A stretch of DNA of 64,000 bases from Bacteroidaceae bacterium (lineage in GTDB: Bacteria > Bacteroidota > Bacteroidia > Bacteroidales > Bacteroidaceae): contig JAGBTN010000018.1 in assembly GCA_017631315.1 (NCBI GenBank), positions 187,555 to 251,554 of the forward strand. The letters run 5' to 3'. Position 1 is the stretch's first letter. Each line of letters opens with the position of its first letter. Below, piece by piece: positions 1-64,000 of this stretch. The translations under genes and the position numbers were made by a program. The notes beneath the pieces are model-generated. The model had not been told where the DNA came from, made no database searches, and worked only from the letters and a program-made list of their open reading frames with translations.

Positions 1-1110
1 GGCAATTCCTGCAAACTTTGTTTGGTAGAGTCCATTCATGGTTTGTGGACATTTGGCATAGACGTCGTCGGGCAGGAATGTTGTGTCGACACGCGGATAG
101 GTGGTCACTTTCTTTTCGTAGAGGCTCTGTATGATGGAGAGTGTTTGTTCTGCAGAGAGTCCTAACTTTTTGTTGCAGTCCACCTGAAGGCCTGTCAGAT
201 CGTAGAGTCGTGGTGGTGCTTCTGTGCCTTTCTTTTTTTCGATAGAAAGGATGGTAAATGGTTTCTCTTTGATGTTGTCGATGAGTGCTTTGCCTTCATC
301 TTCTGTTGCACATTCCAGTGCTTTGTAGATTTTTCCTTTGGGCTTTTGCTTTTTCCCTTTCTCTGCGGCTGCGGCAACGTTTGCCGCATCTTCTGCTTCT
401 GCCTCTTCGTCGCGGACGATTGCATTGAACTTGGTGTCGCGATAAAGCGTGGAGAGCATCCATGATTGGCGTGGAACGAAGTTGTCTATCTCTCGTTGGC
501 GAGCAACGACGAGGGCGAGGGTGGGGGTTTGTACGCGCCCGACGCTGAGCACCTGGCGTTTGCCGGAGGCATATTTCTGTGTGTAGAGCCGGGTTGCATT
601 CATGCCGAGCAACCAGTCGCCGATGGCTCGCATCAGTCCTGCTTCGTAGAGACCTTGGTATGCGCTTTGGTCTTTCAGTGTTTGAAAACCTTCTTTTATG
701 GCTTCTTCTGTCAGGCTGTTCACCCAAAGTCGCTTTACAGGGCATTTTGCTCCAGCCTTTTGCATCACCCATCGCTGGATGAGTTCACCTTCCTGCCCGG
801 CATCGCCGCAGTTGATGATTTCGTCGGCTTTCTGTATCAGGCTTTCGATGGTGTGGAATTGTTTCTCGACGCCTTTGTCCTCTTTGAGTTTTATGCCGAA
901 TCGGGGTGGAATCATGGGCAGTTGTCCTAAACTCCAACTCTTCCACATCGGCGTGTATTCGTGTGGCTCTTTCAGCTCGCACAGATGGCCGAAGGTCCAG
1001 GTCACCTGGTAGCCGTTGCCCTCCCAATAACCGGTCTTCTGACTGTTTGCTCCTAGTATCTGAGCGATTTCGCGAGCCACAGAGGGCTTCTCGGCGATAC
1101 AAACTACCAT
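1..1110 (-). CDS. topB: DNA topoisomerase III, 5' part (runs off the window)
   Basis: The first 370 codons of a type IA topoisomerase, which relaxes and decatenates DNA by passing strands through a transient single-strand break. The protein opens with MVVCIAEKPSVAREIAQILG, the Toprim start. Toprim acidic residues follow in NCGDAGQEGELI near residue 105. The active-site region VTTYPRVDTTFL lies near residue 340, with Tyr as the expected nucleophile. A lysine- and alanine-rich insertion (EDAANVAAAAEKGKKQKPKG, about residues 250-275) looks like a linker. The start at 1110 is set by the conserved N-terminus. The C-terminal part lies outside, so integrity cannot be judged. Family assignment is firm. 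Confidence 0.95.
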   Translation of the reverse strand, partial: MVVCIAEKPSVAREIAQILGANSQKTGYWEGNGYQVTWTFGHLCELKEPHEYTPMWKSWSLGQLPMIPPRFGIKLKEDKGVEKQFHTIESLIQKADEIINCGDAGQEGELIQRWVMQKAGAKCPVKRLWVNSLTEEAIKEGFQTLKDQSAYQGLYEAGLMRAIGDWLLGMNATRLYTQKYASGKRQVLSVGRVQTPTLALVVARQREIDNFVPRQSWMLSTLYRDTKFNAIVRDEEAEAEDAANVAAAAEKGKKQKPKGKIYKALECATEDEGKALIDNIKEKPFTILSIEKKKGTEAPPRLYDLTGLQVDCNKKLGLSAEQTLSIIQSLYEKKVTTYPRVDTTFLPDDVYAKCPQTMNGLYQTKFAGIA

Positions 1111-1177
1111 TGTTGTCTAATACCTTCTTGTTGGTTAATACAATTCGGCAGAATGCAGTCACTGCCGTAATTTTTTA

Positions 1178-1211
1178 CAAAGTTAAAGAATTATTCTGTA
1201 TGGAGGACAAA
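1178..1211 (-). promoter_or_regulatory. Probable topB promoter
   Basis: On the minus strand TAACTTTG (1178-1185) fits the Bacteroidetes -7 box TAnnTTTG. A TTTG (1208-1211) lies 22 bp upstream, slightly longer than the usual 19-21. The predicted transcript would begin near 1172, about 60 nt before the topB start codon. Confidence 0.45.
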
Positions 1212-1350
1212 ACTCAACAACTTTTTTGAGAATTTTCAAGTCAAATGAGTTGCTAAGATAGGCAAGAGGCCGCTGCAGTTGTCGGGAATTAATTCTGTTG
1301 TCGGAGTTCAGAGCAGTGTTGCCATAATCCGCCTCTTGTTGGCTTGCCAT

Positions 1351-1436
1351 AAACATCACGTGTTAAGTCGGGTAACTTAACGTGTTAAGATGGCCAACTA
1401 AGCGTGTTAAGTTGGGCAATTAAACAGTAGTTGTTT
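1351..1436 (+). repeat. 22-bp dyad repeat array A
   Basis: Three tandem units whose central CGTG starts at 1359, 1381 and 1403, exactly 22 bp apart. A decayed fourth unit follows at 1425 (CAGT). Units read roughly CTTAACGTGTTAAG plus TNGGGCAA. The left end AAACAT and right end AACAGTAGTTGTTTT resemble the ends of array E at 35893-35981. It lies between two divergent genes and overlaps neither promoter. Confidence 0.9.
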
Positions 1437-1696
1437 TCTGGAACCTCTCTGCTTATTGCATACCTATAAATGTCTTTTTGTCAACTTTAGAAAAAAATTT
1501 TTTATTATGGGGTTGACAAAACGGCTATATCCGGGTATATATATAAGGGGGACTAAAAGGGGGAAACTATTAAAGGGGGATTAACCTCGAGGAGAAAAAA
1601 ATAGTCTGTTTTCCTCTTGAGGTTAATATTATCAGGTGATATATTTCTCCCTTGAGGTATAATAGCCTGCGAACACAGAAAAATTGAAATCAGATA

Positions 1697-1728
1697 TTTG
1701 GGAATTTGAATTAACCTTCGTACCTTTG
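1697..1728 (+). promoter_or_regulatory. Promoter of the glycosyltransferase gene, leaderless or nearly so
   Basis: TTTG (1697-1700), a 20-bp spacer and TACCTTTG (1721-1728) match the Bacteroidetes sigma consensus perfectly. The start codon at 1737 is only 8 bp beyond the -7 box, so transcription should begin within a few bases of the ATG. The glycosyltransferase fold begins at the very N-terminus, so a later start is unlikely. Confidence 0.8.
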
Positions 1729-1736
1729 CTTCACTT

Positions 1737-2621
1737 ATGACACCGCTCATCTCTTTTGTCGTTACATATTACAACGAGCCCTATGCTTTGCTGCGTGCTT
1801 GCATAGAGAGTATTCTTGCGCTGAATCTTTCGCCGGATGAGGCTGAGATATTGGTGGTGCAAGATGGAGTTGAGCATAAGATTCAGGACAAGGTCTGCTC
1901 CCTTTCTCCTCTTGTGGGTTATGTCTGTCAGGAGCATGCCGGGCTGTCGGTGGCTCGCAATACCGGCATATCTTGCTCGCACGGGAGATACATTCAGTTC
2001 GTCGATGCCGACGATTGCCTGGAACCGTTGGCTTATGCAGCAGTGTTAGAACATTTGCGTAGCCAGGAAGATGATGCCGTAATGTTTAGGATGACAACAA
2101 AACAAGGCGAGAAAAGCAGACGACTATCTGCCAGACAGACAACGGGGAAAGACTTCCTGTTGCGACACAATCTGCGTGCAGCAGCATGGGGCTATGCCTT
2201 CAGACGGGACATTCTGGGCAATCTGCGTTTTTCTCCAGGCCTTTTGCACGAGGACGAACTCTTTACTCCCCAACTCCTCTTACGCGTAAAATCGTTTCGC
2301 CTGCTTGATGCGAAGGCATATTTTTATCGTCAGCGAGAGGGGACCATCACGCATGCAAAGTCTCTCGAAATGGTAAAGAAAAGACTTGACGACATCTTTT
2401 CAATCATCATGACACTGCGTTCTTTGGAACAACCTTTGCTCAGCAGGCGTATTAGACAACTGACTGTTGACTATATTCAGAACACTTGGATGCTGACGCG
2501 GAGCCATAGCGAATTACAGCAACGTTGTTCTCAACTTCGCAGCGAAGGCCTCTTGCCATTGCCTATACGTATGTATTCTTTGCGCTATTTCCTTGCTTCG
2601 GTCGTTACCTCGTTGCTATAG
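1737..2621 (+). CDS. Family 2 glycosyltransferase
   Basis: A 294-residue GT-A fold glycosyltransferase, expected to transfer a sugar from a nucleotide donor during surface polysaccharide or glycan synthesis. It begins with the typical beta strand ISFVVTYYNEP. The motifs AGLSVARNTGI near residue 75 and QFVDADDCLEP near residue 90 (the DxD metal and nucleotide-sugar site) are present. No membrane segment is evident. The gene stands alone and converges on the Crp-like gene with a 16-bp gap. Donor and acceptor cannot be read from sequence. Confidence 0.88.
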   Translation: MTPLISFVVTYYNEPYALLRACIESILALNLSPDEAEILVVQDGVEHKIQDKVCSLSPLVGYVCQEHAGLSVARNTGISCSHGRYIQFVDADDCLEPLAYAAVLEHLRSQEDDAVMFRMTTKQGEKSRRLSARQTTGKDFLLRHNLRAAAWGYAFRRDILGNLRFSPGLLHEDELFTPQLLLRVKSFRLLDAKAYFYRQREGTITHAKSLEMVKKRLDDIFSIIMTLRSLEQPLLSRRIRQLTVDYIQNTWMLTRSHSELQQRCSQLRSEGLLPLPIRMYSLRYFLASVVTSLL

Positions 2622-2637
2622 GGATATCCTATGTCCT

Positions 2638-3324
2638 TCATGGGCGGCTAAGGATGCACTTCCTGATGTCATGGATGACGAACTTCCCCCTTCCCAGGCG
2701 TATCAATTCTTCTTCCTGCCAACGGTTTAAGAGTCGCGACACGGTGAGTCGTGTTTCTCCAATGTAACGTGCCAAATCGTCCATTAGTATGTGGATTTCA
2801 ACCTCCCCATCACAGTCAACAAAAACTCTTTCGAGGAACAATCGCAGGCGGTCTTCAGGATTGTTGAGTTGCAGAGGACGTAGTGCAGCATCTCTCTTCT
2901 GTGCTGTGGCCGAAAGTAAGTTCAATAGATTGAGCCTGAAGACATCGTTTTTCATTAAATGGCTTCCGATAAATGTCTTACGTATGGCCAGGATTTTAAT
3001 GTCGCTCTTCGCAGTGTAGGTGTGTTTGTATGTGGGTGTAAGGCCGAAGAGCCTGTCTGCTTCTATGACGGCAGGAGCCTGTATGTACGAGTGTAACGTA
3101 TAGTTCCCCTCAGCAGAACAATGTTCTCTGTGTAATTCACCTTCCACAAGAAAGAGTAGATGGCTGCAATGCTCGCCTTGCCGTATGAGTGGTATGTGCG
3201 AGGCTGGCAATTCGTCGGGGAAGAGTTTCAGGGCATCTTCCCATCCGAGAAGTTCTGTGCTGCTAACACCTCTGAATAGCGGAAGTTGGGTAAGCAGAGC
3301 ATATCGTGTGCTGAGGTCGTGCAT
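2638..3324 (-). CDS. Crp/Fnr-family transcription regulator
   Basis: 228 residues. The N-terminal half has the cyclic-nucleotide-binding-like fold (HIPLIRQGEHCSHLLFLVEG, about residues 42-61). The C-terminal half is a Crp-type winged helix (DDLARYIGETRLTVSRLLNR, about 182-201). There is no Fnr cysteine cluster, so an oxygen-sensing iron-sulfur centre is unlikely; the effector is unknown. It is the last gene of the minus-strand run starting at 7078, 11 bp after apbE, so it may be made together with the envelope genes upstream. Such regulators often act on anaerobic or stress genes in Bacteroidales, which is inference here. Confidence 0.88.
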   Translation of the reverse strand: MHDLSTRYALLTQLPLFRGVSSTELLGWEDALKLFPDELPASHIPLIRQGEHCSHLLFLVEGELHREHCSAEGNYTLHSYIQAPAVIEADRLFGLTPTYKHTYTAKSDIKILAIRKTFIGSHLMKNDVFRLNLLNLLSATAQKRDAALRPLQLNNPEDRLRLFLERVFVDCDGEVEIHILMDDLARYIGETRLTVSRLLNRWQEEELIRLGRGKFVIHDIRKCILSRP

Positions 3325-3335
3325 CCTGTTCCTCG

Positions 3336-4364
3336 CTATCTGACAATAAGCCTGTCAAAACCTTTTGATGCCCATGTTTGGTAGTTCCCCTTCTCGTTGG
3401 AATAAATGAAGTAGGCATCAAGCTGGCTTTGCTCCAGGAGCACTTGTTTCGCTTTCTCCATTCCCATCACCATGAATGCAGTGGCAAAAGCATCTGCTTC
3501 TGCGCAAGTGGGAGCAACGACAGTGCTTGAAAGAATGTCCTGTTGGGCAGGATAGCCAGTCTTAGGATTGATGGTATGTGCAATCTTTTTCCCGTCTTTC
3601 ACATAGAAGTTTCGATAGTTTCCACTGGTGGCAATGGCATGACCGGAAAGTGATACAATGTCTTGTAATTCTGTGTTGTATGAGGTAGAGTCTTCGTTCG
3701 GCTTGTTAATGCCTATGCGCCAAGACGCCCCCTTCTCGTTTATGCCTTCGGCAACAACTTCTCCGCCAATCTCAACCATAAAGTTTGTGATACTGTAACC
3801 ACGTAGCAATTGGGCAATTCGGTCGACTCCATATCCTTTCGCTATTGCACTCATGTCGAGAATGGAAAGCGGGTTGTCTTTGGTGACCTTGCCGTCTTGG
3901 AAGTGTATGCTCGAGAGCCCGACCAGATTAAGAAGGCTGTCAACCTGTGTGCTGTTGGGCAACTGTCCTTTTTTAAATCCAAATCCCCAGGCATTGACCA
4001 ATGGCGCAACCGTAGGGTCGAAGGCGCCGTCGGTGGCTCGGTTGACAGCAAAAGAGAGTTGCAGTACTTCTGCCAACATGCTGTCAGCAGTGTTGCTTTC
4101 ACCTTTGTTGATGAGGCTGATGGTGCTTTGGGGATTGAACATTGAGAGCGAAGCGTCAACACGATGCAGTTCTGCCTCGATTTCAGTCTTCAAATCTTTG
4201 TTGTAAAGATATTTGACATGATAGATTGTACCGAAAGTTGTGCCTTCGTTGTGGATGTATATGTAGCTCGATGGACGTTCGTTGCTATTCGACTTTTTCA
4301 GATAAGAAAAGCCAACGATAGCAATGATGGTAAGCACTGCAAGAAGTAATTTCCGTTTGTTCAT
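3336..4364 (-). CDS. apbE: FAD:protein FMN transferase (ApbE family)
   Basis: 342 residues. ApbE enzymes use FAD to attach FMN covalently to threonines, for example on Rnf and Nqr subunits. Visible family motifs are FDPTVAPLVNAWGFG (about 115-130), MSAIAKGYGVDRIA (about 170), EIGGEVVAEG, IATSGNYRNF, HTINPKTGYP and CAEADAFATAFMVMG. An N-terminal hydrophobic segment (LLLAVLTIIAIVGF) without a lipobox suggests a membrane-anchored enzyme facing the periplasm. It sits 13 bp after DUF6048 and 11 bp before the regulator. No Rnf or Nqr genes lie in this window. Confidence 0.93.
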   Translation of the reverse strand: MNKRKLLLAVLTIIAIVGFSYLKKSNSNERPSSYIYIHNEGTTFGTIYHVKYLYNKDLKTEIEAELHRVDASLSMFNPQSTISLINKGESNTADSMLAEVLQLSFAVNRATDGAFDPTVAPLVNAWGFGFKKGQLPNSTQVDSLLNLVGLSSIHFQDGKVTKDNPLSILDMSAIAKGYGVDRIAQLLRGYSITNFMVEIGGEVVAEGINEKGASWRIGINKPNEDSTSYNTELQDIVSLSGHAIATSGNYRNFYVKDGKKIAHTINPKTGYPAQQDILSSTVVAPTCAEADAFATAFMVMGMEKAKQVLLEQSQLDAYFIYSNEKGNYQTWASKGFDRLIVR

Positions 4365-4377
4365 GGTTTGTTACTCT

Positions 4378-5064
4378 CTAATTGTTGCTTTTTGCTTTTT
4401 TTGATGTTTTGCCCACGTCAAAGATGAGGTTTACTGTGCCACCCCAGCCGTTGTCATTATTCTTGCCGAATCCTGGGATATAATAAGGTGCAATCTCTTC
4501 TTCGTGGCTTAATGCGAGTCGGAATTTGTAGCGCATGCTCCACCCCAGACGAATGAAACGCCATAACTTCGTTTCCAGGCCAACACCGAATTCCAGCCAA
4601 TGTCCTGTAGCATTCAGTCCGTTTAACTCCAACGGCGTTGTCGTGCCATACGCAGGGTCGGTAAAGGCTTTGTTTTCGATGTCGTAATTGAAACTGCTGA
4701 AGCCATATCGAAGGATGCCAAAGAGCCTGTTTCCGTTGTGTTTCTTGTTGAAATTGTAATCAAGGCCAAAGCGCATATACGGAGCCGTTGTGCTGAAGAT
4801 ATTACCAGTTTCTGCACCTTCTCTGTGGCTGCTGCCAATACCGAGTTCGGCAATGGGGAAGACTTTGTCGTACAGATTAAGTCGTGCTGCCACTTCCATA
4901 TTGGCAAACTTGGCTCCCATGGCTTTCATGGCAAGGCCAACAAGGTCTGCACTGACGGCAATGCCACTCAGCAGAGGAGCTTTCTCTTTCTCTTGTGGTT
5001 CTTGTGCTTGCATGGGAACGCATAGCAGGATGGCCAGGAGAATGGACAATACTCTTTGTTTCAT
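4378..5064 (-). CDS. DUF6048-type outer-membrane-like protein
   Basis: 228 residues from the start chosen here (MKQRVLSILLAILLCVPMQAQ), which gives a clean signal peptide; an upstream in-frame ATG at 5109 would spoil it and overlap the previous gene. The rest is rich in alternating hydrophobic and aromatic strands (MRFGLDYNF, LFGILRYGFSSFNY, WLEFGVGLETKLW), as in small beta barrels. It follows the DUF6452 gene by 7 bp, a pairing common in Bacteroidales. Function unknown; the DUF name is from memory of the family. Confidence 0.75.
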   Translation of the reverse strand: MKQRVLSILLAILLCVPMQAQEPQEKEKAPLLSGIAVSADLVGLAMKAMGAKFANMEVAARLNLYDKVFPIAELGIGSSHREGAETGNIFSTTAPYMRFGLDYNFNKKHNGNRLFGILRYGFSSFNYDIENKAFTDPAYGTTTPLELNGLNATGHWLEFGVGLETKLWRFIRLGWSMRYKFRLALSHEEEIAPYYIPGFGKNNDNGWGGTVNLIFDVGKTSKKAKSNN

Positions 5065-5071
5065 GAGGCGG

Positions 5072-5545
5072 TCAGAACAAATGTATTTGCAGATTTGTGG
5101 TAAGTTCATAATTCACGGACGAGCGAACGACGGTAATGGACTTGATGATTTCGTTGGTTGAACGAACGTCCTGTATGGTGTGGAAGAGTGTAGCAGGGCA
5201 GTCGGGCGACTCGAAGTGAACCTGATTGCTCTTCTTTATCCAAACGGTGTCGCGTATGAGGTATTCTTCGTTATCCTGGTTTTTCCCCTGGATGTGGAAG
5301 ACAAGAGTGTCTTCGTCTTGCCAATAACTCAGGGGAAGATTTAGTTTGGATGTATTTACAGAACGATTGAGCAGAACCGGGCCTGCTTTGCCTGCGGTGA
5401 TGGTAAGTGTGTCTTCGATAGAGACGGCTACTCCTTCGCGGTCGAATGCACCATACATTCCTACATAGTTGTTGAGCGTACAGTCGTAGCTCTCGCAGGC
5501 AACAAAGAGTATGCTTAGCAATATGACGAGGAGCCGATGCTTCAT
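5072..5545 (-). CDS. DUF6452-type lipoprotein
   Basis: 157 residues beginning MKHRLLVILLSILFVACES, a signal peptide with lipobox FVAC, so an envelope lipoprotein. Its ATG (5545-5543) overlaps the stop of the upstream glycosyltransferase gene by 4 bp (ATGA), indicating translational coupling; this supports the short start over the long upstream extension. The body is predicted mostly beta (SIEDTLTITAG, WQDEDTLVFHIQGK). It probably works with the DUF6048 protein that follows. No enzyme motif is seen. Confidence 0.75.
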   Translation of the reverse strand: MKHRLLVILLSILFVACESYDCTLNNYVGMYGAFDREGVAVSIEDTLTITAGKAGPVLLNRSVNTSKLNLPLSYWQDEDTLVFHIQGKNQDNEEYLIRDTVWIKKSNQVHFESPDCPATLFHTIQDVRSTNEIIKSITVVRSSVNYELTTNLQIHLF

Positions 5546-6504
5546 ATTTCTTTTTCTATCTGATAGTTGTTGCGTTCCGGTGCATTGCGGCTGACGAGTT
5601 CTCCGAGGAAGCCTGCCACGAAGAGCTGTGTGCCTAATATCATCATAGTCAATGCAATGTAGAAGTACGGGCTGTCGGTAACGAGGGGATGGGGAATGCC
5701 TGTTGCGAGGCAATAAAGTTTAGTGCCGCCTACAACCATTACAGACAGGAAGCCGATGAAGAACATCAGTGTGCCGATGAAGCCGAAGACATGCATCGGT
5801 TTCAGTCCGAAGTTGGTCAGGAACCAAAGTGATAGCAGATCAAGGTAGCCGTTTACGAAACGATTGAGCCCCATGAACTTCGATTTGCCGAACTTGCGTG
5901 CCTGGTGGCGAACTCTCTTCTCTCCGATGTTGGCAAAGCCTGCGTTCTTGGCGAGATAAGGAATGTAGCGGTGCATCTCTCCATAGACTTCGATGTTCTT
6001 TACGACTTCTTTGCGATAGGCTTTCAGTCCGCAGTTGAAGTCGTGCAGGTTATGTATGCCGCTCACTTGCCTTGCTGTGGCGTTGAAGAGTTTTGTGGGA
6101 ATCGTCTTCGACAGTGGGTCGCCTTTGCTTCGGTTCATTTTGTATCCGCTCACAAGGTCGTATCCGTCTTCTGTTATCATGCGATAGAGTTCCGGTATTT
6201 CGTCGGGAGAGTCTTGCAGGTCGGCATCCATTGTGATGACGACGTTGCCTTGTGCTGCTTTGAAGCCGCAGTACAGGGCCGGGCTTTTGCCGTAGTTGCG
6301 ACGGAACTTGATGCCGTGTACGGTGTCGGGGTTCTCTTTTTGGAGTTCTTCGATGACTTCCCACGAGCGGTCGGTGCTGCCGTCGTTGACGAAGATGACT
6401 TCGTATGAGAGGTTGTGCGACGTTGCAACGCGCTTTATCCAGTTGAAGAGTTCGGGTAGCGATTCGTCTTCGTTGAACAGGGGAACGACAATGCTTATAT
6501 CCAT
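5542..6504 (-). CDS. Polyprenol-phosphate glycosyltransferase (DPM1/GtrB-like)
   Basis: 320 residues. The N-terminal GT-A domain has VPLFNEDESLPEL, VNDGSTDRSWEVI and the metal-binding MDADLQDSPDEI near residue 95. The C-terminal part has two strong membrane helices (about 230-260 and 275-300). This is the layout of enzymes that load glucose, mannose or similar sugars onto undecaprenyl phosphate at the inner face of the membrane. It pairs with the DUF4199 gene 22 bp upstream, a common Bacteroidetes arrangement. The sugar cannot be specified. Confidence 0.9.
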   Translation of the reverse strand: MDISIVVPLFNEDESLPELFNWIKRVATSHNLSYEVIFVNDGSTDRSWEVIEELQKENPDTVHGIKFRRNYGKSPALYCGFKAAQGNVVITMDADLQDSPDEIPELYRMITEDGYDLVSGYKMNRSKGDPLSKTIPTKLFNATARQVSGIHNLHDFNCGLKAYRKEVVKNIEVYGEMHRYIPYLAKNAGFANIGEKRVRHQARKFGKSKFMGLNRFVNGYLDLLSLWFLTNFGLKPMHVFGFIGTLMFFIGFLSVMVVGGTKLYCLATGIPHPLVTDSPYFYIALTMMILGTQLFVAGFLGELVSRNAPERNNYQIEKEI

Positions 6505-6526
6505 AGTGTTATTTGCGTTTGGTCAT

Positions 6527-7078
6527 TTATTGTTTTTCGTTTTTTCCTTCTTCCTTTTCTGTGCGGGGGGCTTTTACGGGAAGTGCTGCAAGCAGCGAGA
6601 GGGGGAGTGCCAGCATGATGTTATATGTTGCCAGTTGCATCATGATGTCTCTGACGGTCATTTGCTGAATCATCTTTTGCATCTCTTCCAGATTGGCCTC
6701 CGGCATTATCTGTTGCCATGCTTCGCGGTACTCTTCGCTTTGCATGGTGGTGCTTAGGAGTGAGAGCAGACGCCCGTTGTCGAGGAAGAGGAAATAGAGG
6801 TATTGCGCTGCATCGGTCAGCAGTCCTGCCAGCAGACACACTACGAACGACAGGCGGAAGACATGCAGCCAACTTGTCGAGGGGAAGAGTTTGCGGTAGT
6901 TTGCCAGTTGTTTGTAGAGCACGAAGATGCTGAAGACGCCCAGGGCGGAACTCAGCATCGAGAGTGCCGGGCGGTCGTATCCGTACATTGTGCAGAAGAA
7001 ACTGGCCGCCCACATGATGCCTATGGGCAGAGCCATCCAGTTGGCAGCGTCTATGAGTGATGGTTTTGTTTTTGTCAT
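6527..7078 (-). CDS. DUF4199 membrane protein
   Basis: 183 residues with about four hydrophobic segments: near residues 15-30 (GIMWAASFFCTMYGY), 38-55, 75-97 (SFVVCLLAGLLTDAAQYLYF) and 150-168. Between the third and fourth lies a charged helical stretch (MPEANLEEMQKMIQQM). The C-terminus is strongly charged (RTEKEEGKNEKQ). DUF4199 proteins are small integral membrane proteins of unknown role, usually beside a DPM1-like glycosyltransferase as here. First gene of the minus-strand unit ending at 2638. Confidence 0.82.
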   Translation of the reverse strand: MTKTKPSLIDAANWMALPIGIMWAASFFCTMYGYDRPALSMLSSALGVFSIFVLYKQLANYRKLFPSTSWLHVFRLSFVVCLLAGLLTDAAQYLYFLFLDNGRLLSLLSTTMQSEEYREAWQQIMPEANLEEMQKMIQQMTVRDIMMQLATYNIMLALPLSLLAALPVKAPRTEKEEGKNEKQ

Positions 7079-7101
7079 TATGCGTTACGCTAAAGAATGC
7101 G

Positions 7102-7109
7102 CAAAGTTA
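7102..7109 (-). promoter_or_regulatory. Probable -7 box for the DUF4199 to Crp operon
   Basis: TAACTTTG on the minus strand fits TAnnTTTG, and the ATG at 7078 would be about 20 nt from the predicted start point. No good TTTG lies at the expected distance, so the assignment rests on the -7 box alone. Confidence 0.45.
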
Positions 7110-7205
7110 CGGAATAATAATATAAATAATGTATAAAGAGACGAAAAAAACGTCTTGGGAGAATAATTTTCGCTTATTCGCTTTTTATTTTCCATTAAAT
7201 TGTTG

Positions 7206-7213
7206 TACCTTTG
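7206..7213 (+). promoter_or_regulatory. -7 box of the SRP RNA / tRNA-Thr transcript
   Basis: TACCTTTG is a perfect -7 box. The region 20 bp upstream is only T-rich, without a clear TTTG. The predicted start point near 7220 sits just before the SRP RNA 5' stem. Confidence 0.65.
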
Positions 7214-7225
7214 CAGTCGCAAAAT

Positions 7226-7321
7226 GGGAAAGTCCTATACGGCATGCTCCTTGTGAATCCCCCAGGGCTTGATCGCAGCAAGGGCAGCAGGTCGTAGCGG
7301 CGCGATATAGTAAGCTTTCCC
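7226..7321 (+). ncRNA. ffs: Signal recognition particle RNA (4.5S type)
   Basis: The stretch around GTGAATCCCCCAGGGC and GCAGCAAGGGCAG (about 7250-7290) is the conserved helix-8 region of bacterial SRP RNA that binds Ffh: the internal loop is CAGG on one side and AGCA on the other. The ends GGGAAAG (7226-7232) and CTTTCCC (7315-7321) are complementary, and CTATA/TATAG pairs further in, giving the expected single long hairpin of about 96 nt. The apical part between CAGG and AGCA reads GCTTGATCGC rather than the usual GGAA/GNRA-capped stem. tRNA-Thr follows after 4 nt, so both probably come from one transcript. Confidence 0.85.
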
Positions 7322-7325
7322 TCCC

Positions 7326-7402
7326 GCCTCTTTAGCTCAGTTGGCCAGAGCACGTGATTTGTAATCTCGGGGTCGTTGGTTCGAATCCGACAAGAGGCTC
7401 CA
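7326..7402 (+). tRNA. tRNA-Thr (anticodon TGT)
   Basis: A full cloverleaf: acceptor GCCTCTT/AAGAGGC, D arm GCTC/GAGC, T arm GTTGG/CCGAC with loop TTCGAAT, and an encoded CCA end. The anticodon loop TTTGTAA gives TGT, reading ACA. The anticodon stem CGTGA/TCTCG has one T-T mismatch. It is processed from the same transcript as the SRP RNA 4 nt upstream. Confidence 0.97.
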
Positions 7403-7403
7403 G

Positions 7404-7427
7404 AATTGCCGCCATAGGGCGGCAATT
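7404..7427 (+). terminator. Intrinsic terminator after tRNA-Thr
   Basis: A perfect 10-bp stem AATTGCCGCC/GGCGGCAATT with loop ATAG, beginning one base after the tRNA CCA end and running into TT. It should end the SRP RNA-tRNA transcript. Confidence 0.8.
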
Positions 7428-7503
7428 TTAGTTTAGATACCATTGCATTGATTTCTGCGGACAACGGCAAAGTTCTCGTTTTCAATTCCTCGATTTTTCA
7501 TTT

Positions 7504-8196
7504 ATGCCCGACCGTCACTACAGCAAGACCATTGAGCAACATCTGCTTCAACCCTTGAAGGAGGCCGATTCTGAAGGACTCGTACGACTGCTTTCGTCGT
7601 TCTCCAGAAGTGAGCAGCGCACTGCTGGCTATATGCTTGGAGAGCGTTTGTTGCTGGATTGCCCTGCCGAGCTGTACTGGCAGATGACGGAGGCTCTTGT
7701 GTGTTATGACAGCAAGGCATATCTTATCACACTGATGAAGACGTTTCTCCTGCGTTTGAGTCGGGGCACGGCATCGCTTTCCGATGTGCCTTTCGGGCGT
7801 CTTGCAGCAGGTTTCAATGAGGTGGAAAGGCAGAAGGTGGCACTGCTTCTGTTGCCCGAACTCGAGCAGCCGAAACAGGTGGAACAACTTTTCCAACTTC
7901 TTGGCCTTGCCAAGGGACGTGAGCAGCTGGTCTATTTGATTCGTGTAGACACTTTGCCTTGCCTTTTTCTCTTGCTCCGTTCCCTGCGTTATGTGGAACA
8001 CGATAGGGCAGAAGTCTTGAAGGTTGCCCGCCAACTCATGAAGCGCGGCAGTGGTTGCAGTTTCAATCTTGCCAGCATTGTCAAGGTGGCATTTGGCCTC
8101 GATGAACTCTCGGGCACATTCTCTCTCCGCCTTCAACCCTACCAGATTGCAAGGCTCGAACAGTCGTACGAAGCATTCTGCCAAAGTGTGGGCTGA
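7504..8196 (+). CDS. Helical protein of unknown function
   Basis: 230 residues with no signal peptide or membrane helix. Composition is leucine-, glutamine- and arginine-rich, with regular amphipathic helices (IEQHLLQPLKEADSEGLVRL, ERQKVALLLLPELEQPKQVE), suggesting an all-alpha repeat-like fold. I do not recognise the family. Codon use and length support a real gene, and the reverse frame has no known motif. It stands alone after the tRNA terminator and is followed one base later by repeat array B. Confidence 0.65.
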   Translation: MPDRHYSKTIEQHLLQPLKEADSEGLVRLLSSFSRSEQRTAGYMLGERLLLDCPAELYWQMTEALVCYDSKAYLITLMKTFLLRLSRGTASLSDVPFGRLAAGFNEVERQKVALLLLPELEQPKQVEQLFQLLGLAKGREQLVYLIRVDTLPCLFLLLRSLRYVEHDRAEVLKVARQLMKRGSGCSFNLASIVKVAFGLDELSGTFSLRLQPYQIARLEQSYEAFCQSVG

Positions 8197-8282
8197 AACT
8201 ATACGTGTATAGTTGGCAAACTTAACGTGTTAAGTTTACAAAGTTAACGTGTTAAGTCGGGCAACTTAACGTGTGTCGTTTG
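8197..8282 (+). repeat. 22-bp dyad repeat array B
   Basis: Four units with CGTG starting at 8204, 8226, 8248 and 8270, each exactly 22 bp apart, beginning directly after a stop codon. The first unit has arms ACTATA/TATAGT and the second ACTTAA/TTAAGT, both perfectly complementary around the same CGTG. Orientation is +, as in all other arrays. It ends about 40 bp before the pgm -33 box. Confidence 0.95.
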
Positions 8283-8322
8283 GAGTCGATGCCTGTTGTG
8301 TTGAAAAAAGAGCCTCTTTTCT

Positions 8323-8353
8323 TTTGTTTTCCTGCCAATATGTTGTATCTTTG
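8323..8353 (+). promoter_or_regulatory. pgm promoter
   Basis: TTTG (8323-8326), a 19-bp spacer and TATCTTTG (8346-8353). The predicted start near 8360 leaves a leader of about 33 nt before the ATG at 8393. Confidence 0.8.
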
Positions 8354-8392
8354 TCCCCAAAATAAATTAGGAACAAACAAATACGAAAATTT

Positions 8393-10141
8393 ATGGATAT
8401 ACAGCTTATCAAAGATTGCGAAGCCAAGGCACAGGCCTGGCTCGACTCTCCCTATTACGACGAAGAGACAAAGGCGGAAATCGCTGCCATGTTGCAAGAC
8501 GAGGACAAGACAGCCCTTGTGGATGCTTTCTATCAGAGCCTCGAGTTCGGCACAGGCGGTCTTCGTGGCATTATGGGCGCAGGCACCAACCGCATGAACA
8601 AGTACATCGTCGGCATGGCCACACAAGGTTTTGCCAATTACATCAATAGACAACGGACAACAGACAACGGACAACAGTTGAGCGTTGTTGTGGGTCACGA
8701 CTGCCGTAACAATGGCCGCCTCTATGCAGAGACGGTAGCCAATATCTTCAGTGCCAACGGCATAAAGGTTTATCTCTTCGAGAGCCTTCGTCCAACTCCG
8801 GAGGTTAGTTTTGCCATCCGTCAGCTTGGTGCAAAGGCTGGTGTGAACGTAACAGCCAGCCACAACCCCAAGGAATACAACGGCTACAAGGCTTATTGGG
8901 AAGACGGCGCACAGGTACTTGCTCCGCACGATACGGGCATCATCGACGAGGTGAACAAAGTGAAAATCGAGGATGTTAAGTTCGAAGGCAACCCCGATCT
9001 CATCGAGATCATTGGTGGCGAAATGGACTACGACTACATGACAGCCGTTAAGGAAGCCATGATAGACCAGGATGTCATCCTTCGCCAGAAAGACCTCAAC
9101 ATTGTCTACAGCGCAATGCACGGCACAGGTCGCCTCATCGTTCCCCTCTGCCTTCGCAGTTGGGGCTTCCAGAACATCCATGTTGTGCCCGAGCAGATGG
9201 TTGTGGACGGCAACTTCCCAACCGTCGTAAGTCCTAATCCCGAGAACGCCGAGGCCATGACTCTGGGCATGAAACTCGGTACGAAACTCAATGCCGACCT
9301 CGTTGTTGCCACCGACCCCGATGCCGACCGTCTTGCTATCGTCTGCCGCGACAGCAAGGGCGAGTGGACCATCATCAATGGCAACCAGACCTGCATGATG
9401 TTCTGCTACTACATCATCAAGAATAAGATTGCCCTCGGACAACTCCAGCCCACCGACTTCCTCGTTAAGACCATCGTTTCAACAGAAGTCATTACCGAGA
9501 TGGCGAAGAAGAACAACATCGAACTTCGCGACTGCTATACAGGCTTCAAGTGGATTGCCCGCGAGATTGCACTCAGCGAAGGCAAACAGAAGTACATTGG
9601 CGGCGGCGAAGAGAGTTTCGGCTTCCTGCCCTTCGACAAGGTGCGCGACAAGGACGCTCCGGCAAGCATCTGCCTCATCTGCGAGATTGCCGCTTGGGCT
9701 CGCGACAATGGCATGACGCTCTACGACCTCCTGATGCAAATCTATCTCGAGTACGGTTTCAGTTTCGAACACACTGTCAATGTCGTTAAGCCCGGCAAGA
9801 CAGGTGCCGACGAAATCAAGGCCATGATGGAAGACTTCCGCAACAACCCCATCACCGAGATTGCCGGCAGTAAGGTGGTTCTCGCCAAAGACTTCAAGAC
9901 ACTCAAGGCTCGCGATGGCGAAGGCAAAGAGACAGACCTCGACATGCCTGCAACAAGCAACGTGCTCCAGTACTTCTGCGAGGACGGCACAAAGGTTAGC
10001 GTTCGTCCCAGCGGCACGGAACCCAAGATTAAGTTCTACCTCGAAATCAAGGACACAATGGGTTGTGCCAACTGCTATGCCTCTTGCGTAGAGAAGGCAA
10101 AGGCAAAGGTCGAAGAGATAAAGAAGTCCATGAGAATTTGA
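8393..10141 (+). CDS. Phosphoglucomutase/phosphomannomutase
   Basis: 582 residues of the alpha-D-phosphohexomutase family, interconverting hexose 1- and 6-phosphates for nucleotide-sugar and glycogen metabolism. The catalytic serine motif TASHNPKEYNGYKAYW lies near residue 155, the metal loop TDPDADRLAIVC near residue 305, the sugar loop GGGEESFGF near residue 405 and the phosphate loop RPSGTEPKIKFYLE near residue 540. A perfect 14-bp tandem repeat at 8648-8675 encodes the low-complexity stretch RQRTTDNGQQ between two conserved segments, which looks like an in-frame insertion. The TGA stop overlaps the start of a GC-rich palindromic repeat. Confidence 0.94.
   Translation: MDIQLIKDCEAKAQAWLDSPYYDEETKAEIAAMLQDEDKTALVDAFYQSLEFGTGGLRGIMGAGTNRMNKYIVGMATQGFANYINRQRTTDNGQQLSVVVGHDCRNNGRLYAETVANIFSANGIKVYLFESLRPTPEVSFAIRQLGAKAGVNVTASHNPKEYNGYKAYWEDGAQVLAPHDTGIIDEVNKVKIEDVKFEGNPDLIEIIGGEMDYDYMTAVKEAMIDQDVILRQKDLNIVYSAMHGTGRLIVPLCLRSWGFQNIHVVPEQMVVDGNFPTVVSPNPENAEAMTLGMKLGTKLNADLVVATDPDADRLAIVCRDSKGEWTIINGNQTCMMFCYYIIKNKIALGQLQPTDFLVKTIVSTEVITEMAKKNNIELRDCYTGFKWIAREIALSEGKQKYIGGGEESFGFLPFDKVRDKDAPASICLICEIAAWARDNGMTLYDLLMQIYLEYGFSFEHTVNVVKPGKTGADEIKAMMEDFRNNPITEIAGSKVVLAKDFKTLKARDGEGKETDLDMPATSNVLQYFCEDGTKVSVRPSGTEPKIKFYLEIKDTMGCANCYASCVEKAKAKVEEIKKSMRI
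8648..8675 (+). repeat. 14-bp tandem duplication inside pgm
   Basis: AGACAACGGACAAC occurs twice head to tail (8648-8661, 8662-8675) within coding sequence. It codes for a polar loop between MATQGFANYIN and VVVGHDCRNN. The sequence resembles intergenic filler more than enzyme coding sequence. Confidence 0.8.
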
Positions 10142-10174
10142 CCCCCCCGGCCCCCTTTAGGGGGAGAAAGGGGT
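10140..10174 (+). repeat. GC-rich palindromic repeat, copy 1 (after pgm)
   Basis: GACCCCCC...CCCCCTTTAGGGGGA followed by GAAAGGGG. It begins inside the pgm stop codon. Its inverse recurs at 10213-10237, so copies 1 and 2 face each other across the nudC start. Confidence 0.8.
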
Positions 10175-10184
10175 TTCCCTATTT

Positions 10185-10997
10185 ATGCTTGAAGTTAATG
10201 ATAAAAAGAAGTTCCCCCTAAAGGGGGTTAGGGGGTCTGCTTACTTCCTCTTCTGCAAGGGGGACATCCTTCTCACCAAAGAAGGAACAGTCCCCTTTGG
10301 CATTTCTGCCCCTATAGAACTGAAGCCCTGGGAAGTGGTCACAAGGTTAAGCCTCCCTCCTCGGGGGGAGGTTGGGAGGGGGGCTATTGTCGCCTCTCTT
10401 TCTCATCCCGTTACCGACCGTCCCGACCTTCAGATGGTGCCGCTTCGCAAAACATTTCACATCCTTTCGCCCGAGGACTATCAACTTGCAGGCAAGTGTG
10501 CCGAGTTGGTTTACTTCCATCATAACTCGAAGTTCTGTGGCGTTTGTGGTGGCGAGATGAAGTGGCAAACGGAAATCAGCAAGCAGTGCCGTGAGTGTGG
10601 CAAAGAACTTTGGCCCAGCCTTGCAACAGCCATCATTGTCCGCGTGACGAGGGGAGACGAGATCCTGATGGTGCATGCCCATACTTTTCGCGACCGTCAC
10701 TATGGTCTTGTGGCAGGCTTTGTGGAGACAGGCGAAACGCTCGAAGACTGCGTCCGTCGTGAAGTCTGGGAGGAGACACACCTGCACATCACCAACATCC
10801 TTTACTTTGGTTCGCAGTCGTGGCCCTATCCAAGCGGACTGATGGTAGGCTTCACGGCAGATTACCTCTCGGGCGAACTGCAGTTGCAAAAAGCCGAACT
10901 CTCCGACGGTGGCTGGTACAAAAGAGACAACCTCCCCTGCTTGCCCGACCCATCCTCCATCGCCTATCGCCTCATACAAGATTGGCTCGAAGTTTGA
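10185..10997 (+). CDS. nudC: NADH pyrophosphatase / NAD-RNA decapping Nudix hydrolase
   Basis: 270 residues. A zinc ribbon (CGVCGGEM ... CRECGKEL, about residues 113-140) precedes a Nudix domain with box GFVETGETLEDCVRREVWEE (about 181-200). The NudC-specific SQSWPYPSGLM follows. NudC cleaves NADH and removes NAD caps from RNA. Two stretches of the protein are encoded by a dispersed GC-rich palindrome: KFPLKGVRGS near the N-terminus (DNA 10213-10237) and LPPRGEVGRG (DNA 10347-10385). Both lie outside the catalytic modules and keep the frame. The start at 10185 sits 44 bp after pgm; the two genes are probably cotranscribed. Confidence 0.92.
   Translation: MLEVNDKKKFPLKGVRGSAYFLFCKGDILLTKEGTVPFGISAPIELKPWEVVTRLSLPPRGEVGRGAIVASLSHPVTDRPDLQMVPLRKTFHILSPEDYQLAGKCAELVYFHHNSKFCGVCGGEMKWQTEISKQCRECGKELWPSLATAIIVRVTRGDEILMVHAHTFRDRHYGLVAGFVETGETLEDCVRREVWEETHLHITNILYFGSQSWPYPSGLMVGFTADYLSGELQLQKAELSDGGWYKRDNLPCLPDPSSIAYRLIQDWLEV
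10213..10237 (-). repeat. GC-rich palindromic repeat, copy 2 (inside nudC)
   Basis: CCCCCTAAAGGGGG followed by TTAGGGGGTC, the reverse complement of the family form seen at 10140. It is translated in frame as FPLKGVRGS in the N-terminal part of NudC. Confidence 0.8.
10347..10385 (-). repeat. GC-rich palindromic repeat, copy 3 (inside nudC)
   Basis: GCCTCCCTCCTCGGGGGGAG followed by GTTGGGAGGGGGC. On the minus strand it matches the form at 30425 (GCCTCC...AACCTCCCCC...AGGGAG). It is translated as SLPPRGEVGRGA in a variable region of NudC before the zinc ribbon. Confidence 0.75.
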
Positions 10998-11023
10998 TGA
11001 ATGACTATATAATATAAAGATGT

Positions 11024-13219
11024 ATGAGAACAGGATATAAAATGAATATGTTTACAGATAAGGCATACTGTTTCCTTTTACGTATTAGGATGTTCCTTGT
11101 ATGCTATTTTGCAGCGTTCTCTTTGTTTGCCCAACAATCGAGGTCTGCCTATGTTGGGCAGAGTGTATTGTTCAGCGCACCGAGCACTCCTGCCAATACG
11201 GCTTTGAGTACTTCTGCATGGGGGTGCTATGGTGGAAATGTAACTTTGGAAGAGCAAAGAGTAGGAACAAGCGTGTATGGTGTAAAGGCAACAATCAATT
11301 CCTATTTTACCGGTACGGCAGAGATTCGTTGTGATTATTATTACTATTGGTACGACAATTATGGAGCAATGCATCAAAATAGGGCGACAACTTATTTTTA
11401 TTTAAGTTGTAATCCTGTAAATACGCGCTTGAATACCACAAATATGCAGCTTAATGTTGGAGAAGGTGCATGGTTGGAGTATTCATTAAGTCCATCCATT
11501 AGCCCAACTCCTACGGTTCGCATGTATTCCAGTAACTCCAATGTTGCTACGGTAAACAGCAATGGTTATGTCTATGCCGTAGGTCCGGGCAGTTGTGTCA
11601 TCACGGTAGAAAATAGTGCAGGCCCTCCCGTTACTTGTCAGGTTCGTGTAAATAAGGTTGACCCAACAAGTGTCTCTCTTCCTGCTCCAAGCCCTATATA
11701 CATTGGACAAACCGTAAAGCTAACTCCCCAACTTTATCCAGCCAATGCCCAAACAACCTATTCTTGGCGTAGCGGCAATACTACAGTCGCAGAGGTAAGT
11801 GGAGGCTCTGTGACGGGACGTGCCGTAGGCACTGCACGCATTACTGTTACAACTGCCAACGGTCTTGCAGCATCGTGCGATGTGGAGGTATATAAGCCTG
11901 TTCCTTCCAGTGTAAGTCTCAATAAGACTTCGCTCCGTTTACCTGTTGGAGGTACTGAAACACTTACTTATAAAGTTTCTCCGTCGTATGCTATCTATTC
12001 GGTGTCTTGGAAGAGCGATGCTCCTGATGTTGTTTCGGTGAGCAATGGACGTCTGGAGGCAAAAACTCCGGGCGAGGCAAACATTACTGTTACCACAGAT
12101 AACGGAAAGGTATCCACCTGTAAGGTGACGGTTCCCAAAGAGCCGATGGAGGTGTCCATAATCCCGGACGAATTGGAACTTCTTATGGGTAGAACCAAGA
12201 CGCTTACATGCTCATTTGTTCCCACAGATGCTGCTACGTCAAGTTTGACGTGGAAGAGTAGCAATCCAGAAGTTGCTTCAATTAACCAATCTGGTGTTGT
12301 CTCTGCATTACGGCCAGGAGAGGCAACATTGACGGCTACCACGCACAATGGTATTGTCGGTCAATGTCAGATTGTTGTGCCATTGCCGCTTTTTCAACTC
12401 TTTGTCTGGACAAAGGCCGGTATCAAGACAGGATACCTTTCTACAGACAAACCACAATTCAGCCTCGAAGGCGACATCGTACATTTCAGCACAGATCGGT
12501 TATCAATAGATATTCATCGTGATACGCTCGACAAGTTCACTCTTGAGCAGGTGTTGCCCGAACATCCCCAAAGTTTATCCATTTCCGAGAATGTAATGCT
12601 TGAACTTGGTGCAGGCAGACAACTTGATATCAGTTTTATGCCCACAGATGCAAAGACAGAACTGACATGGTTTAATGATAATCCCGAGGTTGTGAGTGTT
12701 ACTAAGGGTGGATTTATAAAGGGTCTTGCAGTAGGCGATGCGAACTTGATGGTTCAAACGTCCAATGGATTGCGTGCCACTTGTCGTGTTACTGTGCCAG
12801 AACCTTTTTTACGTTTCTATGTTTGGCTTCGCAGTGGTGAGGTGCACGGCTATGATTTAGAAGAACGTCCAGAGGTGAAGATTGGCGAAACAGTCTTTAC
12901 GCTACATTCGGCAAAACATACCGTAGAGTATCAGGCAGACAATGTCTTATATTTTACTTTGCAGGATGCAGCAGTGAATGACCCGGATGGGATTTCCCTA
13001 CCAGAAGCAACGAGCAAGATGCAGTTCAAGGAAGGAGAATTACAGTTGACAGGCTGTACACCTAACAGCGCAGTAAGTGTTTATGACATGGCAGGCTTGC
13101 TTGTGCAGACAGTTCAGACTGATGCCAATGGCAATCTTTCCCTTTCTCTGAATACTTTACGATCTGCTATATACATAATAAAGACAAATAATACAACATT
13201 TAAAATACAGAAACGATGA
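11024..13219 (+). CDS. Secreted BIG2-repeat protein with C-terminal sorting tail
   Basis: 731 residues. A signal peptide (MFLVCYFAAFSLFAQ) starts after about 20 residues, so the true start may be 11042 or 11090 instead of 11024. About five bacterial Ig-like (BIG2) domains are recognisable by repeated SxNxxVATV-like strands and GxAxITVTTxNG endings, four between about 135 and 455 and one near 520-600. Two copies of a short module with YVWLRSGEVHGYDL / FVWTKAGIKTGYL follow Ig domains. The end (VSVYDMAGLLVQTVQ ... IYIIK) resembles a type IX secretion sorting domain. Likely a surface adhesin or scaffold; no catalytic motif seen. Overlaps the next gene by 4 bp. Confidence 0.85.
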   Translation: MRTGYKMNMFTDKAYCFLLRIRMFLVCYFAAFSLFAQQSRSAYVGQSVLFSAPSTPANTALSTSAWGCYGGNVTLEEQRVGTSVYGVKATINSYFTGTAEIRCDYYYYWYDNYGAMHQNRATTYFYLSCNPVNTRLNTTNMQLNVGEGAWLEYSLSPSISPTPTVRMYSSNSNVATVNSNGYVYAVGPGSCVITVENSAGPPVTCQVRVNKVDPTSVSLPAPSPIYIGQTVKLTPQLYPANAQTTYSWRSGNTTVAEVSGGSVTGRAVGTARITVTTANGLAASCDVEVYKPVPSSVSLNKTSLRLPVGGTETLTYKVSPSYAIYSVSWKSDAPDVVSVSNGRLEAKTPGEANITVTTDNGKVSTCKVTVPKEPMEVSIIPDELELLMGRTKTLTCSFVPTDAATSSLTWKSSNPEVASINQSGVVSALRPGEATLTATTHNGIVGQCQIVVPLPLFQLFVWTKAGIKTGYLSTDKPQFSLEGDIVHFSTDRLSIDIHRDTLDKFTLEQVLPEHPQSLSISENVMLELGAGRQLDISFMPTDAKTELTWFNDNPEVVSVTKGGFIKGLAVGDANLMVQTSNGLRATCRVTVPEPFLRFYVWLRSGEVHGYDLEERPEVKIGETVFTLHSAKHTVEYQADNVLYFTLQDAAVNDPDGISLPEATSKMQFKEGELQLTGCTPNSAVSVYDMAGLLVQTVQTDANGNLSLSLNTLRSAIYIIKTNNTTFKIQKR

Positions 13220-14001
13220 AACAGACATTTATTAAGAGTCTTTGCCTCGCCATGTTGTGGTGTGGCATTGCGATGCAGGTTTCGGCACAAGGCATTGTCG
13301 TAAACAAAACGGATGGAACGAAGGTCTATTATAAGGCATCGGAAGTCCAAAGTGTGGGTGTTTATGGCTATGGCGAGGAACCTGAACCGGATATTGACGA
13401 TACATTGGATGGTCATGATTATGTCGACCTCGGTTTGCCTTCTGGTACACTGTGGGCGACTTGCAATGTAGGCGCATCAAGTCCTGAAGAATATGGTGAT
13501 TACTTTGCCTGGGGCGAAACCCAGCCTAAAACGTCATACAACTGGAGTACCTATAAGTACAGCAAGGGCGATGCTAGTAAAATGACAAAGTACTGCACAA
13601 GTAGTAGTTACGGCTCAGTTGACAACAAGACTGAACTCGAACCGTCTGACGATGCTGCCATAGCAAACTGGGGTAGCGGTTGGCAGATGCCGAGTTTTGA
13701 ACAGTGCAGAGAACTCTACAATAGCAGTTACACCACCACGACATGGACAACAATGAATGGTGTCTATGGCTATGAGATAACAAGCAAGAGCAATGGCAAT
13801 AGTATTTTCTTTCCGGCTGCCGGTTATCGCTCCGAGGCGAGCCTCAAAAATGCAGGTAGCTACGGCTACTGTTGGTCGCGTTCGCTCGGGAACTACAGCT
13901 ACGGCGCTTATGAACTGTACTTCTATTCCAGCAGTTTTTGGACGAACTACGACAGCCGCTACTTCGGCCGTAGCGTTCGCCCCGTCCGTGTGAAGAAGTA
14001 A
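13216..14001 (+). CDS. Secreted FISUMP-domain protein
   Basis: 261 residues with signal peptide (LCLAMLWCGIAMQVSAQ). Residues about 26-50 (GIVVNKTDGTKVYYKASEV) form the same short module seen twice in the upstream protein. From about residue 66 comes a FISUMP-type domain (YVDLGLPSGTLWATCNVGAS, YFAWGET) ending in an aromatic, serine-rich C-lectin-like terminus (YYxFGRSVRPVRVKK type). The ATG overlaps the previous stop (ATGA), so the pair is translationally coupled and probably secreted together. Role unknown; ligand binding at the surface is plausible. The last ~45 codons are notably rich in TAC, AGC and GGC. Confidence 0.82.
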   Translation: MKQTFIKSLCLAMLWCGIAMQVSAQGIVVNKTDGTKVYYKASEVQSVGVYGYGEEPEPDIDDTLDGHDYVDLGLPSGTLWATCNVGASSPEEYGDYFAWGETQPKTSYNWSTYKYSKGDASKMTKYCTSSSYGSVDNKTELEPSDDAAIANWGSGWQMPSFEQCRELYNSSYTTTTWTTMNGVYGYEITSKSNGNSIFFPAAGYRSEASLKNAGSYGYCWSRSLGNYSYGAYELYFYSSSFWTNYDSRYFGRSVRPVRVKK

Positions 14002-14026
14002 CGTCATCGCATAAGTGAACCAACCC

Positions 14027-14148
14027 CTGCAGTCCACTTGCCCCAACGGACGCGTCCGTTGGGCAAAGTTCACGTGTGAAGTTGCCCGACTTTACGTGTG
14101 AAGTTTGCCAACTTCTCTGCAGTAAATGGCAAAGTTCTCTTGTGGCCT
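14027..14148 (+). repeat. 22-bp dyad repeat array C
   Basis: Core CGTG at 14073 and 14095. A unit with CGCG in the same phase (14051) forms a perfect 20-bp palindrome with arms CCAACGGA/TCCGTTGG, and two decayed units (CTGC 14117, CTTG 14139) keep the 22-bp phase. The arms of the 14051 unit share little sequence with the others, yet position and symmetry are kept. It lies between the FISUMP gene and the rpmE2 promoter. Confidence 0.9.
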
Positions 14149-14221
14149 GAATAATATATGGTTGCAATAGGGGCGCGGATGTTCGTTTGAATGGATATAG
14201 CATCATTTCCTTTTGGAAAAA

Positions 14222-14253
14222 TTTGGTGCTTTAGAAAATATGTTGTACCTTTG
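14222..14253 (+). promoter_or_regulatory. rpmE2 promoter
   Basis: TTTG (14222-14225), a 20-bp spacer and TACCTTTG (14246-14253), a perfect consensus. The leader to the ATG at 14329 is about 70 nt. Confidence 0.85.
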
Positions 14254-14328
14254 CAGCGCAAATTGGTATTAATCCGCCCCTTATCTACTTCCAGCGAAGG
14301 AAACTCGGGGGCACAAAAACAAAACAAA

Positions 14329-14580
14329 ATGAAAGAAGGACTTCATCCCGAAAACTATCGCCCCGTAGTGTTCAAGGACATGAGCAACGGCGATATGTTC
14401 CTCAGCCGCTCTACGGCAAAGACAAACGACACCATCGAGTTCGAAGGCGAAACTTATCCCCTCTACAAGCTCGAAATCAGTAACACTTCTCACCCCTTCT
14501 ACACTGGTAAGAGCAAGCTGGTTGACACCGCTGGTCGCGTAGATAAGTTCATGAGCCGCTACTCTCGCGCTAAGAAGTAA
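14329..14580 (+). CDS. rpmE2: 50S ribosomal protein L31 type B
   Basis: 83 residues, the normal length. [20 protein letters not shown] and [20 protein letters not shown] are typical. The zinc-binding CxxC pairs of type A L31 are absent, so this is the zinc-independent form. An in-frame ATG far upstream (14191) lies before the promoter and is not used. A strong hairpin at 14650-14685 is probably its terminator, although it falls inside the next reading frame. Confidence 0.97.
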
Positions 14581-14622
14581 GAAGTACGTCCCTCTAAACT
14601 CCCGCCGAAAAGGGAGATATAG

Positions 14623-15657
14623 ATGGTCATGAATAAAAAGAAATGTAACAAGAGGTGCAGACGCATTTGGCTGTCTGCACCTCTTTGTCTTTTATTCCTC
14701 TACCTCGCTTATTGCAGCGACGGCAGCAGTGCTACGGCGACACCTCCGCAGTCTAACGTGAATGCCAATGTCTGTCAGCCTTTGACGCTCTTCACAGAAA
14801 ACACCACGCCTGCTGCTGTCCGCAGTTCGGCAATGTATGGTCTGGAGATTCCTTCGTTGCAGACGGGCACGTCAGATGCCTTTATTGTCCACACCCTGCC
14901 GGATGGCACATTGAACTATTGCATCGGTTACAACACAAGGCTCAAGGCGAATTGCTGGACGGCATATAAGTGGTACGAAGGCAATTCGTCGCACGACGAG
15001 GTGTGGAAACGCGGAAGGTGGAGAAAAGGAGAGTCCTTCAACGGCTATGGCGGCAGTGCAGACCCTTTCCAGCCCGACCCTGTCTTGCCCAAGAAACTGC
15101 GTACCCACACCAGCGACTACGGCAAGGGTTATCAGCGCGGACACATACTGGGCAGTGCCGACCGACTCAATTCGAAGGAGGCAAACGGACAGACATTCTA
15201 CCTGAGCAACATCCATCCGCAGTTGCCCGACTTCAACGAACAAGGCATCTGGTACAACCTGGAGAAGTTCCTCCGCAACAATTACGACAAACCTTTTTTC
15301 CGCGACACATTATATATAGTCAAAGGCGGCACCATCTCAAAGGGTGACTACAAGAAGATAAAGGCAAGCGGAGCAGGCTATCTTGTTTGTCCCAAGTACT
15401 TCTACATGGCCATTCTTGCTTATTCCGGGAAGTACAGCAAGGCCAATGGCGGCTACAAGGCTATTGCCTTCTGGATGGAGCACAAGGAAAACAATGACAA
15501 GGTCAGTGCGAAGTATGCCATCACCATCGACGAACTGGAGAAACGGACCGGTATAGACTTCTTCTGCAACTTGCCCGACGAAACAGAAGCCGCTGTTGAG
15601 AAGGAGACAAACCTCTCTTATTGGAAACTGAAACACTCGCAGCATCTCTCCAAGTAG
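14623..15657 (+). CDS. DNA/RNA non-specific endonuclease, lipoprotein
   Basis: 344 residues. The start region encodes a basic n-region and hydrophobic stretch (LCLLFLYLAYC) with a lipobox-like LAYC, so an exported lipoprotein is likely. The nuclease domain (about 75-320) shows YQRGHILGSADRLNS near residue 178, equivalent to the family DRGH motif but with Gln in place of Asp, and the metal-site region FYLSNIHPQLPDFNEQGIW. NUC1-type enzymes cut both DNA and RNA with Mg2+. Starts at 14623 or 14629 are both possible. A 13-bp hairpin covers codons 10-21. Confidence 0.85.
   Translation: MVMNKKKCNKRCRRIWLSAPLCLLFLYLAYCSDGSSATATPPQSNVNANVCQPLTLFTENTTPAAVRSSAMYGLEIPSLQTGTSDAFIVHTLPDGTLNYCIGYNTRLKANCWTAYKWYEGNSSHDEVWKRGRWRKGESFNGYGGSADPFQPDPVLPKKLRTHTSDYGKGYQRGHILGSADRLNSKEANGQTFYLSNIHPQLPDFNEQGIWYNLEKFLRNNYDKPFFRDTLYIVKGGTISKGDYKKIKASGAGYLVCPKYFYMAILAYSGKYSKANGGYKAIAFWMEHKENNDKVSAKYAITIDELEKRTGIDFFCNLPDETEAAVEKETNLSYWKLKHSQHLSK
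14650..14685 (+). terminator. Hairpin within the nuclease N-terminal codons; probable rpmE2 terminator
   Basis: A perfect 13-bp stem AAGAGGTGCAGAC/GTCTGCACCTCTT with a 10-nt loop, followed by TGTCTTTTATT. It has the form of an intrinsic terminator 70 bp after rpmE2, yet lies 27 bp inside the nuclease reading frame, so it may act as an attenuator for the nuclease. Confidence 0.65.
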
Positions 15658-15686
15658 GGTGCTGCCATACACAAAGAAAGACGAAG

Positions 15687-16286
15687 ATGAATAAGCGTGT
15701 TCCATTTGTTTTATTATTTCTTGCTCTTCTCCTTTCCGGAGTGGAACTCTTTGCCCAGACACGTATCCGTGATGTCTATGCTGCTGCCCCCGACAGCATC
15801 TTCCCACTTCTGACGAAGAACAACAGGCTCGACCAGATAGACTTCCGCGAGAACAATATGCAGGCTGTCGTAAAGAACCGTTTCGACGGCCATAGCGAAC
15901 TGCTTATCCTTAACGACCGTTACTTGCGGATGCGTCTTTCCGAGCGTTGTGTAGTGGAGATGCGACTCATCACAGACAGCACATTCTGCATGGTGCAGAC
16001 ATACAACGGTCCTGTGGCAGACAGCCGTGTACGCCTTTTCGACATCCAATGGAACGAGTTGCCATGCGCCATTGAACGTCCGTCGGTAGATGAATTTCTG
16101 GATGAAGATATCGATATGGATGTACGCCTTGCCTTACAGGCTCTGCCTCTCATAAAAGCCTCCCTGTCGGAAGAAAACGATTTCATTACGTGGCAGTTGC
16201 AGACTGGCGAATTGACCAAGGAGCAACGCCAAAAGGCAGAAGGCAAGGTTCGTGAGATAAATCGTTTATTGACCCAGCCAGAGTAG
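15687..16286 (+). CDS. DUF3256 family secreted protein
   Basis: 199 residues from the ATG at 15687, which gives a signal peptide (VPFVLLFLALLLSGVELFAQ); an upstream ATG at 15621 would mask it and overlap the nuclease gene. RDVYAAAPDSIFPLLTKNNR and DQIDFRENNMQAVVKNRFDG are typical of this Bacteroidales family, whose function is unknown. It follows the nuclease by 29 bp and probably shares its mRNA. The 3' end overlaps the convergent EamA gene by 21 bp. Confidence 0.8.
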   Translation: MNKRVPFVLLFLALLLSGVELFAQTRIRDVYAAAPDSIFPLLTKNNRLDQIDFRENNMQAVVKNRFDGHSELLILNDRYLRMRLSERCVVEMRLITDSTFCMVQTYNGPVADSRVRLFDIQWNELPCAIERPSVDEFLDEDIDMDVRLALQALPLIKASLSEENDFITWQLQTGELTKEQRQKAEGKVREINRLLTQPE

Positions 16287-17135
16287 GAACATACTCAGCA
16301 GCACAAGGGCAAGGTCGATGGCTTTGCTCTGCAAATTCTTTTCCTGAAAGAGGAGAGCACCAAGCAGGAAACTCACCAGCACGCTGCTCCGGCGCACCAT
16401 ACTCACCACACTTATCAAAGCACCGTCCAACGACAGACTATAGAAATAAGCATAGTCTGCCAGGCTCAGGAATATACTGATGAGCAGAATACTCCAGCGC
16501 CATTGAAAGGGCGTACTCTTTTTTCTGCCCGGCCACCACAGCAAAAGCAGCATCACTCCCATGATGCCAGCCTGATAGAAGTTATACCAGCATTGAACAG
16601 TCAGCCTGGGTAAGCCCAATCCGCCTTCTGTAGTCATCAGGTATTTATCGTACAGCCCACTGATTGCTCCCAATATGGCAGCACCGGCAATGCAGAAGAT
16701 CCATCGGTTGTGTCTGAAGTCAATGCCTTCTTTCTTACCGCTTTTGCTGAGCAGGCAGAAACTTAAGATGGCCAACATCACACCAGCCCATTGCCACAGG
16801 TTCAGCCTCTCGCCGAAGATGAGCAACGCCCCCAACAGAACAAGCATGGGGCGGGTGGCATTGATGGGGCCAACAATGGTGATAGGCAGATGTTTGATGC
16901 CGATGTAGCCAAGCAGCCAACTGCTCAGCACGATGCATGCCTTCAGCAATATATAGCGTTGCACTTCCCAACCGCCAAAGGGTGTCTGGAATGCCATTGG
17001 CAGGAAGATAATAGAACAAAAAAGTGTGTTGAGAAACAAAATGGGAATGACGGCGTTACCTCGAAGTGAGTACTTCTTACAGACATCGTAGAAGCCCAGC
17101 AACGCTGCACTGAGAAAGGCGAGTACCAACCACAT
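16266..17135 (-). CDS. EamA/DMT-family permease
   Basis: 289 residues with about ten hydrophobic helices arranged as two EamA repeats, typical of drug/metabolite transporters. Clear helices include LVLAFLSAALLGFYDVC at the start, LLLWWP near residue 200 and LVSFLLGALLF near 255. GPINATRPMLVLLGALLIFG marks the end of the first repeat. Substrate unknown. Its last 21 bp overlap the end of the DUF3256 gene on the other strand. truA lies 33 bp upstream, so they may be cotranscribed. Confidence 0.85.
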   Translation of the reverse strand: MWLVLAFLSAALLGFYDVCKKYSLRGNAVIPILFLNTLFCSIIFLPMAFQTPFGGWEVQRYILLKACIVLSSWLLGYIGIKHLPITIVGPINATRPMLVLLGALLIFGERLNLWQWAGVMLAILSFCLLSKSGKKEGIDFRHNRWIFCIAGAAILGAISGLYDKYLMTTEGGLGLPRLTVQCWYNFYQAGIMGVMLLLLWWPGRKKSTPFQWRWSILLISIFLSLADYAYFYSLSLDGALISVVSMVRRSSVLVSFLLGALLFQEKNLQSKAIDLALVLLSMFLLWLGQ

Positions 17136-17168
17136 GGAGTCTTTGCAATTTTATTTAAGCCTTGCGAT

Positions 17169-17897
17169 TCAGTATTTAATATCTACAAGGAAGAGTGCTT
17201 TGCCGGGAACACTTTCGCCGGCACGACAACGGTCTTTTGCTTCGATAACTTGCCTCACATCTTCAATGCTTATCTTGCCTCTGCCTACTTCGACAAGTGT
17301 GCCTACAATGGCACGAACCATGTTGCGAAGAAAACGGTTGGCGGTGATTGTAAAACGCCATTGCCCGGGGGAAACCTCTTCCCAGTATGCTTCGTGCAGG
17401 TCGCAGAGGTTGGTTTTTGTGTCGGTATTGACTTTCGAGAAACTTGTGAAATCCTTATATTCGAGAATTATCTTTGCTGCTTCGTTCATCTTCTCAAAGT
17501 CGAGTGCAAACGGAATCTGCCAACTATATGCTTGCAGGAAAGGATTCTTCCCGATATGAATAAAGTAGTGATAGGTCCGACGTGTGGCAGAGAAGCGTGC
17601 ATGCAGTTCGTCGCTGACCTGTTTCACTTCCTGGACTGCAATGTCCGGTGGCAGAAGTTTGTTGAGTTTGTACGTTAATTGCTTGCCATCGATATTCTCG
17701 TCCCAATCGAAGTGCGCTACCATCATCTTGGCATGAACCCCGGCATCTGTACGTCCGGCTCCCACCACCTCGACTGTCTGTCGTAACAGAGTGGACAGAG
17801 ACTCTTGCAGTCGTTGTTGAACACTGTCGCCATTAGGCTGTATTTGCCAGCCGTGATAGTGTGTGCCGTCGTAGGAGAGTGTGATAAAGTAACGCAT
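17169..17897 (-). CDS. truA: tRNA pseudouridine(38-40) synthase
   Basis: 242 residues from the start MRYFITLSYDGTHYHGWQIQ. The catalytic aspartate sits in GAGRTDAGVHAKMMVAHFD near residue 50. FLRNMVRAIVGTLVEVGRGK near the C-terminus is also conserved. TruA modifies U38-U40 in the anticodon arm of many tRNAs. A longer frame from 17933 would add 12 residues with no conservation and lies within the terminator hairpin of the upstream gene. Confidence 0.96.
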   Translation of the reverse strand: MRYFITLSYDGTHYHGWQIQPNGDSVQQRLQESLSTLLRQTVEVVGAGRTDAGVHAKMMVAHFDWDENIDGKQLTYKLNKLLPPDIAVQEVKQVSDELHARFSATRRTYHYFIHIGKNPFLQAYSWQIPFALDFEKMNEAAKIILEYKDFTSFSKVNTDTKTNLCDLHEAYWEEVSPGQWRFTITANRFLRNMVRAIVGTLVEVGRGKISIEDVRQVIEAKDRCRAGESVPGKALFLVDIKY

Positions 17898-17913
17898 ATC
17901 TGTTAGAAAAGAA

Positions 17914-17956
17914 TTAAGAAAGATATTCCCCAAAAGAACTGGAATATCTTTCTTAA
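17914..17956 (-). terminator. Terminator of the TlpA-like gene
   Basis: A perfect 16-bp stem (TTAAGAAAGATATTCC and its complement) with an 11-nt loop, between the TlpA-like stop (17979) and the truA start (17897). On the minus strand it is followed by TTCTTTTC. Confidence 0.8.
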
Positions 17957-17978
17957 CTCTGAGTATTAACTGTTATTT

Positions 17979-19088
17979 TTATTTGTCGAGGTATTCAGCC
18001 AAAGTCTTGCCAAGTTCTTCGCCACGAAGGTTAGCCTTGATAACCTTACCGTCGGGGCCATAAAGAATGGTTGCAGGAATGCCCTTAATGTTGTAGAGGT
18101 CGCTGGCTGCACACTGCCAACCCTTCAGGTCGCTGATTTGTGGCCATGTGATGCCAAGGTCTTGAACACCTTTTCCCCATGCTTCCTTGTTGTCGTCGAA
18201 GGAGATGCCTACAACTTCGAAACCTTTCTCGCGATACTTCTCGTAGTTTTCCTTTACATTCGGCATTTCTGCGCGGCAGGGACCGCACCAGCTTGCCCAG
18301 AAGTCAACAAGCACATACTTGCCTTTGCCTACATAGTCTGTGAGATGACATTCGTTGTCGTTGAGGTCTTTACCAACAAAATCAACAACAGGAGCTCCGG
18401 GGAGTTTGTTCTTTTCGCCGTTGATTGATTTCAAAACAGGCTCCAGAACCTTGCAGTCCTTATATTTGTAATCCTTCAGGAACTCTTCCAGGAATTCAAC
18501 ACCGTAAGCATCGCCACCGGTGCGCAGAAAGAATACCGGTACGAGGTTGTCTTTGTTGTCCAGAATAATTTGTTTCTTAACTTCGTTGATTGCCGCAGCG
18601 ATTTCGTCATAGCGTTTGTCGAAGCCCTGCATCATCTCGGCTGGAACATCACCGTTATATTTCTGATGCGCTACGCCGTATTCCTCCATGAGTTGTTCCA
18701 TAGGCTTGCCGGCAGCATCTACACGCTCCATGGCTTCAACCAGTTTCATGTTGCTCTCGGAGCCTTTCGTCACCTCAGCTTTACCTTCTGCATTAACGGT
18801 TATCTCGATAGATTCGCCATCGATGAAGACTGTGCTTACAGGCTGACGTCTGTCGGCACTACGGCCAATCGTTGCAATGACGGGGTCTAATGTGTCGACG
18901 GTAAATGTGATAATGCTGTCGGCAGCCTGTCCTTCGGCAAGAATTTCAGCGCCAAACATATTGTGAAGGAAAGTGGGTTGTGGGTCGCCTAAATTGCCGG
19001 AGACTTTAATCACGGTTTCTGTTTGTGTTTCTGTACAAGCTACCATACAGATGGCAGCAAGCATTGTCATGAATAGATTCTTTTTCAT
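17979..19088 (-). CDS. TlpA-like thiol-disulfide oxidoreductase lipoprotein
   Basis: 369 residues. The signal peptide MKKNLFMTMLAAICMVAC ends in a lipobox, placing it in the envelope. The N-terminal half resembles the DUF4369 domain common in Bacteroidetes thioredoxin-like lipoproteins. The C-terminal domain (about 235-369) has LVDFWASWCGPCRAEMPNVK with the redox pair CGPC and the cis-proline region NIKGIPATILYGPDG. Likely maintains thiols of exported proteins or cytochromes. It has its own promoter and terminator, so it is monocistronic. Confidence 0.92.
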   Translation of the reverse strand: MKKNLFMTMLAAICMVACTETQTETVIKVSGNLGDPQPTFLHNMFGAEILAEGQAADSIITFTVDTLDPVIATIGRSADRRQPVSTVFIDGESIEITVNAEGKAEVTKGSESNMKLVEAMERVDAAGKPMEQLMEEYGVAHQKYNGDVPAEMMQGFDKRYDEIAAAINEVKKQIILDNKDNLVPVFFLRTGGDAYGVEFLEEFLKDYKYKDCKVLEPVLKSINGEKNKLPGAPVVDFVGKDLNDNECHLTDYVGKGKYVLVDFWASWCGPCRAEMPNVKENYEKYREKGFEVVGISFDDNKEAWGKGVQDLGITWPQISDLKGWQCAASDLYNIKGIPATILYGPDGKVIKANLRGEELGKTLAEYLDK

Positions 19089-19124
19089 TTTTGTGTTTTT
19101 TAGTTGTTTAAAATATAGTTAGTG

Positions 19125-19155
19125 CAAAGGTACGTTTTCTTTTTGTATGTGCAAA
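19125..19155 (-). promoter_or_regulatory. Promoter of the TlpA-like gene
   Basis: On the minus strand TTTG (19152-19155), a 19-bp spacer and TACCTTTG (19125-19132). Full consensus, about 36 nt from the ATG. Confidence 0.85.
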
Positions 19156-19169
19156 ATGTTTAGACACAA

Positions 19170-19207
19170 AAAGCCCTTGCAAGTAAATAAATGCTTGCAA
19201 GGGCTTT
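19170..19207 (-). terminator. Terminator of the hexuronate operon
   Basis: A 14-bp perfect stem AAAGCCCTTGCAAG/CTTGCAAGGGCTTT with a 10-nt loop. On the minus strand it runs into TTTTTGTGTC. It lies 20 bp after the uxaC stop. Confidence 0.88.
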
Positions 19208-19227
19208 GTAATATGGAATCTCGTTTG

Positions 19228-20631
19228 TTAAAAACGGAAGTATCTTTTTGCGTTGAAGTAAGAGATGTCCTCAACCATTTGTTGTATGAATGGCATTTCT
19301 TCTGCCGGCAGTTTGCCGTCTTCCACATCCTGACCGATGAGGTTACACATGCAACGGCGGAAGTATTCGTGACGAGGGTAGGAGAGGAACGAACGGCTGT
19401 CGGTCAGCATACCTACGAAACGGCTCAAGAGACCAAGTACAGATAGGCAGTTCATCTGGCGTTCCATACCGTCGAGTTGGTCGTTGAACCACCAGCCGCT
19501 GCCGAATTGTATTTTACCTGCTTCAGGACCTTCCTGGAAATTGCCAATCATAGTGGCAAGCATTTCGTTGTCGGAAGGATTGATGCAATAGAGAATGGTC
19601 TTGGCGAGGTTGCCTTCGCAGTCCAGTCTGTCGAGGAAACGCGACAGGCTTTCGCTGGTGTTCCATGTGCCGATGCTGTCGTAACCTGTGTCCGGACCGA
19701 GTTGGCGGAACATACGTGTATTGTTGTTTCGCATTGGACCATAGTGGAATTGCTGTGTCCAGCCTGCCTTCGCGTCCATTCTTCCACCTTCGAGCATGAG
19801 TGCTGAACGGAATTTGTTCACCTCGTCGGCTGTGGGTTGCTTTCCGTCCATCACTTTCTGGAAAATGTTGTTTACCTCTGCTTCGGTAAAGTTGTCGGCA
19901 TAGAATTCGTTGACGCCATGGTCGGAAAGGCGGCAGCCAACGCTGGCAAAGAAGTCGTGGCGCTTTTGTAGAACATCGAGAAGGTCGGTGTAGGTCTGGA
20001 TATCTTGCTTTGCAGTGCTACTCAGCTGTTCGATGTATGTTCGGTATGCAGTAGGATTATCAATCGCCATTGCCTTGTCCGGACGCCATGTGGGCAGCAC
20101 TTTTGTCTCGAAACCGCTGTCGCGAGTGGCAATGTGATGCTCCAATGTGTCGGCAGGGTCGTCGGTTGTACATACAACTTCCACGTTGTAGCGACGCATC
20201 AATCCACGTGCAGAGAATTCGGGGAGTTGTAGTTTTTCGTTACATTCCTCATAGATTTCTCGTGCAGTAGTTGCATTCAGAATCTTGTTTATGCCGAAAG
20301 CAGTGCGCAGTTCAAGGTGTGTCCAGTGATAAAGAGGGTTGCGCATGCAATAAGGCATTGTTTCTGCCCACTTCTGGAACTTCTCCCAATCGCTTGCATT
20401 TCCTGTGATGTACTTCTCTTCCACACCGTTGCTTCGCAACGCACGCCACTTGTAATGGTCGCCTCCAAGCCATAGTTCTGTAATGCCGGAAAAGCGATGG
20501 TCCTCTGCAACTTCTTTGGGATTGAGGTGGCAGTGGTAGTCGATGATGGGCAGATGTGCTGCGTGGTTATGATAGAGTGCCTGTGCCGTTGGCGACTGCA
20601 ACAGGAAATTCTCGTCCATGAATGTTTTCAT
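19228..20631 (-). CDS. uxaC: Uronate (glucuronate/galacturonate) isomerase
   Basis: 467 residues, the full family length. UxaC converts D-glucuronate to D-fructuronate and D-galacturonate to D-tagaturonate. Family features include PIIDYHCHLNPKEVAEDHRF (metal-binding HxH near residue 33), VVCTTDDPADTLEHH near 155 and FHYGPMRNNNTRMF near 293. Last gene of the operon exuT-uxuB-uxuA-uxaC, 42 bp after uxuA. The gap carries short TTAACTC repeats. Confidence 0.96.
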   Translation of the reverse strand: MKTFMDENFLLQSPTAQALYHNHAAHLPIIDYHCHLNPKEVAEDHRFSGITELWLGGDHYKWRALRSNGVEEKYITGNASDWEKFQKWAETMPYCMRNPLYHWTHLELRTAFGINKILNATTAREIYEECNEKLQLPEFSARGLMRRYNVEVVCTTDDPADTLEHHIATRDSGFETKVLPTWRPDKAMAIDNPTAYRTYIEQLSSTAKQDIQTYTDLLDVLQKRHDFFASVGCRLSDHGVNEFYADNFTEAEVNNIFQKVMDGKQPTADEVNKFRSALMLEGGRMDAKAGWTQQFHYGPMRNNNTRMFRQLGPDTGYDSIGTWNTSESLSRFLDRLDCEGNLAKTILYCINPSDNEMLATMIGNFQEGPEAGKIQFGSGWWFNDQLDGMERQMNCLSVLGLLSRFVGMLTDSRSFLSYPRHEYFRRCMCNLIGQDVEDGKLPAEEMPFIQQMVEDISYFNAKRYFRF

Positions 20632-20644
20632 CTCGTCAGTGTCT

Positions 20645-20682
20645 ATATTACTTAACTCTTAACATTTAACTCTTAACTCATA
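20645..20682. repeat. TTAACTC-type short tandem repeat
   Basis: CTTAACTCTTAACATTTAAC followed by TCTTAACTCAT: imperfect copies of TTAACTC(T) at the uxuA end and in the uxuA-uxaC gap. Related AACTCTTAAC sequence recurs upstream of nhaD (54894-54935). Confidence 0.6.
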
Positions 20683-21842
20683 CTCATAGCGATTCCCATC
20701 TCCAGTCCTCGCAGTTCAGCCAGTCCTCGCAGGCGGCCAATGCAGCTGTATCCGGGATTGGTTTTCTTCTTGAGGTCGTCGCACATCTGATGTCCGTGGT
20801 CGGGTCGCATGACGATGCTCTTCTGTCGTTTCTGCTGAATTTCCAGGAAGGCTTTCATCACTTCATACATCGGCACATCGCCCTCGAGGTGGTTCGCTTC
20901 GTGGAAGTTGCCTTCAGCATCTCTTTGAGTGCTGCGAAGATGTACGAAATCGATGCGGTCCCAGAAACGGCGCATCATGGCAGGCAAGTCGTTTTCTGCG
21001 CTTACGCCGAACGAGCCTGTGCAGAGACAAAGCCCATTTGCCGGACTCGGAACAGCATCGACGAGTGCTTGGAAGTCTTCTGCAGTGCTGAGAATTCGGG
21101 GCAGACCAAGTATTGACATGGGGGGATCGTCTGGATGAATGACGAGTTTCACTCCGGCTTTTTCAGCAACGGGGCATACTTCTTTGAGGAAATAGATGAG
21201 GTTTGCACGCAGCTTTTCCGGTGTGATGTCTTTGTATCTGTCGAGTTCCTTTTGGAATTGTTCGAGCGTAAAACTTTCTTCGGAGCCAGGCAAGCCTGCA
21301 ATCATATTGCGTGTGATGAGTTGCTTTTCCGCTTCATCCATCTGCTCGTAACGGGCTTTTGCCTTGTTCTTCTCATCGTCCGTGTACTCTTCTTCTGCTC
21401 CTGGACGGCGCAGGATGAAGAGGTCGAAGGCTACGAAGGCTGCTTTTTCGAAGCGAAGAGCACGGCTGCCGTCGGGCATTTCGTATGCCAGATTGGTGCG
21501 AGTCCAGTCGAGAACCGGCATGAAGTTATAGGTTACGACATCAATGCCACATTCTCCGAGGTTGATGAGGCTTTGCTTGTAGTTGTCGATATACTGTTGG
21601 AAGTCGCCCGTTTGTGTTTTGATATGTTCGTGGACAGGCACGCTTTCTACGGCAGCCCAACGCAGGCCAGCGTCTTCAACAATCTGCTTGCGCTTGAGGA
21701 TTTCCTCTTTTGTCCAAACCACGCCATTGGGGATGTGGTGTAAGGCGGTGACGATGCCAGTGGCACCAGCCTGTCTGATGTCCTGCAAGCTGACAGGGTC
21801 GTTAGGCCCATACCAGCGGAAACTTTGTTCGCAGAGATACAT
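20673..21842 (-). CDS. uxuA: Mannonate dehydratase
   Basis: 389 residues. UxuA dehydrates D-mannonate to 2-keto-3-deoxy-D-gluconate. The TIM-barrel signature is seen in [52 protein letters not shown] and [13 protein letters not shown], with His and Asp metal ligands. Third gene of the hexuronate operon, 23 bp after the SDR gene, so it acts on the product of that enzyme. Confidence 0.97.
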
Positions 21843-21865
21843 ATTATATAGATGTTAGGTTATGT

Positions 21866-22675
21866 TTAGATTGAGAAGGCATCAAAGCCGCCGTCAACTA
21901 CGGAAAGGACTCCTGTTACGAAACTGCTGGCGTCGCTGATGAGGTAGTGTACGGTTCCGAAGAGCTCTTCCGGTTCTGCGAAACGACCGGCTGGTGTGTG
22001 TGCAATGATTGTCTTGGCTCTGTCGGTCAGCGAACCGTCTTCGTTCGTCAGGAGTGAACGGTTCTGGTTTGTAAGGATGAAGCCGGGCACGATGGCGTTG
22101 ACACGCAGTTTGGGGCTGAACTTTGTGGCAAGTTCTGCTGCCATGTACTTTGTGTAATTGGCGATGGCTGCTTTTGCTGCGCCATAACCTACAACGCGTG
22201 TGAGTGGGCGCAATGCACTTTCGGAGCAGAAGTTCACGATGGCTCCTTTTTCGTTCTTTGCCATTACGGGCACGAACACTTGTGTGGGGATGACTGTGCC
22301 GAAGAGGTTGAGTTCCACAACTCTCTTGAAAGCATCGAGGTCGAGGTCGAGGAAGGTTTTGTCGGGTGCAATGGTAGCTCCGGCCATGTTGCCGCCGGCG
22401 GCATTGAGCAATATGTCAATGGTGCCATAGCGTGCAACGATTTCATCACGGTTCTGTTCGAGGATTTCCTTGTTCATGACGTCTGAGACAAGGAAGAGAG
22501 CCTCACCTTTCTTCTTCAGTTCCGCCTCCAGTTCTTTGCCTTGTTCTTCTCCGCGTCCCAGGACAACGACTTTGGCTCCTTGTTCTACAAGATAGTGTGC
22601 AATGTTTCGGCCTAAAATGCCATAGCCACCAGTGATGACTACAACTTTTCCGGTGATATCAAACAAATTACTCAT
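21866..22675 (-). CDS. uxuB: SDR-family D-mannonate oxidoreductase (fructuronate reductase)
   Basis: 269 residues from MSNLFDITGKVVVITGG. A Rossmann NAD(P)-binding motif (TGGYGILGRNIA) lies near residue 14. NAAGG and the catalytic YGAAKAAIANY follow near residue 160. The neighbours UxaC and UxuA fix the job as fructuronate to mannonate reduction. In Bacteroidetes this step uses a short-chain dehydrogenase rather than the E. coli UxuB family, so the symbol is functional, not homologous. The start 7 codons downstream of the first ATG fits the family N-terminus better. Confidence 0.88.
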   Translation of the reverse strand: MSNLFDITGKVVVITGGYGILGRNIAHYLVEQGAKVVVLGRGEEQGKELEAELKKKGEALFLVSDVMNKEILEQNRDEIVARYGTIDILLNAAGGNMAGATIAPDKTFLDLDLDAFKRVVELNLFGTVIPTQVFVPVMAKNEKGAIVNFCSESALRPLTRVVGYGAAKAAIANYTKYMAAELATKFSPKLRVNAIVPGFILTNQNRSLLTNEDGSLTDRAKTIIAHTPAGRFAEPEELFGTVHYLISDASSFVTGVLSVVDGGFDAFSI

Positions 22676-22711
22676 GGTGTGTGTTCTATTTGTCAAGTTT
22701 GTATTTTATTT

Positions 22712-24136
22712 TTAACCTTGTACTGCTTTGTACTTTGGCACGAAGGCCTTAAGCACCATCCAGCCGAGCAAGTAGGCAACGGCACAGTAGCAGAAGATGA
22801 TAAAGTAGCCTGCAGGTTTGCCTTCAAAGCCAAGGAATTGCATTTGTGTCTTGTCAGCATAGTCGAAGAGATAACCGCTAATCCAGTTGATGAGGAATGA
22901 ACTGATGCCGCCTGCCATGCCGTTGATGCCTGTCATTGTGCCTACAGCCTTCTTGGGGAAGAGGTCGCTGCCCACAGAGAACAGGTTGGCCGACCAACTC
23001 TGGTGTGCTGCGCCAGCCAGACCAATCAGTATGATGGGGAACCAGTAACTGTATGCGCCAAGGGGTTGGGCAAACAAAGTGAGCAAAGGGAACAGTGTGA
23101 AGATGAACATTGCCTTGAGGCGTGCATCGTAGGGGTGCTGTCCGGTTTTGTTGACAATGATGGTGGGCAATTTGCCGCCATAGATGGAGAGCATCGTGAT
23201 GGCATAGAGTACAAAGATGAGCAACATGGCAGTTGGGTTGTCGGTCTTCAGACCATAGACATCGCTGATGTATGCCGGTGTCCAGAACAGGAAGAACCAC
23301 CAAACACCGTCGGTAATGAGTTTGGCAAAGAAGATGCCCCAAGTCTGCGGGAATGTAAGGAACTTTGCAAAAGGAATAGATTTTTCGTCCTTCACTTCCT
23401 CTTCTGTAATTTCTTCATCCTGCTGAATATATGCCAGTTCTGCCTTGTTCACGGCTGCACACTCTTCGGGCTTCTTGTAGATGAAAATCCATGCGCCAAG
23501 CCACACAAAGCCCAATGCACCGATGATGATGAATGCCATTTCCCAACCGTAGAACTTGGCAATAAGAGGGATGCAGATTGGGGCAACGAGTGCGCCAATG
23601 GTGCTTCCGCTGTTGAATATGCTGGTGGGGAAGGCTCTGTCTTTCTTAGGGAAGTATTCGGCTGTTACCTTGATGGCGCAGGGGAAGTTACCGCTTTCGC
23701 CCAAACCGAGCACGATACGGCTGATGATGAAGAACCATGCACTGACGGAAGCAATGACTGCTGTGCTGGTGCCGACTGCGCTGATGAGGTCTTCTTTGCC
23801 TTCAAGCCCCAGCCACTCTACTGTTGCCCATCCGCAGAAGGCGTGCATGCAAGCACCCAGCGACCAGATGCCAATGGCCCAAAGATAGCCTTTCTTTGTG
23901 CCAATCCAGTCCATGAAACGACCGCTGAAGAGGTTGCCGATGGCATAAACAATGGAGAAGATGGCGGCGATGCGACCATAGTCGGCATCCGTCCAGTGAA
24001 ACTCGGGCGCGATGAAGTCTTTCCACGTAAGGGAAAGAACCTGACGGTCCATGTAGTTGATAGTTGTTGCGAGGAAAAGCATTCCGCAGATAACCCAACG
24101 ATAGTTGGTCATCTTACCAGTAGAATTGTTTTGCAT
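22712..24136 (-). CDS. exuT: MFS hexuronate transporter (ExuT-like, ACS family)
   Basis: 474 residues with 12 predicted membrane helices. TTINYMDRQVLSLTWKDF at the N-terminus and GRFMDWIGTKKGYLWAIGIW near residue 70 are typical of anion:cation symporters for hexuronates. A charged central loop (EEITEEEVKDEKS) separates the two halves. First gene of the operon, importing glucuronate or galacturonate for the three enzymes that follow. 2-keto-3-deoxygluconate kinase and aldolase are not in this window. Confidence 0.92.
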   Translation of the reverse strand: MQNNSTGKMTNYRWVICGMLFLATTINYMDRQVLSLTWKDFIAPEFHWTDADYGRIAAIFSIVYAIGNLFSGRFMDWIGTKKGYLWAIGIWSLGACMHAFCGWATVEWLGLEGKEDLISAVGTSTAVIASVSAWFFIISRIVLGLGESGNFPCAIKVTAEYFPKKDRAFPTSIFNSGSTIGALVAPICIPLIAKFYGWEMAFIIIGALGFVWLGAWIFIYKKPEECAAVNKAELAYIQQDEEITEEEVKDEKSIPFAKFLTFPQTWGIFFAKLITDGVWWFFLFWTPAYISDVYGLKTDNPTAMLLIFVLYAITMLSIYGGKLPTIIVNKTGQHPYDARLKAMFIFTLFPLLTLFAQPLGAYSYWFPIILIGLAGAAHQSWSANLFSVGSDLFPKKAVGTMTGINGMAGGISSFLINWISGYLFDYADKTQMQFLGFEGKPAGYFIIFCYCAVAYLLGWMVLKAFVPKYKAVQG

Positions 24137-24166
24137 TAGTTTTGCTTTTATTAGGTTTATTTACCG

Positions 24167-24198
24167 CAAAGATACTAAGAATAACAACATAATGCAAA
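24167..24198 (-). promoter_or_regulatory. Hexuronate operon promoter
   Basis: On the minus strand TTTG (24195-24198), a 20-bp spacer and TATCTTTG (24167-24174). Predicted leader about 25 nt before the exuT ATG. Confidence 0.85.
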
Positions 24199-24214
24199 AT
24201 CTTTGCCCAAAACT

Positions 24215-24256
24215 TACTCCGAGTAGTATTATTTTGGCTTTATCGTGCAGATAAAG
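24215..24256 (-). promoter_or_regulatory. Two dyads upstream of the exuT promoter, candidate operators
   Basis: TACTCCGAGTA (24215-24225) and CTTTATC-N5-GATAAAG (24238-24256) are perfect inverted repeats located 17 and 40 bp upstream of the -33 box. Placement suggests an activator site for a uronate-responsive regulator; no regulator gene lies in this operon. Confidence 0.4.
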
Positions 24257-24353
24257 GATGTTATACATGATAATCTAACATGTTATATCAGCGAATTGTC
24301 GATACAGACCTGTTTTTATTGTGACGTGTGTGGTCTTCAGACCATGTAAACAA

Positions 24354-24389
24354 GAGAATCCCGATGCACAAATGTGTATCGGGATTCTC
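24354..24389 (-). terminator. Terminator after the 50-residue peptide gene
   Basis: GAGAATCCCGAT/ATCGGGATTCTC stem of 12 bp, extended by CACA/TGTG. It lies 37 bp beyond the stop at 24427 on the minus strand and is followed by TTGTTTAC. It should end the transcript of the large secreted protein and the peptide. Confidence 0.8.
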
Positions 24390-24426
24390 GCTATCCTGCC
24401 TTTCGGCAGAGGTTAGAAGTATAGAG

Positions 24427-24579
24427 TTATTCCTCTTCGTTCCAAATGCTCCAACTGTTGTCTTCCTTGCCTAAAGCCTGGCTTCCGTCAACAGTGGTGT
24501 CGCTGATAATCAGGCTCTCGGCCAGCATCTGTGCAGCCTGTGCCTCTTCAACCTTCATAGATGGTGCTAAATATTTCAT
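24427..24579 (-). CDS. Small conserved-type peptide (50 residues)
   Basis: Read directly from the minus strand: starts MKYLAPSMKVEEAQ, has ESLIISDTTVDGSQALG in the middle and ends NSWSIWNEEE. I recall similar 45-60 residue peptides with an MKxxxPSMKV start and a tryptophan-rich acidic end being frequent in Prevotella; their function is not known to me. It lies 102 bp after the large secreted protein on the same strand and just before a strong terminator, which supports a real gene. No signal peptide or membrane helix. Confidence 0.7.
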   Translation of the reverse strand: MKYLAPSMKVEEAQAAQMLAESLIISDTTVDGSQALGKEDNSWSIWNEEE

Positions 24580-24627
24580 AGTCTAATTTTGTTTTGGTGT
24601 TACATTATATAATATATACATCATTTC

Positions 24628-24672
24628 AAAATCCCCTCAATCCCCTCCCACGTATAGGGAGGGGGAAGGGGA
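24628..24672 (+). repeat. GC-rich palindromic repeat, copy 4
   Basis: AATCCCCTCAATCCCCTCCC then ACGTATAGGGAGGGGGAAGG: same layout as the copies at 10140 and 30425 (two C-runs, a short AT-containing turn, a G-run). It lies between the 1505-residue gene and the small peptide gene. Confidence 0.7.
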
Positions 24673-24681
24673 AGGAGAAAT

Positions 24682-27600
24682 TTATTTCAGCACTTTCTTG
24701 CCGCCAACGATGTTGATGCCCTTCTGCATCTTGCCGAGGCGCTGGCCTGCAACATTGTAGATAGGAGCGTCACCGTTAATAGCTTCAATGCCGCTGATGC
24801 CGGTTGCATCGTTACCAGCGAAGGGATAGAATGCTTTCACAGCAGTTGTGAATTGCAAGTAACCCTTACCGGCAGCAATAGTAGAACCGGTAGTTGCCTT
24901 TGCAAAGCCAACCTCGTCGTCCTGCTTAGCAAGGATGTACTGAGTACCGTCGGCTGTAACGTCAGCAGTAGCAGCAATGAGTTCGTTAGTAGCACCAAGG
25001 CTTGCACCTGTAGTAGTGTTGACATTGTATGTGCCTGCAGCGTCAGCCTTTACAACAACAGCCGTACCAGCAGGAACGGTGGTAACAGGTTCGAGGTGAA
25101 CATAACCATCCATTGCCTGAGCAGCAAATGCGCTTACCTCTGTACCAGTGAAGTCAACGTCAACGGGTGCAACATATGTAGCATAGAGAGCTTCGCCAAT
25201 GGTAACAGTCTCTGTTGCTTCAGCAGCGCCAACACGATAGAGACGGAAGTTATCTACAACAATCCAATCTTTTTCCTTAACGTCTTCAGCGTCGCGATAG
25301 ATACCAATCTCAAGTGTTCCTGCTGCACCAACATTCACTACTGGAGCCTGTACGGTATAAGTGCCGAGCCTGAAGAAGCGAGGAGCTTGAGCGCAAGCGT
25401 CGGGAATAACCTGATCGCTATCCAAGCGGCCATAGCCTGCACCCTTGTTGGCACCTTCCATGATGCTGGGCAGAAGAGTTTTATTCTCCTCAGAACCTGC
25501 ATAGATGTATGCCAGCTGGCTGACGTTGCCTGCAATAGCAGAATCCCAGTCGCCATCACGATAGTAGCCTGTGCATTCTACGATGTACTTACCGGCAGGC
25601 AGTCCTTCGATGGTCTGCTTGAGGTAAACCTTACCTACTTCAGCGGTGTTCCACATTTCGAATACATAGTCACCATTTGCGTCGTTGCCCTTCCAGTTCC
25701 AGATAGAGCCAGCGTTGCGGTCCCACTTAGAATCATTGAGGTCGCCATTTGCAGCTCCCTTGTCGTTGCCATCGAAGTCGTTCTGGCTGAATGTGTTCTG
25801 ATGGATGAAGTAGCTGACGTCAGCAGGATTCTCGGGAGTAGCTGCTGCTGCAAGAGCGTCGAGCTGTTCGCGAGTAACGACCTTCCACTGGTTGTAGAGG
25901 TTGTCGGCACCAGCCTTGTCTGTGTCCACCTGGTAGCGTTCGTCCTCTGTCATGCCGAGGTATTTGCCTTCTACTCCTTCAAGTCCGCTCTGGATGATGC
26001 GATAGTTACCGTTTCCGACAGCTTCGAATGTCCAAGCCCAATTTTCACCAGTTGTGAAGTCGTCGCCAAAACCGCAGTCAACATAGCCGTTGTGACCGAG
26101 ACCGTCGTTTGCACCACGGCGTCCGTTGGGCAGGTTTGTCTGGATAGAGAAGCGGTTTTCGCCGCTGCTGTTGGCACGGAGTACCATGGGCCATGAGCTG
26201 ATGTTGTAGTCGAGTGAAGTGTGTGTACCCCAGTCGTTGCCGCCAGCGAGGAACTGACCGGCACCTACGTTGTAGAGCCAGCACTCCAGACCATCGGCGG
26301 GTTCAGCTGAAGCGAAGGTATAGTTGTGACGCGGAGAGAGAGCCTTGCGGAGTTCCCAACGGATGAGGCTGAGAGCACGACCTGCATCCTGCAAGCATAC
26401 GTTGGCATTCTTTGCATATGCGAGAACATCAGCATCGATGCCTTCAACGCCTTCTGCCTGTGCCAAAGCACTGCTAAGGCGCTTGCGATTTTCGTTGCCT
26501 TCGAAGGCCTTGCTGGGAGAATTTTCAGCCATGCTGTTGCCATAGATGCCACCGTCAGCATAACGACCACCCCAATTCTGGTGAACGTGATAAGCAAATA
26601 CATTGACAGAACCGTCAGTCTTGATAAGAGCACGCTGTTCAGCAGTGAGCTTCACAACTTCTCCTTCATACCAACCGTCAACACCAGGTTCGTAACCAGT
26701 ACGTGACCATACGAGTGTGCCATTGATGTAGTATTCGCAGGGAGCATCGTCATGAGGAGCAGGCATGTAGAGTTGTGCGGGCAGTTCGCCTTCAGCCTTG
26801 AAGTAGCGGCGAACATAAACCTCACCCATGTTGCCAGACCAGCCATTTGGCAGGATATTGTTATTGTAGCTCCATACAGCATCTGGAACATTTATCATTT
26901 GGAAATCTGTTTCATACCATGCATTGCCGTTTTCATCTGCTGCAGGAACACCATAAATATGATTATAGTAGCTATCGTTGTAGCCCATGCCAGAGTCGAA
27001 GGTCATAGTGTATGCAGGTTTGTATTGTTCACCGCTCCATTTGATAGAACCTACGATGGCATCGTTTGTGCCGTCCCAAACTTCAATATTATCAGCTGCA
27101 ACAACAGCAGGCTCAACCTTTAACTCGTAGCTTGCAGTCCAGTTGCTATTTGCGTCGGTAGCAGTGATGATGGTTGTACCTCTTGCTACGCCGGTAACAG
27201 TACCATCGGCTGCAACAGTTGCAACATTTTCATTGGAAGAAGTCCAAGTGAAAGAGGGAGTTGCCATATTCTGCACGGTAGGTTCATACTTAGCAGTGAA
27301 GCCTACGAAGAGTGTGCGGTTTTCGTTGGGGAAAATAATGTAACTGCCATCCTCGCTAAGGACATATTTGTAACCATTGTAATTCTGCAGAGGCTGTACG
27401 AAGAGTTTGGAATTCGTGTCGTAGTAGCCGAATGCACCATCATTACGCATTACAGGCTTAAAGTCATAGATAATATTGTCGCCTTCTTTGATGGTCATGT
27501 AGTTGATACGTCCGCGCATTGGGTTGTCCCATTCTGGGTTTGCGAAAAGAGACAAAGCGCGAGAGGTAGGAATAGTTTCTGTTTGACCTGTAGGATATTC

Positions 27601-29199
27601 TGTACCGTTCACAACCAACTTCGTCACGTCTGCTGTTACCTCATAATCGGTGTTCACGCTAAAGGGGGCGAAGTTGTCGCCACCGCCTGTTGTTTCACCT
27701 GTGAAGTAACCGAAGTTTTGTTTGTTGCCGTTCATATAGAGGGAAATACCAGTGCCTGCAAATGTGTTACGTGCGCTGAAGATGCCGCACCAACCATCAG
27801 AGGTGTCATAAACATTGAATGCAGTTTGGAGCTGGGTTGCTGTAACAGGAATGTAGGGCAGCGTGAAGGGGTTCTCTCTTATTGCGCCGGTGCTTTCGAT
27901 GTATGCCAACGGGCTGTAAGTGTGGTTGTCGGTCTCGTCAATTTCAAAGATGCTTGAGTCGTATTCTTCAAGAATGGGAACACTCTCAATTTTAATATTG
28001 TCGAAATGGAAGAGGTATTGGGGAGCGTCGTCAACTACACCAAAGTTTACGGCAAGTGTGGTTTCAGGAGCATCTGCAACAAAAGTGAATGAGTGGGGTG
28101 CGTTGTTTTGTGCAGTTTTTGGGAGTGTTGTAAAACCAAGAATTTCTCCGCCAACAGAAGTGGGATAGTAATCATTTTGTGGGAAGTCCCAGTTGTTCGT
28201 TACGAATACGGGAAGTGCTGCCCATCTATCATTGTCCCAAGAAGTCCAGCCATCGGATGTGAAATTGAATGAAACACGATATGTTTCACCAACTGTCAAA
28301 CCTTCAACCTTGCACTGGTATGGTTCCCAACCACCTTCGCCCTTGTAGGGGTTGAAGAAGTTGTTATTGCCTTCATTTTCAATGTTGTCGTATGTGGTAC
28401 CATAACCAAAGCGGCAGGTCCAGTTGTTCATGTTCTGATACTTTGTGTCAGCGATTTCGGTAGAACGGAGGGAACCGATTTTCTTCCATGCGCCATCAAC
28501 ATACTTGTACTCGCTGTTGTCTTCCTTAAGAATGACGAGCTTACCTTCATAAGTTGTTGTAGTAGCGAGGTCGTCAACTTCGTCCATGTTGCCCCATTTC
28601 TCGTACTGGCCTTTGTTGTTGTAGGCATATATCTCACCATTCAATACATCCTTAACGAAGGGCTCTGTACCGCCATAGTAATGTGCAGCATTAGCAACGA
28701 TCTTTACTTTAGGAGTCTTAATTACAGGCACTTCTGGAGTGAAGTCTGGGTCTGGAGTGTAGTCAACCACAATAGAAGTCGGACGGAAAGCACCAGTCAT
28801 AGTAAAAGTTACGGAACTTGTCGCTTCTCCTGGTGTCCAAGTACCATTGGAGTATGTGCCTGTGTTAGCCGTCGCGTTTGCCTTTTGAGCTGCGGGATTC
28901 GTTGTAAGCGTGATGCCGTTAAGAGTGCCTCTTGTACCAGCAACATTAACCGTCATCTGGTATGTTGCATCAAGCCCAATAACAGTGCTAACAGTTGGGG
29001 ATCCAGTGGTTCCATCCTGTTTAGCAATGTCAATAGTTACATGGCCATCTGAATGTTTCCATGTGTACGGGACATCAATCTTAGTGCTACCCTGAGGTAG
29101 TGTTGCTCTCAAGTCGCTAGCATTGAATATGGCTTCATCAGCAAATAGCTGTCCGATGCCAAACACAAGCGAAGCGAGAATTAATAAATGTTTCTTCAT
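24682..29199 (-). CDS. Very large secreted multidomain protein with sorting tail
   Basis: 1505 residues with a signal peptide (HLLILASLVFGIGQLFA). Recognisable parts: carbohydrate-binding-like modules in the first 430 residues (NNWTCRFGYGTTYDNIENEG, FHFDNIKIESVP); a BIG2 domain about 635-697 (SNENVATVAADGTVTGVARG); a beta-galactosidase-type jelly roll about 770-835 (GEVYVRRYFKAEGELP); a ricin-like segment about 975-1090; a DUF-like beta domain; and a tail ending YNVAGQRLGKMQKG...GGKKVLK. No catalytic signature found. Probably a surface glycan-binding protein. Its own promoter lies 50-85 bp upstream; a 50-residue peptide gene follows. Confidence 0.85.
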   Translation of the reverse strand: MKKHLLILASLVFGIGQLFADEAIFNASDLRATLPQGSTKIDVPYTWKHSDGHVTIDIAKQDGTTGSPTVSTVIGLDATYQMTVNVAGTRGTLNGITLTTNPAAQKANATANTGTYSNGTWTPGEATSSVTFTMTGAFRPTSIVVDYTPDPDFTPEVPVIKTPKVKIVANAAHYYGGTEPFVKDVLNGEIYAYNNKGQYEKWGNMDEVDDLATTTTYEGKLVILKEDNSEYKYVDGAWKKIGSLRSTEIADTKYQNMNNWTCRFGYGTTYDNIENEGNNNFFNPYKGEGGWEPYQCKVEGLTVGETYRVSFNFTSDGWTSWDNDRWAALPVFVTNNWDFPQNDYYPTSVGGEILGFTTLPKTAQNNAPHSFTFVADAPETTLAVNFGVVDDAPQYLFHFDNIKIESVPILEEYDSSIFEIDETDNHTYSPLAYIESTGAIRENPFTLPYIPVTATQLQTAFNVYDTSDGWCGIFSARNTFAGTGISLYMNGNKQNFGYFTGETTGGGDNFAPFSVNTDYEVTADVTKLVVNGTEYPTGQTETIPTSRALSLFANPEWDNPMRGRINYMTIKEGDNIIYDFKPVMRNDGAFGYYDTNSKLFVQPLQNYNGYKYVLSEDGSYIIFPNENRTLFVGFTAKYEPTVQNMATPSFTWTSSNENVATVAADGTVTGVARGTTIITATDANSNWTASYELKVEPAVVAADNIEVWDGTNDAIVGSIKWSGEQYKPAYTMTFDSGMGYNDSYYNHIYGVPAADENGNAWYETDFQMINVPDAVWSYNNNILPNGWSGNMGEVYVRRYFKAEGELPAQLYMPAPHDDAPCEYYINGTLVWSRTGYEPGVDGWYEGEVVKLTAEQRALIKTDGSVNVFAYHVHQNWGGRYADGGIYGNSMAENSPSKAFEGNENRKRLSSALAQAEGVEGIDADVLAYAKNANVCLQDAGRALSLIRWELRKALSPRHNYTFASAEPADGLECWLYNVGAGQFLAGGNDWGTHTSLDYNISSWPMVLRANSSGENRFSIQTNLPNGRRGANDGLGHNGYVDCGFGDDFTTGENWAWTFEAVGNGNYRIIQSGLEGVEGKYLGMTEDERYQVDTDKAGADNLYNQWKVVTREQLDALAAAATPENPADVSYFIHQNTFSQNDFDGNDKGAANGDLNDSKWDRNAGSIWNWKGNDANGDYVFEMWNTAEVGKVYLKQTIEGLPAGKYIVECTGYYRDGDWDSAIAGNVSQLAYIYAGSEENKTLLPSIMEGANKGAGYGRLDSDQVIPDACAQAPRFFRLGTYTVQAPVVNVGAAGTLEIGIYRDAEDVKEKDWIVVDNFRLYRVGAAEATETVTIGEALYATYVAPVDVDFTGTEVSAFAAQAMDGYVHLEPVTTVPAGTAVVVKADAAGTYNVNTTTGASLGATNELIAATADVTADGTQYILAKQDDEVGFAKATTGSTIAAGKGYLQFTTAVKAFYPFAGNDATGISGIEAINGDAPIYNVAGQRLGKMQKGINIVGGKKVLK

Positions 29200-29251
29200 A
29201 CTTGTAGAAGTTTAGTTAATAAATATTGGTTAATTATTATATTTTTCGCAC

Positions 29252-29283
29252 CAAAGTTAGTATTATTTGCAATACGACACAAA
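29252..29283 (-). promoter_or_regulatory. Promoter of the 1505-residue secreted protein
   Basis: On the minus strand TTTG (29280-29283), a 20-bp spacer and TAACTTTG (29252-29259). Leader of about 45 nt. Confidence 0.8.
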
Positions 29284-29340
29284 GAAAAGTTAAATTTTTT
29301 ATGTCTTGTACACTTAATTATTTAATGTGTAGGTACAATT

Positions 29341-29381
29341 TACCCCTTTGCGGCATCTCTTTCGAGGCGTGCAAAGGGGTA
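29341..29381 (-). terminator. asd terminator
   Basis: An 11-bp stem TACCCCTTTGC/GCAAAGGGGTA, 33 bp after the asd stop on the minus strand. The + strand side is followed by a run of T, so it may work in both directions. Confidence 0.7.
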
Positions 29382-29413
29382 ATTATGCTTTTTTTATGTG
29401 TCCGACAGTTGTC

Positions 29414-30424
29414 TTACTTGATGTTGCCTACGCTGATGAGGTATTCGGCTATCTGTACGGCGTTGAGGGCTGCTCCTTTTTTTATCTGGTCGCTAACGAG
29501 CCAGAAGGTGATACCGTTGGGGTTGGCAAGGTCTTTGCGTATGCGGCCAACGAAGACGTCGTCGCAGTTTTCGTGGAAGAGTGGCATGGGGTATTTCTTC
29601 TCTTCGGGGCAGTCTTCGAGTGCGAGTCCTTGTCCGTTGCGTACAGCTTCTCTGAACTCTTCTACGCTGACGGGGCGTTCTGTTTCTGCCCATACGCATT
29701 CGCTGTGGCAGCGGAGTGAGGGTACACGGACGCACATGGCACTGACTTGGCAGTCGGTGTGCATGATTTTCTTGGTCTCGTTGTACATCTTCATTTCCTC
29801 TTTTGTGTAGCCGTTGTCGCAGAAGACGTCAATCTGCGGTATGACATTGAAGGCGAGCTGATAGGCGAACTTCTCGATGGTTGGCTTTTCGCCTGCGAGT
29901 ACTTGGCGTGATTGTTCGAAGAGTTCTGCCATTGCTGCTGCTCCTGCTCCGCTGGCGGCCTGGTAGCTGGAAACGTGTACGCGCTTGATGTGCGAGAGGT
30001 TTTCCAGTGCCTGCAGTGCTACGACCATCATGATGGTGGTGCAGTTGGGGTTGGCTATGATGCCGCGTGGGCGGTTGAGTGCGTCTGCAGCATTGCATTC
30101 GGGCACGACGAGGGGCACGTCTTCGTCCATGCGGAACGCGCTGGAGTTGTCTATCATTACGGCTCCGTGCTTGGTGATGGTTTCGGCAAATTCCTTGCTT
30201 GTGCCGCCACCTGCGCTTGTGAAGGCGATGTCTACGCCTTTGAAGTCGTCGTTATGCTGCAGGAGTTTTACCTCTATTTCTTTTCCTCGGAAGGTGTATT
30301 TGCTGCCTGCGCTGCGTTCGCTGCCGAACAGGAGCAGTTCGTCGATGGGGAAATTTCTCTCGTCCAGCACTCGCAGGAACTCTTGTCCTACGGCACCGCT
30401 TGCGCCTACTATTGCTACTTTCAT
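29414..30424 (-). CDS. asd: Aspartate-semialdehyde dehydrogenase
   Basis: 336 residues. Asd reduces aspartyl phosphate to aspartate semialdehyde for lysine, threonine, methionine and diaminopimelate synthesis. The N-terminus has the NADP-binding [20 protein letters not shown]. The catalytic cysteine is in [14 protein letters not shown] near residue 129. [20 protein letters not shown] and [10 protein letters not shown] further along are conserved. Monocistronic by position, with a GC-rich palindrome in its leader and a terminator after it. Confidence 0.96.
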
Positions 30425-30462
30425 AAAGCCTCCTCCAAACCTCCCCCTCCAGGGAGAGGTTT
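30425..30462 (+). repeat. GC-rich palindromic repeat, copy 5 (asd leader)
   Basis: GCCTCCTCCAAACCTCCCCC then TCCAGGGAGAGG, directly abutting the asd start codon. Same family as the copy within nudC at 10347. It would be transcribed in the asd 5' leader and could mask the ribosome site. Confidence 0.75.
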
Positions 30463-30590
30463 TTGTTATTTTAATGTTAATGGATTATTGCGGCTGCAAA
30501 GATACAAAAAAAGTTTAGAGTGTGTTGTTTGACGTGAGGAGATTTTGTGTTTGTTGTGTGTTTTTGATAAATGTCAAATGTAAGGAGGGA

Positions 30591-30680
30591 AAACTTCACG
30601 TGTAAAGATGTCAAACTTCACGTGTAAAGATGCCCAACTTCACGTGTGTAGTTGACCGTTTTAACGTGTGTAGTTTTCAA
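30591..30680 (+). repeat. 22-bp dyad repeat array D
   Basis: Four units with CGTG starting at 30599, 30621, 30643 and 30665, exactly 22 bp apart (unit form AACTTCACGTGTAAAGATGCCC). The region beyond 30681 decays. It sits between two divergent promoters. Confidence 0.95.
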
Positions 30681-30834
30681 TCTTCTTTTGGCAGGTTTTA
30701 CTTGCGACTGTATGGGGTTGTTTTTCAGATTGTTTTGTCCGGTTTGCTCTGATGTGTGTTGTGTTTGGGTGAGGTAGTGTTTGTGTGCGCGAAAAAAGTT
30801 GAAAGCGGAAGTCGGAATGTTGAAAGATTTTTTG

Positions 30835-30842
30835 TATCTTTG
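30835..30842 (+). promoter_or_regulatory. -7 box of the antiporter-subtilisin gene
   Basis: TATCTTTG. No TTTG at the right distance. It decides the start: an ATG at 30756 lies upstream of this box and cannot be used, while 30873 gives a leader of about 25 nt. Confidence 0.6.
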
Positions 30843-30872
30843 CTCCCGATTTATACGTTTTACGGTCGACGA

Positions 30873-33800
30873 ATGGTGTTTCTCAGTACATTTTTATGCT
30901 TGGCGCAGGCTCAAGTGCAACAGTCTCTGTTGGCTTCGGCTCTGATTACCGACCCCACATGGGTTTTCTCGGTGGTGTTGGGCATCATTCTGTTTGCTCC
31001 GTTGTTGCTTCGGCCGTTGCGTATTCCTCCCGTCATTGTGCTTATTCTGGCGGGTATTCTTGTTGGCCCATACGGATTCAACCTTTTGGCGCACGACCGT
31101 TCTTTTGAACTCTTTGGGCAGGTAGGCATATATTATATAATGTTCCTTGCCGGTCTGGAACTGGAAATGGGCAGCGTGGAGCAATATGGACGCGATGGCC
31201 TTCGTTTTGGCTTCCTCACCTTTGCCATTCCTTTTGTGATAGGCATTGCCTCGAGCATGCTGCTGCTCGACTTCAGTTTGGCAACAAGTATTCTGCTTGC
31301 CTGCATATATGCCAGCCACACACTCGTGACCTATCCCATCGTAGGACGTTATGGCTTGAGCCGGCATCGCACGGTTGTCGTCACGGTTGTTGCTACGGCT
31401 TTTGCGCTTTTTGCTGCCCTGCTTGTCCTGGCGTTGGTCATCGATGGGCAAAACCCCGACACATCGTGGCTCACCTGGCTGTTCTTTGGCCTGAAATGCG
31501 TGTCATACATCGCCTTCGTCATCTTTGTCTTTCCCCGTATAGGCCGTTGGTTCATGCGCCGCTACGACGACAGTGTCATGCAATATATATTTGTACTTCT
31601 GCTCGTCTTCCTCAGTGCATCGCTTGCCAAACTGGTGGGACTGGAAGGCTTGCTCGGTGCGTTCCTTGCCGGTTTGATAGTCAATCGACTCATTCCGAAG
31701 ACGAGTCCTCTGATGACACGCCTTGAATTTGTAGGCAATGCCCTGTTCATCCCATATTTCCTGATAGGCGTAGGCATGATAATCGACCTCGGCATCCTTG
31801 TCCGACACCCCGAAGCCCTCTGGGTTGTCGTCGTGATGGTGCTGACGGGAGCCTTGACCAAATGGCTGGCCTCTGCAATAATGGCATGGACCATGGGCGA
31901 GAGCCGTCACAGCATGTGGCTCATGTTTGGCCTGACCAATGCACATGCCGCCGGTGCTCTTGCCATTGTGACCATAGGCACAGCGCCGGAAGTGCAACTC
32001 ATGAACGACGAGGTTTTGGGCGGCACAGTCATGCTCATTCTCTTCAGTTGCCTCATCAGCGGTTTTGCCACAAACCATGGTGCCAAGCAACTTGCCTTGA
32101 GCGATACGTCGCTCGAAGACAACCGAGGCTCCTATCACGGCAAATGTCTCATTACTTACAGTCAGGAAGACAATGTCGATGTAATGACCCAACTTGCCAT
32201 ACTTATCCGCAATCCATTCATCCCCGATAACCTTATGGGACTTGCCGTAGCCTATGCCGGCAGCGACAACGATGGCGTAGAGATGCACCGGCGAGGACGC
32301 ATCCTGCTCGAAAAGGCACAGATGATTGCCGCTGCGGCAGATGTTCCTATGGCTACACTCAACCGCATGAGCACTAACATTGCAGGCGGCATACTCCATA
32401 CGATGAACGAATATGACTGCGGTGAGGTAATCATGTGCCTCAACGACCGCACCACCGGTATGGCAAAGTCTTCCCTGGGAACGGTCATCGATAACGTCGT
32501 AGGCGGCACCCACCGTGAGGTGATGGCTGTGCGTAGCATTGTTCCGCCCGGAACAATCAGAAGAGTGGTTGTAGCCGTTCCGCAGAAAGCAGAATACGAA
32601 GTGGGGTTCTACAAATGGCTGGAACATATTTGCCGAATAGGCGAGGAACTCGATTGCCATCTGGAATACCATGCGCATGCCGAGACCTTACCTTATATAA
32701 AAGGCTATATGGAACAAAAGCACAGCCACGTCCGTTCGCACTACAACGAAATGAACCGCTGGATGCAGTTCCTCAATCTGCGTAACGAAATGGGACTCGA
32801 CACCATGCTGGTAGCCGTTACGGCAAGGCCGGGCTTCATTTCCTATCAGAACAAGTTCGAGGAACTGCCATTGCTCATCCATCGTTACTTCAGCAACACG
32901 AACGTGATGCTGCTTTTCCCCGACCAATGGGGAGAACCACAGGAAAGCATCTCCGTCTTTATGCCTAACGGTACTGCAGTACAAAGGCAACCACGTTCCA
33001 TTCGCGATTGGCTGCGCCACAAGTTCCTTACAGCACGCCGTTCTGCCCTGACGCTGTTCCTCCTGTCGCTTCCCTGCTTTTCTCTTCTCTCTACGGCACA
33101 ACGTCCTCGCTTCGACAAGATGTCGCCAATGGTTAGGCTTCAGGTTCTTTCCAACTCTTCCTCGAAGACACACGGCAGAGAACATCGTCAAGCAGCATTG
33201 TCAAACCGAGGCGAGAGAATGCTTACGCTCGTGCAGACCACCGACGAAGATGTGCTCGAGGCCTATGGTTGCCACAGCTTTGCACACTGGGGAGACATTC
33301 ATGCCGTGTCTGTTCCGAAGTCGGAACTGGCAGCTCTGTCGCTTCGTCCGGAGATTTTGCGCATAGAAGGGGGCAGAGTGTGCGATGCCCACATCGATAC
33401 GTCTGCCATCATCATCCGTTCCGCACCGTTGCGCGAGGCAACACCTTATCGCTCAGCATACACGGGCAGAGGCGTTGTGGTGGGCGTTATGGACATCGGT
33501 TTCGACTTGACAAACCCCACTTTCTATAGTCGTGACCTCGGTACATATCGTGTCCGTTCTTTCTGGGACATGCTCGATTATGACGGAGAAAGCGAACAAG
33601 AGATGCCCATAGGAGCGGCTTACACTTCGAGTGCAAGCGTATTACGGAAGGCTCATTCTTCCGATAGTCGTCTGCAATACCACGGAACTCATACGGCCAG
33701 CACTGCAGCCGGAAGCGGATATGACTCTCCATATGTGGGCATGGCTCCCGATGCAGACATCTGTCTGGTGTCTAATTGTGTCTCTTCCGACAAGGAAATG

Positions 33801-35129
33801 GTCCCAGACTCTTTGTGGGATTTCTATGGTCCTGTTGCCGACTTGCTCGGTTTTGAATACATCTTCCGCTATGCCGACAAGGTGGGGAAACCCTGTGTGG
33901 CAAGTTTCAGCGAGGGCTCTCACGAGGACCTTTGGGGCGAAGCACAACTCTACAGCGTTGTTCTCGACAGTCTGGTACGCCCCGGACGCCTTATCTGTGC
34001 CTCGGCAGGCAATCAGCATCTCTATGGCACATACATGAAAAAAACAGTTGGGAAGGAGCGTGTGGCATCGCTTATTCAGCCAACAGGAAACACAACTTAC
34101 ATGATGTTGCGCAGTCGCGGCGACTTCAAAATTCAACTGGACTTTATGGCTTCGCCAACATTGCTGCATAGAAGTTATGAGATGCCGGTCGAGGATATTC
34201 TTGCTGCCGAGGATAGTCTTCTTGTTGATACTATTACCGCAGGCGGTCTGACATACGAATTTATCTTTGGTGCCTATCCTTGTTGTTACGATTCCACTCA
34301 ACTTGTGACCGATGTCGTTATCAGCAAGATTGGGAAAGGCTTGATTCTTACCGTACAGATGGGCATAGGTGTGAGTGGTGCATCTTCGGAGGTGGAGGTT
34401 TTTCAGCAAATAGGTTATCTCACCAGCCAACCGGGATATCTCAATTATACAGATGCCCAATCAAGTCACAACATTCATTATCCTGCTTCCGACCCAAGTG
34501 TTATATGTGTGGGAGCGACTTCCTATAAGACCGGCTTCTATAACTTCGACGGGATATGGCAATCGAGAGACAGAGGTACAGGTGGAGTAGTGGCGACATA
34601 TAGCAGTCGGGGCCCAACGCTTTTGGGTAATATCAAACCCGATGTTGTTGCTCCGGGAACGAATATTGCTGCGGCGTTCAACAGTTACTACGTAGAGATG
34701 AATCCCGATTATAACACTTCGGAACACGATGTTGCCCGTTATTCGTTCAAGGGTAGGGACTATGCATGGGGCATGGAATCGGGCACAAGTATGTCGTGCC
34801 CCATGGTGGCTGGCATCATAGCACAGTGGATGGAGGCCGTGCCAACGTTGTCGCGCGAGCAGGTGCTTGAGGTCTTTCAGGCCACTTGCCGTCGTCCGGA
34901 TTCATCGCTGACGTATCCCAACAACGATTATGGCTATGGTGAGATTGATGCAGAGGCAGGTCTTGACTATCTGCTTTCGAACTACGATGGCCTTGCTTCG
35001 GTGCCTTCTTCGCTCAAGCAGCGCGGAATATACGATTTGCAGGGCAGGCGAGTGGAACATCCTTCGAAGGGAATATATATTATTACAGACGAGAAGGGAA
35101 CTAGAAAGAAGGTTTTCCTGAACAAATAA
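30873..35129 (+). CDS. Cation:proton antiporter fused to a subtilisin-like peptidase with sorting tail
   Basis: 1418 residues in one uninterrupted frame. Residues about 1-400 are a CPA2 sodium/proton antiporter with some 12 helices (VGIYYIMFLAGLELEMGS, LEGLLGAFLAGLIVNRL). Residues about 410-690 are soluble, like the USP-type regulatory domain of such antiporters. At about 715-745 a basic stretch and hydrophobic segment ending SLLSTAQ look like an internal signal peptide or anchor. Then an S8 peptidase with intact triad: Asp in VVVGVMDIGFD (~870), His in YHGTHTAS (~938), Ser in GTSMSCPMVAG (~1305). The end IYDLQGRRVEHPSKGIYII is the sorting tail. Normally these are separate proteins. Confidence 0.82.
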   Translation: MVFLSTFLCLAQAQVQQSLLASALITDPTWVFSVVLGIILFAPLLLRPLRIPPVIVLILAGILVGPYGFNLLAHDRSFELFGQVGIYYIMFLAGLELEMGSVEQYGRDGLRFGFLTFAIPFVIGIASSMLLLDFSLATSILLACIYASHTLVTYPIVGRYGLSRHRTVVVTVVATAFALFAALLVLALVIDGQNPDTSWLTWLFFGLKCVSYIAFVIFVFPRIGRWFMRRYDDSVMQYIFVLLLVFLSASLAKLVGLEGLLGAFLAGLIVNRLIPKTSPLMTRLEFVGNALFIPYFLIGVGMIIDLGILVRHPEALWVVVVMVLTGALTKWLASAIMAWTMGESRHSMWLMFGLTNAHAAGALAIVTIGTAPEVQLMNDEVLGGTVMLILFSCLISGFATNHGAKQLALSDTSLEDNRGSYHGKCLITYSQEDNVDVMTQLAILIRNPFIPDNLMGLAVAYAGSDNDGVEMHRRGRILLEKAQMIAAAADVPMATLNRMSTNIAGGILHTMNEYDCGEVIMCLNDRTTGMAKSSLGTVIDNVVGGTHREVMAVRSIVPPGTIRRVVVAVPQKAEYEVGFYKWLEHICRIGEELDCHLEYHAHAETLPYIKGYMEQKHSHVRSHYNEMNRWMQFLNLRNEMGLDTMLVAVTARPGFISYQNKFEELPLLIHRYFSNTNVMLLFPDQWGEPQESISVFMPNGTAVQRQPRSIRDWLRHKFLTARRSALTLFLLSLPCFSLLSTAQRPRFDKMSPMVRLQVLSNSSSKTHGREHRQAALSNRGERMLTLVQTTDEDVLEAYGCHSFAHWGDIHAVSVPKSELAALSLRPEILRIEGGRVCDAHIDTSAIIIRSAPLREATPYRSAYTGRGVVVGVMDIGFDLTNPTFYSRDLGTYRVRSFWDMLDYDGESEQEMPIGAAYTSSASVLRKAHSSDSRLQYHGTHTASTAAGSGYDSPYVGMAPDADICLVSNCVSSDKEMVPDSLWDFYGPVADLLGFEYIFRYADKVGKPCVASFSEGSHEDLWGEAQLYSVVLDSLVRPGRLICASAGNQHLYGTYMKKTVGKERVASLIQPTGNTTYMMLRSRGDFKIQLDFMASPTLLHRSYEMPVEDILAAEDSLLVDTITAGGLTYEFIFGAYPCCYDSTQLVTDVVISKIGKGLILTVQMGIGVSGASSEVEVFQQIGYLTSQPGYLNYTDAQSSHNIHYPASDPSVICVGATSYKTGFYNFDGIWQSRDRGTGGVVATYSSRGPTLLGNIKPDVVAPGTNIAAAFNSYYVEMNPDYNTSEHDVARYSFKGRDYAWGMESGTSMSCPMVAGIIAQWMEAVPTLSREQVLEVFQATCRRPDSSLTYPNNDYGYGEIDAEAGLDYLLSNYDGLASVPSSLKQRGIYDLQGRRVEHPSKGIYIITDEKGTRKKVFLNK

Positions 35130-35144
35130 TGTTACATATAGGAA

Positions 35145-35825
35145 ATGACGAACATGATAAAAATACGTGGCATAAAGAAGAGTTTCGGCAGTCTTGAAGT
35201 GCTTAAGGGTATTGATCTCGACATCGAACGCGGTAAGGTGATAAGCATTGTTGGTTCAAGTGGCGCAGGTAAGACGACACTTCTGCAAATCATGGGTACT
35301 CTTGATGAGGCCGACAGCGGCAGTGTGATTATCGATGGAGTGGATGTTATGAAGTTGAACGATGCCCAACGCTCGGCTTTTCGCAATAAGCACATGGGCT
35401 TTGTTTTCCAGTTTCATCAGTTGTTGCCGGAGTTTACGGCTTTGGAGAATGTGATGATGCCTGCTCTCATAGGCGGTGTTCCCAAACGTACAGCACGACA
35501 GCGTGCTGAGGAACTGCTTGGCTTCATGGGGCTCAAGAAGCGCTCTTCGCACAAGCCCAACGAACTTTCGGGCGGCGAGAAACAAAGAGTTGCTGTTGCA
35601 AGAGCTCTTGTTTGCAAGCCGGATGTGGTTTTTGCCGACGAGCCCAGCGGGTCGCTCGATACGCAGAACAAACAGGAACTGCACCGCCTTTTCTTCGATC
35701 TGCGAGACAAGATGGGGCAGACCTTCGTGATTGTTACGCACGACGAGCAACTGGCTTCTCTTGCAGACTGCAAGATTTCCATGAAGGACGGACGCATTAC
35801 GGATATTACTGAAAGCGAATCGTAA
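35145..35825 (+). CDS. lolD: ABC transporter ATPase, LolD type
   Basis: 226 residues. Walker [19 protein letters not shown] (about 40), signature [15 protein letters not shown] (about 142) and Walker [15 protein letters not shown] (about 162) are intact. The sequence resembles LolD, which powers release of lipoproteins from the inner membrane. The permease partners LolC/E are not nearby, so a different FtsX-type permease partner is possible. It starts 15 bp after the fusion gene and is probably cotranscribed; ATG 35145 or 35154 could serve. Confidence 0.85.
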
Positions 35826-35892
35826 GACGATAAGGACAAGGATTTGTATCCCTCTGGCTGCCATTGTCTTATGAATCTCTTTGTTATAATGG

Positions 35893-35981
35893 AAAACATC
35901 TACTGTTAAGTTTGCCATAAAGGCGTGCCAAGTCGGGCAGTTTAACGTGCCTTGTTGGGCAACTTAACAGTAGATGTTTTT
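35893..35981 (+). repeat. 22-bp dyad repeat array E with terminal inverted repeats
   Basis: CGTG at 35924 and 35946, with decayed units in phase at about 35902 and 35968 (CAGT). The ends are a perfect 20-bp inverted repeat AAAACATCTACTGTTAAGTT / AACTTAACAGTAGATGTTTT (35893-35912, 35961-35980), so the whole element can fold into one hairpin. It lies between convergent genes and could end transcription from both sides. Confidence 0.92.
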
Positions 35982-36013
35982 CGACTATGTGTGGGGCGTA
36001 TGTTGCCCAGGCG

Positions 36014-37831
36014 CTATTTCAGAGCAATTTTCTTTCCTCCCCTTATGCAGATACCTTGGAACTCTCTTGTGTTTTCCACTTTCCGTCCGAGAAGGTCGTA
36101 TGTGGCATCTGTTGAATTCGGCTGGGAGATAACCGGCGAAATGGCATCGTCTATTGGTGGTGCCATGAGGTATAGCGGAACCCATGTGGCAGGTTTTGCC
36201 GGCAAAGCGTCGGGTATGCATTCTACGATTTGCTGCGTGCCGTCGCCCGTAATGGTTTCAAGATTTATGCCCAGTTTCTTTTCTGATGGTGCTTCGGAAA
36301 GGCCGATGGAGGCCCATGGTATTGCCATCTCAATCCGATAATAGGCCGATACTACTTTTCCTACACATTCTATGTCTGGTAAGGCTGTCTCTGCCCAATC
36401 TTTTCCATTGCCGCGGAATGTCTTAAAGGTGCCGTCAGGCAAAATGTTGAAACGGTAGGATGTTGGCATCGGAACGTCGGTGTTTGCATATTTGTTGTCC
36501 ACATACAGCACGATGCCGTCGGGGAACGGCTCTTCTGTTTTGGCATTACGCCGATAGACGATGCACGACATATAGAGCGCATCGCTATCGTAGGCAAAAT
36601 CTGTATAGGAGAATGTGCCCGTTTCGTTGCCCATCGGGATTTGTTGTCCCTTTGCGTTGTAGTAGGTATCATCGCCGGAAGACAGACCGTCTATTACGGG
36701 TTTGGCATAGGGCGCATGGAATTGTTTCATGGGATAGCCTTTCACCATTGTCACCTTCCCGTCCAATCCGCCTACAGCAACAACAATGCCTGTGTCGATG
36801 ACAGCCAGAGAGTTCCACCAACTACCTTTCGTCGTGCCCTGATAGAATGGCTTCGACATAGCCTTGAAGTCTTTAGCCTGTTTGTTTCCTACATAGACAT
36901 ACATCTTCATGTTGTCGCCATCGCCGTATGTGGACTGGTGCGACATAACAGTCTCGCCATTTGGCAGTACGCGCAAATAAGGGGCGCCGCCTTTGCAGAC
37001 AGGACAATAGCCGTAGTTTATGCTCTGGTTGCGCATAGTACTCGTGCCGTTTACGAAGGAATTGTTCTTCCAGTTGTTGCTGAGCGGCGTGCGAACCGTG
37101 GTGGGAACAAAGTCGCCAATGCCACTCCAGCCATTGTCTTCAATGGCAACCACGATAGTTTTCTTGTCGCCGAGTAATACGGGAACAGGCATGCCGTCGC
37201 GATAACCGCTTCGGTACGAAATGCGTTGGGGCGCAGTCCAGGTCAGTCCGCCATCAAAACTCCGACAGAGAGAAATCTGCTGCTCGCCTGTCGTTGTGTA
37301 AGGACTCTCGTCGGCAAAATACAGTTGCAGCTCGCCGCTTGGCAGTTCAAGGAACGATGGTTCCCAACATCCGTTCTCGAAAATGTAGTCTGCATCATAG
37401 ACAAAGATTTCGTTCGACCATGTTCTTCCACCATTCGTGCTACGGCGCAGTCGGATACCGAAACGCCGGTCTTTGGTGAATGGCTCAGATGGACGAGGAT
37501 TGTATGCAACCAAAATTGTTCCATCAGAGAGTTGTACGAGGTCCGGAACACAGTTGGGGGTATTATTCGTGTTAGGGGCAATAAGAGTAGGCGAAGACCA
37601 TGTCCTGCCTTGATTGGTGGAGAAACTGACTTTGATGCCGCCGCTTTCGCAACAAGCCATTAACCGTCCGTCGCTCAACTCAATAAGCCTTCCGTATCCC
37701 CCGCCATTAAATATGGTTACGGGTGTACGTGCATCCCAAAAGATGCGGCTGCCGCTGTAGCGAGCCATCGATGCAGCTGTGAGATGCATACACAGGCATA
37801 GGAAGGTAAATTGCAAAAGGAATCGTTTCAT
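36014..37831 (-). CDS. Secreted sialidase-fold (BNR repeat) glycoside hydrolase
   Basis: 605 residues with a signal peptide (FLLQFTFLCLCMHLTAAS). Three Asp-box motifs are visible (STNQGRTWSSP, STNGGRTWSNE, SFDGGLTWTAP), diagnostic of a six-bladed propeller hydrolase. The FRIP motif of true GH33 sialidases is not seen, so a GH93-like or unassigned activity is as likely. Residues about 375-565 look like a CBM9/DOMON carbohydrate-binding domain (YRIEMAIPWASIGLSEAPSE). The tail ATYDLLGRKVENTREF...GGKKIALK matches the sorting tail of its neighbours. Third gene of the M6 peptidase operon, 8 bp after the second peptidase. Confidence 0.85.
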   Translation of the reverse strand: MKRFLLQFTFLCLCMHLTAASMARYSGSRIFWDARTPVTIFNGGGYGRLIELSDGRLMACCESGGIKVSFSTNQGRTWSSPTLIAPNTNNTPNCVPDLVQLSDGTILVAYNPRPSEPFTKDRRFGIRLRRSTNGGRTWSNEIFVYDADYIFENGCWEPSFLELPSGELQLYFADESPYTTTGEQQISLCRSFDGGLTWTAPQRISYRSGYRDGMPVPVLLGDKKTIVVAIEDNGWSGIGDFVPTTVRTPLSNNWKNNSFVNGTSTMRNQSINYGYCPVCKGGAPYLRVLPNGETVMSHQSTYGDGDNMKMYVYVGNKQAKDFKAMSKPFYQGTTKGSWWNSLAVIDTGIVVAVGGLDGKVTMVKGYPMKQFHAPYAKPVIDGLSSGDDTYYNAKGQQIPMGNETGTFSYTDFAYDSDALYMSCIVYRRNAKTEEPFPDGIVLYVDNKYANTDVPMPTSYRFNILPDGTFKTFRGNGKDWAETALPDIECVGKVVSAYYRIEMAIPWASIGLSEAPSEKKLGINLETITGDGTQQIVECIPDALPAKPATWVPLYLMAPPIDDAISPVISQPNSTDATYDLLGRKVENTREFQGICIRGGKKIALK

Positions 37832-37839
37832 AATTATTG

Positions 37840-39462
37840 TTATTGGTTTAAGATTTTCTTCCCTTCTTGGATTATTATCCCCGAATAATTTCCATATACC
37901 CTCTGTCCGTTGAGATTGTATCGTTGCGTCTCGGTTGGAAAGGTGGAACGGAAACCAATGCCCAACGCCTCGGAATCGAAGACAAAACTAATAAGCCCGT
38001 CTGCCGATTCGGTAATCTCTGTGATGGAATGATCCATTAACTTCTTACCTTCAAGGTTGGAATTGTAAGGACTCCATGCAGGTACAGACATGTCGGTGAG
38101 TTCTGTCTTTCCCAAAGTGCCAGGCCAGGGGTCGGCAGACATGGTGAAGGAAGTGCGGATGTTGTCCGCTGGGATTATGGTCATGCGTTGATGTGAACGT
38201 ACGGTATTTACAGTGTTCTCAGCCCAGACAAAACTGTCGTAGTCCACATGAAGAATTAGCATTCCATGTCCCTCAAGGTGTTTATCCCAACCTGTTTGCT
38301 GACGATTTTCTAACAAATAGTATTCGTTATCATTACCATTGTTCTTCAAAATGTATGCAATAGGTTCGGAAGTCAAAGCTGCCATGTCGGTTATTGCCGT
38401 TGCCTCGCAGAGCTCAATTGGTTGAAGCCAACCGCAGAACATACGTTCGTAACTCGTAAAACCGGCAGGTGTTCCACCATCTCCATTATACTCACCATAG
38501 TCCATAAGGTCCCACGAGTCCATGCCAAAATTACTTCCCATTGTGTCGTAAAAGTCCGGAAGCCCAAAACAATGTGCAAATTCGTGGCAAGCAATACCAA
38601 TGCCCGTAATAGATGTTCCGCTCCTGCCCAATAATTCTGCACTGGTGGCATAGGCATCAATCCTTACACCGTCAGCAATGACTGCCCCCTTGCCGTCGTT
38701 CTCGTACTCATATGCTTCCGAAAGAAACCACGCATGAGACCATATGTCGGCAGCTCTTCTGCTCTGCGCCTCGTCAAAACCCGAATGAATAACGAAGATA
38801 TGTTCCACCTCTCCGTCGTTATCCCAATCATACAGACTAAAATCCGTGTCGTTGTCCACTAGGTGAATTGCTTCAGATATCATCTCTGCAGTATGTGCAT
38901 CGTCGCCATTGATGTTGTTCCCGCCGTAGTATGACAGCGGTTTACTCATTGTGACTGGTCCTACAACATCAAAACTGAAATCAAATAATCCGTAACTTGC
39001 ATCGTGGAAATAATCTCGAACAGAGCCTGAATTTAACTCGTCGGAATAGCCTCTTTCGTTAAAGAAACGCTGAAAGTCAGCATTTGTATAGTGAAACGGA
39101 GTCTCTGGAAACTGAACCAATATCACCAACCCTCGTTTGCTGCCAGTAATACTGTTCTGTTTATTTTCCCTTTTTGCTGCGTTTCGTTTGGCAAGAGTTT
39201 TTGCCCGCATGGATGCCTTTGCAGTCCAGCATCTTTGGATACTATCGGCATTGATGAAACGAGCAATGCCGTCTTTGCCACAATCAAGGAGCAAACCTTC
39301 GTCTGTCCGATAGAAATGTATGTTTTCGTCGCCCATCCATGTTGCCTCTACCGAGGTGCCGTCTGCCAGGAGGAGTGTGCACCTTTCCCTCTTCGCAGGG
39401 ACAGAAAATGCAGATAAGGCGTAGAGGTAAAGAACAATGCAGAGAATAGGGTTACGCATCAT
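37840..39462 (-). CDS. Secreted M6-family metalloprotease (paralogue 1)
   Basis: 540 residues with an N-terminal signal peptide. The zinc site is ACHEFAHCFGLPDFYDTMG (HExxH with a downstream Asp), near residue 275, as in immune inhibitor A peptidases. LVILVQFPETPF and SVRDYFHDASYGLFDFSFDV are typical of the M6 domain of Bacteroidetes. The sorting tail ends TQRYNLNGQRVYGN...EGKKILNQ. It is 12 bp downstream of a longer paralogue and 8 bp upstream of the BNR hydrolase, so all three are probably made and secreted together to degrade host or food glycoproteins (inference). Confidence 0.9.
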   Translation of the reverse strand: MMRNPILCIVLYLYALSAFSVPAKRERCTLLLADGTSVEATWMGDENIHFYRTDEGLLLDCGKDGIARFINADSIQRCWTAKASMRAKTLAKRNAAKRENKQNSITGSKRGLVILVQFPETPFHYTNADFQRFFNERGYSDELNSGSVRDYFHDASYGLFDFSFDVVGPVTMSKPLSYYGGNNINGDDAHTAEMISEAIHLVDNDTDFSLYDWDNDGEVEHIFVIHSGFDEAQSRRAADIWSHAWFLSEAYEYENDGKGAVIADGVRIDAYATSAELLGRSGTSITGIGIACHEFAHCFGLPDFYDTMGSNFGMDSWDLMDYGEYNGDGGTPAGFTSYERMFCGWLQPIELCEATAITDMAALTSEPIAYILKNNGNDNEYYLLENRQQTGWDKHLEGHGMLILHVDYDSFVWAENTVNTVRSHQRMTIIPADNIRTSFTMSADPWPGTLGKTELTDMSVPAWSPYNSNLEGKKLMDHSITEITESADGLISFVFDSEALGIGFRSTFPTETQRYNLNGQRVYGNYSGIIIQEGKKILNQ

Positions 39463-39474
39463 TAGGCAGAATTA

Positions 39475-41439
39475 TTATTGTATTAACAGTTTCTTGACAT
39501 CTCCATTGTTCCTACGGATAAGGAAAATACCATGCCTGAGCGAGAAACGTTGTAGCTCATCGGCAAAGCACTCTCCAACGAATCGTCCTTTTATATCATA
39601 CACCCGTATTCGCTCAATACTTTTACTTATATCGGAAATCGCATCTGGATTGGGACGGAAGGATTCGCTTTCTGCCCAGCTGCTGTTTCGGTATTGGTCG
39701 TTGATGGCTTGTACAGAATAAGTGTAGTCTGTGTCAGCCTTAAGATCATTCAACCTGAATGATGTGCCCGCAATGCTGTCTTTCTGAAGTACCAATTCTC
39801 CTTCACACCAGAGTTGTAAATTGTAGAGGGTAGCATTGCCAACCGGTTCCCATATAGCAGTAGTGCTCCCTGGTTTTGTGTCTTCAAAACTTAGGCCAGT
39901 GGGTTTCTCTAAGGTTCCCAAGGGCATTGCCTTGAGAATAACAATGCCATCAGGTGTTTCTTCAATGTCAACAAGTGGTTTGCTCATGTAGTTACCTGTA
40001 TAGACAAGGCTTGCAGGGTAGGAGTCGTTAGTCAGTTCACTATTGCCCGTGATGCCCGGGTATGGATTTCCTTGCAAACTTGTTTGCCATGCTTCTTTGG
40101 AAGTGGCATTGTTAGAACCTATGAGGGTTCCGTTGGCAGGAATGATGGTGAGGCGTTGATGAGCAGAATTGGTATTTACAGTGTTGCTGTTCCATGCACT
40201 TGCAGAATAGTCAATGTGCATGACCAGCATTCCGTGTCCGCGATTGCTGCACATGCCCCAATCCCAACCTTGTGCTTGTCGGTTGTCCAGGATGTAATAC
40301 TCGTTGGGATTAGCGTCGTTGACGAGTTTATATCCTTTGCCTCCTTGAGCAAAGCATTTCAGACGGAGTGTACTTGGGCCTTTGATAGCCTCTGTTTGTT
40401 GCCAACCCATAAACTCACGTTCATAGGCTGTGTAGCTGACGGGCACTTTGCTGCTTCTCGTATACATTCCATAATCCATAATACTCCAATAGTCAAGACC
40501 GAACTCTTTGTTTCTTGTGTCATAAAGGTCTGGCAGGCCGAGGGCATGGCTTATTTCGTGGATGACAACACCCACACCGTCCGGTTGTGTGTCTGTGATG
40601 TAACCTCCGCTGGCAGCTGTCGGGCGGAGTTCGCAACTTGAGGAGCAACCGGCAAGTGTTATTCCGTTGACAGTATAGGTTGACGGTCTTTCCTGAGGCC
40701 AAATCGTGTTTTTGTCGTTATAGCTATTAGTATAGTTTTGTCCAAGTCCGGCAAAGATTACTACACACATATCGACTTCTCCGTTGCCATCGTTGTCGAA
40801 CTGGTTCCAGTTGCTTTCTATCTCTTGCGCTTTGGCAAAAGATTCTTTGATGAATTGAGAGTAGCGAATGTCTTTCGCATTACCTGCATCGCCTCCGTAA
40901 TAACTATAGACACTATCGAGCAAGATTGGACCGATGATGGCAAATTCTGGTTGGAATTGTTCCATGCTTTGGTCGATGAAGTATTGTCGGACGCTGCCCC
41001 AGTTTCCTGTAGAGGTGTAGATGTCTGTGCCATTGAAGAAATTATTGTAAAAGCTTTGTACTCGGCTGTCGGATACGCCTACACTGAACTTCTTGTCTTT
41101 GAATGAAGCCAGAATGACAGGTATTTTCTTCGTGCCTGTTGGCTTTATTAATGCAGTTTCGATACTACCAACTTTTTTTCTTGCAGAAAGGTGTTCTGGA
41201 GGTAGTGATGCTATGAATTCTTTTCTTGAAAGGCCTGTGGCAAAAAATAAGCCGTCCTGTTCCAGCACTACTTCGTCTTCGTCTGTTACGAGATAGTCTG
41301 TGTTTTCGTCTCCATAGGCAGTTACCATAACTATTCGTCCGTCGTTAAGTGTTACGCTTCGGCGGATTCTTAAGGCGGGAACTGCTAATGTCCAAATGGA
41401 TATGCTGGCCAGGATAAAGCTGAGGATATGTCTTTTCAT
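39475..41439 (-). CDS. Secreted M6-family metalloprotease (paralogue 2)
   Basis: 654 residues from MKRHILSFILASISIWTLAV, which yields a signal peptide; an upstream ATG at 41499 lies before the promoter. The zinc motif is IHEISHALGLPDLYDTRNKE. DYWSIMDYGMY and WDWGMCSNRGHGMLVMHIDY are shared with paralogue 1. After the peptidase domain comes a fibronectin type III-like domain (about 530-620; TDYTYSVQAINDQYR), then the tail RIRVYDIKGRFVGECFADEL...IRR. First gene of a three-gene operon. Confidence 0.9.
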   Translation of the reverse strand: MKRHILSFILASISIWTLAVPALRIRRSVTLNDGRIVMVTAYGDENTDYLVTDEDEVVLEQDGLFFATGLSRKEFIASLPPEHLSARKKVGSIETALIKPTGTKKIPVILASFKDKKFSVGVSDSRVQSFYNNFFNGTDIYTSTGNWGSVRQYFIDQSMEQFQPEFAIIGPILLDSVYSYYGGDAGNAKDIRYSQFIKESFAKAQEIESNWNQFDNDGNGEVDMCVVIFAGLGQNYTNSYNDKNTIWPQERPSTYTVNGITLAGCSSSCELRPTAASGGYITDTQPDGVGVVIHEISHALGLPDLYDTRNKEFGLDYWSIMDYGMYTRSSKVPVSYTAYEREFMGWQQTEAIKGPSTLRLKCFAQGGKGYKLVNDANPNEYYILDNRQAQGWDWGMCSNRGHGMLVMHIDYSASAWNSNTVNTNSAHQRLTIIPANGTLIGSNNATSKEAWQTSLQGNPYPGITGNSELTNDSYPASLVYTGNYMSKPLVDIEETPDGIVILKAMPLGTLEKPTGLSFEDTKPGSTTAIWEPVGNATLYNLQLWCEGELVLQKDSIAGTSFRLNDLKADTDYTYSVQAINDQYRNSSWAESESFRPNPDAISDISKSIERIRVYDIKGRFVGECFADELQRFSLRHGIFLIRRNNGDVKKLLIQ

Positions 41440-41468
41440 GTAGATTAGTCTATTATATATAATGTGTG

Positions 41469-41500
41469 CAAAAATACGTTTTTTCATGCTTTCGTGCAAA
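41469..41500 (-). promoter_or_regulatory. Promoter of the M6 peptidase operon
   Basis: On the minus strand TTTG (41497-41500), a 20-bp spacer and TATTTTTG (41469-41476). Leader about 25 nt. It is divergent from the tRNA-Ala promoter, with 14 bp between the two -33 boxes. Confidence 0.82.
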
Positions 41501-41514
41501 AAATGCTCTAATTA

Positions 41515-41546
41515 TTTGCATGTTCGGTGGAAAGTAAGTACTTTTG
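41515..41546 (+). promoter_or_regulatory. tRNA-Ala promoter
   Basis: TTTG (41515-41518), a 20-bp spacer and TACTTTTG (41539-41546). The tRNA begins 13 bp after the -7 box, so the 5' leader is only a few bases. Confidence 0.85.
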
Positions 41547-41558
41547 CATCGCCTTAAG

Positions 41559-41632
<74 letters not shown>

Positions 41633-41640
41633 CAGAGTTG

Positions 41641-41670
41641 AAGATGGATGGTTTGACTGTCCATCTTTTT
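41641..41670 (+). terminator. tRNA-Ala terminator
   Basis: AAGATGGA/TCCATCTT stem of 8 bp with an 11-nt loop, followed by TTTTTATTC, 9 bp after the tRNA. Confidence 0.8.
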
Positions 41671-41701
41671 TATTCTTATGGATGTTTAGCTGTCATAAAA
41701 C

Positions 41702-41736
41702 ATACGCCTTCAAGCAAAACTGCATTGAAGGCGTAT
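41702..41736 (-). terminator. tkt-rpiB terminator (possibly bidirectional)
   Basis: A 12-bp perfect stem ATACGCCTTCAA/TTGAAGGCGTAT with an 11-nt loop. It lies 34 bp after the rpiB stop on the minus strand, with T-rich sequence on both sides. Confidence 0.8.
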
Positions 41737-41769
41737 TGTTTTTGTCAGTTATGTTTTATATCTATAACA

Positions 41770-42204
41770 CTATTGGAGAGGTATTTTTGCGATTCGGGCT
41801 TCGTGACGACCGCCTTCGAAGGGTGTCTGGAAATACTCGTCCATGATTGCATCTGCTTCTTCGTTTGTGATGAAGCGTCCTGGCATGACAAGCACGTTGG
41901 CGTTGTTGTGTTGTCTTGCGAGGTGAGCTATCTCGGGCTTCCAGCAGAGTGCGGCTCGAATAATCTGATGCTTGTTGAGGGTCATGTTGATGCCTTCTCC
42001 GCTGCCGCAGATGGCAATGCCTTTCTCGCATTCGCCTGCTTCTATGCCTGCTGCCAAAGCATGTGCAAAGTCTGGGTAGTCACAACTTTCTTCGTTGTAT
42101 GTTCCGTAGTCGTGAAACTCGATTCCTTTTTGTGTAAGGTAGTCTTTTACGTGTTGTTTAAGTGCAAAGCCTGCGTGGTCGCTTGCGAGTCCTATTTTGC
42201 TCAT
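41770..42204 (-). CDS. rpiB: Ribose-5-phosphate isomerase B
   Basis: 144 residues. GLASDHAGFALKQHVKDYL at the N-terminus, CGSGEGINMTLNKHQIIRAA near residue 66 and ANVLVMPGRF near 102 are typical of RpiB. It interconverts ribose 5-phosphate and ribulose 5-phosphate. The ATG overlaps the tkt stop by 4 bp (ATGA), so production is coupled to transketolase, the next enzyme in the non-oxidative pentose phosphate pathway. Confidence 0.96.
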   Translation of the reverse strand: MSKIGLASDHAGFALKQHVKDYLTQKGIEFHDYGTYNEESCDYPDFAHALAAGIEAGECEKGIAICGSGEGINMTLNKHQIIRAALCWKPEIAHLARQHNNANVLVMPGRFITNEEADAIMDEYFQTPFEGGRHEARIAKIPLQ

Positions 42205-44231
42205 GCTAATATCTTCTTTGCTTGTTCGTAAACGTTTTCGGCGGTGAAGCCGAATTTTTGGTCAAGTACTTTGTACGGTGCTGAGTAACCGAAACTTCCA
42301 AGTCCCCAGATTGTGCTGTTTTGGTGTGCTCCGACGAGGAAGCCTTGCAGGTTGACGGGCAATCCGGCTGTGAGGCCGAAGACTTTGCTTCCGATGGGGA
42401 ACAATTCCTGCTGGTATGAAATGGGTTGTTCGCGGAAGAGGCCTTCGCTGGGTGCGCTGACTACTCGCACTTTGTATCCGTCTTTACGGAGGAGGCGTGC
42501 GCCTGCGATGAGGGTGCTGACTTCGGAACCGTTGCCGACGAAGATGATGTCGAATTCGTTGTCGCTTTCGGCTGCGATGTATGCACCGCGAGTTGTTCCT
42601 TCGTAGTCTGTTCCTTCGGGAAGGTCTTCTATTGTTTGGCGGCTGAGTATGAGGGCTGATGGTGTTTGTGTGTTCTCCATTGCCAGCTTCCAGCACCATG
42701 TTGTTGCTTTTACGTCTGCAGGGCGCATGACGAGCATGGAGTTTCTGCCGCTGTGGTTTTTCATTTTTTCCATCAGACGGATTTGTGCTTCTTGCTCGAC
42801 GGGTTCGTGTGTTGGTCCGTCTTCGCCAACGCGGAATGCATCGTGACTCCAAACGAACTTGATGGGTATTTGCATGAGTGCTGCCATGCGGATGGCGGGC
42901 TTCATGTAGTCGGAGAAGACGAAGAATGTGCCACAGGCTGCAATGACTCCGCCATGGAGCATCATGCCGATGCAACAGCATGCCATGGTGAGTTCTGCAA
43001 CGCCTGCTTGCAGGAAGCCTCCGCCGAAGTTGTCGCGTGAGATGACTGTTGCTCCGCCTTTGATGAATCCGTCTGTCTTGTCAGAGTTGCAGAGGTCTGC
43101 CGAGCTGACAATCATGTTGGGAACTTGCTTGGCGAGCAGTGTGAGGCATACGCTTGATGCGTTGCGTGTTGCGTCGTTTGGCTTTTGCTGTATGCTATCC
43201 CAATCGATGTTGGGGAGTTTGCCAGCAAACCAGTCTTTGAGCTGTGCTGCCTTTTCTTTGTTGTTTTCTTCCCATTCTTTTTCTTCTGCATAGCGTTCAG
43301 CTACGATGTTTTCGAGTTCTTTGAGTCGTTCTTCGTAGATGGCTGCTACTTCGGGGAAGATGACGAATGGTTCGTCGGGGTTGCCTCCGAGGTTGGTGAT
43401 GGTGTTGCGATATGCATCGCCACCAAGGGGTGCGCCGTGTGTTTGGCAACTGCGTTCGTAGCTGCTGCCGTCGGCTTTCTGTGCGCCTTTACCCATGATG
43501 CAGTGTCCGATGATGAGTGTTGGCTTGCCTTCTACGGTTTTTGCTTTGTCGAGTGCTTGTCGGATTTGTGCTACATCGTTGCCGTCGATGTCGATAACTT
43601 CCCAGCCGAAGGCACGGTAGCGCATGGCTACGTCTTCGTTTGTCACGACGTCTGTTTCGGTGGAGAGTTGTATGTCGTTGGCATCATAGAACATGATGAG
43701 GTTGTCGAGCCCGAGGTTGCCTGCTATGCGGGCTGCTCCCATGCTGATTTCTTCTTGTATGCCGCCGTCGCTTATGTAGGTGTAGATGGTTTCCTTCTTG
43801 AAGGTTGGGTTCCCTGTTTTAGCGTAGAGGAACTTGGCTGCGATGGCTGCGCCTATGGCATAGGTGTGACCTTGTCCCAGAGGGCCGCTTGAGTTTTCGA
43901 TACCTCTTTCGTAGCACACTTCGGGATGACCTGGTGTGGGAGAGCCCCATTGGCGTAATTGTTGCAGTTCTTCGAGGCTGAATTTGCCGATGAGGGTCAG
44001 TTCAGCGTAGAGCATGGGCGACATGTGGCCGGGGTCGAGGAAGAAACGGTCTCGGCCTTCCCAGCGTGGGTTCTTCGGGTCGAACTGCAGGTATTCGCTA
44101 TAAAGGACATTGATGAAGTCGGCACCGCCCATTGCTCCGCCGGGGTGTCCGCTTTTTGCTTTCTCTACCATCGCGGCTGCCAGTATGCGGATGTTGTCGG
44201 CTGCACGATTCATTAGAGGTATTCCGTTCAT
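42201..44231 (-). CDS. tkt: Transketolase
   Basis: 676 residues, the usual length. KAKSGHPGGAMGGADFINVL near residue 25, GPLGQGHTYAIGAAIAAKFL near 118 and SDGGIQEEISMGAARIAGNL (the thiamine diphosphate GDG-type motif) are in place. DSVGVGEDGPTH-type sequence is present as FRVGEDGPTHEPVEQEAQIR near residue 470. It transfers two-carbon ketol units in the pentose phosphate pathway. First gene of the tkt-rpiB pair. Confidence 0.97.
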   Translation of the reverse strand: MNGIPLMNRAADNIRILAAAMVEKAKSGHPGGAMGGADFINVLYSEYLQFDPKNPRWEGRDRFFLDPGHMSPMLYAELTLIGKFSLEELQQLRQWGSPTPGHPEVCYERGIENSSGPLGQGHTYAIGAAIAAKFLYAKTGNPTFKKETIYTYISDGGIQEEISMGAARIAGNLGLDNLIMFYDANDIQLSTETDVVTNEDVAMRYRAFGWEVIDIDGNDVAQIRQALDKAKTVEGKPTLIIGHCIMGKGAQKADGSSYERSCQTHGAPLGGDAYRNTITNLGGNPDEPFVIFPEVAAIYEERLKELENIVAERYAEEKEWEENNKEKAAQLKDWFAGKLPNIDWDSIQQKPNDATRNASSVCLTLLAKQVPNMIVSSADLCNSDKTDGFIKGGATVISRDNFGGGFLQAGVAELTMACCCIGMMLHGGVIAACGTFFVFSDYMKPAIRMAALMQIPIKFVWSHDAFRVGEDGPTHEPVEQEAQIRLMEKMKNHSGRNSMLVMRPADVKATTWCWKLAMENTQTPSALILSRQTIEDLPEGTDYEGTTRGAYIAAESDNEFDIIFVGNGSEVSTLIAGARLLRKDGYKVRVVSAPSEGLFREQPISYQQELFPIGSKVFGLTAGLPVNLQGFLVGAHQNSTIWGLGSFGYSAPYKVLDQKFGFTAENVYEQAKKILA

Positions 44232-44274
44232 AAAGTATTAAGATATCAGGTTGTATATTTATGTGTGACAAAGG

Positions 44275-44282
44275 TACTACAT
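44275..44282 (-). promoter_or_regulatory. -7 region of the tkt promoter (approximate)
   Basis: TACCTTTG on the minus strand next to GTCACACATAAATATAC, about 40 nt before the tkt ATG. A weak TTG-type element lies about 20 bp upstream. Position accurate to a few bases. Confidence 0.5.
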
Positions 44283-44494
44283 TTTGTCCGAAAAGACAAC
44301 CTTCTTTGCTCTTTTCTTTGCTTAAAAGTGTGTTTTTAATTTTTCGTGCTTGTTTGGCGTGTAGAAGTCCAAAAGCCATTTTGTCAGCCAAACAGACGTT
44401 TTGCTTTCTTTTTAATACTTCGGTTTTGGACGTAAAATGCTGACGTTTAGGTTGAGCAGAGTCGTATTCAGGCATTTCCTGTGTAGCATTTTAC

Positions 44495-44590
44495 GACTTA
44501 ACGTGTGTGGTTGCCCGACTTAACGTGTAAAGTTTGCTGACTTAACGTGTGTAGTTTGCTGACTTAACGTGAGTAATTGGCCGAACATAC
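44495..44590 (+). repeat. 22-bp dyad repeat array F
   Basis: Four units with CGTG at 44502, 44524, 44546 and 44568, exactly 22 bp apart (unit form ACTTAACGTGTGTAGTTTGCTG). Orientation + although both flanking genes are on the minus strand. Confidence 0.95.
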
Positions 44591-44806
44591 ACTCAAAAAA
44601 TGCCACTTTTATGCTCGAATTTCCCGGATTTAATGGCATAAATCCTATCACATAAAAATGTAAATGCTACATTGCCAGTTCGTTATATTTTTCAGCGAGA
44701 ATGCGTTCTTTTTTATCATGATGTGGTTTGAACTTTTTGAAGGCATTCTCGGAGAACGGGGAAAATACAGAATGTAAGGTGTTTCGGCGAAAAGGTTTAC
44801 ATAATG

Positions 44807-44971
44807 TCACTTGGGGGAAATGTAAGTCCCGCCCACCCATTCGGTGAAAGGTTCTTCGCCTTGGAGTTGGTGCCAGCCAAGGAAATCTCCTTTGTCGTTG
44901 GTTTCCACAACAACCGGGCCATGTTGTAAATCCCCGTTGGGTAGGCAGATGTCGTGGTAGGCACGTTTCAT
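44807..44971 (-). CDS. Small conserved-type protein (54 residues) after DUF4296
   Basis: Read from the minus strand: MKRAYHDICLPNGDLQHGPV at the start, LGWHQLQGEEPFTEWVGGTY near the end. Its ATG overlaps the DUF4296 stop (TGATG, 44973-44969), a strong sign of translational coupling. No signal peptide. I recall similar short proteins at this position in other Bacteroidales, but I know of no function. Last gene of the ileS operon. Confidence 0.75.
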   Translation of the reverse strand: MKRAYHDICLPNGDLQHGPVVVETNDKGDFLGWHQLQGEEPFTEWVGGTYISPK

Positions 44972-45954
44972 CAGCGTCGTCTGTTAGTTCGGTTGGGAAT
45001 TCCTCGCATAGGACGAATGGGGTTCGGATTCTCCTTTACGACGTTGATTTTCTTCTCTTTCGGTTGGCTTTCTCGCACCTGTAACGGAGTAAGACGCTCA
45101 GCCTTTTGCTGCGGCATAGTGTCGGTGGCGACGGAATCAACACGTAGCGTATCGGCTTTGACAATCGGTTTTTCCTCGATGCGCTTGTGCATCCTGATTA
45201 GTTGCATTTTGCTAATCAGCAATGGTTTAGGCTTGTCGGCATCGTGGTTCGTGGGAAGATAGATGTATCCTGATATCGTGCGAAGGTTCAGGCTGTCGAT
45301 ACTCTTGTCGGGAAAGTACTTCAACTCATTCTCAGCATTGTTTCCAACCAATTCCGTCACGGCAGCAACTGTGTCTGTTTCATATTGAAAACTGAGCAAT
45401 GCAATGGCCTCGTTGTTCATTGATCGCCCTACAAACTGCGACCTGAAACGCCAGATGAAGCTATCTCCGGCCTTAAAGGTGGAATCGGTCTTCATCTGAA
45501 ATGAATAGACACATTGCACAGGGTTCGCGGCAAGGCAAGTGAAATCCTTACCAAGCCAAATGTTTGCCGTGTCGCCTTCGCTCGTGAGAGACTCAAACTT
45601 GTCTTGTTTCTCAACGGATTCAAGTCCCATTCGCTCAGCCTGTGCCTGTACACGATTCACCACATTATTATATACAAAGATGAATTTCTCGGCACGACCG
45701 CTGTAATAGACCATCGACGAGTCGAACTCTGCTTCAGTAATACGGTGCTTTTTGAAAACTGCCTGAATGTATTTGTAACGCGCAACGTCTGTATTCTCGC
45801 TTTGCGCTTCAGCCATGCCCTGTGCCAGATGTATGTCGACCAACACATCTGTCATCTTCTCCTCGCTCAAGATTCCACTGGGTACACTAGGGGTACAGGC
45901 CCAAAAGAATAAACTGAAGACGAGGAATAGCAACCGGGCAGCAAAGCGTATCAT
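44971..45954 (-). CDS. DUF4296 lipoprotein
   Basis: 327 residues. The signal peptide ends in a lipobox (VFSLFFWAC). The N-terminal 110 residues are the DUF4296 helical domain (EKMTDVLVDIHLAQGMAEA, YYSGRAEKFIFVYNNVVNRV). The middle is beta-rich, and the last 50 residues are basic and proline-rich (KEKKINVVKENPNPIRPMRG), unusual for an outer-surface lipoprotein. It overlaps lspA by 4 bp; since LspA processes lipoproteins, it may be a substrate. Function unknown. Confidence 0.82.
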   Translation of the reverse strand: MIRFAARLLFLVFSLFFWACTPSVPSGILSEEKMTDVLVDIHLAQGMAEAQSENTDVARYKYIQAVFKKHRITEAEFDSSMVYYSGRAEKFIFVYNNVVNRVQAQAERMGLESVEKQDKFESLTSEGDTANIWLGKDFTCLAANPVQCVYSFQMKTDSTFKAGDSFIWRFRSQFVGRSMNNEAIALLSFQYETDTVAAVTELVGNNAENELKYFPDKSIDSLNLRTISGYIYLPTNHDADKPKPLLISKMQLIRMHKRIEEKPIVKADTLRVDSVATDTMPQQKAERLTPLQVRESQPKEKKINVVKENPNPIRPMRGIPNRTNRRR

Positions 45955-46556
45955 CGGAACATTTTCTTATTATAGAAGATGATAAGCGCAATAACTCCAC
46001 AACTTATGCTGGCATCGGCAAAGTTGAAGATGGGAGAAAAGAATATAAAATGGTTGCCACCAATGTATGGTAACCACGATGGCCAGTCCCATTCCACAAG
46101 CGGGAAGTAAAACATGTCCACCACACGTCCCAGCATCATCTGCCCATAGCCAGTGCCCCATGAAACTAATTCGGCTTTCAATGGTGCAGGCGGGTTGTTG
46201 AATATCATGCCATAGAACAAGCAGTCGAAGATGTTTCCTGCCGCTCCTGCCGTAACGAGTGTCAGGCAGATAAGATATCCCCAGCGGATGCCGCTCTTAA
46301 TGTTTTTGCAAATATACCAGATAAGTGCAGCAACAGCAACGATACGGAAGGAAGTGAGAAACCACTTGTTGATGACTTCCATACCGAATGCCATGCCGTC
46401 ATTCTCCGTAAAGAGAATGTAAAACCAATCCGTGACGCGTATGCTTTGATACATATACATACCCGTCTTGACAGCTACCTTTATGGCTTGGTCAACTGCA
46501 ATGATGCCAATCGCAAGGCAGACAGCAGTTAGTGCTTGGACTTGTTTGCGAGTCAT
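45951..46556 (-). CDS. lspA: Lipoprotein signal peptidase (signal peptidase II)
   Basis: 201 residues from MTRKQVQALTAVCLAIGIIA; an upstream frame from 46658 is not part of the protein. Four membrane helices are predicted. The catalytic aspartates lie in the conserved C-terminal motifs GNIFDCLFYGM (Asp about residue 117) and FNFADASISCGV (Asp about 185). LspA cleaves prolipoproteins before the lipidated cysteine. The ATG overlaps the preceding stop (TAATG). Confidence 0.95.
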   Translation of the reverse strand: MTRKQVQALTAVCLAIGIIAVDQAIKVAVKTGMYMYQSIRVTDWFYILFTENDGMAFGMEVINKWFLTSFRIVAVAALIWYICKNIKSGIRWGYLICLTLVTAGAAGNIFDCLFYGMIFNNPPAPLKAELVSWGTGYGQMMLGRVVDMFYFPLVEWDWPSWLPYIGGNHFIFFSPIFNFADASISCGVIALIIFYNKKMFR

Positions 46557-46942
46557 TAGCGTTTCTTGTCGCGTGCTTGCTTTGCTTCGATAGAGAGTGT
46601 GGCGTGGGGAACAGCACGGAGACGTTCCTTGGGAATCAGTTTCCCAGTCTCGCGACAAATGCCGTATGTCTTGTTCTGAATGCGAATCAATGCGGCTTGC
46701 AGTCCCGTAATGAACTTCTGCGCACGCATGGCTTCGTTCATGAGCGCTTCCTTCGAGAGTGTTTCAGAACCTTCTTCCAGTGTGTGGTAAGTGGAGTGTG
46801 TCTCCTCGTCGTTAACACCTCCGCCATTGATTTTCTCCATGAGAATCTCGTAATCGCTCTTAGCTCGGTCGAGCTTCTCGTTGATGAGCAAACGGAATTC
46901 CTCGAGCTCTTCGTCGGTGTATCTAACCTTGTTGTCTTCCAT
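46556..46942 (-). CDS. TraR/DksA-family protein lacking the zinc finger
   Basis: 128 residues: a coiled-coil helical N-terminal part (EELEEFRLLINEKLDRAKSD) and a C-terminal TraR/DksA-like end (YGICRETGKLIPKERLRAVP). Only one of the four zinc-ligand cysteines remains, so zinc is not bound in the classic way; this fits cysteine-poor Bacteroidetes members. DksA proteins bind RNA polymerase through the secondary channel and modulate rRNA and stress promoters; that role here is inference. It sits between ileS (12 bp) and lspA. Confidence 0.85.
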   Translation of the reverse strand: MEDNKVRYTDEELEEFRLLINEKLDRAKSDYEILMEKINGGGVNDEETHSTYHTLEEGSETLSKEALMNEAMRAQKFITGLQAALIRIQNKTYGICRETGKLIPKERLRAVPHATLSIEAKQARDKKR

Positions 46943-46954
46943 ACTTTTGAGTTA

Positions 46955-49900
46955 TTATAGTTTTGTAACAGTGAGTTTTGTGCCTAAGCTAATCTCGTTG
47001 GCAAGAACTTGTGATGCAATGTAGTCGCTGAACTTGTTGAGGCATGTACGGTTGTCATCATTTTCCGGCAATGTAACATTGATGCGGTCGGTAATGTCGA
47101 AACCGCTCTCCTTGCGAAGGGTTTGTATGCTTCGGATGAGTTCGCGTGCAATGCCTTCCAGGCGTAAGTCTTCAGTGATGGTGAGGTCAAGAGCTACGGT
47201 CAGTGTGCCTTCGTTTGCAACACTCCAGCCGGGAATGTCTTGACTGAAGATTTCAATGTCCTCGAGGTCAACAACAACTTGTTCGCCAGTTTCAAGCGTG
47301 AGTGGCAGATGTTCTGTGGCTTCCAGTTCTGCAATCTGTTCTTGGCTCATTGCCAATACGGCAGCATTGACACTCTTCATAAGTTTGCCGAACTTCTTAC
47401 CCATGGTGCGGAAGTTACATTTCACCTGCTTGACGAGCATGCCTTGTGCTTCTACGAATTCCAACTCCTTGACGTTCACTTCGTCCAGGATGAGTTGCTG
47501 CATAGCCAGGATGCGTTGCTGCTGATTGGCATCGATGGCGGGAATGGCAATGCGTTGCAGGGGTTGTTTTACGACAATCTGTTCCTTTTTTCGGAGCGAG
47601 AGAATCATGCTTGTCACCTGTTGTGCGAGTGCCATGCGTTGTTCTTGCTCAAGGTCAATCATTGTCTCGTCTGCAATGGGGAATTTAGCCAAGTGTACGC
47701 TTTTTGCATCTCCCTTGCCTGTCGTTTCGCAGAGGTCTCTCCAGAGGCGGTCTGCATAGTATGGAGCAATAGGTGCCATCAGTTGTGCAACCTTTTCAAG
47801 ACAAGTATAGAGCGTCTGGTAGGCGCTAAGCTTATCGAGGCTCATGGCAGAACCCCAGAAACGTTTCTTTGAGAGGCGTACAAACCAGTTGCTGATGTTG
47901 TCAACAACGAAGGTTTGAATGAGGCGGCCTGCACGGGTTGGCTCATAGCTTTCGTAGCACTGGTTGACTTCGCGTATGAGACTGTTCAGGCAGGAGAGTA
48001 TCCAGCGGTCCATCTCTGGACGTTCGTTCATGGGTACGTCTGGCTCTTCGTAGCACCAGCCATCTACGTTGGCATACATTGTGAGGAAGGAGTATGTTTG
48101 GAAGAGCTTACCGAAGAATGTTCGGCTTACTTCCTGCACGCCTTCAACGTCGAACTTGAGGTTGTCCCATGGTGCGCTGTTTGTTATCATGTACCAGCGT
48201 ACGGCATCGCTGCCATATTGCTCTATTGCACCAAATGGGTCAATGGCATTGCCAAGGCGTTTGGACATCTTCATGCCGTTCTTGTCGAGTACAAGACCAT
48301 TGCTGATGACGGCTTTGTAGGAGACATTGTCGAAGACCATTGTTGCGATGGCATGGAGGGTGTAGAACCAGCCGCGTGTCTGGTCGACACCTTCTGCGAT
48401 GAAGTCTGCGGGGAAGACGGTTCCGTTGTCGAGCAGTTCTTTGTTCTCGAACGGGTAGTGTATCTGTGCGTAGGGCATTGCGCCAGAGTCGAACCATACG
48501 TCGATGAGATCAAGTTCGCGCTTCATAACTGCTCCGCTTTCGCTAACCAGCATAATGTGGTCAACGTATGGGCGGTGCAGGTCGATGCGGTCGTAGTTCT
48601 CTTGGCTCATGTCTCCAAGTACGAATCCTTTGTCTTTGAGCGGATTGCTTGTCATTATGCCTGCTTCGACGGCTTTCTCTATTTCATTGTAGAGTTCTTC
48701 GACGGAGCCGATGCAGATTTCTTCTTTGGTATCTCTGTTGCGCCAGATGGGGAGCGGTGTTCCCCAGTAGCGTGAACGGCTGAGGTTCCAGTCGTTGAGG
48801 TTTTCGAGCCATTTGCCGAAGCGTCCTGTGCCGGTGCTTTCTGGTTTCCAGAGGATAGTCTTATTGAGTTCTATCATGCGTTCCTTTGCTGCAGAAGAGC
48901 GAATGAACCATGAGTCGAGCGGGTAGTAGAGGATGGGTTTGTCGGTACGCCAGCAATGGGGGTAGTTGTGGACGTGTTTTTCTATCTTGAAGGCAGTGCC
49001 GGCTTCTTTCATCTCGATGCACATCTTTACGTTGAGGTCCATCTCTTTGGATGCTGCTTTCTCATCGTATTTGCCGTCTTCGTTGAACTTGGGGTCGTAA
49101 GCGTTCTTGACGTAGTTGCCTTCGTGGATGGCATATGCCTCTTCGTTAATGCAGAGTTGGCGGAAGGTTTCGTCCATGTCTTCCTTGAGGAAGTACTTGC
49201 CGGTGAAGTCTACCATGGGTCGTGTGCCGCCAGCCTTATCGATGATGAAGAGACTTGGGATGCCGGCGTCTTTTGCTACCTTGGCGTCGTCTGCACCAAA
49301 GGTGGGTGCGATGTGTACGATGCCTGTGCCGTCTTCTGTGGTGACGTAGTCTCCGGGTATTACGCGGAATGCATCTCCGCTTTTGTCAATAACTTTTCCG
49401 TTGTCTAAGTCACAGGGTTTTACCCATGGGAAGAGCTGTTCGTACTTTGTGCCGACGAGGTCTGTGCCTTTGCCTTTCCAAAGTATTTCGAGTTCTTTGC
49501 CTTCTTCGGCTTGGAAGTATGCTGAGAGTCGTGCCTCTGCGAGGATGTAGATGGCCTGCTCGTCGGTGTAGGGGTTGGTTCCCTTTACAGCGACATAGTC
49601 AATCTTTGGACCTACGCAAAGTGCAGTGTTGGATGGCAGTGTCCAGGGGGTGGTTGTCCAGGCAAGGACATATGTCGGAGTGTTCTGTGCGTTCGGAATG
49701 TTCAGATTAGTATCTGTTACCTTGAACTGTGCAGTGACCGTGGTGTCTTTCACATCTCTGTAGCAGCCGGGCTGGTTGAGCTCGTGGCTTGAGAGTCCGG
49801 TGCCTGCTGCCGGAGAATAGGGCTGGATGGTGTAGCCTTTGTAGAGCAAGTCTTTCTGATAGAGTTGCTTGAGGAGCCACCAAAGCGATTCGATGTATTT

Positions 49901-50365
49901 GTTGTCGTAAGTGATGTATGGGTTTTCCATGTCAACCCAGTAGCCCATCTTATGGCTGAGGTCGGCCCACTCGTTGGTGTACATCATGACATTTTCTCGG
50001 CATTTTTGGTTGTAGTCTTCAATGCTGATGGTCTTGCCGATGTCTTCCTTTGTGATGCCCAGTTCTTTTTCCACGCTGAGTTCAACGGGAAGTCCGTGGG
50101 TATCCCATCCCGCTTTACGCTTTACTTGGAACCCTTTCATTGTCTTGAATCGACAAAAGGTGTCCTTGAGGCTTCGTGCCAAAACGTGGTGAATGCCTGG
50201 ATGTCCGTTGGCAGATGGGGGGCCTTCGAAGAAAATAAACGAGGGACATCCTTCTCGCTCGGTTATGCTCTTGTGAAACACGTCTTCTGCATCCCATTGC
50301 TGGAGCACTTCTTTGTTCACGTCGCTCAGGTTGAGCTTATTGCGCTCTGTGAATTTCTTGCTCAT
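46955..50365 (-). CDS. ileS: Isoleucyl-tRNA synthetase
   Basis: 1136 residues from MSKKFTERNKLNLSDVNKEV; the extra 15 residues of an upstream ATG (50410) overlap the promoter. The HIGH motif appears as SANGHPGIHHVLARS near residue 50 and KMSKRLGNAIDPFG carries KMSKS. The editing domain follows WTTTPWTLPSNTALC. The length and layout match the long IleRS type of Bacteroidetes. First gene of the operon ileS-dksA-like-lspA-DUF4296-54 aa. Confidence 0.98.
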   Translation of the reverse strand: MSKKFTERNKLNLSDVNKEVLQQWDAEDVFHKSITEREGCPSFIFFEGPPSANGHPGIHHVLARSLKDTFCRFKTMKGFQVKRKAGWDTHGLPVELSVEKELGITKEDIGKTISIEDYNQKCRENVMMYTNEWADLSHKMGYWVDMENPYITYDNKYIESLWWLLKQLYQKDLLYKGYTIQPYSPAAGTGLSSHELNQPGCYRDVKDTTVTAQFKVTDTNLNIPNAQNTPTYVLAWTTTPWTLPSNTALCVGPKIDYVAVKGTNPYTDEQAIYILAEARLSAYFQAEEGKELEILWKGKGTDLVGTKYEQLFPWVKPCDLDNGKVIDKSGDAFRVIPGDYVTTEDGTGIVHIAPTFGADDAKVAKDAGIPSLFIIDKAGGTRPMVDFTGKYFLKEDMDETFRQLCINEEAYAIHEGNYVKNAYDPKFNEDGKYDEKAASKEMDLNVKMCIEMKEAGTAFKIEKHVHNYPHCWRTDKPILYYPLDSWFIRSSAAKERMIELNKTILWKPESTGTGRFGKWLENLNDWNLSRSRYWGTPLPIWRNRDTKEEICIGSVEELYNEIEKAVEAGIMTSNPLKDKGFVLGDMSQENYDRIDLHRPYVDHIMLVSESGAVMKRELDLIDVWFDSGAMPYAQIHYPFENKELLDNGTVFPADFIAEGVDQTRGWFYTLHAIATMVFDNVSYKAVISNGLVLDKNGMKMSKRLGNAIDPFGAIEQYGSDAVRWYMITNSAPWDNLKFDVEGVQEVSRTFFGKLFQTYSFLTMYANVDGWCYEEPDVPMNERPEMDRWILSCLNSLIREVNQCYESYEPTRAGRLIQTFVVDNISNWFVRLSKKRFWGSAMSLDKLSAYQTLYTCLEKVAQLMAPIAPYYADRLWRDLCETTGKGDAKSVHLAKFPIADETMIDLEQEQRMALAQQVTSMILSLRKKEQIVVKQPLQRIAIPAIDANQQQRILAMQQLILDEVNVKELEFVEAQGMLVKQVKCNFRTMGKKFGKLMKSVNAAVLAMSQEQIAELEATEHLPLTLETGEQVVVDLEDIEIFSQDIPGWSVANEGTLTVALDLTITEDLRLEGIARELIRSIQTLRKESGFDITDRINVTLPENDDNRTCLNKFSDYIASQVLANEISLGTKLTVTKL

Positions 50366-50399
50366 ATAGTGTGTGTTGTATATATACTTGTTTGGGGTG

Positions 50400-50430
50400 C
50401 AAAGGTACAATAAATAATTAAATATTCAAA
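50400..50430 (-). promoter_or_regulatory. ileS operon promoter
   Basis: On the minus strand TTTG (50427-50430), a 19-bp spacer and TACCTTTG (50400-50407). Leader about 30 nt. Confidence 0.85.
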
Positions 50431-50444
50431 ATGTATAAAAGAAA

Positions 50445-50474
50445 AAGCCGTCCGAAAGGAAAATCGGACGGCTT
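50445..50474 (-). terminator. Terminator of the FadL-type porin gene
   Basis: An 11-bp stem AAGCCGTCCGA/TCGGACGGCTT with an 8-nt loop, followed on the minus strand by TTTTTCTTTT. It lies 125 bp after the gene stop, so array G is in the 3' untranslated region. Confidence 0.88.
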
Positions 50475-50492
50475 GTTGTGTGATGAAGTCTC

Positions 50493-50600
50493 AAACTTCT
50501 CACGTTTAGTGGGTGAACTTCACGTGTGTAATTAGCGAACTTCACGTGTGTAATTGGCGAACTTCACGTGTTAAGTTTGCCAAATACTCACTTGTGTTTT
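50493..50600 (+). repeat. 22-bp dyad repeat array G
   Basis: CGTG at 50523, 50545 and 50567 (22-bp steps). A variant CACG-TTT unit precedes (50503) and a decayed unit follows (about 50589). Unit form AACTTCACGTGTGTAATTGGCG. Orientation +, opposite to the gene whose 3' untranslated region it occupies; the right end touches the stop codon of that gene. Confidence 0.92.
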
Positions 50601-52063
50601 TAGAACTTGAGGTCTACGCTGACACCAACGGCATCGTTCTTGCGAGTGTAGAGGTCTACAATACCAAGCTTCTCGTCGCGGATAATCTCTGTTTCGTTGT
50701 AGAAGCTGTGCATGTAGCCAGCGTTGATGTTCACCATCTTGTTTACGTGGAATGTAGCGCCAAGGCAGAGGGCAGTTGAACTAACATTGAAGTTTGTGTC
50801 CTGCATGCTTTGGCCGAAACCGTACTTTGTGCGCTGTGTGCCGGCACTGACTGTGAGCCAGTTGTTTACGTCCCATTCTGCACCGAGTGTTACTTCCCAT
50901 GTGTTCTTCTCTACGTCTGTAGCAGAACCCTTGGCGTCCTTGTCGAAGAAGTAGTGGAAACCACCCATTACGCGGACGTTGTCGAGGATAGAATACTGTG
51001 CACCCAAAGTCAGCAGAGCAGGAATGTCAGAGCGAACTTCTGCACCATCAGCATATACGGCAACAGCAGGAACTTGAGAAGCCATTGCAGTGAGATTTGC
51101 GCTGTTGACAGATTCATTCTTTAAGTTAATCTTTGTGCGGAACTCATACTTGGCAGCCAAGTTCAACTTGCCAAGGTTTACGTCAACACCAATGATAGGA
51201 GTGATGCCCAAACCGCTCTGTGAGCAGTCGAGTGTAAGAGGGTCATTAAAGAGATATGCACCCTGTGCTGCAGTAGTAGCAGCATCTTTATAAGCAGCAG
51301 CCATAGCCTGATATTTAGCAGCTTCAGTTGTCAGACCAGCAGCAGCGTATTGACCAGCAGCAGCGGCAGCTTGACCAGCAGCACTGGCAGCCATTTGAGA
51401 AACTCCATTCAAATATGTGCTTGCAGCCACACCATTTGCAGTAACATTAGAAATGGCGCCTACATAAGAACTGTTTGCCAAAACGCCACGTACACCACCG
51501 AATACAGAAATCTTGTCAGTAACCTTGTAGGTTGCACCTACCTGGAGACCATAGAAATACTGTTTGCCGGTAAGGTTTTGGCTCAAACCATAAGATGTAG
51601 CATTAGCGCCAAGCAACTTGCTGCCTACCAATTGCTCAAACATGGGCAGACCGTTCTCGAACTCGCACTTGCCGCCGCCACCGCCAACAGCAAACTGGGC
51701 AGAAACGCTCCACTTGTCGTTGAATACATAGGCTGCCTGGAATGAAGGAATGAAGGGAGCAACAGCTTTGCCTTCAAAGAAGTGCTCAGCATTGTTGTTT
51801 TCGGTGTTGAGCGCATAGAAAGGTGCATTAGAAGTGATTTGACGCTTCTGGATGGCACTCTGCCAGCTCAGTGAAAGATGGAATCCCTTGGGGAGGAATG
51901 CGATACCTGCAGGGTTGGAGTAAACACCGTCGATGGCAATTACTGCATCACGAGCAGGGTTGCGAAGGAATACGGCGTTCTGATTAGTGTTGGTTAAAAG
52001 ACCACCGGCAAATGCGCTGCTAACTGTGGCAAATGCCATCAAACTAAGGATTGTTTTTTTCAT
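50600..52063 (-). CDS. OmpP1/FadL-family outer membrane transporter
   Basis: 487 residues from MKKTILSLMAFATVSSAFAG with signal peptide. TNTNQNAVFLRNPARDAVIA replaces the NPA region typical of FadL N-termini, followed by SNPAGIAFLPKGFHLSLSWQ. Many amphipathic strands and a terminal aromatic residue (VSVDLKF) indicate a 14-strand barrel. A long alanine-rich insertion (about 235-275, AAGQAAAAAGQYAAAGLTTE) is unusual and probably a periplasmic or surface helix. The family imports hydrophobic compounds such as fatty acids. Confidence 0.9.
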   Translation of the reverse strand: MKKTILSLMAFATVSSAFAGGLLTNTNQNAVFLRNPARDAVIAIDGVYSNPAGIAFLPKGFHLSLSWQSAIQKRQITSNAPFYALNTENNNAEHFFEGKAVAPFIPSFQAAYVFNDKWSVSAQFAVGGGGGKCEFENGLPMFEQLVGSKLLGANATSYGLSQNLTGKQYFYGLQVGATYKVTDKISVFGGVRGVLANSSYVGAISNVTANGVAASTYLNGVSQMAASAAGQAAAAAGQYAAAGLTTEAAKYQAMAAAYKDAATTAAQGAYLFNDPLTLDCSQSGLGITPIIGVDVNLGKLNLAAKYEFRTKINLKNESVNSANLTAMASQVPAVAVYADGAEVRSDIPALLTLGAQYSILDNVRVMGGFHYFFDKDAKGSATDVEKNTWEVTLGAEWDVNNWLTVSAGTQRTKYGFGQSMQDTNFNVSSTALCLGATFHVNKMVNINAGYMHSFYNETEIIRDEKLGIVDLYTRKNDAVGVSVDLKF

Positions 52064-52093
52064 TATTTTTACCTTTTTGGTTGAAATCGGCCG

Positions 52094-52125
52094 CAAAGGT
52101 AACACAATAATCCCATCTGTGCAAG
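52094..52125 (-). promoter_or_regulatory. Promoter of the FadL-type gene
   Basis: On the minus strand CTTG (52122-52125), a 20-bp spacer and TACCTTTG (52094-52101). Confidence 0.75.
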
Positions 52126-52170
52126 TTTTTTCTTAAAAAATGCACACAATATAGGTATTTTGTGCAATTA

Positions 52171-53478
52171 TTATTGACCAGCGAGGGTGTAGATGGTCTT
52201 TAGTCCTTTTATCTTTAGTCCTTTTATGCGATTGAGCAAATCGCGTGAGACGGCACGTTTGACGGCAACATAAGACCAATGTGGCAGGACGTCTATTCTG
52301 CCAATTTGGCTGCTTTCGATGTTTCCTTGTTTTGTTAGGAAGCCCACAATGTCTCCGCGACTTATTTTATCTTTCTTTCCTTTACCTATATATAATGTAA
52401 CCCAAAGTGGCTTTTCTGGTGCGGGGACTTTTGTGGGCAAGGTGTAGGTTTCGATTTCGTCGGTAATGAATTCGGGCAGGTGTTCTTGTGGTGCGAGGAT
52501 GAAATAGGCTGAGCCTTTCGTGTCCCATCGTGCTGTTCTGCCGTTGCGGTGTGTGGATGTTTCTTCGTTAGGCGGCAGGTGGTAGTGTATGATGTTGTCG
52601 ACGTCTGTGATGTCGAGCCCTCGTGATGCGAGGTCTGTGCTGACGAGGATGTTTGCCGAGCCATTCATGAAACGGTAGAGTGCTCTTTCTCGGTCGCGTT
52701 GTTCCATGCCTCCGTGGAAGATACCTGCCATTATGTTGTGCTCTTCGAGGAAGTTTCCTACGCGTTCCACGCTTTCTCTGTAGCCTACGAAGATGAGGCT
52801 TTTCTGTGTGCCAAGTGTGCCGAGCAGTTTGCGAAGTGTCTGCAGTTTGTCTTTTTCGGGCGAATGGACTATGTGGAGGCTGATGCGTTCGTCGCTTTCG
52901 TTGTCGAGGAAGTTGAGTCGGGTATAGTTGTTGCTTCCTACGAAGTCGGGAATGTCGTCGGTGTCTGTGGCAGAGAGGAGGATGCGTTGCTGCAGGTGGG
53001 GTAGTAGGGTGATGATGCCTTGCATCTGTTCGCGGAAGCCGAGTTCGAGTGATTTGTCGAATTCGTCGATGACGAGTGTTTGTACGTTATCGGGGAGGAG
53101 ATTGCCTTTCTGCAGGTGGTCGAGCAGTCTGCCGGGTGTTGCTACCACGAGTTGTGGCTGCAGTCCTCTTATTTGCTGATGTTCCTCCATGGTTGGCCGT
53201 CCTCCGTAGCAGGCAGCGACGCGCAGTTCGGAACAGAGTCTTCGTGCAACGTCGGCTGTTTGTGTGGCGAGTTCTCGTGAAGGAACAATGACGAGTGCTT
53301 GCAGGTTGTCGTTTTTAGCGTCGAGTTTTTGGAGTAGTGGCAGCAGGTATGCGAGTGTCTTGCCGGAGCCAGTGGGGCTGAGCAGTACAGTGGATGTTCC
53401 TTTGCGTGCCGTTTGCAACATTTCTTGTTGCATGGCGTTGAGGTCGGTGATGCCGAGTCGGGAGAGGTTGTAGGTCAT
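52171..53478 (-). CDS. DEAD-box RNA helicase, DbpA-like
   Basis: 435 residues from MTYNLSRLGITDLNAMQQEM. Motifs: SPTGSGKTLAYLLPLLQ (Walker A), VIDEFDKSLELG (motif II as DEFD), LSATDTDD (SAT) and NGRTARWDTKGSAY (motif VI variant). The C-terminal 75 residues (LYIGKGKKDKISRGDIVGFL) resemble the DbpA RNA-binding domain, which targets 23S rRNA in E. coli. A further upstream ATG (53535) lies within nhaD. The start is 1 bp after the nhaD stop, so the two are cotranscribed. Confidence 0.92.
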   Translation of the reverse strand: MTYNLSRLGITDLNAMQQEMLQTARKGTSTVLLSPTGSGKTLAYLLPLLQKLDAKNDNLQALVIVPSRELATQTADVARRLCSELRVAACYGGRPTMEEHQQIRGLQPQLVVATPGRLLDHLQKGNLLPDNVQTLVIDEFDKSLELGFREQMQGIITLLPHLQQRILLSATDTDDIPDFVGSNNYTRLNFLDNESDERISLHIVHSPEKDKLQTLRKLLGTLGTQKSLIFVGYRESVERVGNFLEEHNIMAGIFHGGMEQRDRERALYRFMNGSANILVSTDLASRGLDITDVDNIIHYHLPPNEETSTHRNGRTARWDTKGSAYFILAPQEHLPEFITDEIETYTLPTKVPAPEKPLWVTLYIGKGKKDKISRGDIVGFLTKQGNIESSQIGRIDVLPHWSYVAVKRAVSRDLLNRIKGLKIKGLKTIYTLAGQ

Positions 53479-53479
53479 G

Positions 53480-54883
53480 TTATCTGAGGAAGTAGTCGAC
53501 GAGGAAGTAGATGCCCAAGGCGACGAACCAGCCAAGGAGTACTTTGAGTGTGATGTGCTTGATGTACCACCAGATGCTTACATCTTCGGCTTTCATGAGT
53601 GCGTAGCCTGCTGTGTTGCCTATGGGGAGCAGGCATCCGCCTATGCTGCCGCTCAAGGTGATGAGATGCCAGTATTGTCCGTTTTCCACGAAACTTTGCA
53701 GGTAGGTGGTCATGCCCGGTGTGTTGTCGGGGAGGACGGGGTAGATGGAGATGCTGCTGATGACGAGGGCGAGATTGTCCATGACGGAACTGACGAGTCC
53801 GAGTGCGAGCGACATGATGTAGATGTTGTGTATGTGCTGGTCGCACCAGTTGCGCACGCTGTTCATGGCGCCTACTTCGATGAGGATATCCACGCAGAGT
53901 CCTACGCCGAGAAAGAACATTATCATTTGCATACTTTCGTACTGCAGGCTGCGATTTGTCTCTCTGCTGAGCGGTTGGTCGGACAGGATGCGTTTGCGGT
54001 TGATGATTTCGTTTGCCACCCAAAGAACGCCGAGCACGCAGAGTGCACCGAGGAATGGGGGCAGGCTTGTGAGTCGGTAGAATGTGGGAACGAACCATAG
54101 TCCGCCCATGCCCAAGAAGAACATGAGTATCTGTTGCCAGAGTTTTACGTCGGTGTCATTGCCTCTGTACATCATGACGTTGGCACGTTTCAGGTCGAGA
54201 TGCGGGGGGAGTTTTCTGCCGATGAGGTATGTGGGTACGATGGTGGCGAAGAGTGCCGGCAGTACGAGCGCTGCTGTGTAGTTGGTGGGTGTGACTGCTC
54301 CGCGTGTCCATACGAGCAGTGATGTGACGTCGCCTATGACGGTGAAGCATCCTCCACAGTTTGTGGCGATGACGATGATGGCTCCCAGCAGCATGCGTTG
54401 CCTGTGGTTTACCACCAGGCGGTTCATTACCGTGAACATTACGACGGCAGCGGTGAGGTTGTCGAGGTTGGCACTGAGCAGGAAACTGCACAGGGCAAGC
54501 ATCCAGACGGTTTGCCATGTTCCTTTTGAGCGGCAGAGTTTCGTTACGAGGTCGAAGCATCCGTTGTTTGCAAGAACGTCTGTGATGGCCATTGTTGTGA
54601 GCAGATACATGGCAATGCTCGTGAGTTGTGCCACGTGGCGTGCGAAGACGTTTTGGCGTATGAACTCGTTGACGGCTTTGATGCTGTAGTCCTCGCCGGC
54701 AAGGAATTCCTGGAATCCGGCATTGTGGAGTGTCTCAATGTAGTATGGTCCTACGCAGACGTACAGCACCCATCCCCACACGCCGCAGAAGACGGCTACG
54801 GTGGCTTTGTTGATGCGGGTGATGTGTTCGGTGCAGATGAGCAGGTAGCCGAGCAGCATCAGGCAGACAATGGCTATGGTCAT
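53480..54883 (-). CDS. nhaD: NhaD-type sodium:proton antiporter
   Basis: 467 residues with about 12 membrane helices. The NhaD features are NATVAVFCGVWGWVLYVC-like first helices (KATVAVFCGVWGWVLY), LFFLGxGLCVDxLxExGA (MFFLGVGLCVDILIEVGAMN) and SSVMDNLALVISSISIYP, which carries the ion-binding Asp-Asn. It exports Na+ or Li+ in exchange for protons across the inner membrane. It leads a two-gene unit with the helicase. Confidence 0.93.
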   Translation of the reverse strand: MTIAIVCLMLLGYLLICTEHITRINKATVAVFCGVWGWVLYVCVGPYYIETLHNAGFQEFLAGEDYSIKAVNEFIRQNVFARHVAQLTSIAMYLLTTMAITDVLANNGCFDLVTKLCRSKGTWQTVWMLALCSFLLSANLDNLTAAVVMFTVMNRLVVNHRQRMLLGAIIVIATNCGGCFTVIGDVTSLLVWTRGAVTPTNYTAALVLPALFATIVPTYLIGRKLPPHLDLKRANVMMYRGNDTDVKLWQQILMFFLGMGGLWFVPTFYRLTSLPPFLGALCVLGVLWVANEIINRKRILSDQPLSRETNRSLQYESMQMIMFFLGVGLCVDILIEVGAMNSVRNWCDQHIHNIYIMSLALGLVSSVMDNLALVISSISIYPVLPDNTPGMTTYLQSFVENGQYWHLITLSGSIGGCLLPIGNTAGYALMKAEDVSIWWYIKHITLKVLLGWFVALGIYFLVDYFLR

Positions 54884-54893
54884 GTTCTTTCAG

Positions 54894-54941
54894 TTAAGAG
54901 TTCTCGTTAGGGTTAAGGTTAGGGTTAACGTTAAAGTTCCC
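54894..54941. repeat. GTTAAGAGTT / GGTTA short repeats upstream of nhaD
   Basis: GTTAAGAGTTCTCGTTAGGG followed by TTAAGGTTAGGGTTAACGTT. Several GGTTA/GTTAA copies in the nhaD leader. Shares GTTAAGAGTT (in reverse) with the repeat in the uxuA-uxaC gap. Confidence 0.55.
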
Positions 54942-54954
54942 TTTCTTTGCAGCG

Positions 54955-54986
54955 CAAAGGTAGTTAAAAATACTCAAAACGACAAG
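54955..54986 (-). promoter_or_regulatory. nhaD promoter
   Basis: On the minus strand CTTG (54983-54986), a 20-bp spacer and TACCTTTG (54955-54962). The leader of about 65 nt carries the GGTTA repeats. Confidence 0.72.
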
Positions 54987-54992
54987 CAACGC

Positions 54993-55023
54993 TTTGCTAT
55001 TTCTGGCAAAACTTGTAATTTTG
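54993..55023 (+). promoter_or_regulatory. Promoter of the 55031 gene, leaderless-looking
   Basis: TTTG (54993-54996), a 19-bp spacer and TAATTTTG (55016-55023). The ATG at 55031 is 7 bp after the box, so the predicted transcription start nearly coincides with the start codon. Confidence 0.72.
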
Positions 55024-55030
55024 CATTGTT

Positions 55031-55540
55031 ATGAAGAAAATGATAAGTTTTGTACTGCTACTTTTTGCCCTTGTGGCTAAGGCGCAGAAGGTGGAGATTT
55101 TGGTTGGCGGGAATTGGGCTGAGATTCCTGCTCAGCAGACACAGAGTGAACTGAAGCCCGGCTGGAAGATTGTGGACTACCAGATGAAGAGCAAGTTGAC
55201 GCATTATCTTTCGGGCGCTCATGCAGCGCAGTTGGCAGAAGGAAATCGTCCAGTTTTTCGTGTCACGCCAGGCGAGAAAGAAGTGCTTGTTGACTATGTG
55301 CTTGTGCGGCTGAAGACGTCGAAGTATTACCGGAAGATGTTCAAGCCGTTGTTGATTGAGTGCAACTATACTCGTTTGGAACCCAGTGCGTTCGATGTTA
55401 AAGCCGAAAGTGATAGTTTTATATGTCAGCCTCGCCAGGTGTTGCAGCCTGGAGAGTACATTTTGGCTTGCCTCACACAACGTCCCATCGGCGAGTTGCA
55501 AGACATACTTGTCTATCCCTTCAGTGTGGCAAAAGAGTAG
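55031..55540 (+). CDS. Secreted protein of unknown function
   Basis: 169 residues with a signal peptide (MKKMISFVLLLFALVAKAQ). The mature part is predicted mostly beta, with segments such as RPVFRVTPGEKEVLVDYVLV and QPGEYILACLTQ that suggest a small periplasmic beta sandwich. No cysteine motif or catalytic signature. I do not recognise the family. The promoter is immediately upstream. The stop codon directly abuts a 17-bp inverted repeat. Confidence 0.75.
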   Translation: MKKMISFVLLLFALVAKAQKVEILVGGNWAEIPAQQTQSELKPGWKIVDYQMKSKLTHYLSGAHAAQLAEGNRPVFRVTPGEKEVLVDYVLVRLKTSKYYRKMFKPLLIECNYTRLEPSAFDVKAESDSFICQPRQVLQPGEYILACLTQRPIGELQDILVYPFSVAKE

Positions 55541-56165
55541 ATTTGCTTACATTTTGTCACTTTCAAAGTGGACCGATTTTCGGCGCAAATAGATAAAACA
55601 AGCGTCGAAACAGGTCGGTTTGTCACCTGAAACAGGAGTACTTTCTCAACTACACGTGTGAAGTTTGCCAACGATACACGTGTAGTTTGGTATTTTTACA
55701 TGTTAAAATCGTTCGAAAAACACATAAAATATACCTGTTTTGTGTTGTTTTTCTCTCGTTTTTGCGTGGTTTTACGATTGTTGAAAAATGTAATATGCTT
55801 ATCTGTAGTGTGTTATGATAATGCTTCCAAAATGCGATAGAAACAGCCCTCCGCAGTGTCGCTTCATTTTATTCAATTCTCAGCGCTTGGGAAAAATACA
55901 AAATGTAAGCAAATAAGGCATTATCCTAACAAAGTGTCAAAACAGGAAGGAACAAGTCAATTAGAGAGAGGAGGTTTTCTCTTGCTTTCTTTCTTCGCCC
56001 ATTACACCAAAGAAACATAAAACGAGATAGAATGGCAAACAGCCCAATAAGTCGCTTATGATAATTCCTTTCCATGTAGGGTGATTCTTTTTTACAAAGG
56101 AAACCATCAAAAATGTTTCGTTTATAAACTTTTCTTTGTATCTTTGTGCCACAATAAATAAGCAA
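55541..56165. other. Intergenic region with an inverted-repeat-bounded element
   Basis: No convincing gene. ATTTGCTTACATTTTGT (55541-55557) and its exact reverse complement (55898-55914) bound a 374-bp segment containing array H. Beyond it lie AT-rich sequence and a -7 box TATCTTTG (56139-56146) for the DMP19-like gene, with only a partial TTT at the -33 position. Confidence 0.65.
55648..55710 (+). repeat. 22-bp dyad repeat array H
   Basis: CGTG at 55655 and 55679 and a CATG variant at 55699, spaced 24 and 20 bp, so less regular than the others. The unit form AACTACACGTGTGAAGTTTGCC is the same family and orientation. Confidence 0.85.
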
Positions 56166-56669
56166 ATGAAAATCGAGATACAGGAAATAAAACTCCAGGA
56201 GGCTGCAAGTCAAGGCACAGATGCCTTCTTGAACCTCATACATGACACCATCCTGAATGCCGTAGGAGGCGAGGTTAATGCTGAAACGCTGCCACTCCTA
56301 AATGGAGAACAAATAACTCTGCTGGCATACTACATTCTGCGCGAAGAAGTGATGGACGGCGGCTTCATTCAACTCATTCACAATGGCTACGGTCCTTTCA
56401 TCTTCCTCAACCCCTTTGCCAAGGCAATGAGACTTTGGGGCGCACACGACTTCAGTAAACTCGTCTACAAGGGCCGCAAACTCTTCGAAGAACATGAAAA
56501 AGAACTCACTGCAGAATGCAACGACGAGGAATTCATGGCCCTCTTCGAGCAATATCCCCAGTTCGACGACCTCGACGATGAATTTGTCGAGATGGAAGAA
56601 GAGGTGACCGACATCATTGCTCACTATGTAGACGAGCATCTCGAGCAGTTCGTTGCAGTAGCAAAGTAA
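56166..56669 (+). CDS. DMP19-like (DUF4375) protein
   Basis: 167 residues from [20 protein letters not shown]; the earlier ATG at 56136 overlaps the promoter. [20 protein letters not shown] and [20 protein letters not shown] are the DMP19 core. The C-terminus is strongly acidic ([20 protein letters not shown]). In Neisseria, DMP19 is a DNA-mimic that relieves a repressor; whether that holds here is unknown. The acidic surface fits. smpB follows 22 bp downstream. Confidence 0.82.
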
Positions 56670-56691
56670 ATGGCTAATTGGTAAATACGAG

Positions 56692-57171
56692 ATGGCAAAG
56701 ACGCTTATTCCCAACAAGGGAGCAAAGATAAATATCAAGAACAAACGGGCAGAGTTCGACTATCTGCTCATGGACAAATACACAGCCGGCCTCGTCCTGA
56801 CAGGTACGGAGATAAAGAGCATCCGCAAAGGCAAGGCAAGCCTTGTGGACACCTACTGCTATGTAATTGGAGGCGAAATGTGGGTCAAGAACATGTATAT
56901 AGCCCACTACGAACAAGGGTCCTACAACAACCACGTAGAAAGGCGTGACCGAAAACTCCTCCTCAACCGCAAAGAGATACGTAAAATTCAGCAGACCGTC
57001 AAGTCGCCCGGCTTCAGCATTGTGCCTACACTTTTGTTTGTCGACGAGAAAGGACTCGCAAAACTCGACATCTTCATCGCCCGAGGCAAGAAGGAATACG
57101 ACAAGCGCGAAACACTCAAAGAAAAAGAAGACCGACGGAGCATTGACCGTCAGTTTAAAAAGAACTACTGA
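56692..57171 (+). CDS. smpB: SsrA-binding protein
   Basis: 159 residues. [39 protein letters not shown] and [19 protein letters not shown]-type C-terminus ([20 protein letters not shown]) are typical. SmpB carries tmRNA to stalled ribosomes. The stop overlaps the start of the next gene (TGATG). The tmRNA gene is not in this window. Confidence 0.97.
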
Positions 57172-58280
57172 TGAGGTGTAAATACCAACGGATAAGAACT
57201 AACGACGAACTCTCGCAACTCCTATGCCAGCAGGAGAAGGAACTTCGACGCTATGCCTTCCAGAGCGTAGACTTCACTCTATATGCCCAGCAGGCACTGG
57301 CACACTTCTATCGCGAATGTATTTTTCTGAGTTGTCGCTTGCCGATGGGGCTTAAACGCCAGTCAAAAGGCTGCCTCTATTTGCCCAATATGGGCGAGAC
57401 ATTCGACTTCCCCAATCACCTCTATACCCCCGAAGAACTCTACGAAGGCTACAACCCTCTTGTGCCAGGCAGCTACGAGAAATGTTTCGATGGACGCGTC
57501 TATAGGCACTATCTGAAAAAAGGCAAACACGCAACTGACATCAAAGAAACACTGGCTCGGGCACTTCATGACCATTCCATTAGCGACTGTCTGCGAGATT
57601 TCCTTCAAGACTTCGACGAACATCGCCTCATAGGAGTGATGGGCGGACATGGTCTTTCTCGCTGCGACACCTCATATAAAATGGTCGCAAAGTTAAGTAA
57701 ACGACTGGCCGAAGCCGGTTTCCTTATGATAACAGGTGGTGGCCCCGGAGCAATGGAGGCAACCCATCTTGGTGCGTGGATGGCCGGCAGAACGGAAACA
57801 GAATTCCAGGAAGCATTCGCCATCTTGTCTGTCGCCCCCTTCTATACAGACAAACATTGGCTTGCCACAGCGTGGGAAGTTTACGATCGTTTCCCCAATC
57901 AAGGCTACAAAAGCCTTGGCATCCCAACATGGCTCTATGGCCATGAACCTTCAACGCCTTTTGCTACACACATTGCCAAGTATTTCGACAACAGTATTCG
58001 CGAAGACGGCATTCTCACTATAGCAAGAGGAGGCATCATCTATACCCCTGGAAGCGCAGGAACTTTGCAGGAGATTTTCCAGGAAGCGGTGCAGAATCAT
58101 TACCTAACATTCGGCTATTCCTCACCAATGGTCTTCTTGGACAAGACGTTCTGGACAGAAGAAGTGCCAATTTGGCCCTTGCTTACGAGGCTTGTAGAAA
58201 CTGGGAAATACAAGAACCTCATTCTTTGCCTGACAGACAACGACGATGAAGTGGAACGTGTGTTGAAAGGTGGAAAATAA
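57171..58280 (+). CDS. LOG-family (lysine decarboxylase-like) Rossmann protein
   Basis: 369 residues. The C-terminal two thirds hold the LOG signature: FLMITGGGPGAMEATHLGAW near residue 187 and ARGGIIYTPGSAGTLQEIFQ near 285, equivalent to PGGxGTxxE of nucleotide phosphoribohydrolases. The N-terminal 130 residues are an extra domain unlike short LOG proteins. The likely activity is cleavage of nucleoside monophosphates (PpnN-like), not amino-acid decarboxylation; this is inference from the family. Translationally coupled to smpB. Confidence 0.85.
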   Translation: MRCKYQRIRTNDELSQLLCQQEKELRRYAFQSVDFTLYAQQALAHFYRECIFLSCRLPMGLKRQSKGCLYLPNMGETFDFPNHLYTPEELYEGYNPLVPGSYEKCFDGRVYRHYLKKGKHATDIKETLARALHDHSISDCLRDFLQDFDEHRLIGVMGGHGLSRCDTSYKMVAKLSKRLAEAGFLMITGGGPGAMEATHLGAWMAGRTETEFQEAFAILSVAPFYTDKHWLATAWEVYDRFPNQGYKSLGIPTWLYGHEPSTPFATHIAKYFDNSIREDGILTIARGGIIYTPGSAGTLQEIFQEAVQNHYLTFGYSSPMVFLDKTFWTEEVPIWPLLTRLVETGKYKNLILCLTDNDDEVERVLKGGK

Positions 58281-58498
58281 AAAAGGGCGTACTGGCGATG
58301 TGATGAAACTCCGAAAAACAGGTTTTGAGGGTTCGTAGCCTTTTGTAATCCATCTAACCAATAAGGGATGGCACGCCATTGGATACGAAACATTTCTCGG
58401 TAATAAAATGTAAATTGATGAGTATCCCGATCAAACTAGTACGCCCATATTGATGTGATTTGTCTTGCTCGCTGCAAGGCCATCTCAGACTTCAATGA
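58281..58498 (-). ncRNA. Candidate structured small RNA
   Basis: On the minus strand a -7-like box TATTTTTG (58504-58511) with CTTG/TTGT 19-20 bp upstream would start a transcript near 58498. It contains GGGCGTACT (58438-58446 on the minus strand) and ends at AGTACGCCC followed by TTTTTTATTTT (58285-58293 and beyond), so a 9-bp closing stem precedes a T-run. Inside are further complements: TTCGTA/TACGAA and ATCCA/TGGAT. The nesting suggests a folded RNA of about 160-215 nt. No protein family is recognised in it. Confidence 0.35.
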
Positions 58499-58618
58499 TA
58501 TTGCAAAAATACGGATTCTGTATTTATTGTACAAGTATTTTAGTAATTTTCTTTATGTCTTCTTGCTATTTTCTTTAATTATCCATAATTTTGTTATGGA
58601 AACATGTGAAAATAACCT

Positions 58619-61084
58619 ATGACATTACAATTTTCAATCGAATATAGAACTGAATGGGGGCAAAGTGTTGAAGTGGAACTATGCTTCCTTGCTGCAGATG
58701 GTAAAACACACTGGCAGCGTATCTCCCTCGAAACAGACGACGGTTATCTGTGGAAGGGAATTGCTATGCTTCGCTCGCAAGGCAATCAACTCCGCTATAC
58801 ATATATAGTTACGAACGATTCTGCCGTTATACGACGTGAGTGGAATGTCGTGCCTCGTATCTTCCCTTCCGACGATGCACACACATACTTCTTCGTCGAC
58901 CATTGGCGCGACAGACCGGAATCGTCCTATTGTTATTCCGATGCTTACAGAGTCGCTTCCGGCCTCGATGATAAAATATCAACTTCGGTTGCCCTTTATC
59001 CACGAACATATCTCTTCCGTGTACAGGCACCACAACTTGCACCAGGTGAAAAGGTGGCACTCGTTGGCGACCAGCCTACTTTGGGTAATTGGGATTGTGA
59101 GCGTGCTCTGCCGATGATTCAAACTCGCCAACAAGAGTGGACTATTTCCATTAGTGGCGATGGGCTTCGTCTTCCTTTCCAATATAAATATGTAGTACAA
59201 GACGAGAATAATTCAGTTAGATGGGAAGAAGGACCTAATCGCCAAAGCCCTTCCAACAGCGACCAAGTGTCAATCGTCAACAGCCAGTCTTCAATCGTTG
59301 TAGCTCTTACGGATGGCGAAATAAGATTGGAAGCCCCACAGTGGAAGGTGGCAGGCCTTGTTGTACCTCTATTTTCGTTGAGAACAGAGGATAGCCAGGG
59401 AGTTGGAGACTTTGGCGACTTGAAGGAAATCGTCTCTTGGGCAGCATCGACAGGAATGCATGCCGTACAACTCCTGCCCATTTACGATACAACACAAGAG
59501 CGCACCCACACGGACAGTTATCCATATAATGCCATAAGTGTTCACGCCATACATCCTTTATATATCGACCTACGCCAACTTCCGCTTGCAGATGTAAATA
59601 AACTTGAGAATTTCAAGGCGCGTTGGCATGAACTGAATGCTCTCCCTGCTCTTGATTATGTTGAAGTTATAAAACTGAAGGAGGACTATCTGCACCAACT
59701 TTACGAAGAACAGCAGCATACTCTCTGCCAAAAAGATGGTTATCGCAGTTTTGTTGAAAACAATGCCGAATGGCTGCAGCCCTATGGTGTCTTTTGCCAT
59801 CTTCGCGACAAGTATGGCACGTCATACTTTTCCGATTGGCCTGTGTTGTCGTCATACAATCGAAGTGCAGTAATGAGTTACTTCGAACAACATGTAACGG
59901 AAGTTGGCTATTACACATTTGTTCAATACCTGTTGCACATTCAACTTGCCGAAGCATCCGACTTCGCCCGCCAACTCCGCGTATTCCTTAAAGGTGATTT
60001 GCCTATAGGCATAAGCCCATGTAGTGTGGAGGCTTGGCAGGAGCCACACCTCTTCCATACGGATATGGCTGCAGGTGCACCGCCTGATGATTTCTCAAGG
60101 ACTGGACAGAACTGGGGTTTCCCAACTTATGATTGGGAGCAGATGGCTGCAGATGGTTACCTGTGGTGGAGAAAGAGATTGAGTGGCATGTCGCGCTATT
60201 TCAGTGCTTATCGCATTGACCATATACTTGGGTTCTTCCGTATTTGGCAAATACCTCAGGGAAGTCCCTCTGCATTATACGGACAATTCTCTCCTGCCTT
60301 ACCAATGACGGTAGAGGAGATAGAGTCCTATGGCTTAGGTTTCCGTGAAGAACTTTTCTTACCCGATGCAACGCAACCTGGCCGTTATCATCCGCGTATG
60401 GGAGTGATTGGCGAACCATTATGGCAATCTTTGCCAAGCAACGAACAGGATGCTTATATTCGTCTTTATGATGATTTCTATTTCCGTCGTCATGATAACT
60501 ACTGGGCAGAACAAGCTATGAAGAAGTTGCCTGCACTTATAGGAGCAAGCAACATGCTCGTCTGTGGCGAGGATCTGGGTATGGTACCAAGTTGTGTTGG
60601 CCCAGTCATGCAGCAACTGGGCATCCTTAGTCTTGAGATACAGGCCATGCCAAAGACTTACGGCATACCTTTCTCTCTGTTGCACAACAATCCCTATCAG
60701 AGCGTAGCGACTATCTTTACGCACGATATGCCTACACTCAGACTTTGGTGGAAAGAGAATTCTGAACGAACGCAATTATATTACAATGATGTATTGGAGC
60801 ATGATGGCGTTGCTCCGGATGAACCTGCTGGGTGGATTTGCGAGGAAATCATATCACAACACCTCGAATGTCCCTCTATGCTTTGCCTCATTAGCTTGCA
60901 GGATTGGCTTTCTATTGACGAAGATTTAAGGAGCCCATATCCAGAGGAGGAACGTATCAATGTGCCTGCCAACCCCAAGCACTATTGGCGTTATCGAATG
61001 CATTTGCCCATTTCGAAACTCCTTGAATCGCAAACATTCAACGAGCGTTTGCAGAATCTGATTGCTCGTTTTGGGAGAAGTTGA
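58619..61084 (+). CDS. malQ: 4-alpha-glucanotransferase (amylomaltase) with CBM20 domains
   Basis: 821 residues. Two N-terminal starch-binding CBM20 domains (FSIEYRTEWGQSVEVELCFL; LVGDQPTLGNWDCERALPM near residue 140) precede a GH77 catalytic domain. The catalytic Asp is in AYRIDHILGFFRIWQIP, the acid/base Glu in LVCGEDLGMVPSCV and the third acid in FTHDMPTLRLWW. It transfers glucan chains between maltooligosaccharides. A low-complexity stretch (DQVSIVNSQSSIVVAL) in the second CBM20 region looks like inserted sequence. It converges on mltG with 2 bp between stops. Confidence 0.95.
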   Translation: MTLQFSIEYRTEWGQSVEVELCFLAADGKTHWQRISLETDDGYLWKGIAMLRSQGNQLRYTYIVTNDSAVIRREWNVVPRIFPSDDAHTYFFVDHWRDRPESSYCYSDAYRVASGLDDKISTSVALYPRTYLFRVQAPQLAPGEKVALVGDQPTLGNWDCERALPMIQTRQQEWTISISGDGLRLPFQYKYVVQDENNSVRWEEGPNRQSPSNSDQVSIVNSQSSIVVALTDGEIRLEAPQWKVAGLVVPLFSLRTEDSQGVGDFGDLKEIVSWAASTGMHAVQLLPIYDTTQERTHTDSYPYNAISVHAIHPLYIDLRQLPLADVNKLENFKARWHELNALPALDYVEVIKLKEDYLHQLYEEQQHTLCQKDGYRSFVENNAEWLQPYGVFCHLRDKYGTSYFSDWPVLSSYNRSAVMSYFEQHVTEVGYYTFVQYLLHIQLAEASDFARQLRVFLKGDLPIGISPCSVEAWQEPHLFHTDMAAGAPPDDFSRTGQNWGFPTYDWEQMAADGYLWWRKRLSGMSRYFSAYRIDHILGFFRIWQIPQGSPSALYGQFSPALPMTVEEIESYGLGFREELFLPDATQPGRYHPRMGVIGEPLWQSLPSNEQDAYIRLYDDFYFRRHDNYWAEQAMKKLPALIGASNMLVCGEDLGMVPSCVGPVMQQLGILSLEIQAMPKTYGIPFSLLHNNPYQSVATIFTHDMPTLRLWWKENSERTQLYYNDVLEHDGVAPDEPAGWICEEIISQHLECPSMLCLISLQDWLSIDEDLRSPYPEEERINVPANPKHYWRYRMHLPISKLLESQTFNERLQNLIARFGRS

Positions 61085-61086
61085 CC

Positions 61087-62091
61087 TTATCGGATGCCCC
61101 GTTTGTTCAACGCCCTCCTGTAGCGTTGCGCATTCCTGTTGTGTTCCGAAAGTGTGGCGGCAAAGTTGTGTGTGCCAGAGAAGTCTTCTTTTGCACACAT
61201 ATATAGGTAGTTATGTTTGGCATGATTTAGTACAGCGTCCAAGCCCGCAATACTTGCTATACGGATGGGGCCTGGTGGCAGGCCTGAATGACGATATGTG
61301 TTGTATGGGCTTTCCACTTGTAGGTGTATATTCAGGATACGTCGAAGCGAGAAATCGCCAACAGCGAACTTCACAGTTGGGTCTGCTTGCAAAGGTATTC
61401 TCTTCTGGAGTCTGTTGAGGTATAGTCCGGCGATTATTGGTTTTTCTCCGTTGTTGGCTGTTTCTTCATCTACAATGCTTGCCAATGTTGCCACCTGCTC
61501 GCGTGTCAGTCCGCAAGCTTCTGCTTTTTGCTTGCGTTCGGCTGTCCAGAAACGATTATTCTCACGTTCCATGCGTTCAATGAGCTTGTCTACGGAGATA
61601 TTCCAATAGACCTCATAACTATTGGGAATGAATAGGGCAGGGATGGTTGCTCTTGTGTAGCCGTATGTGGAACAATATATGCTATCTGTTAGGACAGATG
61701 CTATTTCAGCAGAATCGACCATGAGGCTTTGGGATAATATAGAGGCCAATTTGCTGATTGTTCGCGTTGAGGGTACAATGAGTTTCACTGGCTCTTGGAT
61801 GCCGTTGCGCAATTGTCTGTAAAGCGTGAAATATGTCGTGCCGGGTTTTATGCGGTAGCATCCTGTTCGTAGATGGTACTTGATGACATTATTATATACA
61901 TTCCAACGCCATCCTATTTCTGCCTTTGCACAGACACTGTCAGCATTATCATCCCGATCGATATATATCAGTTTGCCCGCTTCGGAATGGTTGCATGGCA
62001 CCTTTGCCGATACCAATGAATAAATAAGAAGCGTGGTGGCTGCCGTGATTACAATAAGTCCAGAGATAAGCCAAAGAAACTTTTTTCCCAT
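61087..62091 (-). CDS. mltG: Endolytic murein transglycosylase
   Basis: 334 residues from MGKKFLWLISGLIVITAATT. One N-terminal membrane helix anchors it in the inner membrane facing the periplasm. The YceG domain has the catalytic Glu in ATLASIVDEETANNGEKPII, followed by QADPTVKFAVG and NTYRHSGLPPGPIRIASIAG. MltG cuts nascent glycan strands and sets their length. A -7 box TACTTTTG on the minus strand (62115-62122) lies between the start used here and further upstream ATGs, supporting 62091. Confidence 0.94.
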   Translation of the reverse strand: MGKKFLWLISGLIVITAATTLLIYSLVSAKVPCNHSEAGKLIYIDRDDNADSVCAKAEIGWRWNVYNNVIKYHLRTGCYRIKPGTTYFTLYRQLRNGIQEPVKLIVPSTRTISKLASILSQSLMVDSAEIASVLTDSIYCSTYGYTRATIPALFIPNSYEVYWNISVDKLIERMERENNRFWTAERKQKAEACGLTREQVATLASIVDEETANNGEKPIIAGLYLNRLQKRIPLQADPTVKFAVGDFSLRRILNIHLQVESPYNTYRHSGLPPGPIRIASIAGLDAVLNHAKHNYLYMCAKEDFSGTHNFAATLSEHNRNAQRYRRALNKRGIR

Positions 62092-62114
62092 TATCTTTTG
62101 ATATAATTCTTCTA

Positions 62115-62122
62115 CAAAAGTA
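62115..62122 (-). promoter_or_regulatory. -7 box of mltG
   Basis: TACTTTTG on the minus strand, 24 bp before the ATG; no clear -33 element. It decides the start against longer frames from 62142 and 62232. Confidence 0.5.
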
Positions 62123-62205
62123 TGAAATTTTACGTAAATCATAAAATAATTCCGAATTGTTAATTCCGAATTCTGAATTATTTTATATCTTTGCACTCGC
62201 AAATT

Positions 62206-62278
<73 letters not shown>

Positions 62279-62285
62279 CGAAATG

Positions 62286-62318
62286 CAAGAAGCCGCCCTT
62301 TTGAGAGGCGGCTTCTTG
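62286..62318 (+). terminator. Bidirectional terminator between tRNA-Thr(CGT) and the OmpA gene
   Basis: A 12-bp perfect stem CAAGAAGCCGCC/GGCGGCTTCTTG with a 9-nt loop, followed by TTTTTATTT on the + strand. It starts 8 bp after the tRNA and ends 4 bp from the stop codon of the convergent OmpA gene. Confidence 0.88.
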
Positions 62319-62321
62319 TTT

Positions 62322-63473
62322 TTATTTCACTCTGTATCTTACTTCTTCGGTCTTAAACTTCTTTTGTATTTGCTTCTCGTCGATGTCTTTTAGGCCAGAT
62401 GCAATAATGATGGTAACACGGTTCTTGTCGTTTTCGACAAAAGGCTGCACGGTGTCGCCATAGTAGCTTGATGTGATGGCGGATAGGGGAACACCAGCAT
62501 CGGTCAGAGCTTTGACGGCTTTCTCTTGTCGCAACTTAGAGTATTCCATGTTTATCTTCGGGTTGCCGGTTTGGGCATCAGCGTAGGATTTTATGTCCAC
62601 CTTGCATTCGCGATGCTCTTTTAGGAATGCTCCGATTTCTGCTAATTGTTTGTCAGCCTCGAAGTCACTTTCTCGTATCTTGTAGAACACGGTCCATGTC
62701 ACTTCAGCACTTTCAGTTTTTGGAGTGACTATGGTTTCGTCGTACCATATAGTGTCCTGACGAGTTTCCCATATTTCTTCTTCTACTACAACTTTCTTTT
62801 TCTTCTTAGCAGCAAACTTGTATGCCACGCCCAATTGTGCAGTCAACTGCCAGTCTCCACGAGCGCTCATCTTGCTATTGTATTTGTCCTTAAGGCAATT
62901 GGCCGCTACTTCGAGGTTGATGCTGACATGTTTGGATAAGTTATAGTCGAGCTGTGCTCCGATGCGTGCATTGTGGCTGATGCTGTTCTTTTCATAAGCC
63001 ATAGTCAATACCTCGTCCATCATATTTTGGCGAGCAAAGGCATCGCCATTGTCCCAAGCATAGTTCATGCCGATACCGCCAATGAGATAGATATTCAGCG
63101 GATAGTAATACTTCTTGCCAAAGAGCGTCACCATATTGACCATCAGGTCAAGGTCAGTAGTCACATACTTGTACTTATATCTAAAATTATCAACACTATT
63201 CATAAAGCCACCCTTGTTCCACATGCCATTCACATGCAGACGGGCACCGATAATCGGCGTGAAAAAAGAACCCACACTCAAACTGGCAGTAGGAGTCAGC
63301 AGCTTCCAGTTGTCGTAATCCGTAAGAGTAATTTGCCCACCACCTTGAGCCCCAACGAAAATCTGTGGGTAGCTGACAGAAACCTCTTCCTCCTGTTGGG
63401 CATTCACAGGCATAGCCAAGCAAAACAACGCTGCGGCAACTATAGCGCATAATGATTTAAGTCGTTTCATCAT
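62322..63473 (-). CDS. OmpA-family outer membrane protein
   Basis: 383 residues from MMKRLKSLCAIVAAALFCLA with signal peptide. The N-terminal half (about 30-230) is a beta barrel rich in aromatic strands (IFVGAQGGGQITLTDYDNWK). A lysine-rich linker (FAAKKKKKVVVEEEIW) leads to a C-terminal OmpA peptidoglycan-binding domain (EIGAFLKEHRECKVDIKSYA; MEYSKLRQEKAVKALTDAGV). It ties the outer membrane to the wall. A 22-bp repeat array lies just upstream of its promoter. Confidence 0.93.
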   Translation of the reverse strand: MMKRLKSLCAIVAAALFCLAMPVNAQQEEEVSVSYPQIFVGAQGGGQITLTDYDNWKLLTPTASLSVGSFFTPIIGARLHVNGMWNKGGFMNSVDNFRYKYKYVTTDLDLMVNMVTLFGKKYYYPLNIYLIGGIGMNYAWDNGDAFARQNMMDEVLTMAYEKNSISHNARIGAQLDYNLSKHVSINLEVAANCLKDKYNSKMSARGDWQLTAQLGVAYKFAAKKKKKVVVEEEIWETRQDTIWYDETIVTPKTESAEVTWTVFYKIRESDFEADKQLAEIGAFLKEHRECKVDIKSYADAQTGNPKINMEYSKLRQEKAVKALTDAGVPLSAITSSYYGDTVQPFVENDKNRVTIIIASGLKDIDEKQIQKKFKTEEVRYRVK

Positions 63474-63506
63474 ATAAATAGTATTAGTGTATTGTAGAAG
63501 TAGTTG

Positions 63507-63538
63507 CAAAGATAAGAATTATTCCTCTTCCCTCCAAA
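63507..63538 (-). promoter_or_regulatory. ompA-family gene promoter
   Basis: On the minus strand TTTG (63535-63538), a 20-bp spacer and TATCTTTG (63507-63514). Leader about 35 nt. Confidence 0.85.
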
Positions 63539-63561
63539 TTTTTCCCTTCCTAATAAAAACA

Positions 63562-63636
63562 CCTTAACCATTCTTGCCATAAAGGTTAACCATTATTGCT
63601 GGAAAGGTTAAGCATTATTGCAGGAAAGGTTAACCT
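63562..63636. repeat. 22-bp array with GGTTAACC, upstream of the ompA promoter
   Basis: Three units of exactly 22 bp (63562-63583, 63584-63605, 63606-63627) plus a partial fourth. The unit is GGTTAACCATTATTGCTGGA with a short tail; GGTTAACC is a perfect 8-bp palindrome. The string TTGCCATAAAGG also occurs in array E (35912-35923), linking the two repeat families. Confidence 0.88.
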
Positions 63637-63814
63637 TTTTTCGATGCATCCCCATGCTTTAGCCCATGCCGTGAGCATTTCCGGTTTCCCCTTTTCCGGT
63701 CCCCATTGTTATCGTATTTCAGCCATTTTATGAGAATCTTTCACGCGCGCGTATATTATATATTATGTGTACGGAGTGAAAAACGCCTTTTTTATGAAAA
63801 AAGATGCAGAATAT

Positions 63815-63845
63815 TTTGGTAGTTAGCAGAAAAGCCGTACCTTTG
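63815..63845 (+). promoter_or_regulatory. rRNA operon promoter
   Basis: TTTG (63815-63818), a 19-bp spacer and TACCTTTG (63838-63845), full consensus. The downstream sequence is a typical Bacteroidales rRNA leader. Confidence 0.85.
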
Positions 63846-64000
63846 CACCCGCAAACGAAACAAGAGCTCCCCCTGCGGAGCGAAGTTGAGTCAGGCAAGC
63901 TCCATCGGGAGCACGTTCTTTGAAAGATTTACATAGACAGAGATTGTAGTACAAGAAACAAGTACAAGCGAACCGTCAATATCCAAAAGGATAATTGAGA
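63846..64000 (+). other. rRNA operon leader (16S begins beyond the window)
   Basis: GTTCTTTGAAAGATTTACAT and the AAGCGAACCGTCAATATCC region are the kind of sequence that precedes 16S rRNA in Bacteroidales (box-A-like and processing-stem sequences). Two short hairpins with GAGC/GCTC arms (GCTCCCCCTGCGGAGC; GCTCCATCGGGAGC) precede them. The 16S start itself is not reached. Confidence 0.75.

Follow-up and report, generated by a model that had tools for sequence, protein, structure and literature searches.

Intergenic arrays of near-palindromic 22-bp units are spaced non-randomly along a Bacteroidaceae chromosome

Short arrays of a near-palindromic unit, set at a pitch of 22 bp, lie between the genes of this uncultured gut bacterium and are seldom found within 5 kb of one another. 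We tentatively read them, at a little under an even chance, as phased, mutually redundant binding sites of a putative chromosome-organising protein, a reading reached by comparing DNA sequences within and between genomes.

In the window (the whole 64-kb stretch of DNA analysed here) each array holds 2-5 units at a pitch of exactly 22 bp. The unit is better described as two 8-bp half-sites on either side of an asymmetric 2-bp centre (GT), followed by a 4-bp spacer, with the consensus feet RACTT/AAGTY and the spacer NGCC. The arrays of the window are as follows:

Array A, 1352..1439, forward strand: three CGTG units and one degenerate unit (CAGT centre)
Array B, 8197..8284, forward strand: four CGTG units, with CGTG at 8204, 8226, 8248 and 8270
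Array C, 14044..14153, forward strand: a CGCG-centred unit, two CGTG units, one CTGC unit and one degenerate unit, in a single 22-bp register
Array D, 30592..30679, forward strand: four CGTG units
Array E, 35895..35978, unstranded: four units that together make up one long inverted repeat, with CGTG in the two inner units
Array E ends, 35895..35978, unstranded: AACATCTA-CT-GTTAAGTT and AACTTAAC-AG-TAGATGTT
Array F, 44495..44582, forward strand: four CGTG units
Array G, 50494..50581, forward strand: one degenerate unit and three CGTG units
Array H, 55648..55713, forward strand: one CGTG unit, one CACG-type unit and one degenerate unit
Ninth array, 63564..63635, unstranded: third family (GGTTAACC-type; TTAACCATTATTGCAGGAAAGG), period 22, 3.3 copies, found by TRF

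The original prediction had listed the first eight of these and overlooked the ninth. All eight (8/8) were found again, the third beginning at about 14044 rather than 14027, and CGTG steps by exactly 22 bp as had been described, in array B (see above), in array D (30599, 30621, 30643 and 30665) and in array F (44502, 44524, 44546 and 44568). The centre, which had been called fixed, is not: the same pitch also occurs with CTGC, CACG, TGCA-type and GGTTAACC centres, sometimes within one array, and arrays E and H have only two clear CGTG/CACG units apiece. A position weight matrix of the unit, trained on the window together with 30 loci of the same genome and counted on both strands, gave 48 matches above a score of 9 in the window (46 of them above 14), at 7 of the 8 array sites, as compared to 0-5 matches above 9 in order-2 Markov copies of the window (n = 20). 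The remaining site, array E (35893), fell below 9 and was found by TRF with a score of 55.

Scanning the whole genome with the CGTG dimer motif retrieved 142 matches, and none with a reversed control, so that the arrays are not confined to the window. CGTG is on the forward strand in all eight listed window arrays and on mixed strands genome-wide (64 forward, 78 reverse); its polarity correlates with GC skew (rho 0.45, p = 0.004) and inversely with gene direction (rho -0.36, p = 0.02), and neighbouring CGTG arrays have the same strand in 17 of 37 cases. Two further sequence families, CTGC-centred and GGTTAACC-centred, have the 22-bp pitch as well. Families were counted by hand for each contig from CGTG dimer matches (at most 2 mismatches) and CTGC-type matches (at most 3), five mixed arrays being entered under both. 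The period is not random either: steps from dyad to dyad were 22 bp in 68/71 cases and otherwise 44 or 66 bp, and in a scan of three contigs by self-similarity alone, lag 22 dominated with 57 arrays, any other lag reaching at most two per contig. All 57 of these arrays lie between genes, as do 72/75 at a laxer threshold, where the genes were called by a purpose-made ORF scorer rather than taken from an annotation; the three lax items within gene calls (two on contig C16, one on C12) were left out. One more item, C19:53946, was flagged as overlapping a gene call. Three or more units were present in 70 of 79 arrays, and composites of several units, the 1z2 type among them, recur on several contigs.

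The distribution of the arrays along the chromosome is non-random in pair-distance tests with both lax and strict detection. Among 69 arrays, only 6 pairs were less than 5 kb apart as compared to 30.8 expected, and stricter detection left 1 pair (18.3 expected) or none (11.1 expected). The exclusion extends across sequence families (1 pair observed, 11.1 expected), and simple redundancy does not predict how sharp its edge near 5.0 kb is. The pooled pair-distance, cross-family, strict-detection and flank tests covered C12 only to 145.5 kb, omitting its arrays at 181.7, 258.2 and 266.2 kb. In a C12 stretch nearly devoid of arrays, four of the six proteins tested are conjugation or mobilisation proteins. 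An AT-rich low-complexity item in the window (58525-58594) was kept in the lax counts and adds one pair below 5 kb. Regularity of spacing, as measured by the coefficient of variation (CV), was not significant for CGTG arrays alone on C19 (p = 0.19) and was lost over the whole of C12 (p = 0.96), which speaks against the favoured reading.

Comparison of two species about 91% identical (G000 and G023) revealed that arrays keep their positions and that their units change in concert, in 22-bp steps. With two poor alignment blocks taken out, a G023 partner array was located no more than 200 bp away for 18 of 20 arrays, two of these being placed by extrapolating across 256-345 unaligned bp; the partners of the other two were seen in local alignments. 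The changes consist of exact 22-bp gains or losses of units, together with homogenisation within arrays; the earlier suggestion of expansion by slippage is partly right, in that such gains and losses are seen. Units score a likeness of 12.84 of 18 within an array and 11.01 of 18 between arrays. Copying from the adjacent array was rejected, since neighbours are not clearly more alike. Among 28 orthologous units the difference was 0.12 at the core, as compared to 0.19 at positions 5, 6, 13 and others treated as variable. Identity was 0.867 for arrays, which also had more gaps, 0.857 for their 80-bp flanks and 0.898 for other intergenic DNA.

In another species (G102) all 16 lag-22 arrays are intergenic and unrelated in sequence, and pairs below 5 kb (1 observed, 3.9 expected) show a trend only (p = 0.08); in G011 the arrays are too sparse for an exclusion test, and lags 18 and 27 occur almost as often as lag 22. 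Beyond the genus, lag 22 was not distinctive in the self-similarity scan. Whole-unit dyad symmetry reached p < 0.05 in 8/47 arrays of other species and in 17/76 control-lag repeats, and we therefore rejected such symmetry as a universal property. For short dyads with 5-bp arms, the density in lag-22 arrays relative to other intergenic DNA is 2.5-3.0 times at even centres (0-8 nt) and 0.7-1.2 times at odd ones; even centres overlap each other, and 4 of the 17 species (G005, G012, G026 and G083) also hold CGTG-type or CTGC-type matches. A conserved 4-nt loop with 5-bp arms gave a weak signal.

We infer a protein that binds cooperatively and organises the chromosome. In each array, 2-5 phased dyads would be bound by a putative dimeric protein that occupies adjacent dyads at an interval of 22 bp, or about two turns of the helix. 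A single such cluster might serve the surrounding DNA, a second within about 5 kb being redundant or harmful and hence lost or never fixed, and the CGTG, CTGC and GGTTAACC families would together make up one system of sites. Because units would turn over by 22-bp gain or loss and homogenisation, with the arrays staying in place, letters could drift while pitch and spacing persist. The original prediction had offered cooperative chromosome-organising sites as a candidate role; the pitch, the intergenic placement, the exclusion near 5 kb and the conserved positions lend it indirect support, and no protein was found for it. Also in favour of this reading are the slower change at core positions, the near absence of arrays from the C12 stretch with conjugation or mobilisation proteins, and the placement within gaps: between co-directional genes arrays lie at a median of 59 bp from the upstream stop and 221 bp from the next start, and between divergent genes the median to the nearer start is 228 bp. 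Besides the lack of regularity, the favoured reading has against it that arrays change at nearly the pace of the remaining intergenic DNA, that exclusion in G102 is a mere trend and lag 22 is not distinctive outside the genus, that simple redundancy leaves the sharp edge near 5.0 kb unexplained, and that arrays of other species show no more whole-unit dyad symmetry than control repeats. A ParB/Noc system was rejected on the basis of a single ParB_N protein and a single parS-like site: the only PF02195 (ParB_N) match lies at C1:137 kb, with no Noc-like ParB paralogue in this 86.6% complete assembly.

Some relatives have the 22-bp pitch with unrelated sequence, so pitch and spacing may outweigh the letters. 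The arrays might accordingly be a genus-wide grid of sequence-free "milestones", intergenic, with a 22-bp pitch and set at least about 5 kb from one another whatever their sequence. The cell would recognise such clusters by their geometry; they might, for instance, nucleate a nucleoid protein or delimit supercoil domains, and concerted evolution would turn their letters over. We consider this grid somewhat unlikely, the results outside the genus and the lags 18 and 27 in G011 having lowered its odds a little. If pitch and exclusion hold across complete genomes, these gut Bacteroidales would set one type of site at a controlled minimum distance independently of sequence. How uncultured relatives of Prevotella-like bacteria organise their chromosomes would then become testable, and the arrays would clearly exemplify DNA elements in which geometry, rather than sequence, is conserved and which escape alignment-based annotation.

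The concerted 22-bp turnover, the greater likeness of units within arrays, the divergence near that of other intergenic DNA and the unrelated sequences in other species would all suit neutral intergenic minisatellites, functionless for the cell and produced by slippage with a 22-bp preference of the replication or repair machinery. We nevertheless hold this to be unlikely, since it predicts neither the exclusion below 5 kb, least of all between unrelated families, nor the prevalence of 3-5 units, nor the slower change at core positions. Alternatively, the arrays might be immobile remnants of a mobile element, or minimal copies of it, with new insertions kept away from those already present, as in Mu- or Tn7-like transposition immunity. 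The sites bound by MuA and TnsB measure about 22 bp. In Mu cis-immunity, insertions are described as rising sharply around 5 kb (PMC7350765). The recurrent composites and a slight excess in the mean longest word shared by the flanks (3.61, as compared to 3.30 permuted, p = 0.02) also agree with this reading, which we regard as quite improbable: nearly every array is common to two species, which argues against recent mobility, exclusion crosses sequence families, and exact-pattern scans of viral contigs gave 0 matches. Target-site duplications of at least 6 bp were not in excess (3/79 arrays, 2.6 when permuted), although fuzzy ends could hide very short ones. Two results bear on a match to transposon ends, raised earlier as a possible refutation: this one and the lack of a Y1 transposase in the present assembly. 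As to terminal inverted repeats shared by copies, which a MITE would have, array E and the locus at C19:152347 have long inverted ends in common, and none were seen in the other arrays inspected.

Active mobility in general fits poorly, as do REP/RAYT, a BrickBuilt-like MITE, CRISPR and RNA hairpins. PF01797 (Y1/RAYT transposase) was not matched in the present assembly. Of the 10 genus genomes with the CGTG motif (at most 3 mismatches; assemblies 62-89% complete), 7 lacked it and G012, G026 and G034 had one match each, so that Y1/RAYT was rejected as mobiliser; a GTAG or CGTC tag at the palindrome foot is not in the unit consensus. Against serine recombinase sites, PF00239 was found in 3 of 12 genomes (G000, G102 and G004), and a search for the Mu-type transposase PF09299 found none in 12 genomes, with 14 control genomes equally silent. 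That the arrays are not CRISPRs, as originally stated, holds: the units are contiguous at 22 bp, with no unique spacers between them. Transcribed stem-loops that terminate or protect transcripts at gene 3' ends would account for the position of arrays between co-directional genes, where the upstream stop is the nearer gene end in 32/41 cases, and for the folding of 5/8 window arrays with z below -3. This is highly improbable, since 14/71 arrays lie between divergent genes, inner stem positions are mismatched in the commonest unit, no array is overlapped by an Rfam family at the gathering threshold, and exclusion is not predicted. A hairpin within the unit was rejected, as pairing among 110 units exceeded shuffles at 6-13 (p = 0.001) and 7-12 (p = 0.015) alone and the five other stem pairs of seven did not covary; so was an array-long hairpin, in which symmetric units pair no better (11.34 of 18) than other pairings (11.44 of 18).

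Among open-access papers, judged by titles and abstract openings, we recognised no report of such 22-bp arrays. The matS/MatP, NBS/Noc and SBS/SlmA systems have many dyad sites along the chromosome, which are single and conserved in sequence. The favoured binding sites would work as these do, but here they form multi-unit arrays of changing sequence and the cognate protein is putative. Mu and Tn7 ends share with the arrays sites of about 22 bp. Exclusion near 5 kb is a further likeness to Mu (PMC7350765); unlike such transposon ends, the arrays showed no element body or target duplication, and exclude across families. According to PMC3733652, REP/BIME and CGTC repeats are likewise short intergenic palindromic units of high copy, the CGTC-tagged ones reported in Bacteroidetes too and seemingly without a dedicated transposase; their usual form is a dimer, head-to-head or tail-to-tail, that carries an unpaired tag, whereas ours are same-register tandems of fixed 22-bp pitch and variable sequence, with no end tag in the consensus. 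BrickBuilt of Porphyromonas gingivalis (PMC4596501) is a minisatellite/MITE of spacer-free tandem 23-nt units (consensus AGAYCATARTATCCTCTCRTRTG, 1-22.8 units) at 19 intergenic places, most copies having leader or tail segments and terminal inverted repeats. It resembles the present arrays in near-equal unit length, spacer-free tandems, many intergenic sites and a host of the same order; the arrays differ from it in their 22-bp unit, in a consensus that is distinct by eye, in having 2-6 units with no common leader or tail seen, and in their several interchangeable families and pairwise exclusion.

All eight window sites of the original prediction proved to be tandem near-palindromic units, with the CGTG positions where it had placed them. 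Each unit consists of 8 bp, GT, 8 bp and a 4-bp spacer, and the dyad-to-dyad step is 22 in 68/71 cases on contigs C16 and C19 (44 or 66 in the remainder). For the 79 CGTG and CTGC arrays that one scanner picked up, three units is the commonest size (42 arrays), followed by four (17), five and two (9 each) and six (2). None of the 39 arrays of the first scan (six being single units) overlapped a gene call. The dimer pattern is not confined to the window: the genome-wide scan retrieved 142 matches at ≤3 mismatches, against 0 for the reversed control. Two arrays have MITE-like ends, their end units forming a long inverted repeat (AAAACATCTACTGTTAA / TTAACAGTAGATGTTTT), and one AT-rich item looks spurious:

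Window 35895-35978 and C19:152347, also in a related species (G023): arrays with MITE-like ends
Window 58525-58594: AT-rich, called an array by the lax lag-22 scan

The pitch is shared by other sequence families. A CTGC-centred family with the same pitch and spacer gave 66 matches in the genome at ≤2 mismatches and 85 at ≤3 (controls 0), and a third, the GGTTAACC dyad, also has period 22. Families keep a common register within array C (14044..14153) and at C19:138755, and period 22 accounts for 72/123 tandem repeats called by TRF in 845 kb of the genome. CGTG and CTGC clusters, counted by hand (50 of each), are unevenly split across 14 contigs (chi-square 49.8; p = 5e-5 by permutation).

Window 63564-63635; C16:166660; C19:67358, 80406, 85689, 105509 and 163259: GGTTAACC-dyad arrays, interleaved with CGTG arrays
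Contigs C17, C15 and C18 (stretches L091, L094, L095, L097, L100), either direction: recurrent three-unit composite of a CTCGTGAG unit, a TGCAGA unit and a CTGCAG unit

Contig C1, dominated by the CTGC family, carries the assembly's single ParB_N protein (136962-137243) and a parS-like site (34581-34596). In the TRF set, C16 holds 13 tandem repeats of period 69, which may be coding repeats since 69 is a multiple of 3; our guess is a leucine-rich repeat.

Scanning for self-similarity alone, at lags 16 to 33, revealed 19, 23 and 15 lag-22 arrays on C16, C19 and C12, every one intergenic, with at most two items per contig at any other lag; a laxer threshold left 72/75 intergenic. For 13 relatives within the genus, chosen without regard to the repeat and totalling 347 kb, lag 22 gave 17 items (17/17 intergenic), compared with 10 at lag 21 (8 intergenic), 8 at lag 28 (8) and 8 at lag 18 (2). 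Intergenic repeats at lags 21 and 28, multiples of a heptamer, are likewise frequent in stretches of the genus. Two further genus genomes gave 16 lag-22 arrays (G102, 160 kb; 16/16 intergenic; runner-up lag 33 with 3) and 7 (G011, 200 kb; 7/7 intergenic, one resembling an 11-bp repeat; lags 18 and 27 with 5 intergenic each). Their sequences differ from the window arrays, except for an ACACGT word in one G102 array. The lag-22 signal is not distinctive beyond the genus: 205 kb from elsewhere in the family gave 4 at lag 22 and 5 at lag 33 over a baseline of 1, 249 kb from other families 5 each at lags 22 and 16 (baseline 3), and 100 kb of G097 2 each at these lags; no lag-22 item turned up in 50 kb of E. 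coli K-12.

At ≤3 mismatches, the CGTG pattern occurred in 10/49 genus genomes (including our own, and one with just 2 matches) and in 0/32 from other families; the control pattern matched once in each of two genomes. A family-wide draw at ≤2 mismatches found it in 5/22 genus genomes and 1/279 others, the latter with one match. Three adjacent 23-bp tandem repeats (L197:8037-8208, from G154 of another genus) lie close to the sole extra-genus CGTG dimer match found. CTGC-type sequences occurred in 6/61 genus genomes, three of which hold 1-3 matches. Exact matches in named genomes comprised 29 stretches, titled mostly as ruminant-gut MAGs and assigned to Bacteroidaceae, Prevotellaceae or Bacteroidales. 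In viral contigs, exact searches found neither the CGTG nor the CTGC pattern.

Arrays of every family avoid one another. C16, C19 and C12 up to 145.5 kb together carry 69 arrays, all families included; only 6 pairs of these lie within 5 kb, against 30.8 expected from length-weighted random draws of intergenic regions; the 5-7.5 kb bin is in slight excess (28 vs 20.5), and greater distances are near expectation. The smallest of 66 gaps are 2078, 2396, 2398, 2893 and 4025, then 4971, 5022, 5031, 5045, 5055 and 5123. Strict detection gave 1 vs 18.3 (54 arrays) and 0 vs 11.1 (42 arrays), a deficit stable under all intergenic cut-offs and weightings tried, and allowing one array per intergenic region gave 7 vs 28.9 (67/200 regions). 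The deficit holds across families: when the 15 GGTTAACC-type arrays are set against the remaining 54, 1 pair lies below 5 kb and 11.1 are expected. Gaps below 5 kb number 1 vs 7.0 on C16, 2 vs 12.0 on C19, 3 vs 6.7 on whole C12 (p = 0.03) and 2 vs 8.2 on G023:C10; G023 has common ancestry with our genome and does not count as independent. Spacing CV is low for C16, C19 and G023, not for whole C12 (p = 0.96); with CGTG arrays only, it is significant for C16, not C19 (p = 0.19), and the minimum gap for both. Exclusion is a trend in G102 (1 vs 3.9, p = 0.08), and G011 arrays are too sparse for the test. C12:145-258 kb (stretches L204 and L207), with just one array, appears to be a conjugative-element region; 4/6 proteins tested there are for transfer or mobilisation (TraG, TraM, T4SS coupling protein, Mob_Pre).

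In co-directional gaps, arrays lie a median 59 bp past the stop and 221 bp ahead of the next start, the stop being nearer for 32/41; the flanking genes diverge at 14 and converge at 16 of the 71 arrays in total. RNA folding is good in 5/8 window arrays; covariation and partner choice support neither pairing within units nor array-long pairing. Rfam has five matches in the window, all of them clear of the arrays:

Window 58279-58446, minus strand: Bacteroidales-1 (6S-like) RNA
Window 7219-7325, plus strand: Bacteroidales small SRP RNA
Window 7326, 41559 and 62206: three tRNAs

In arrays of other species, short dyads with an even centre are enriched 2.5-3 times and AC/GT leads among 2-nt centres (13/28); whole-unit symmetry does not exceed that of control repeats.

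We tentatively favour the reading that the arrays are phased binding sites for a putative chromosome-organising protein, whose binding and function we infer; arrays within about 5 kb of each other would be redundant, and their letters would drift via concerted unit turnover. Over 164 kb of C19 aligned to G023:C10 (main blocks 88-96% identical), 18/20 C19 arrays are matched by a G023 array no more than 200 bp away, two of these by extrapolation across 256-345 unaligned bp (at one, the G023 array belongs to another family), and local alignments reveal partners for the other two. Conversely, of the 21 arrays in G023, the one at C19:146210 lacks a counterpart in our genome and the one at C19:152347 faces a degenerate array. 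Units differ in 22-bp steps at C19:163252, 169420 and 188898, the allele is switched in every unit at C19:183122 next to an identical left flank, and CGTG units face CTGC units at C19:126851. Identity is 0.867 in arrays, 0.898 in other intergenic sequence, 0.857 in array flanks and 0.819 at third codon positions; gaps are more frequent within arrays (4.0% vs 1.0%), and within units the core changes less than the variable positions (0.12 vs 0.19, 28 units).

Slippage would account for this unit turnover but leaves the exclusion unaccounted for. Active mobility sits poorly with the near lack of presence/absence differences between the two species and the lack of a clear target duplication at arrays, and RAYT mobility is disfavoured. 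A profile search of 12 genomes for Mu-type transposases gave no match, the control genomes being equally silent. The sharpness of the edge near 5 kb is accounted for by no reading, that of a chromosome-organising protein included. Mu-like target immunity predicts an edge at about this distance, although not exclusion between families; for Mu itself, an immunity edge near 5 kb has been described (PMC7350765).
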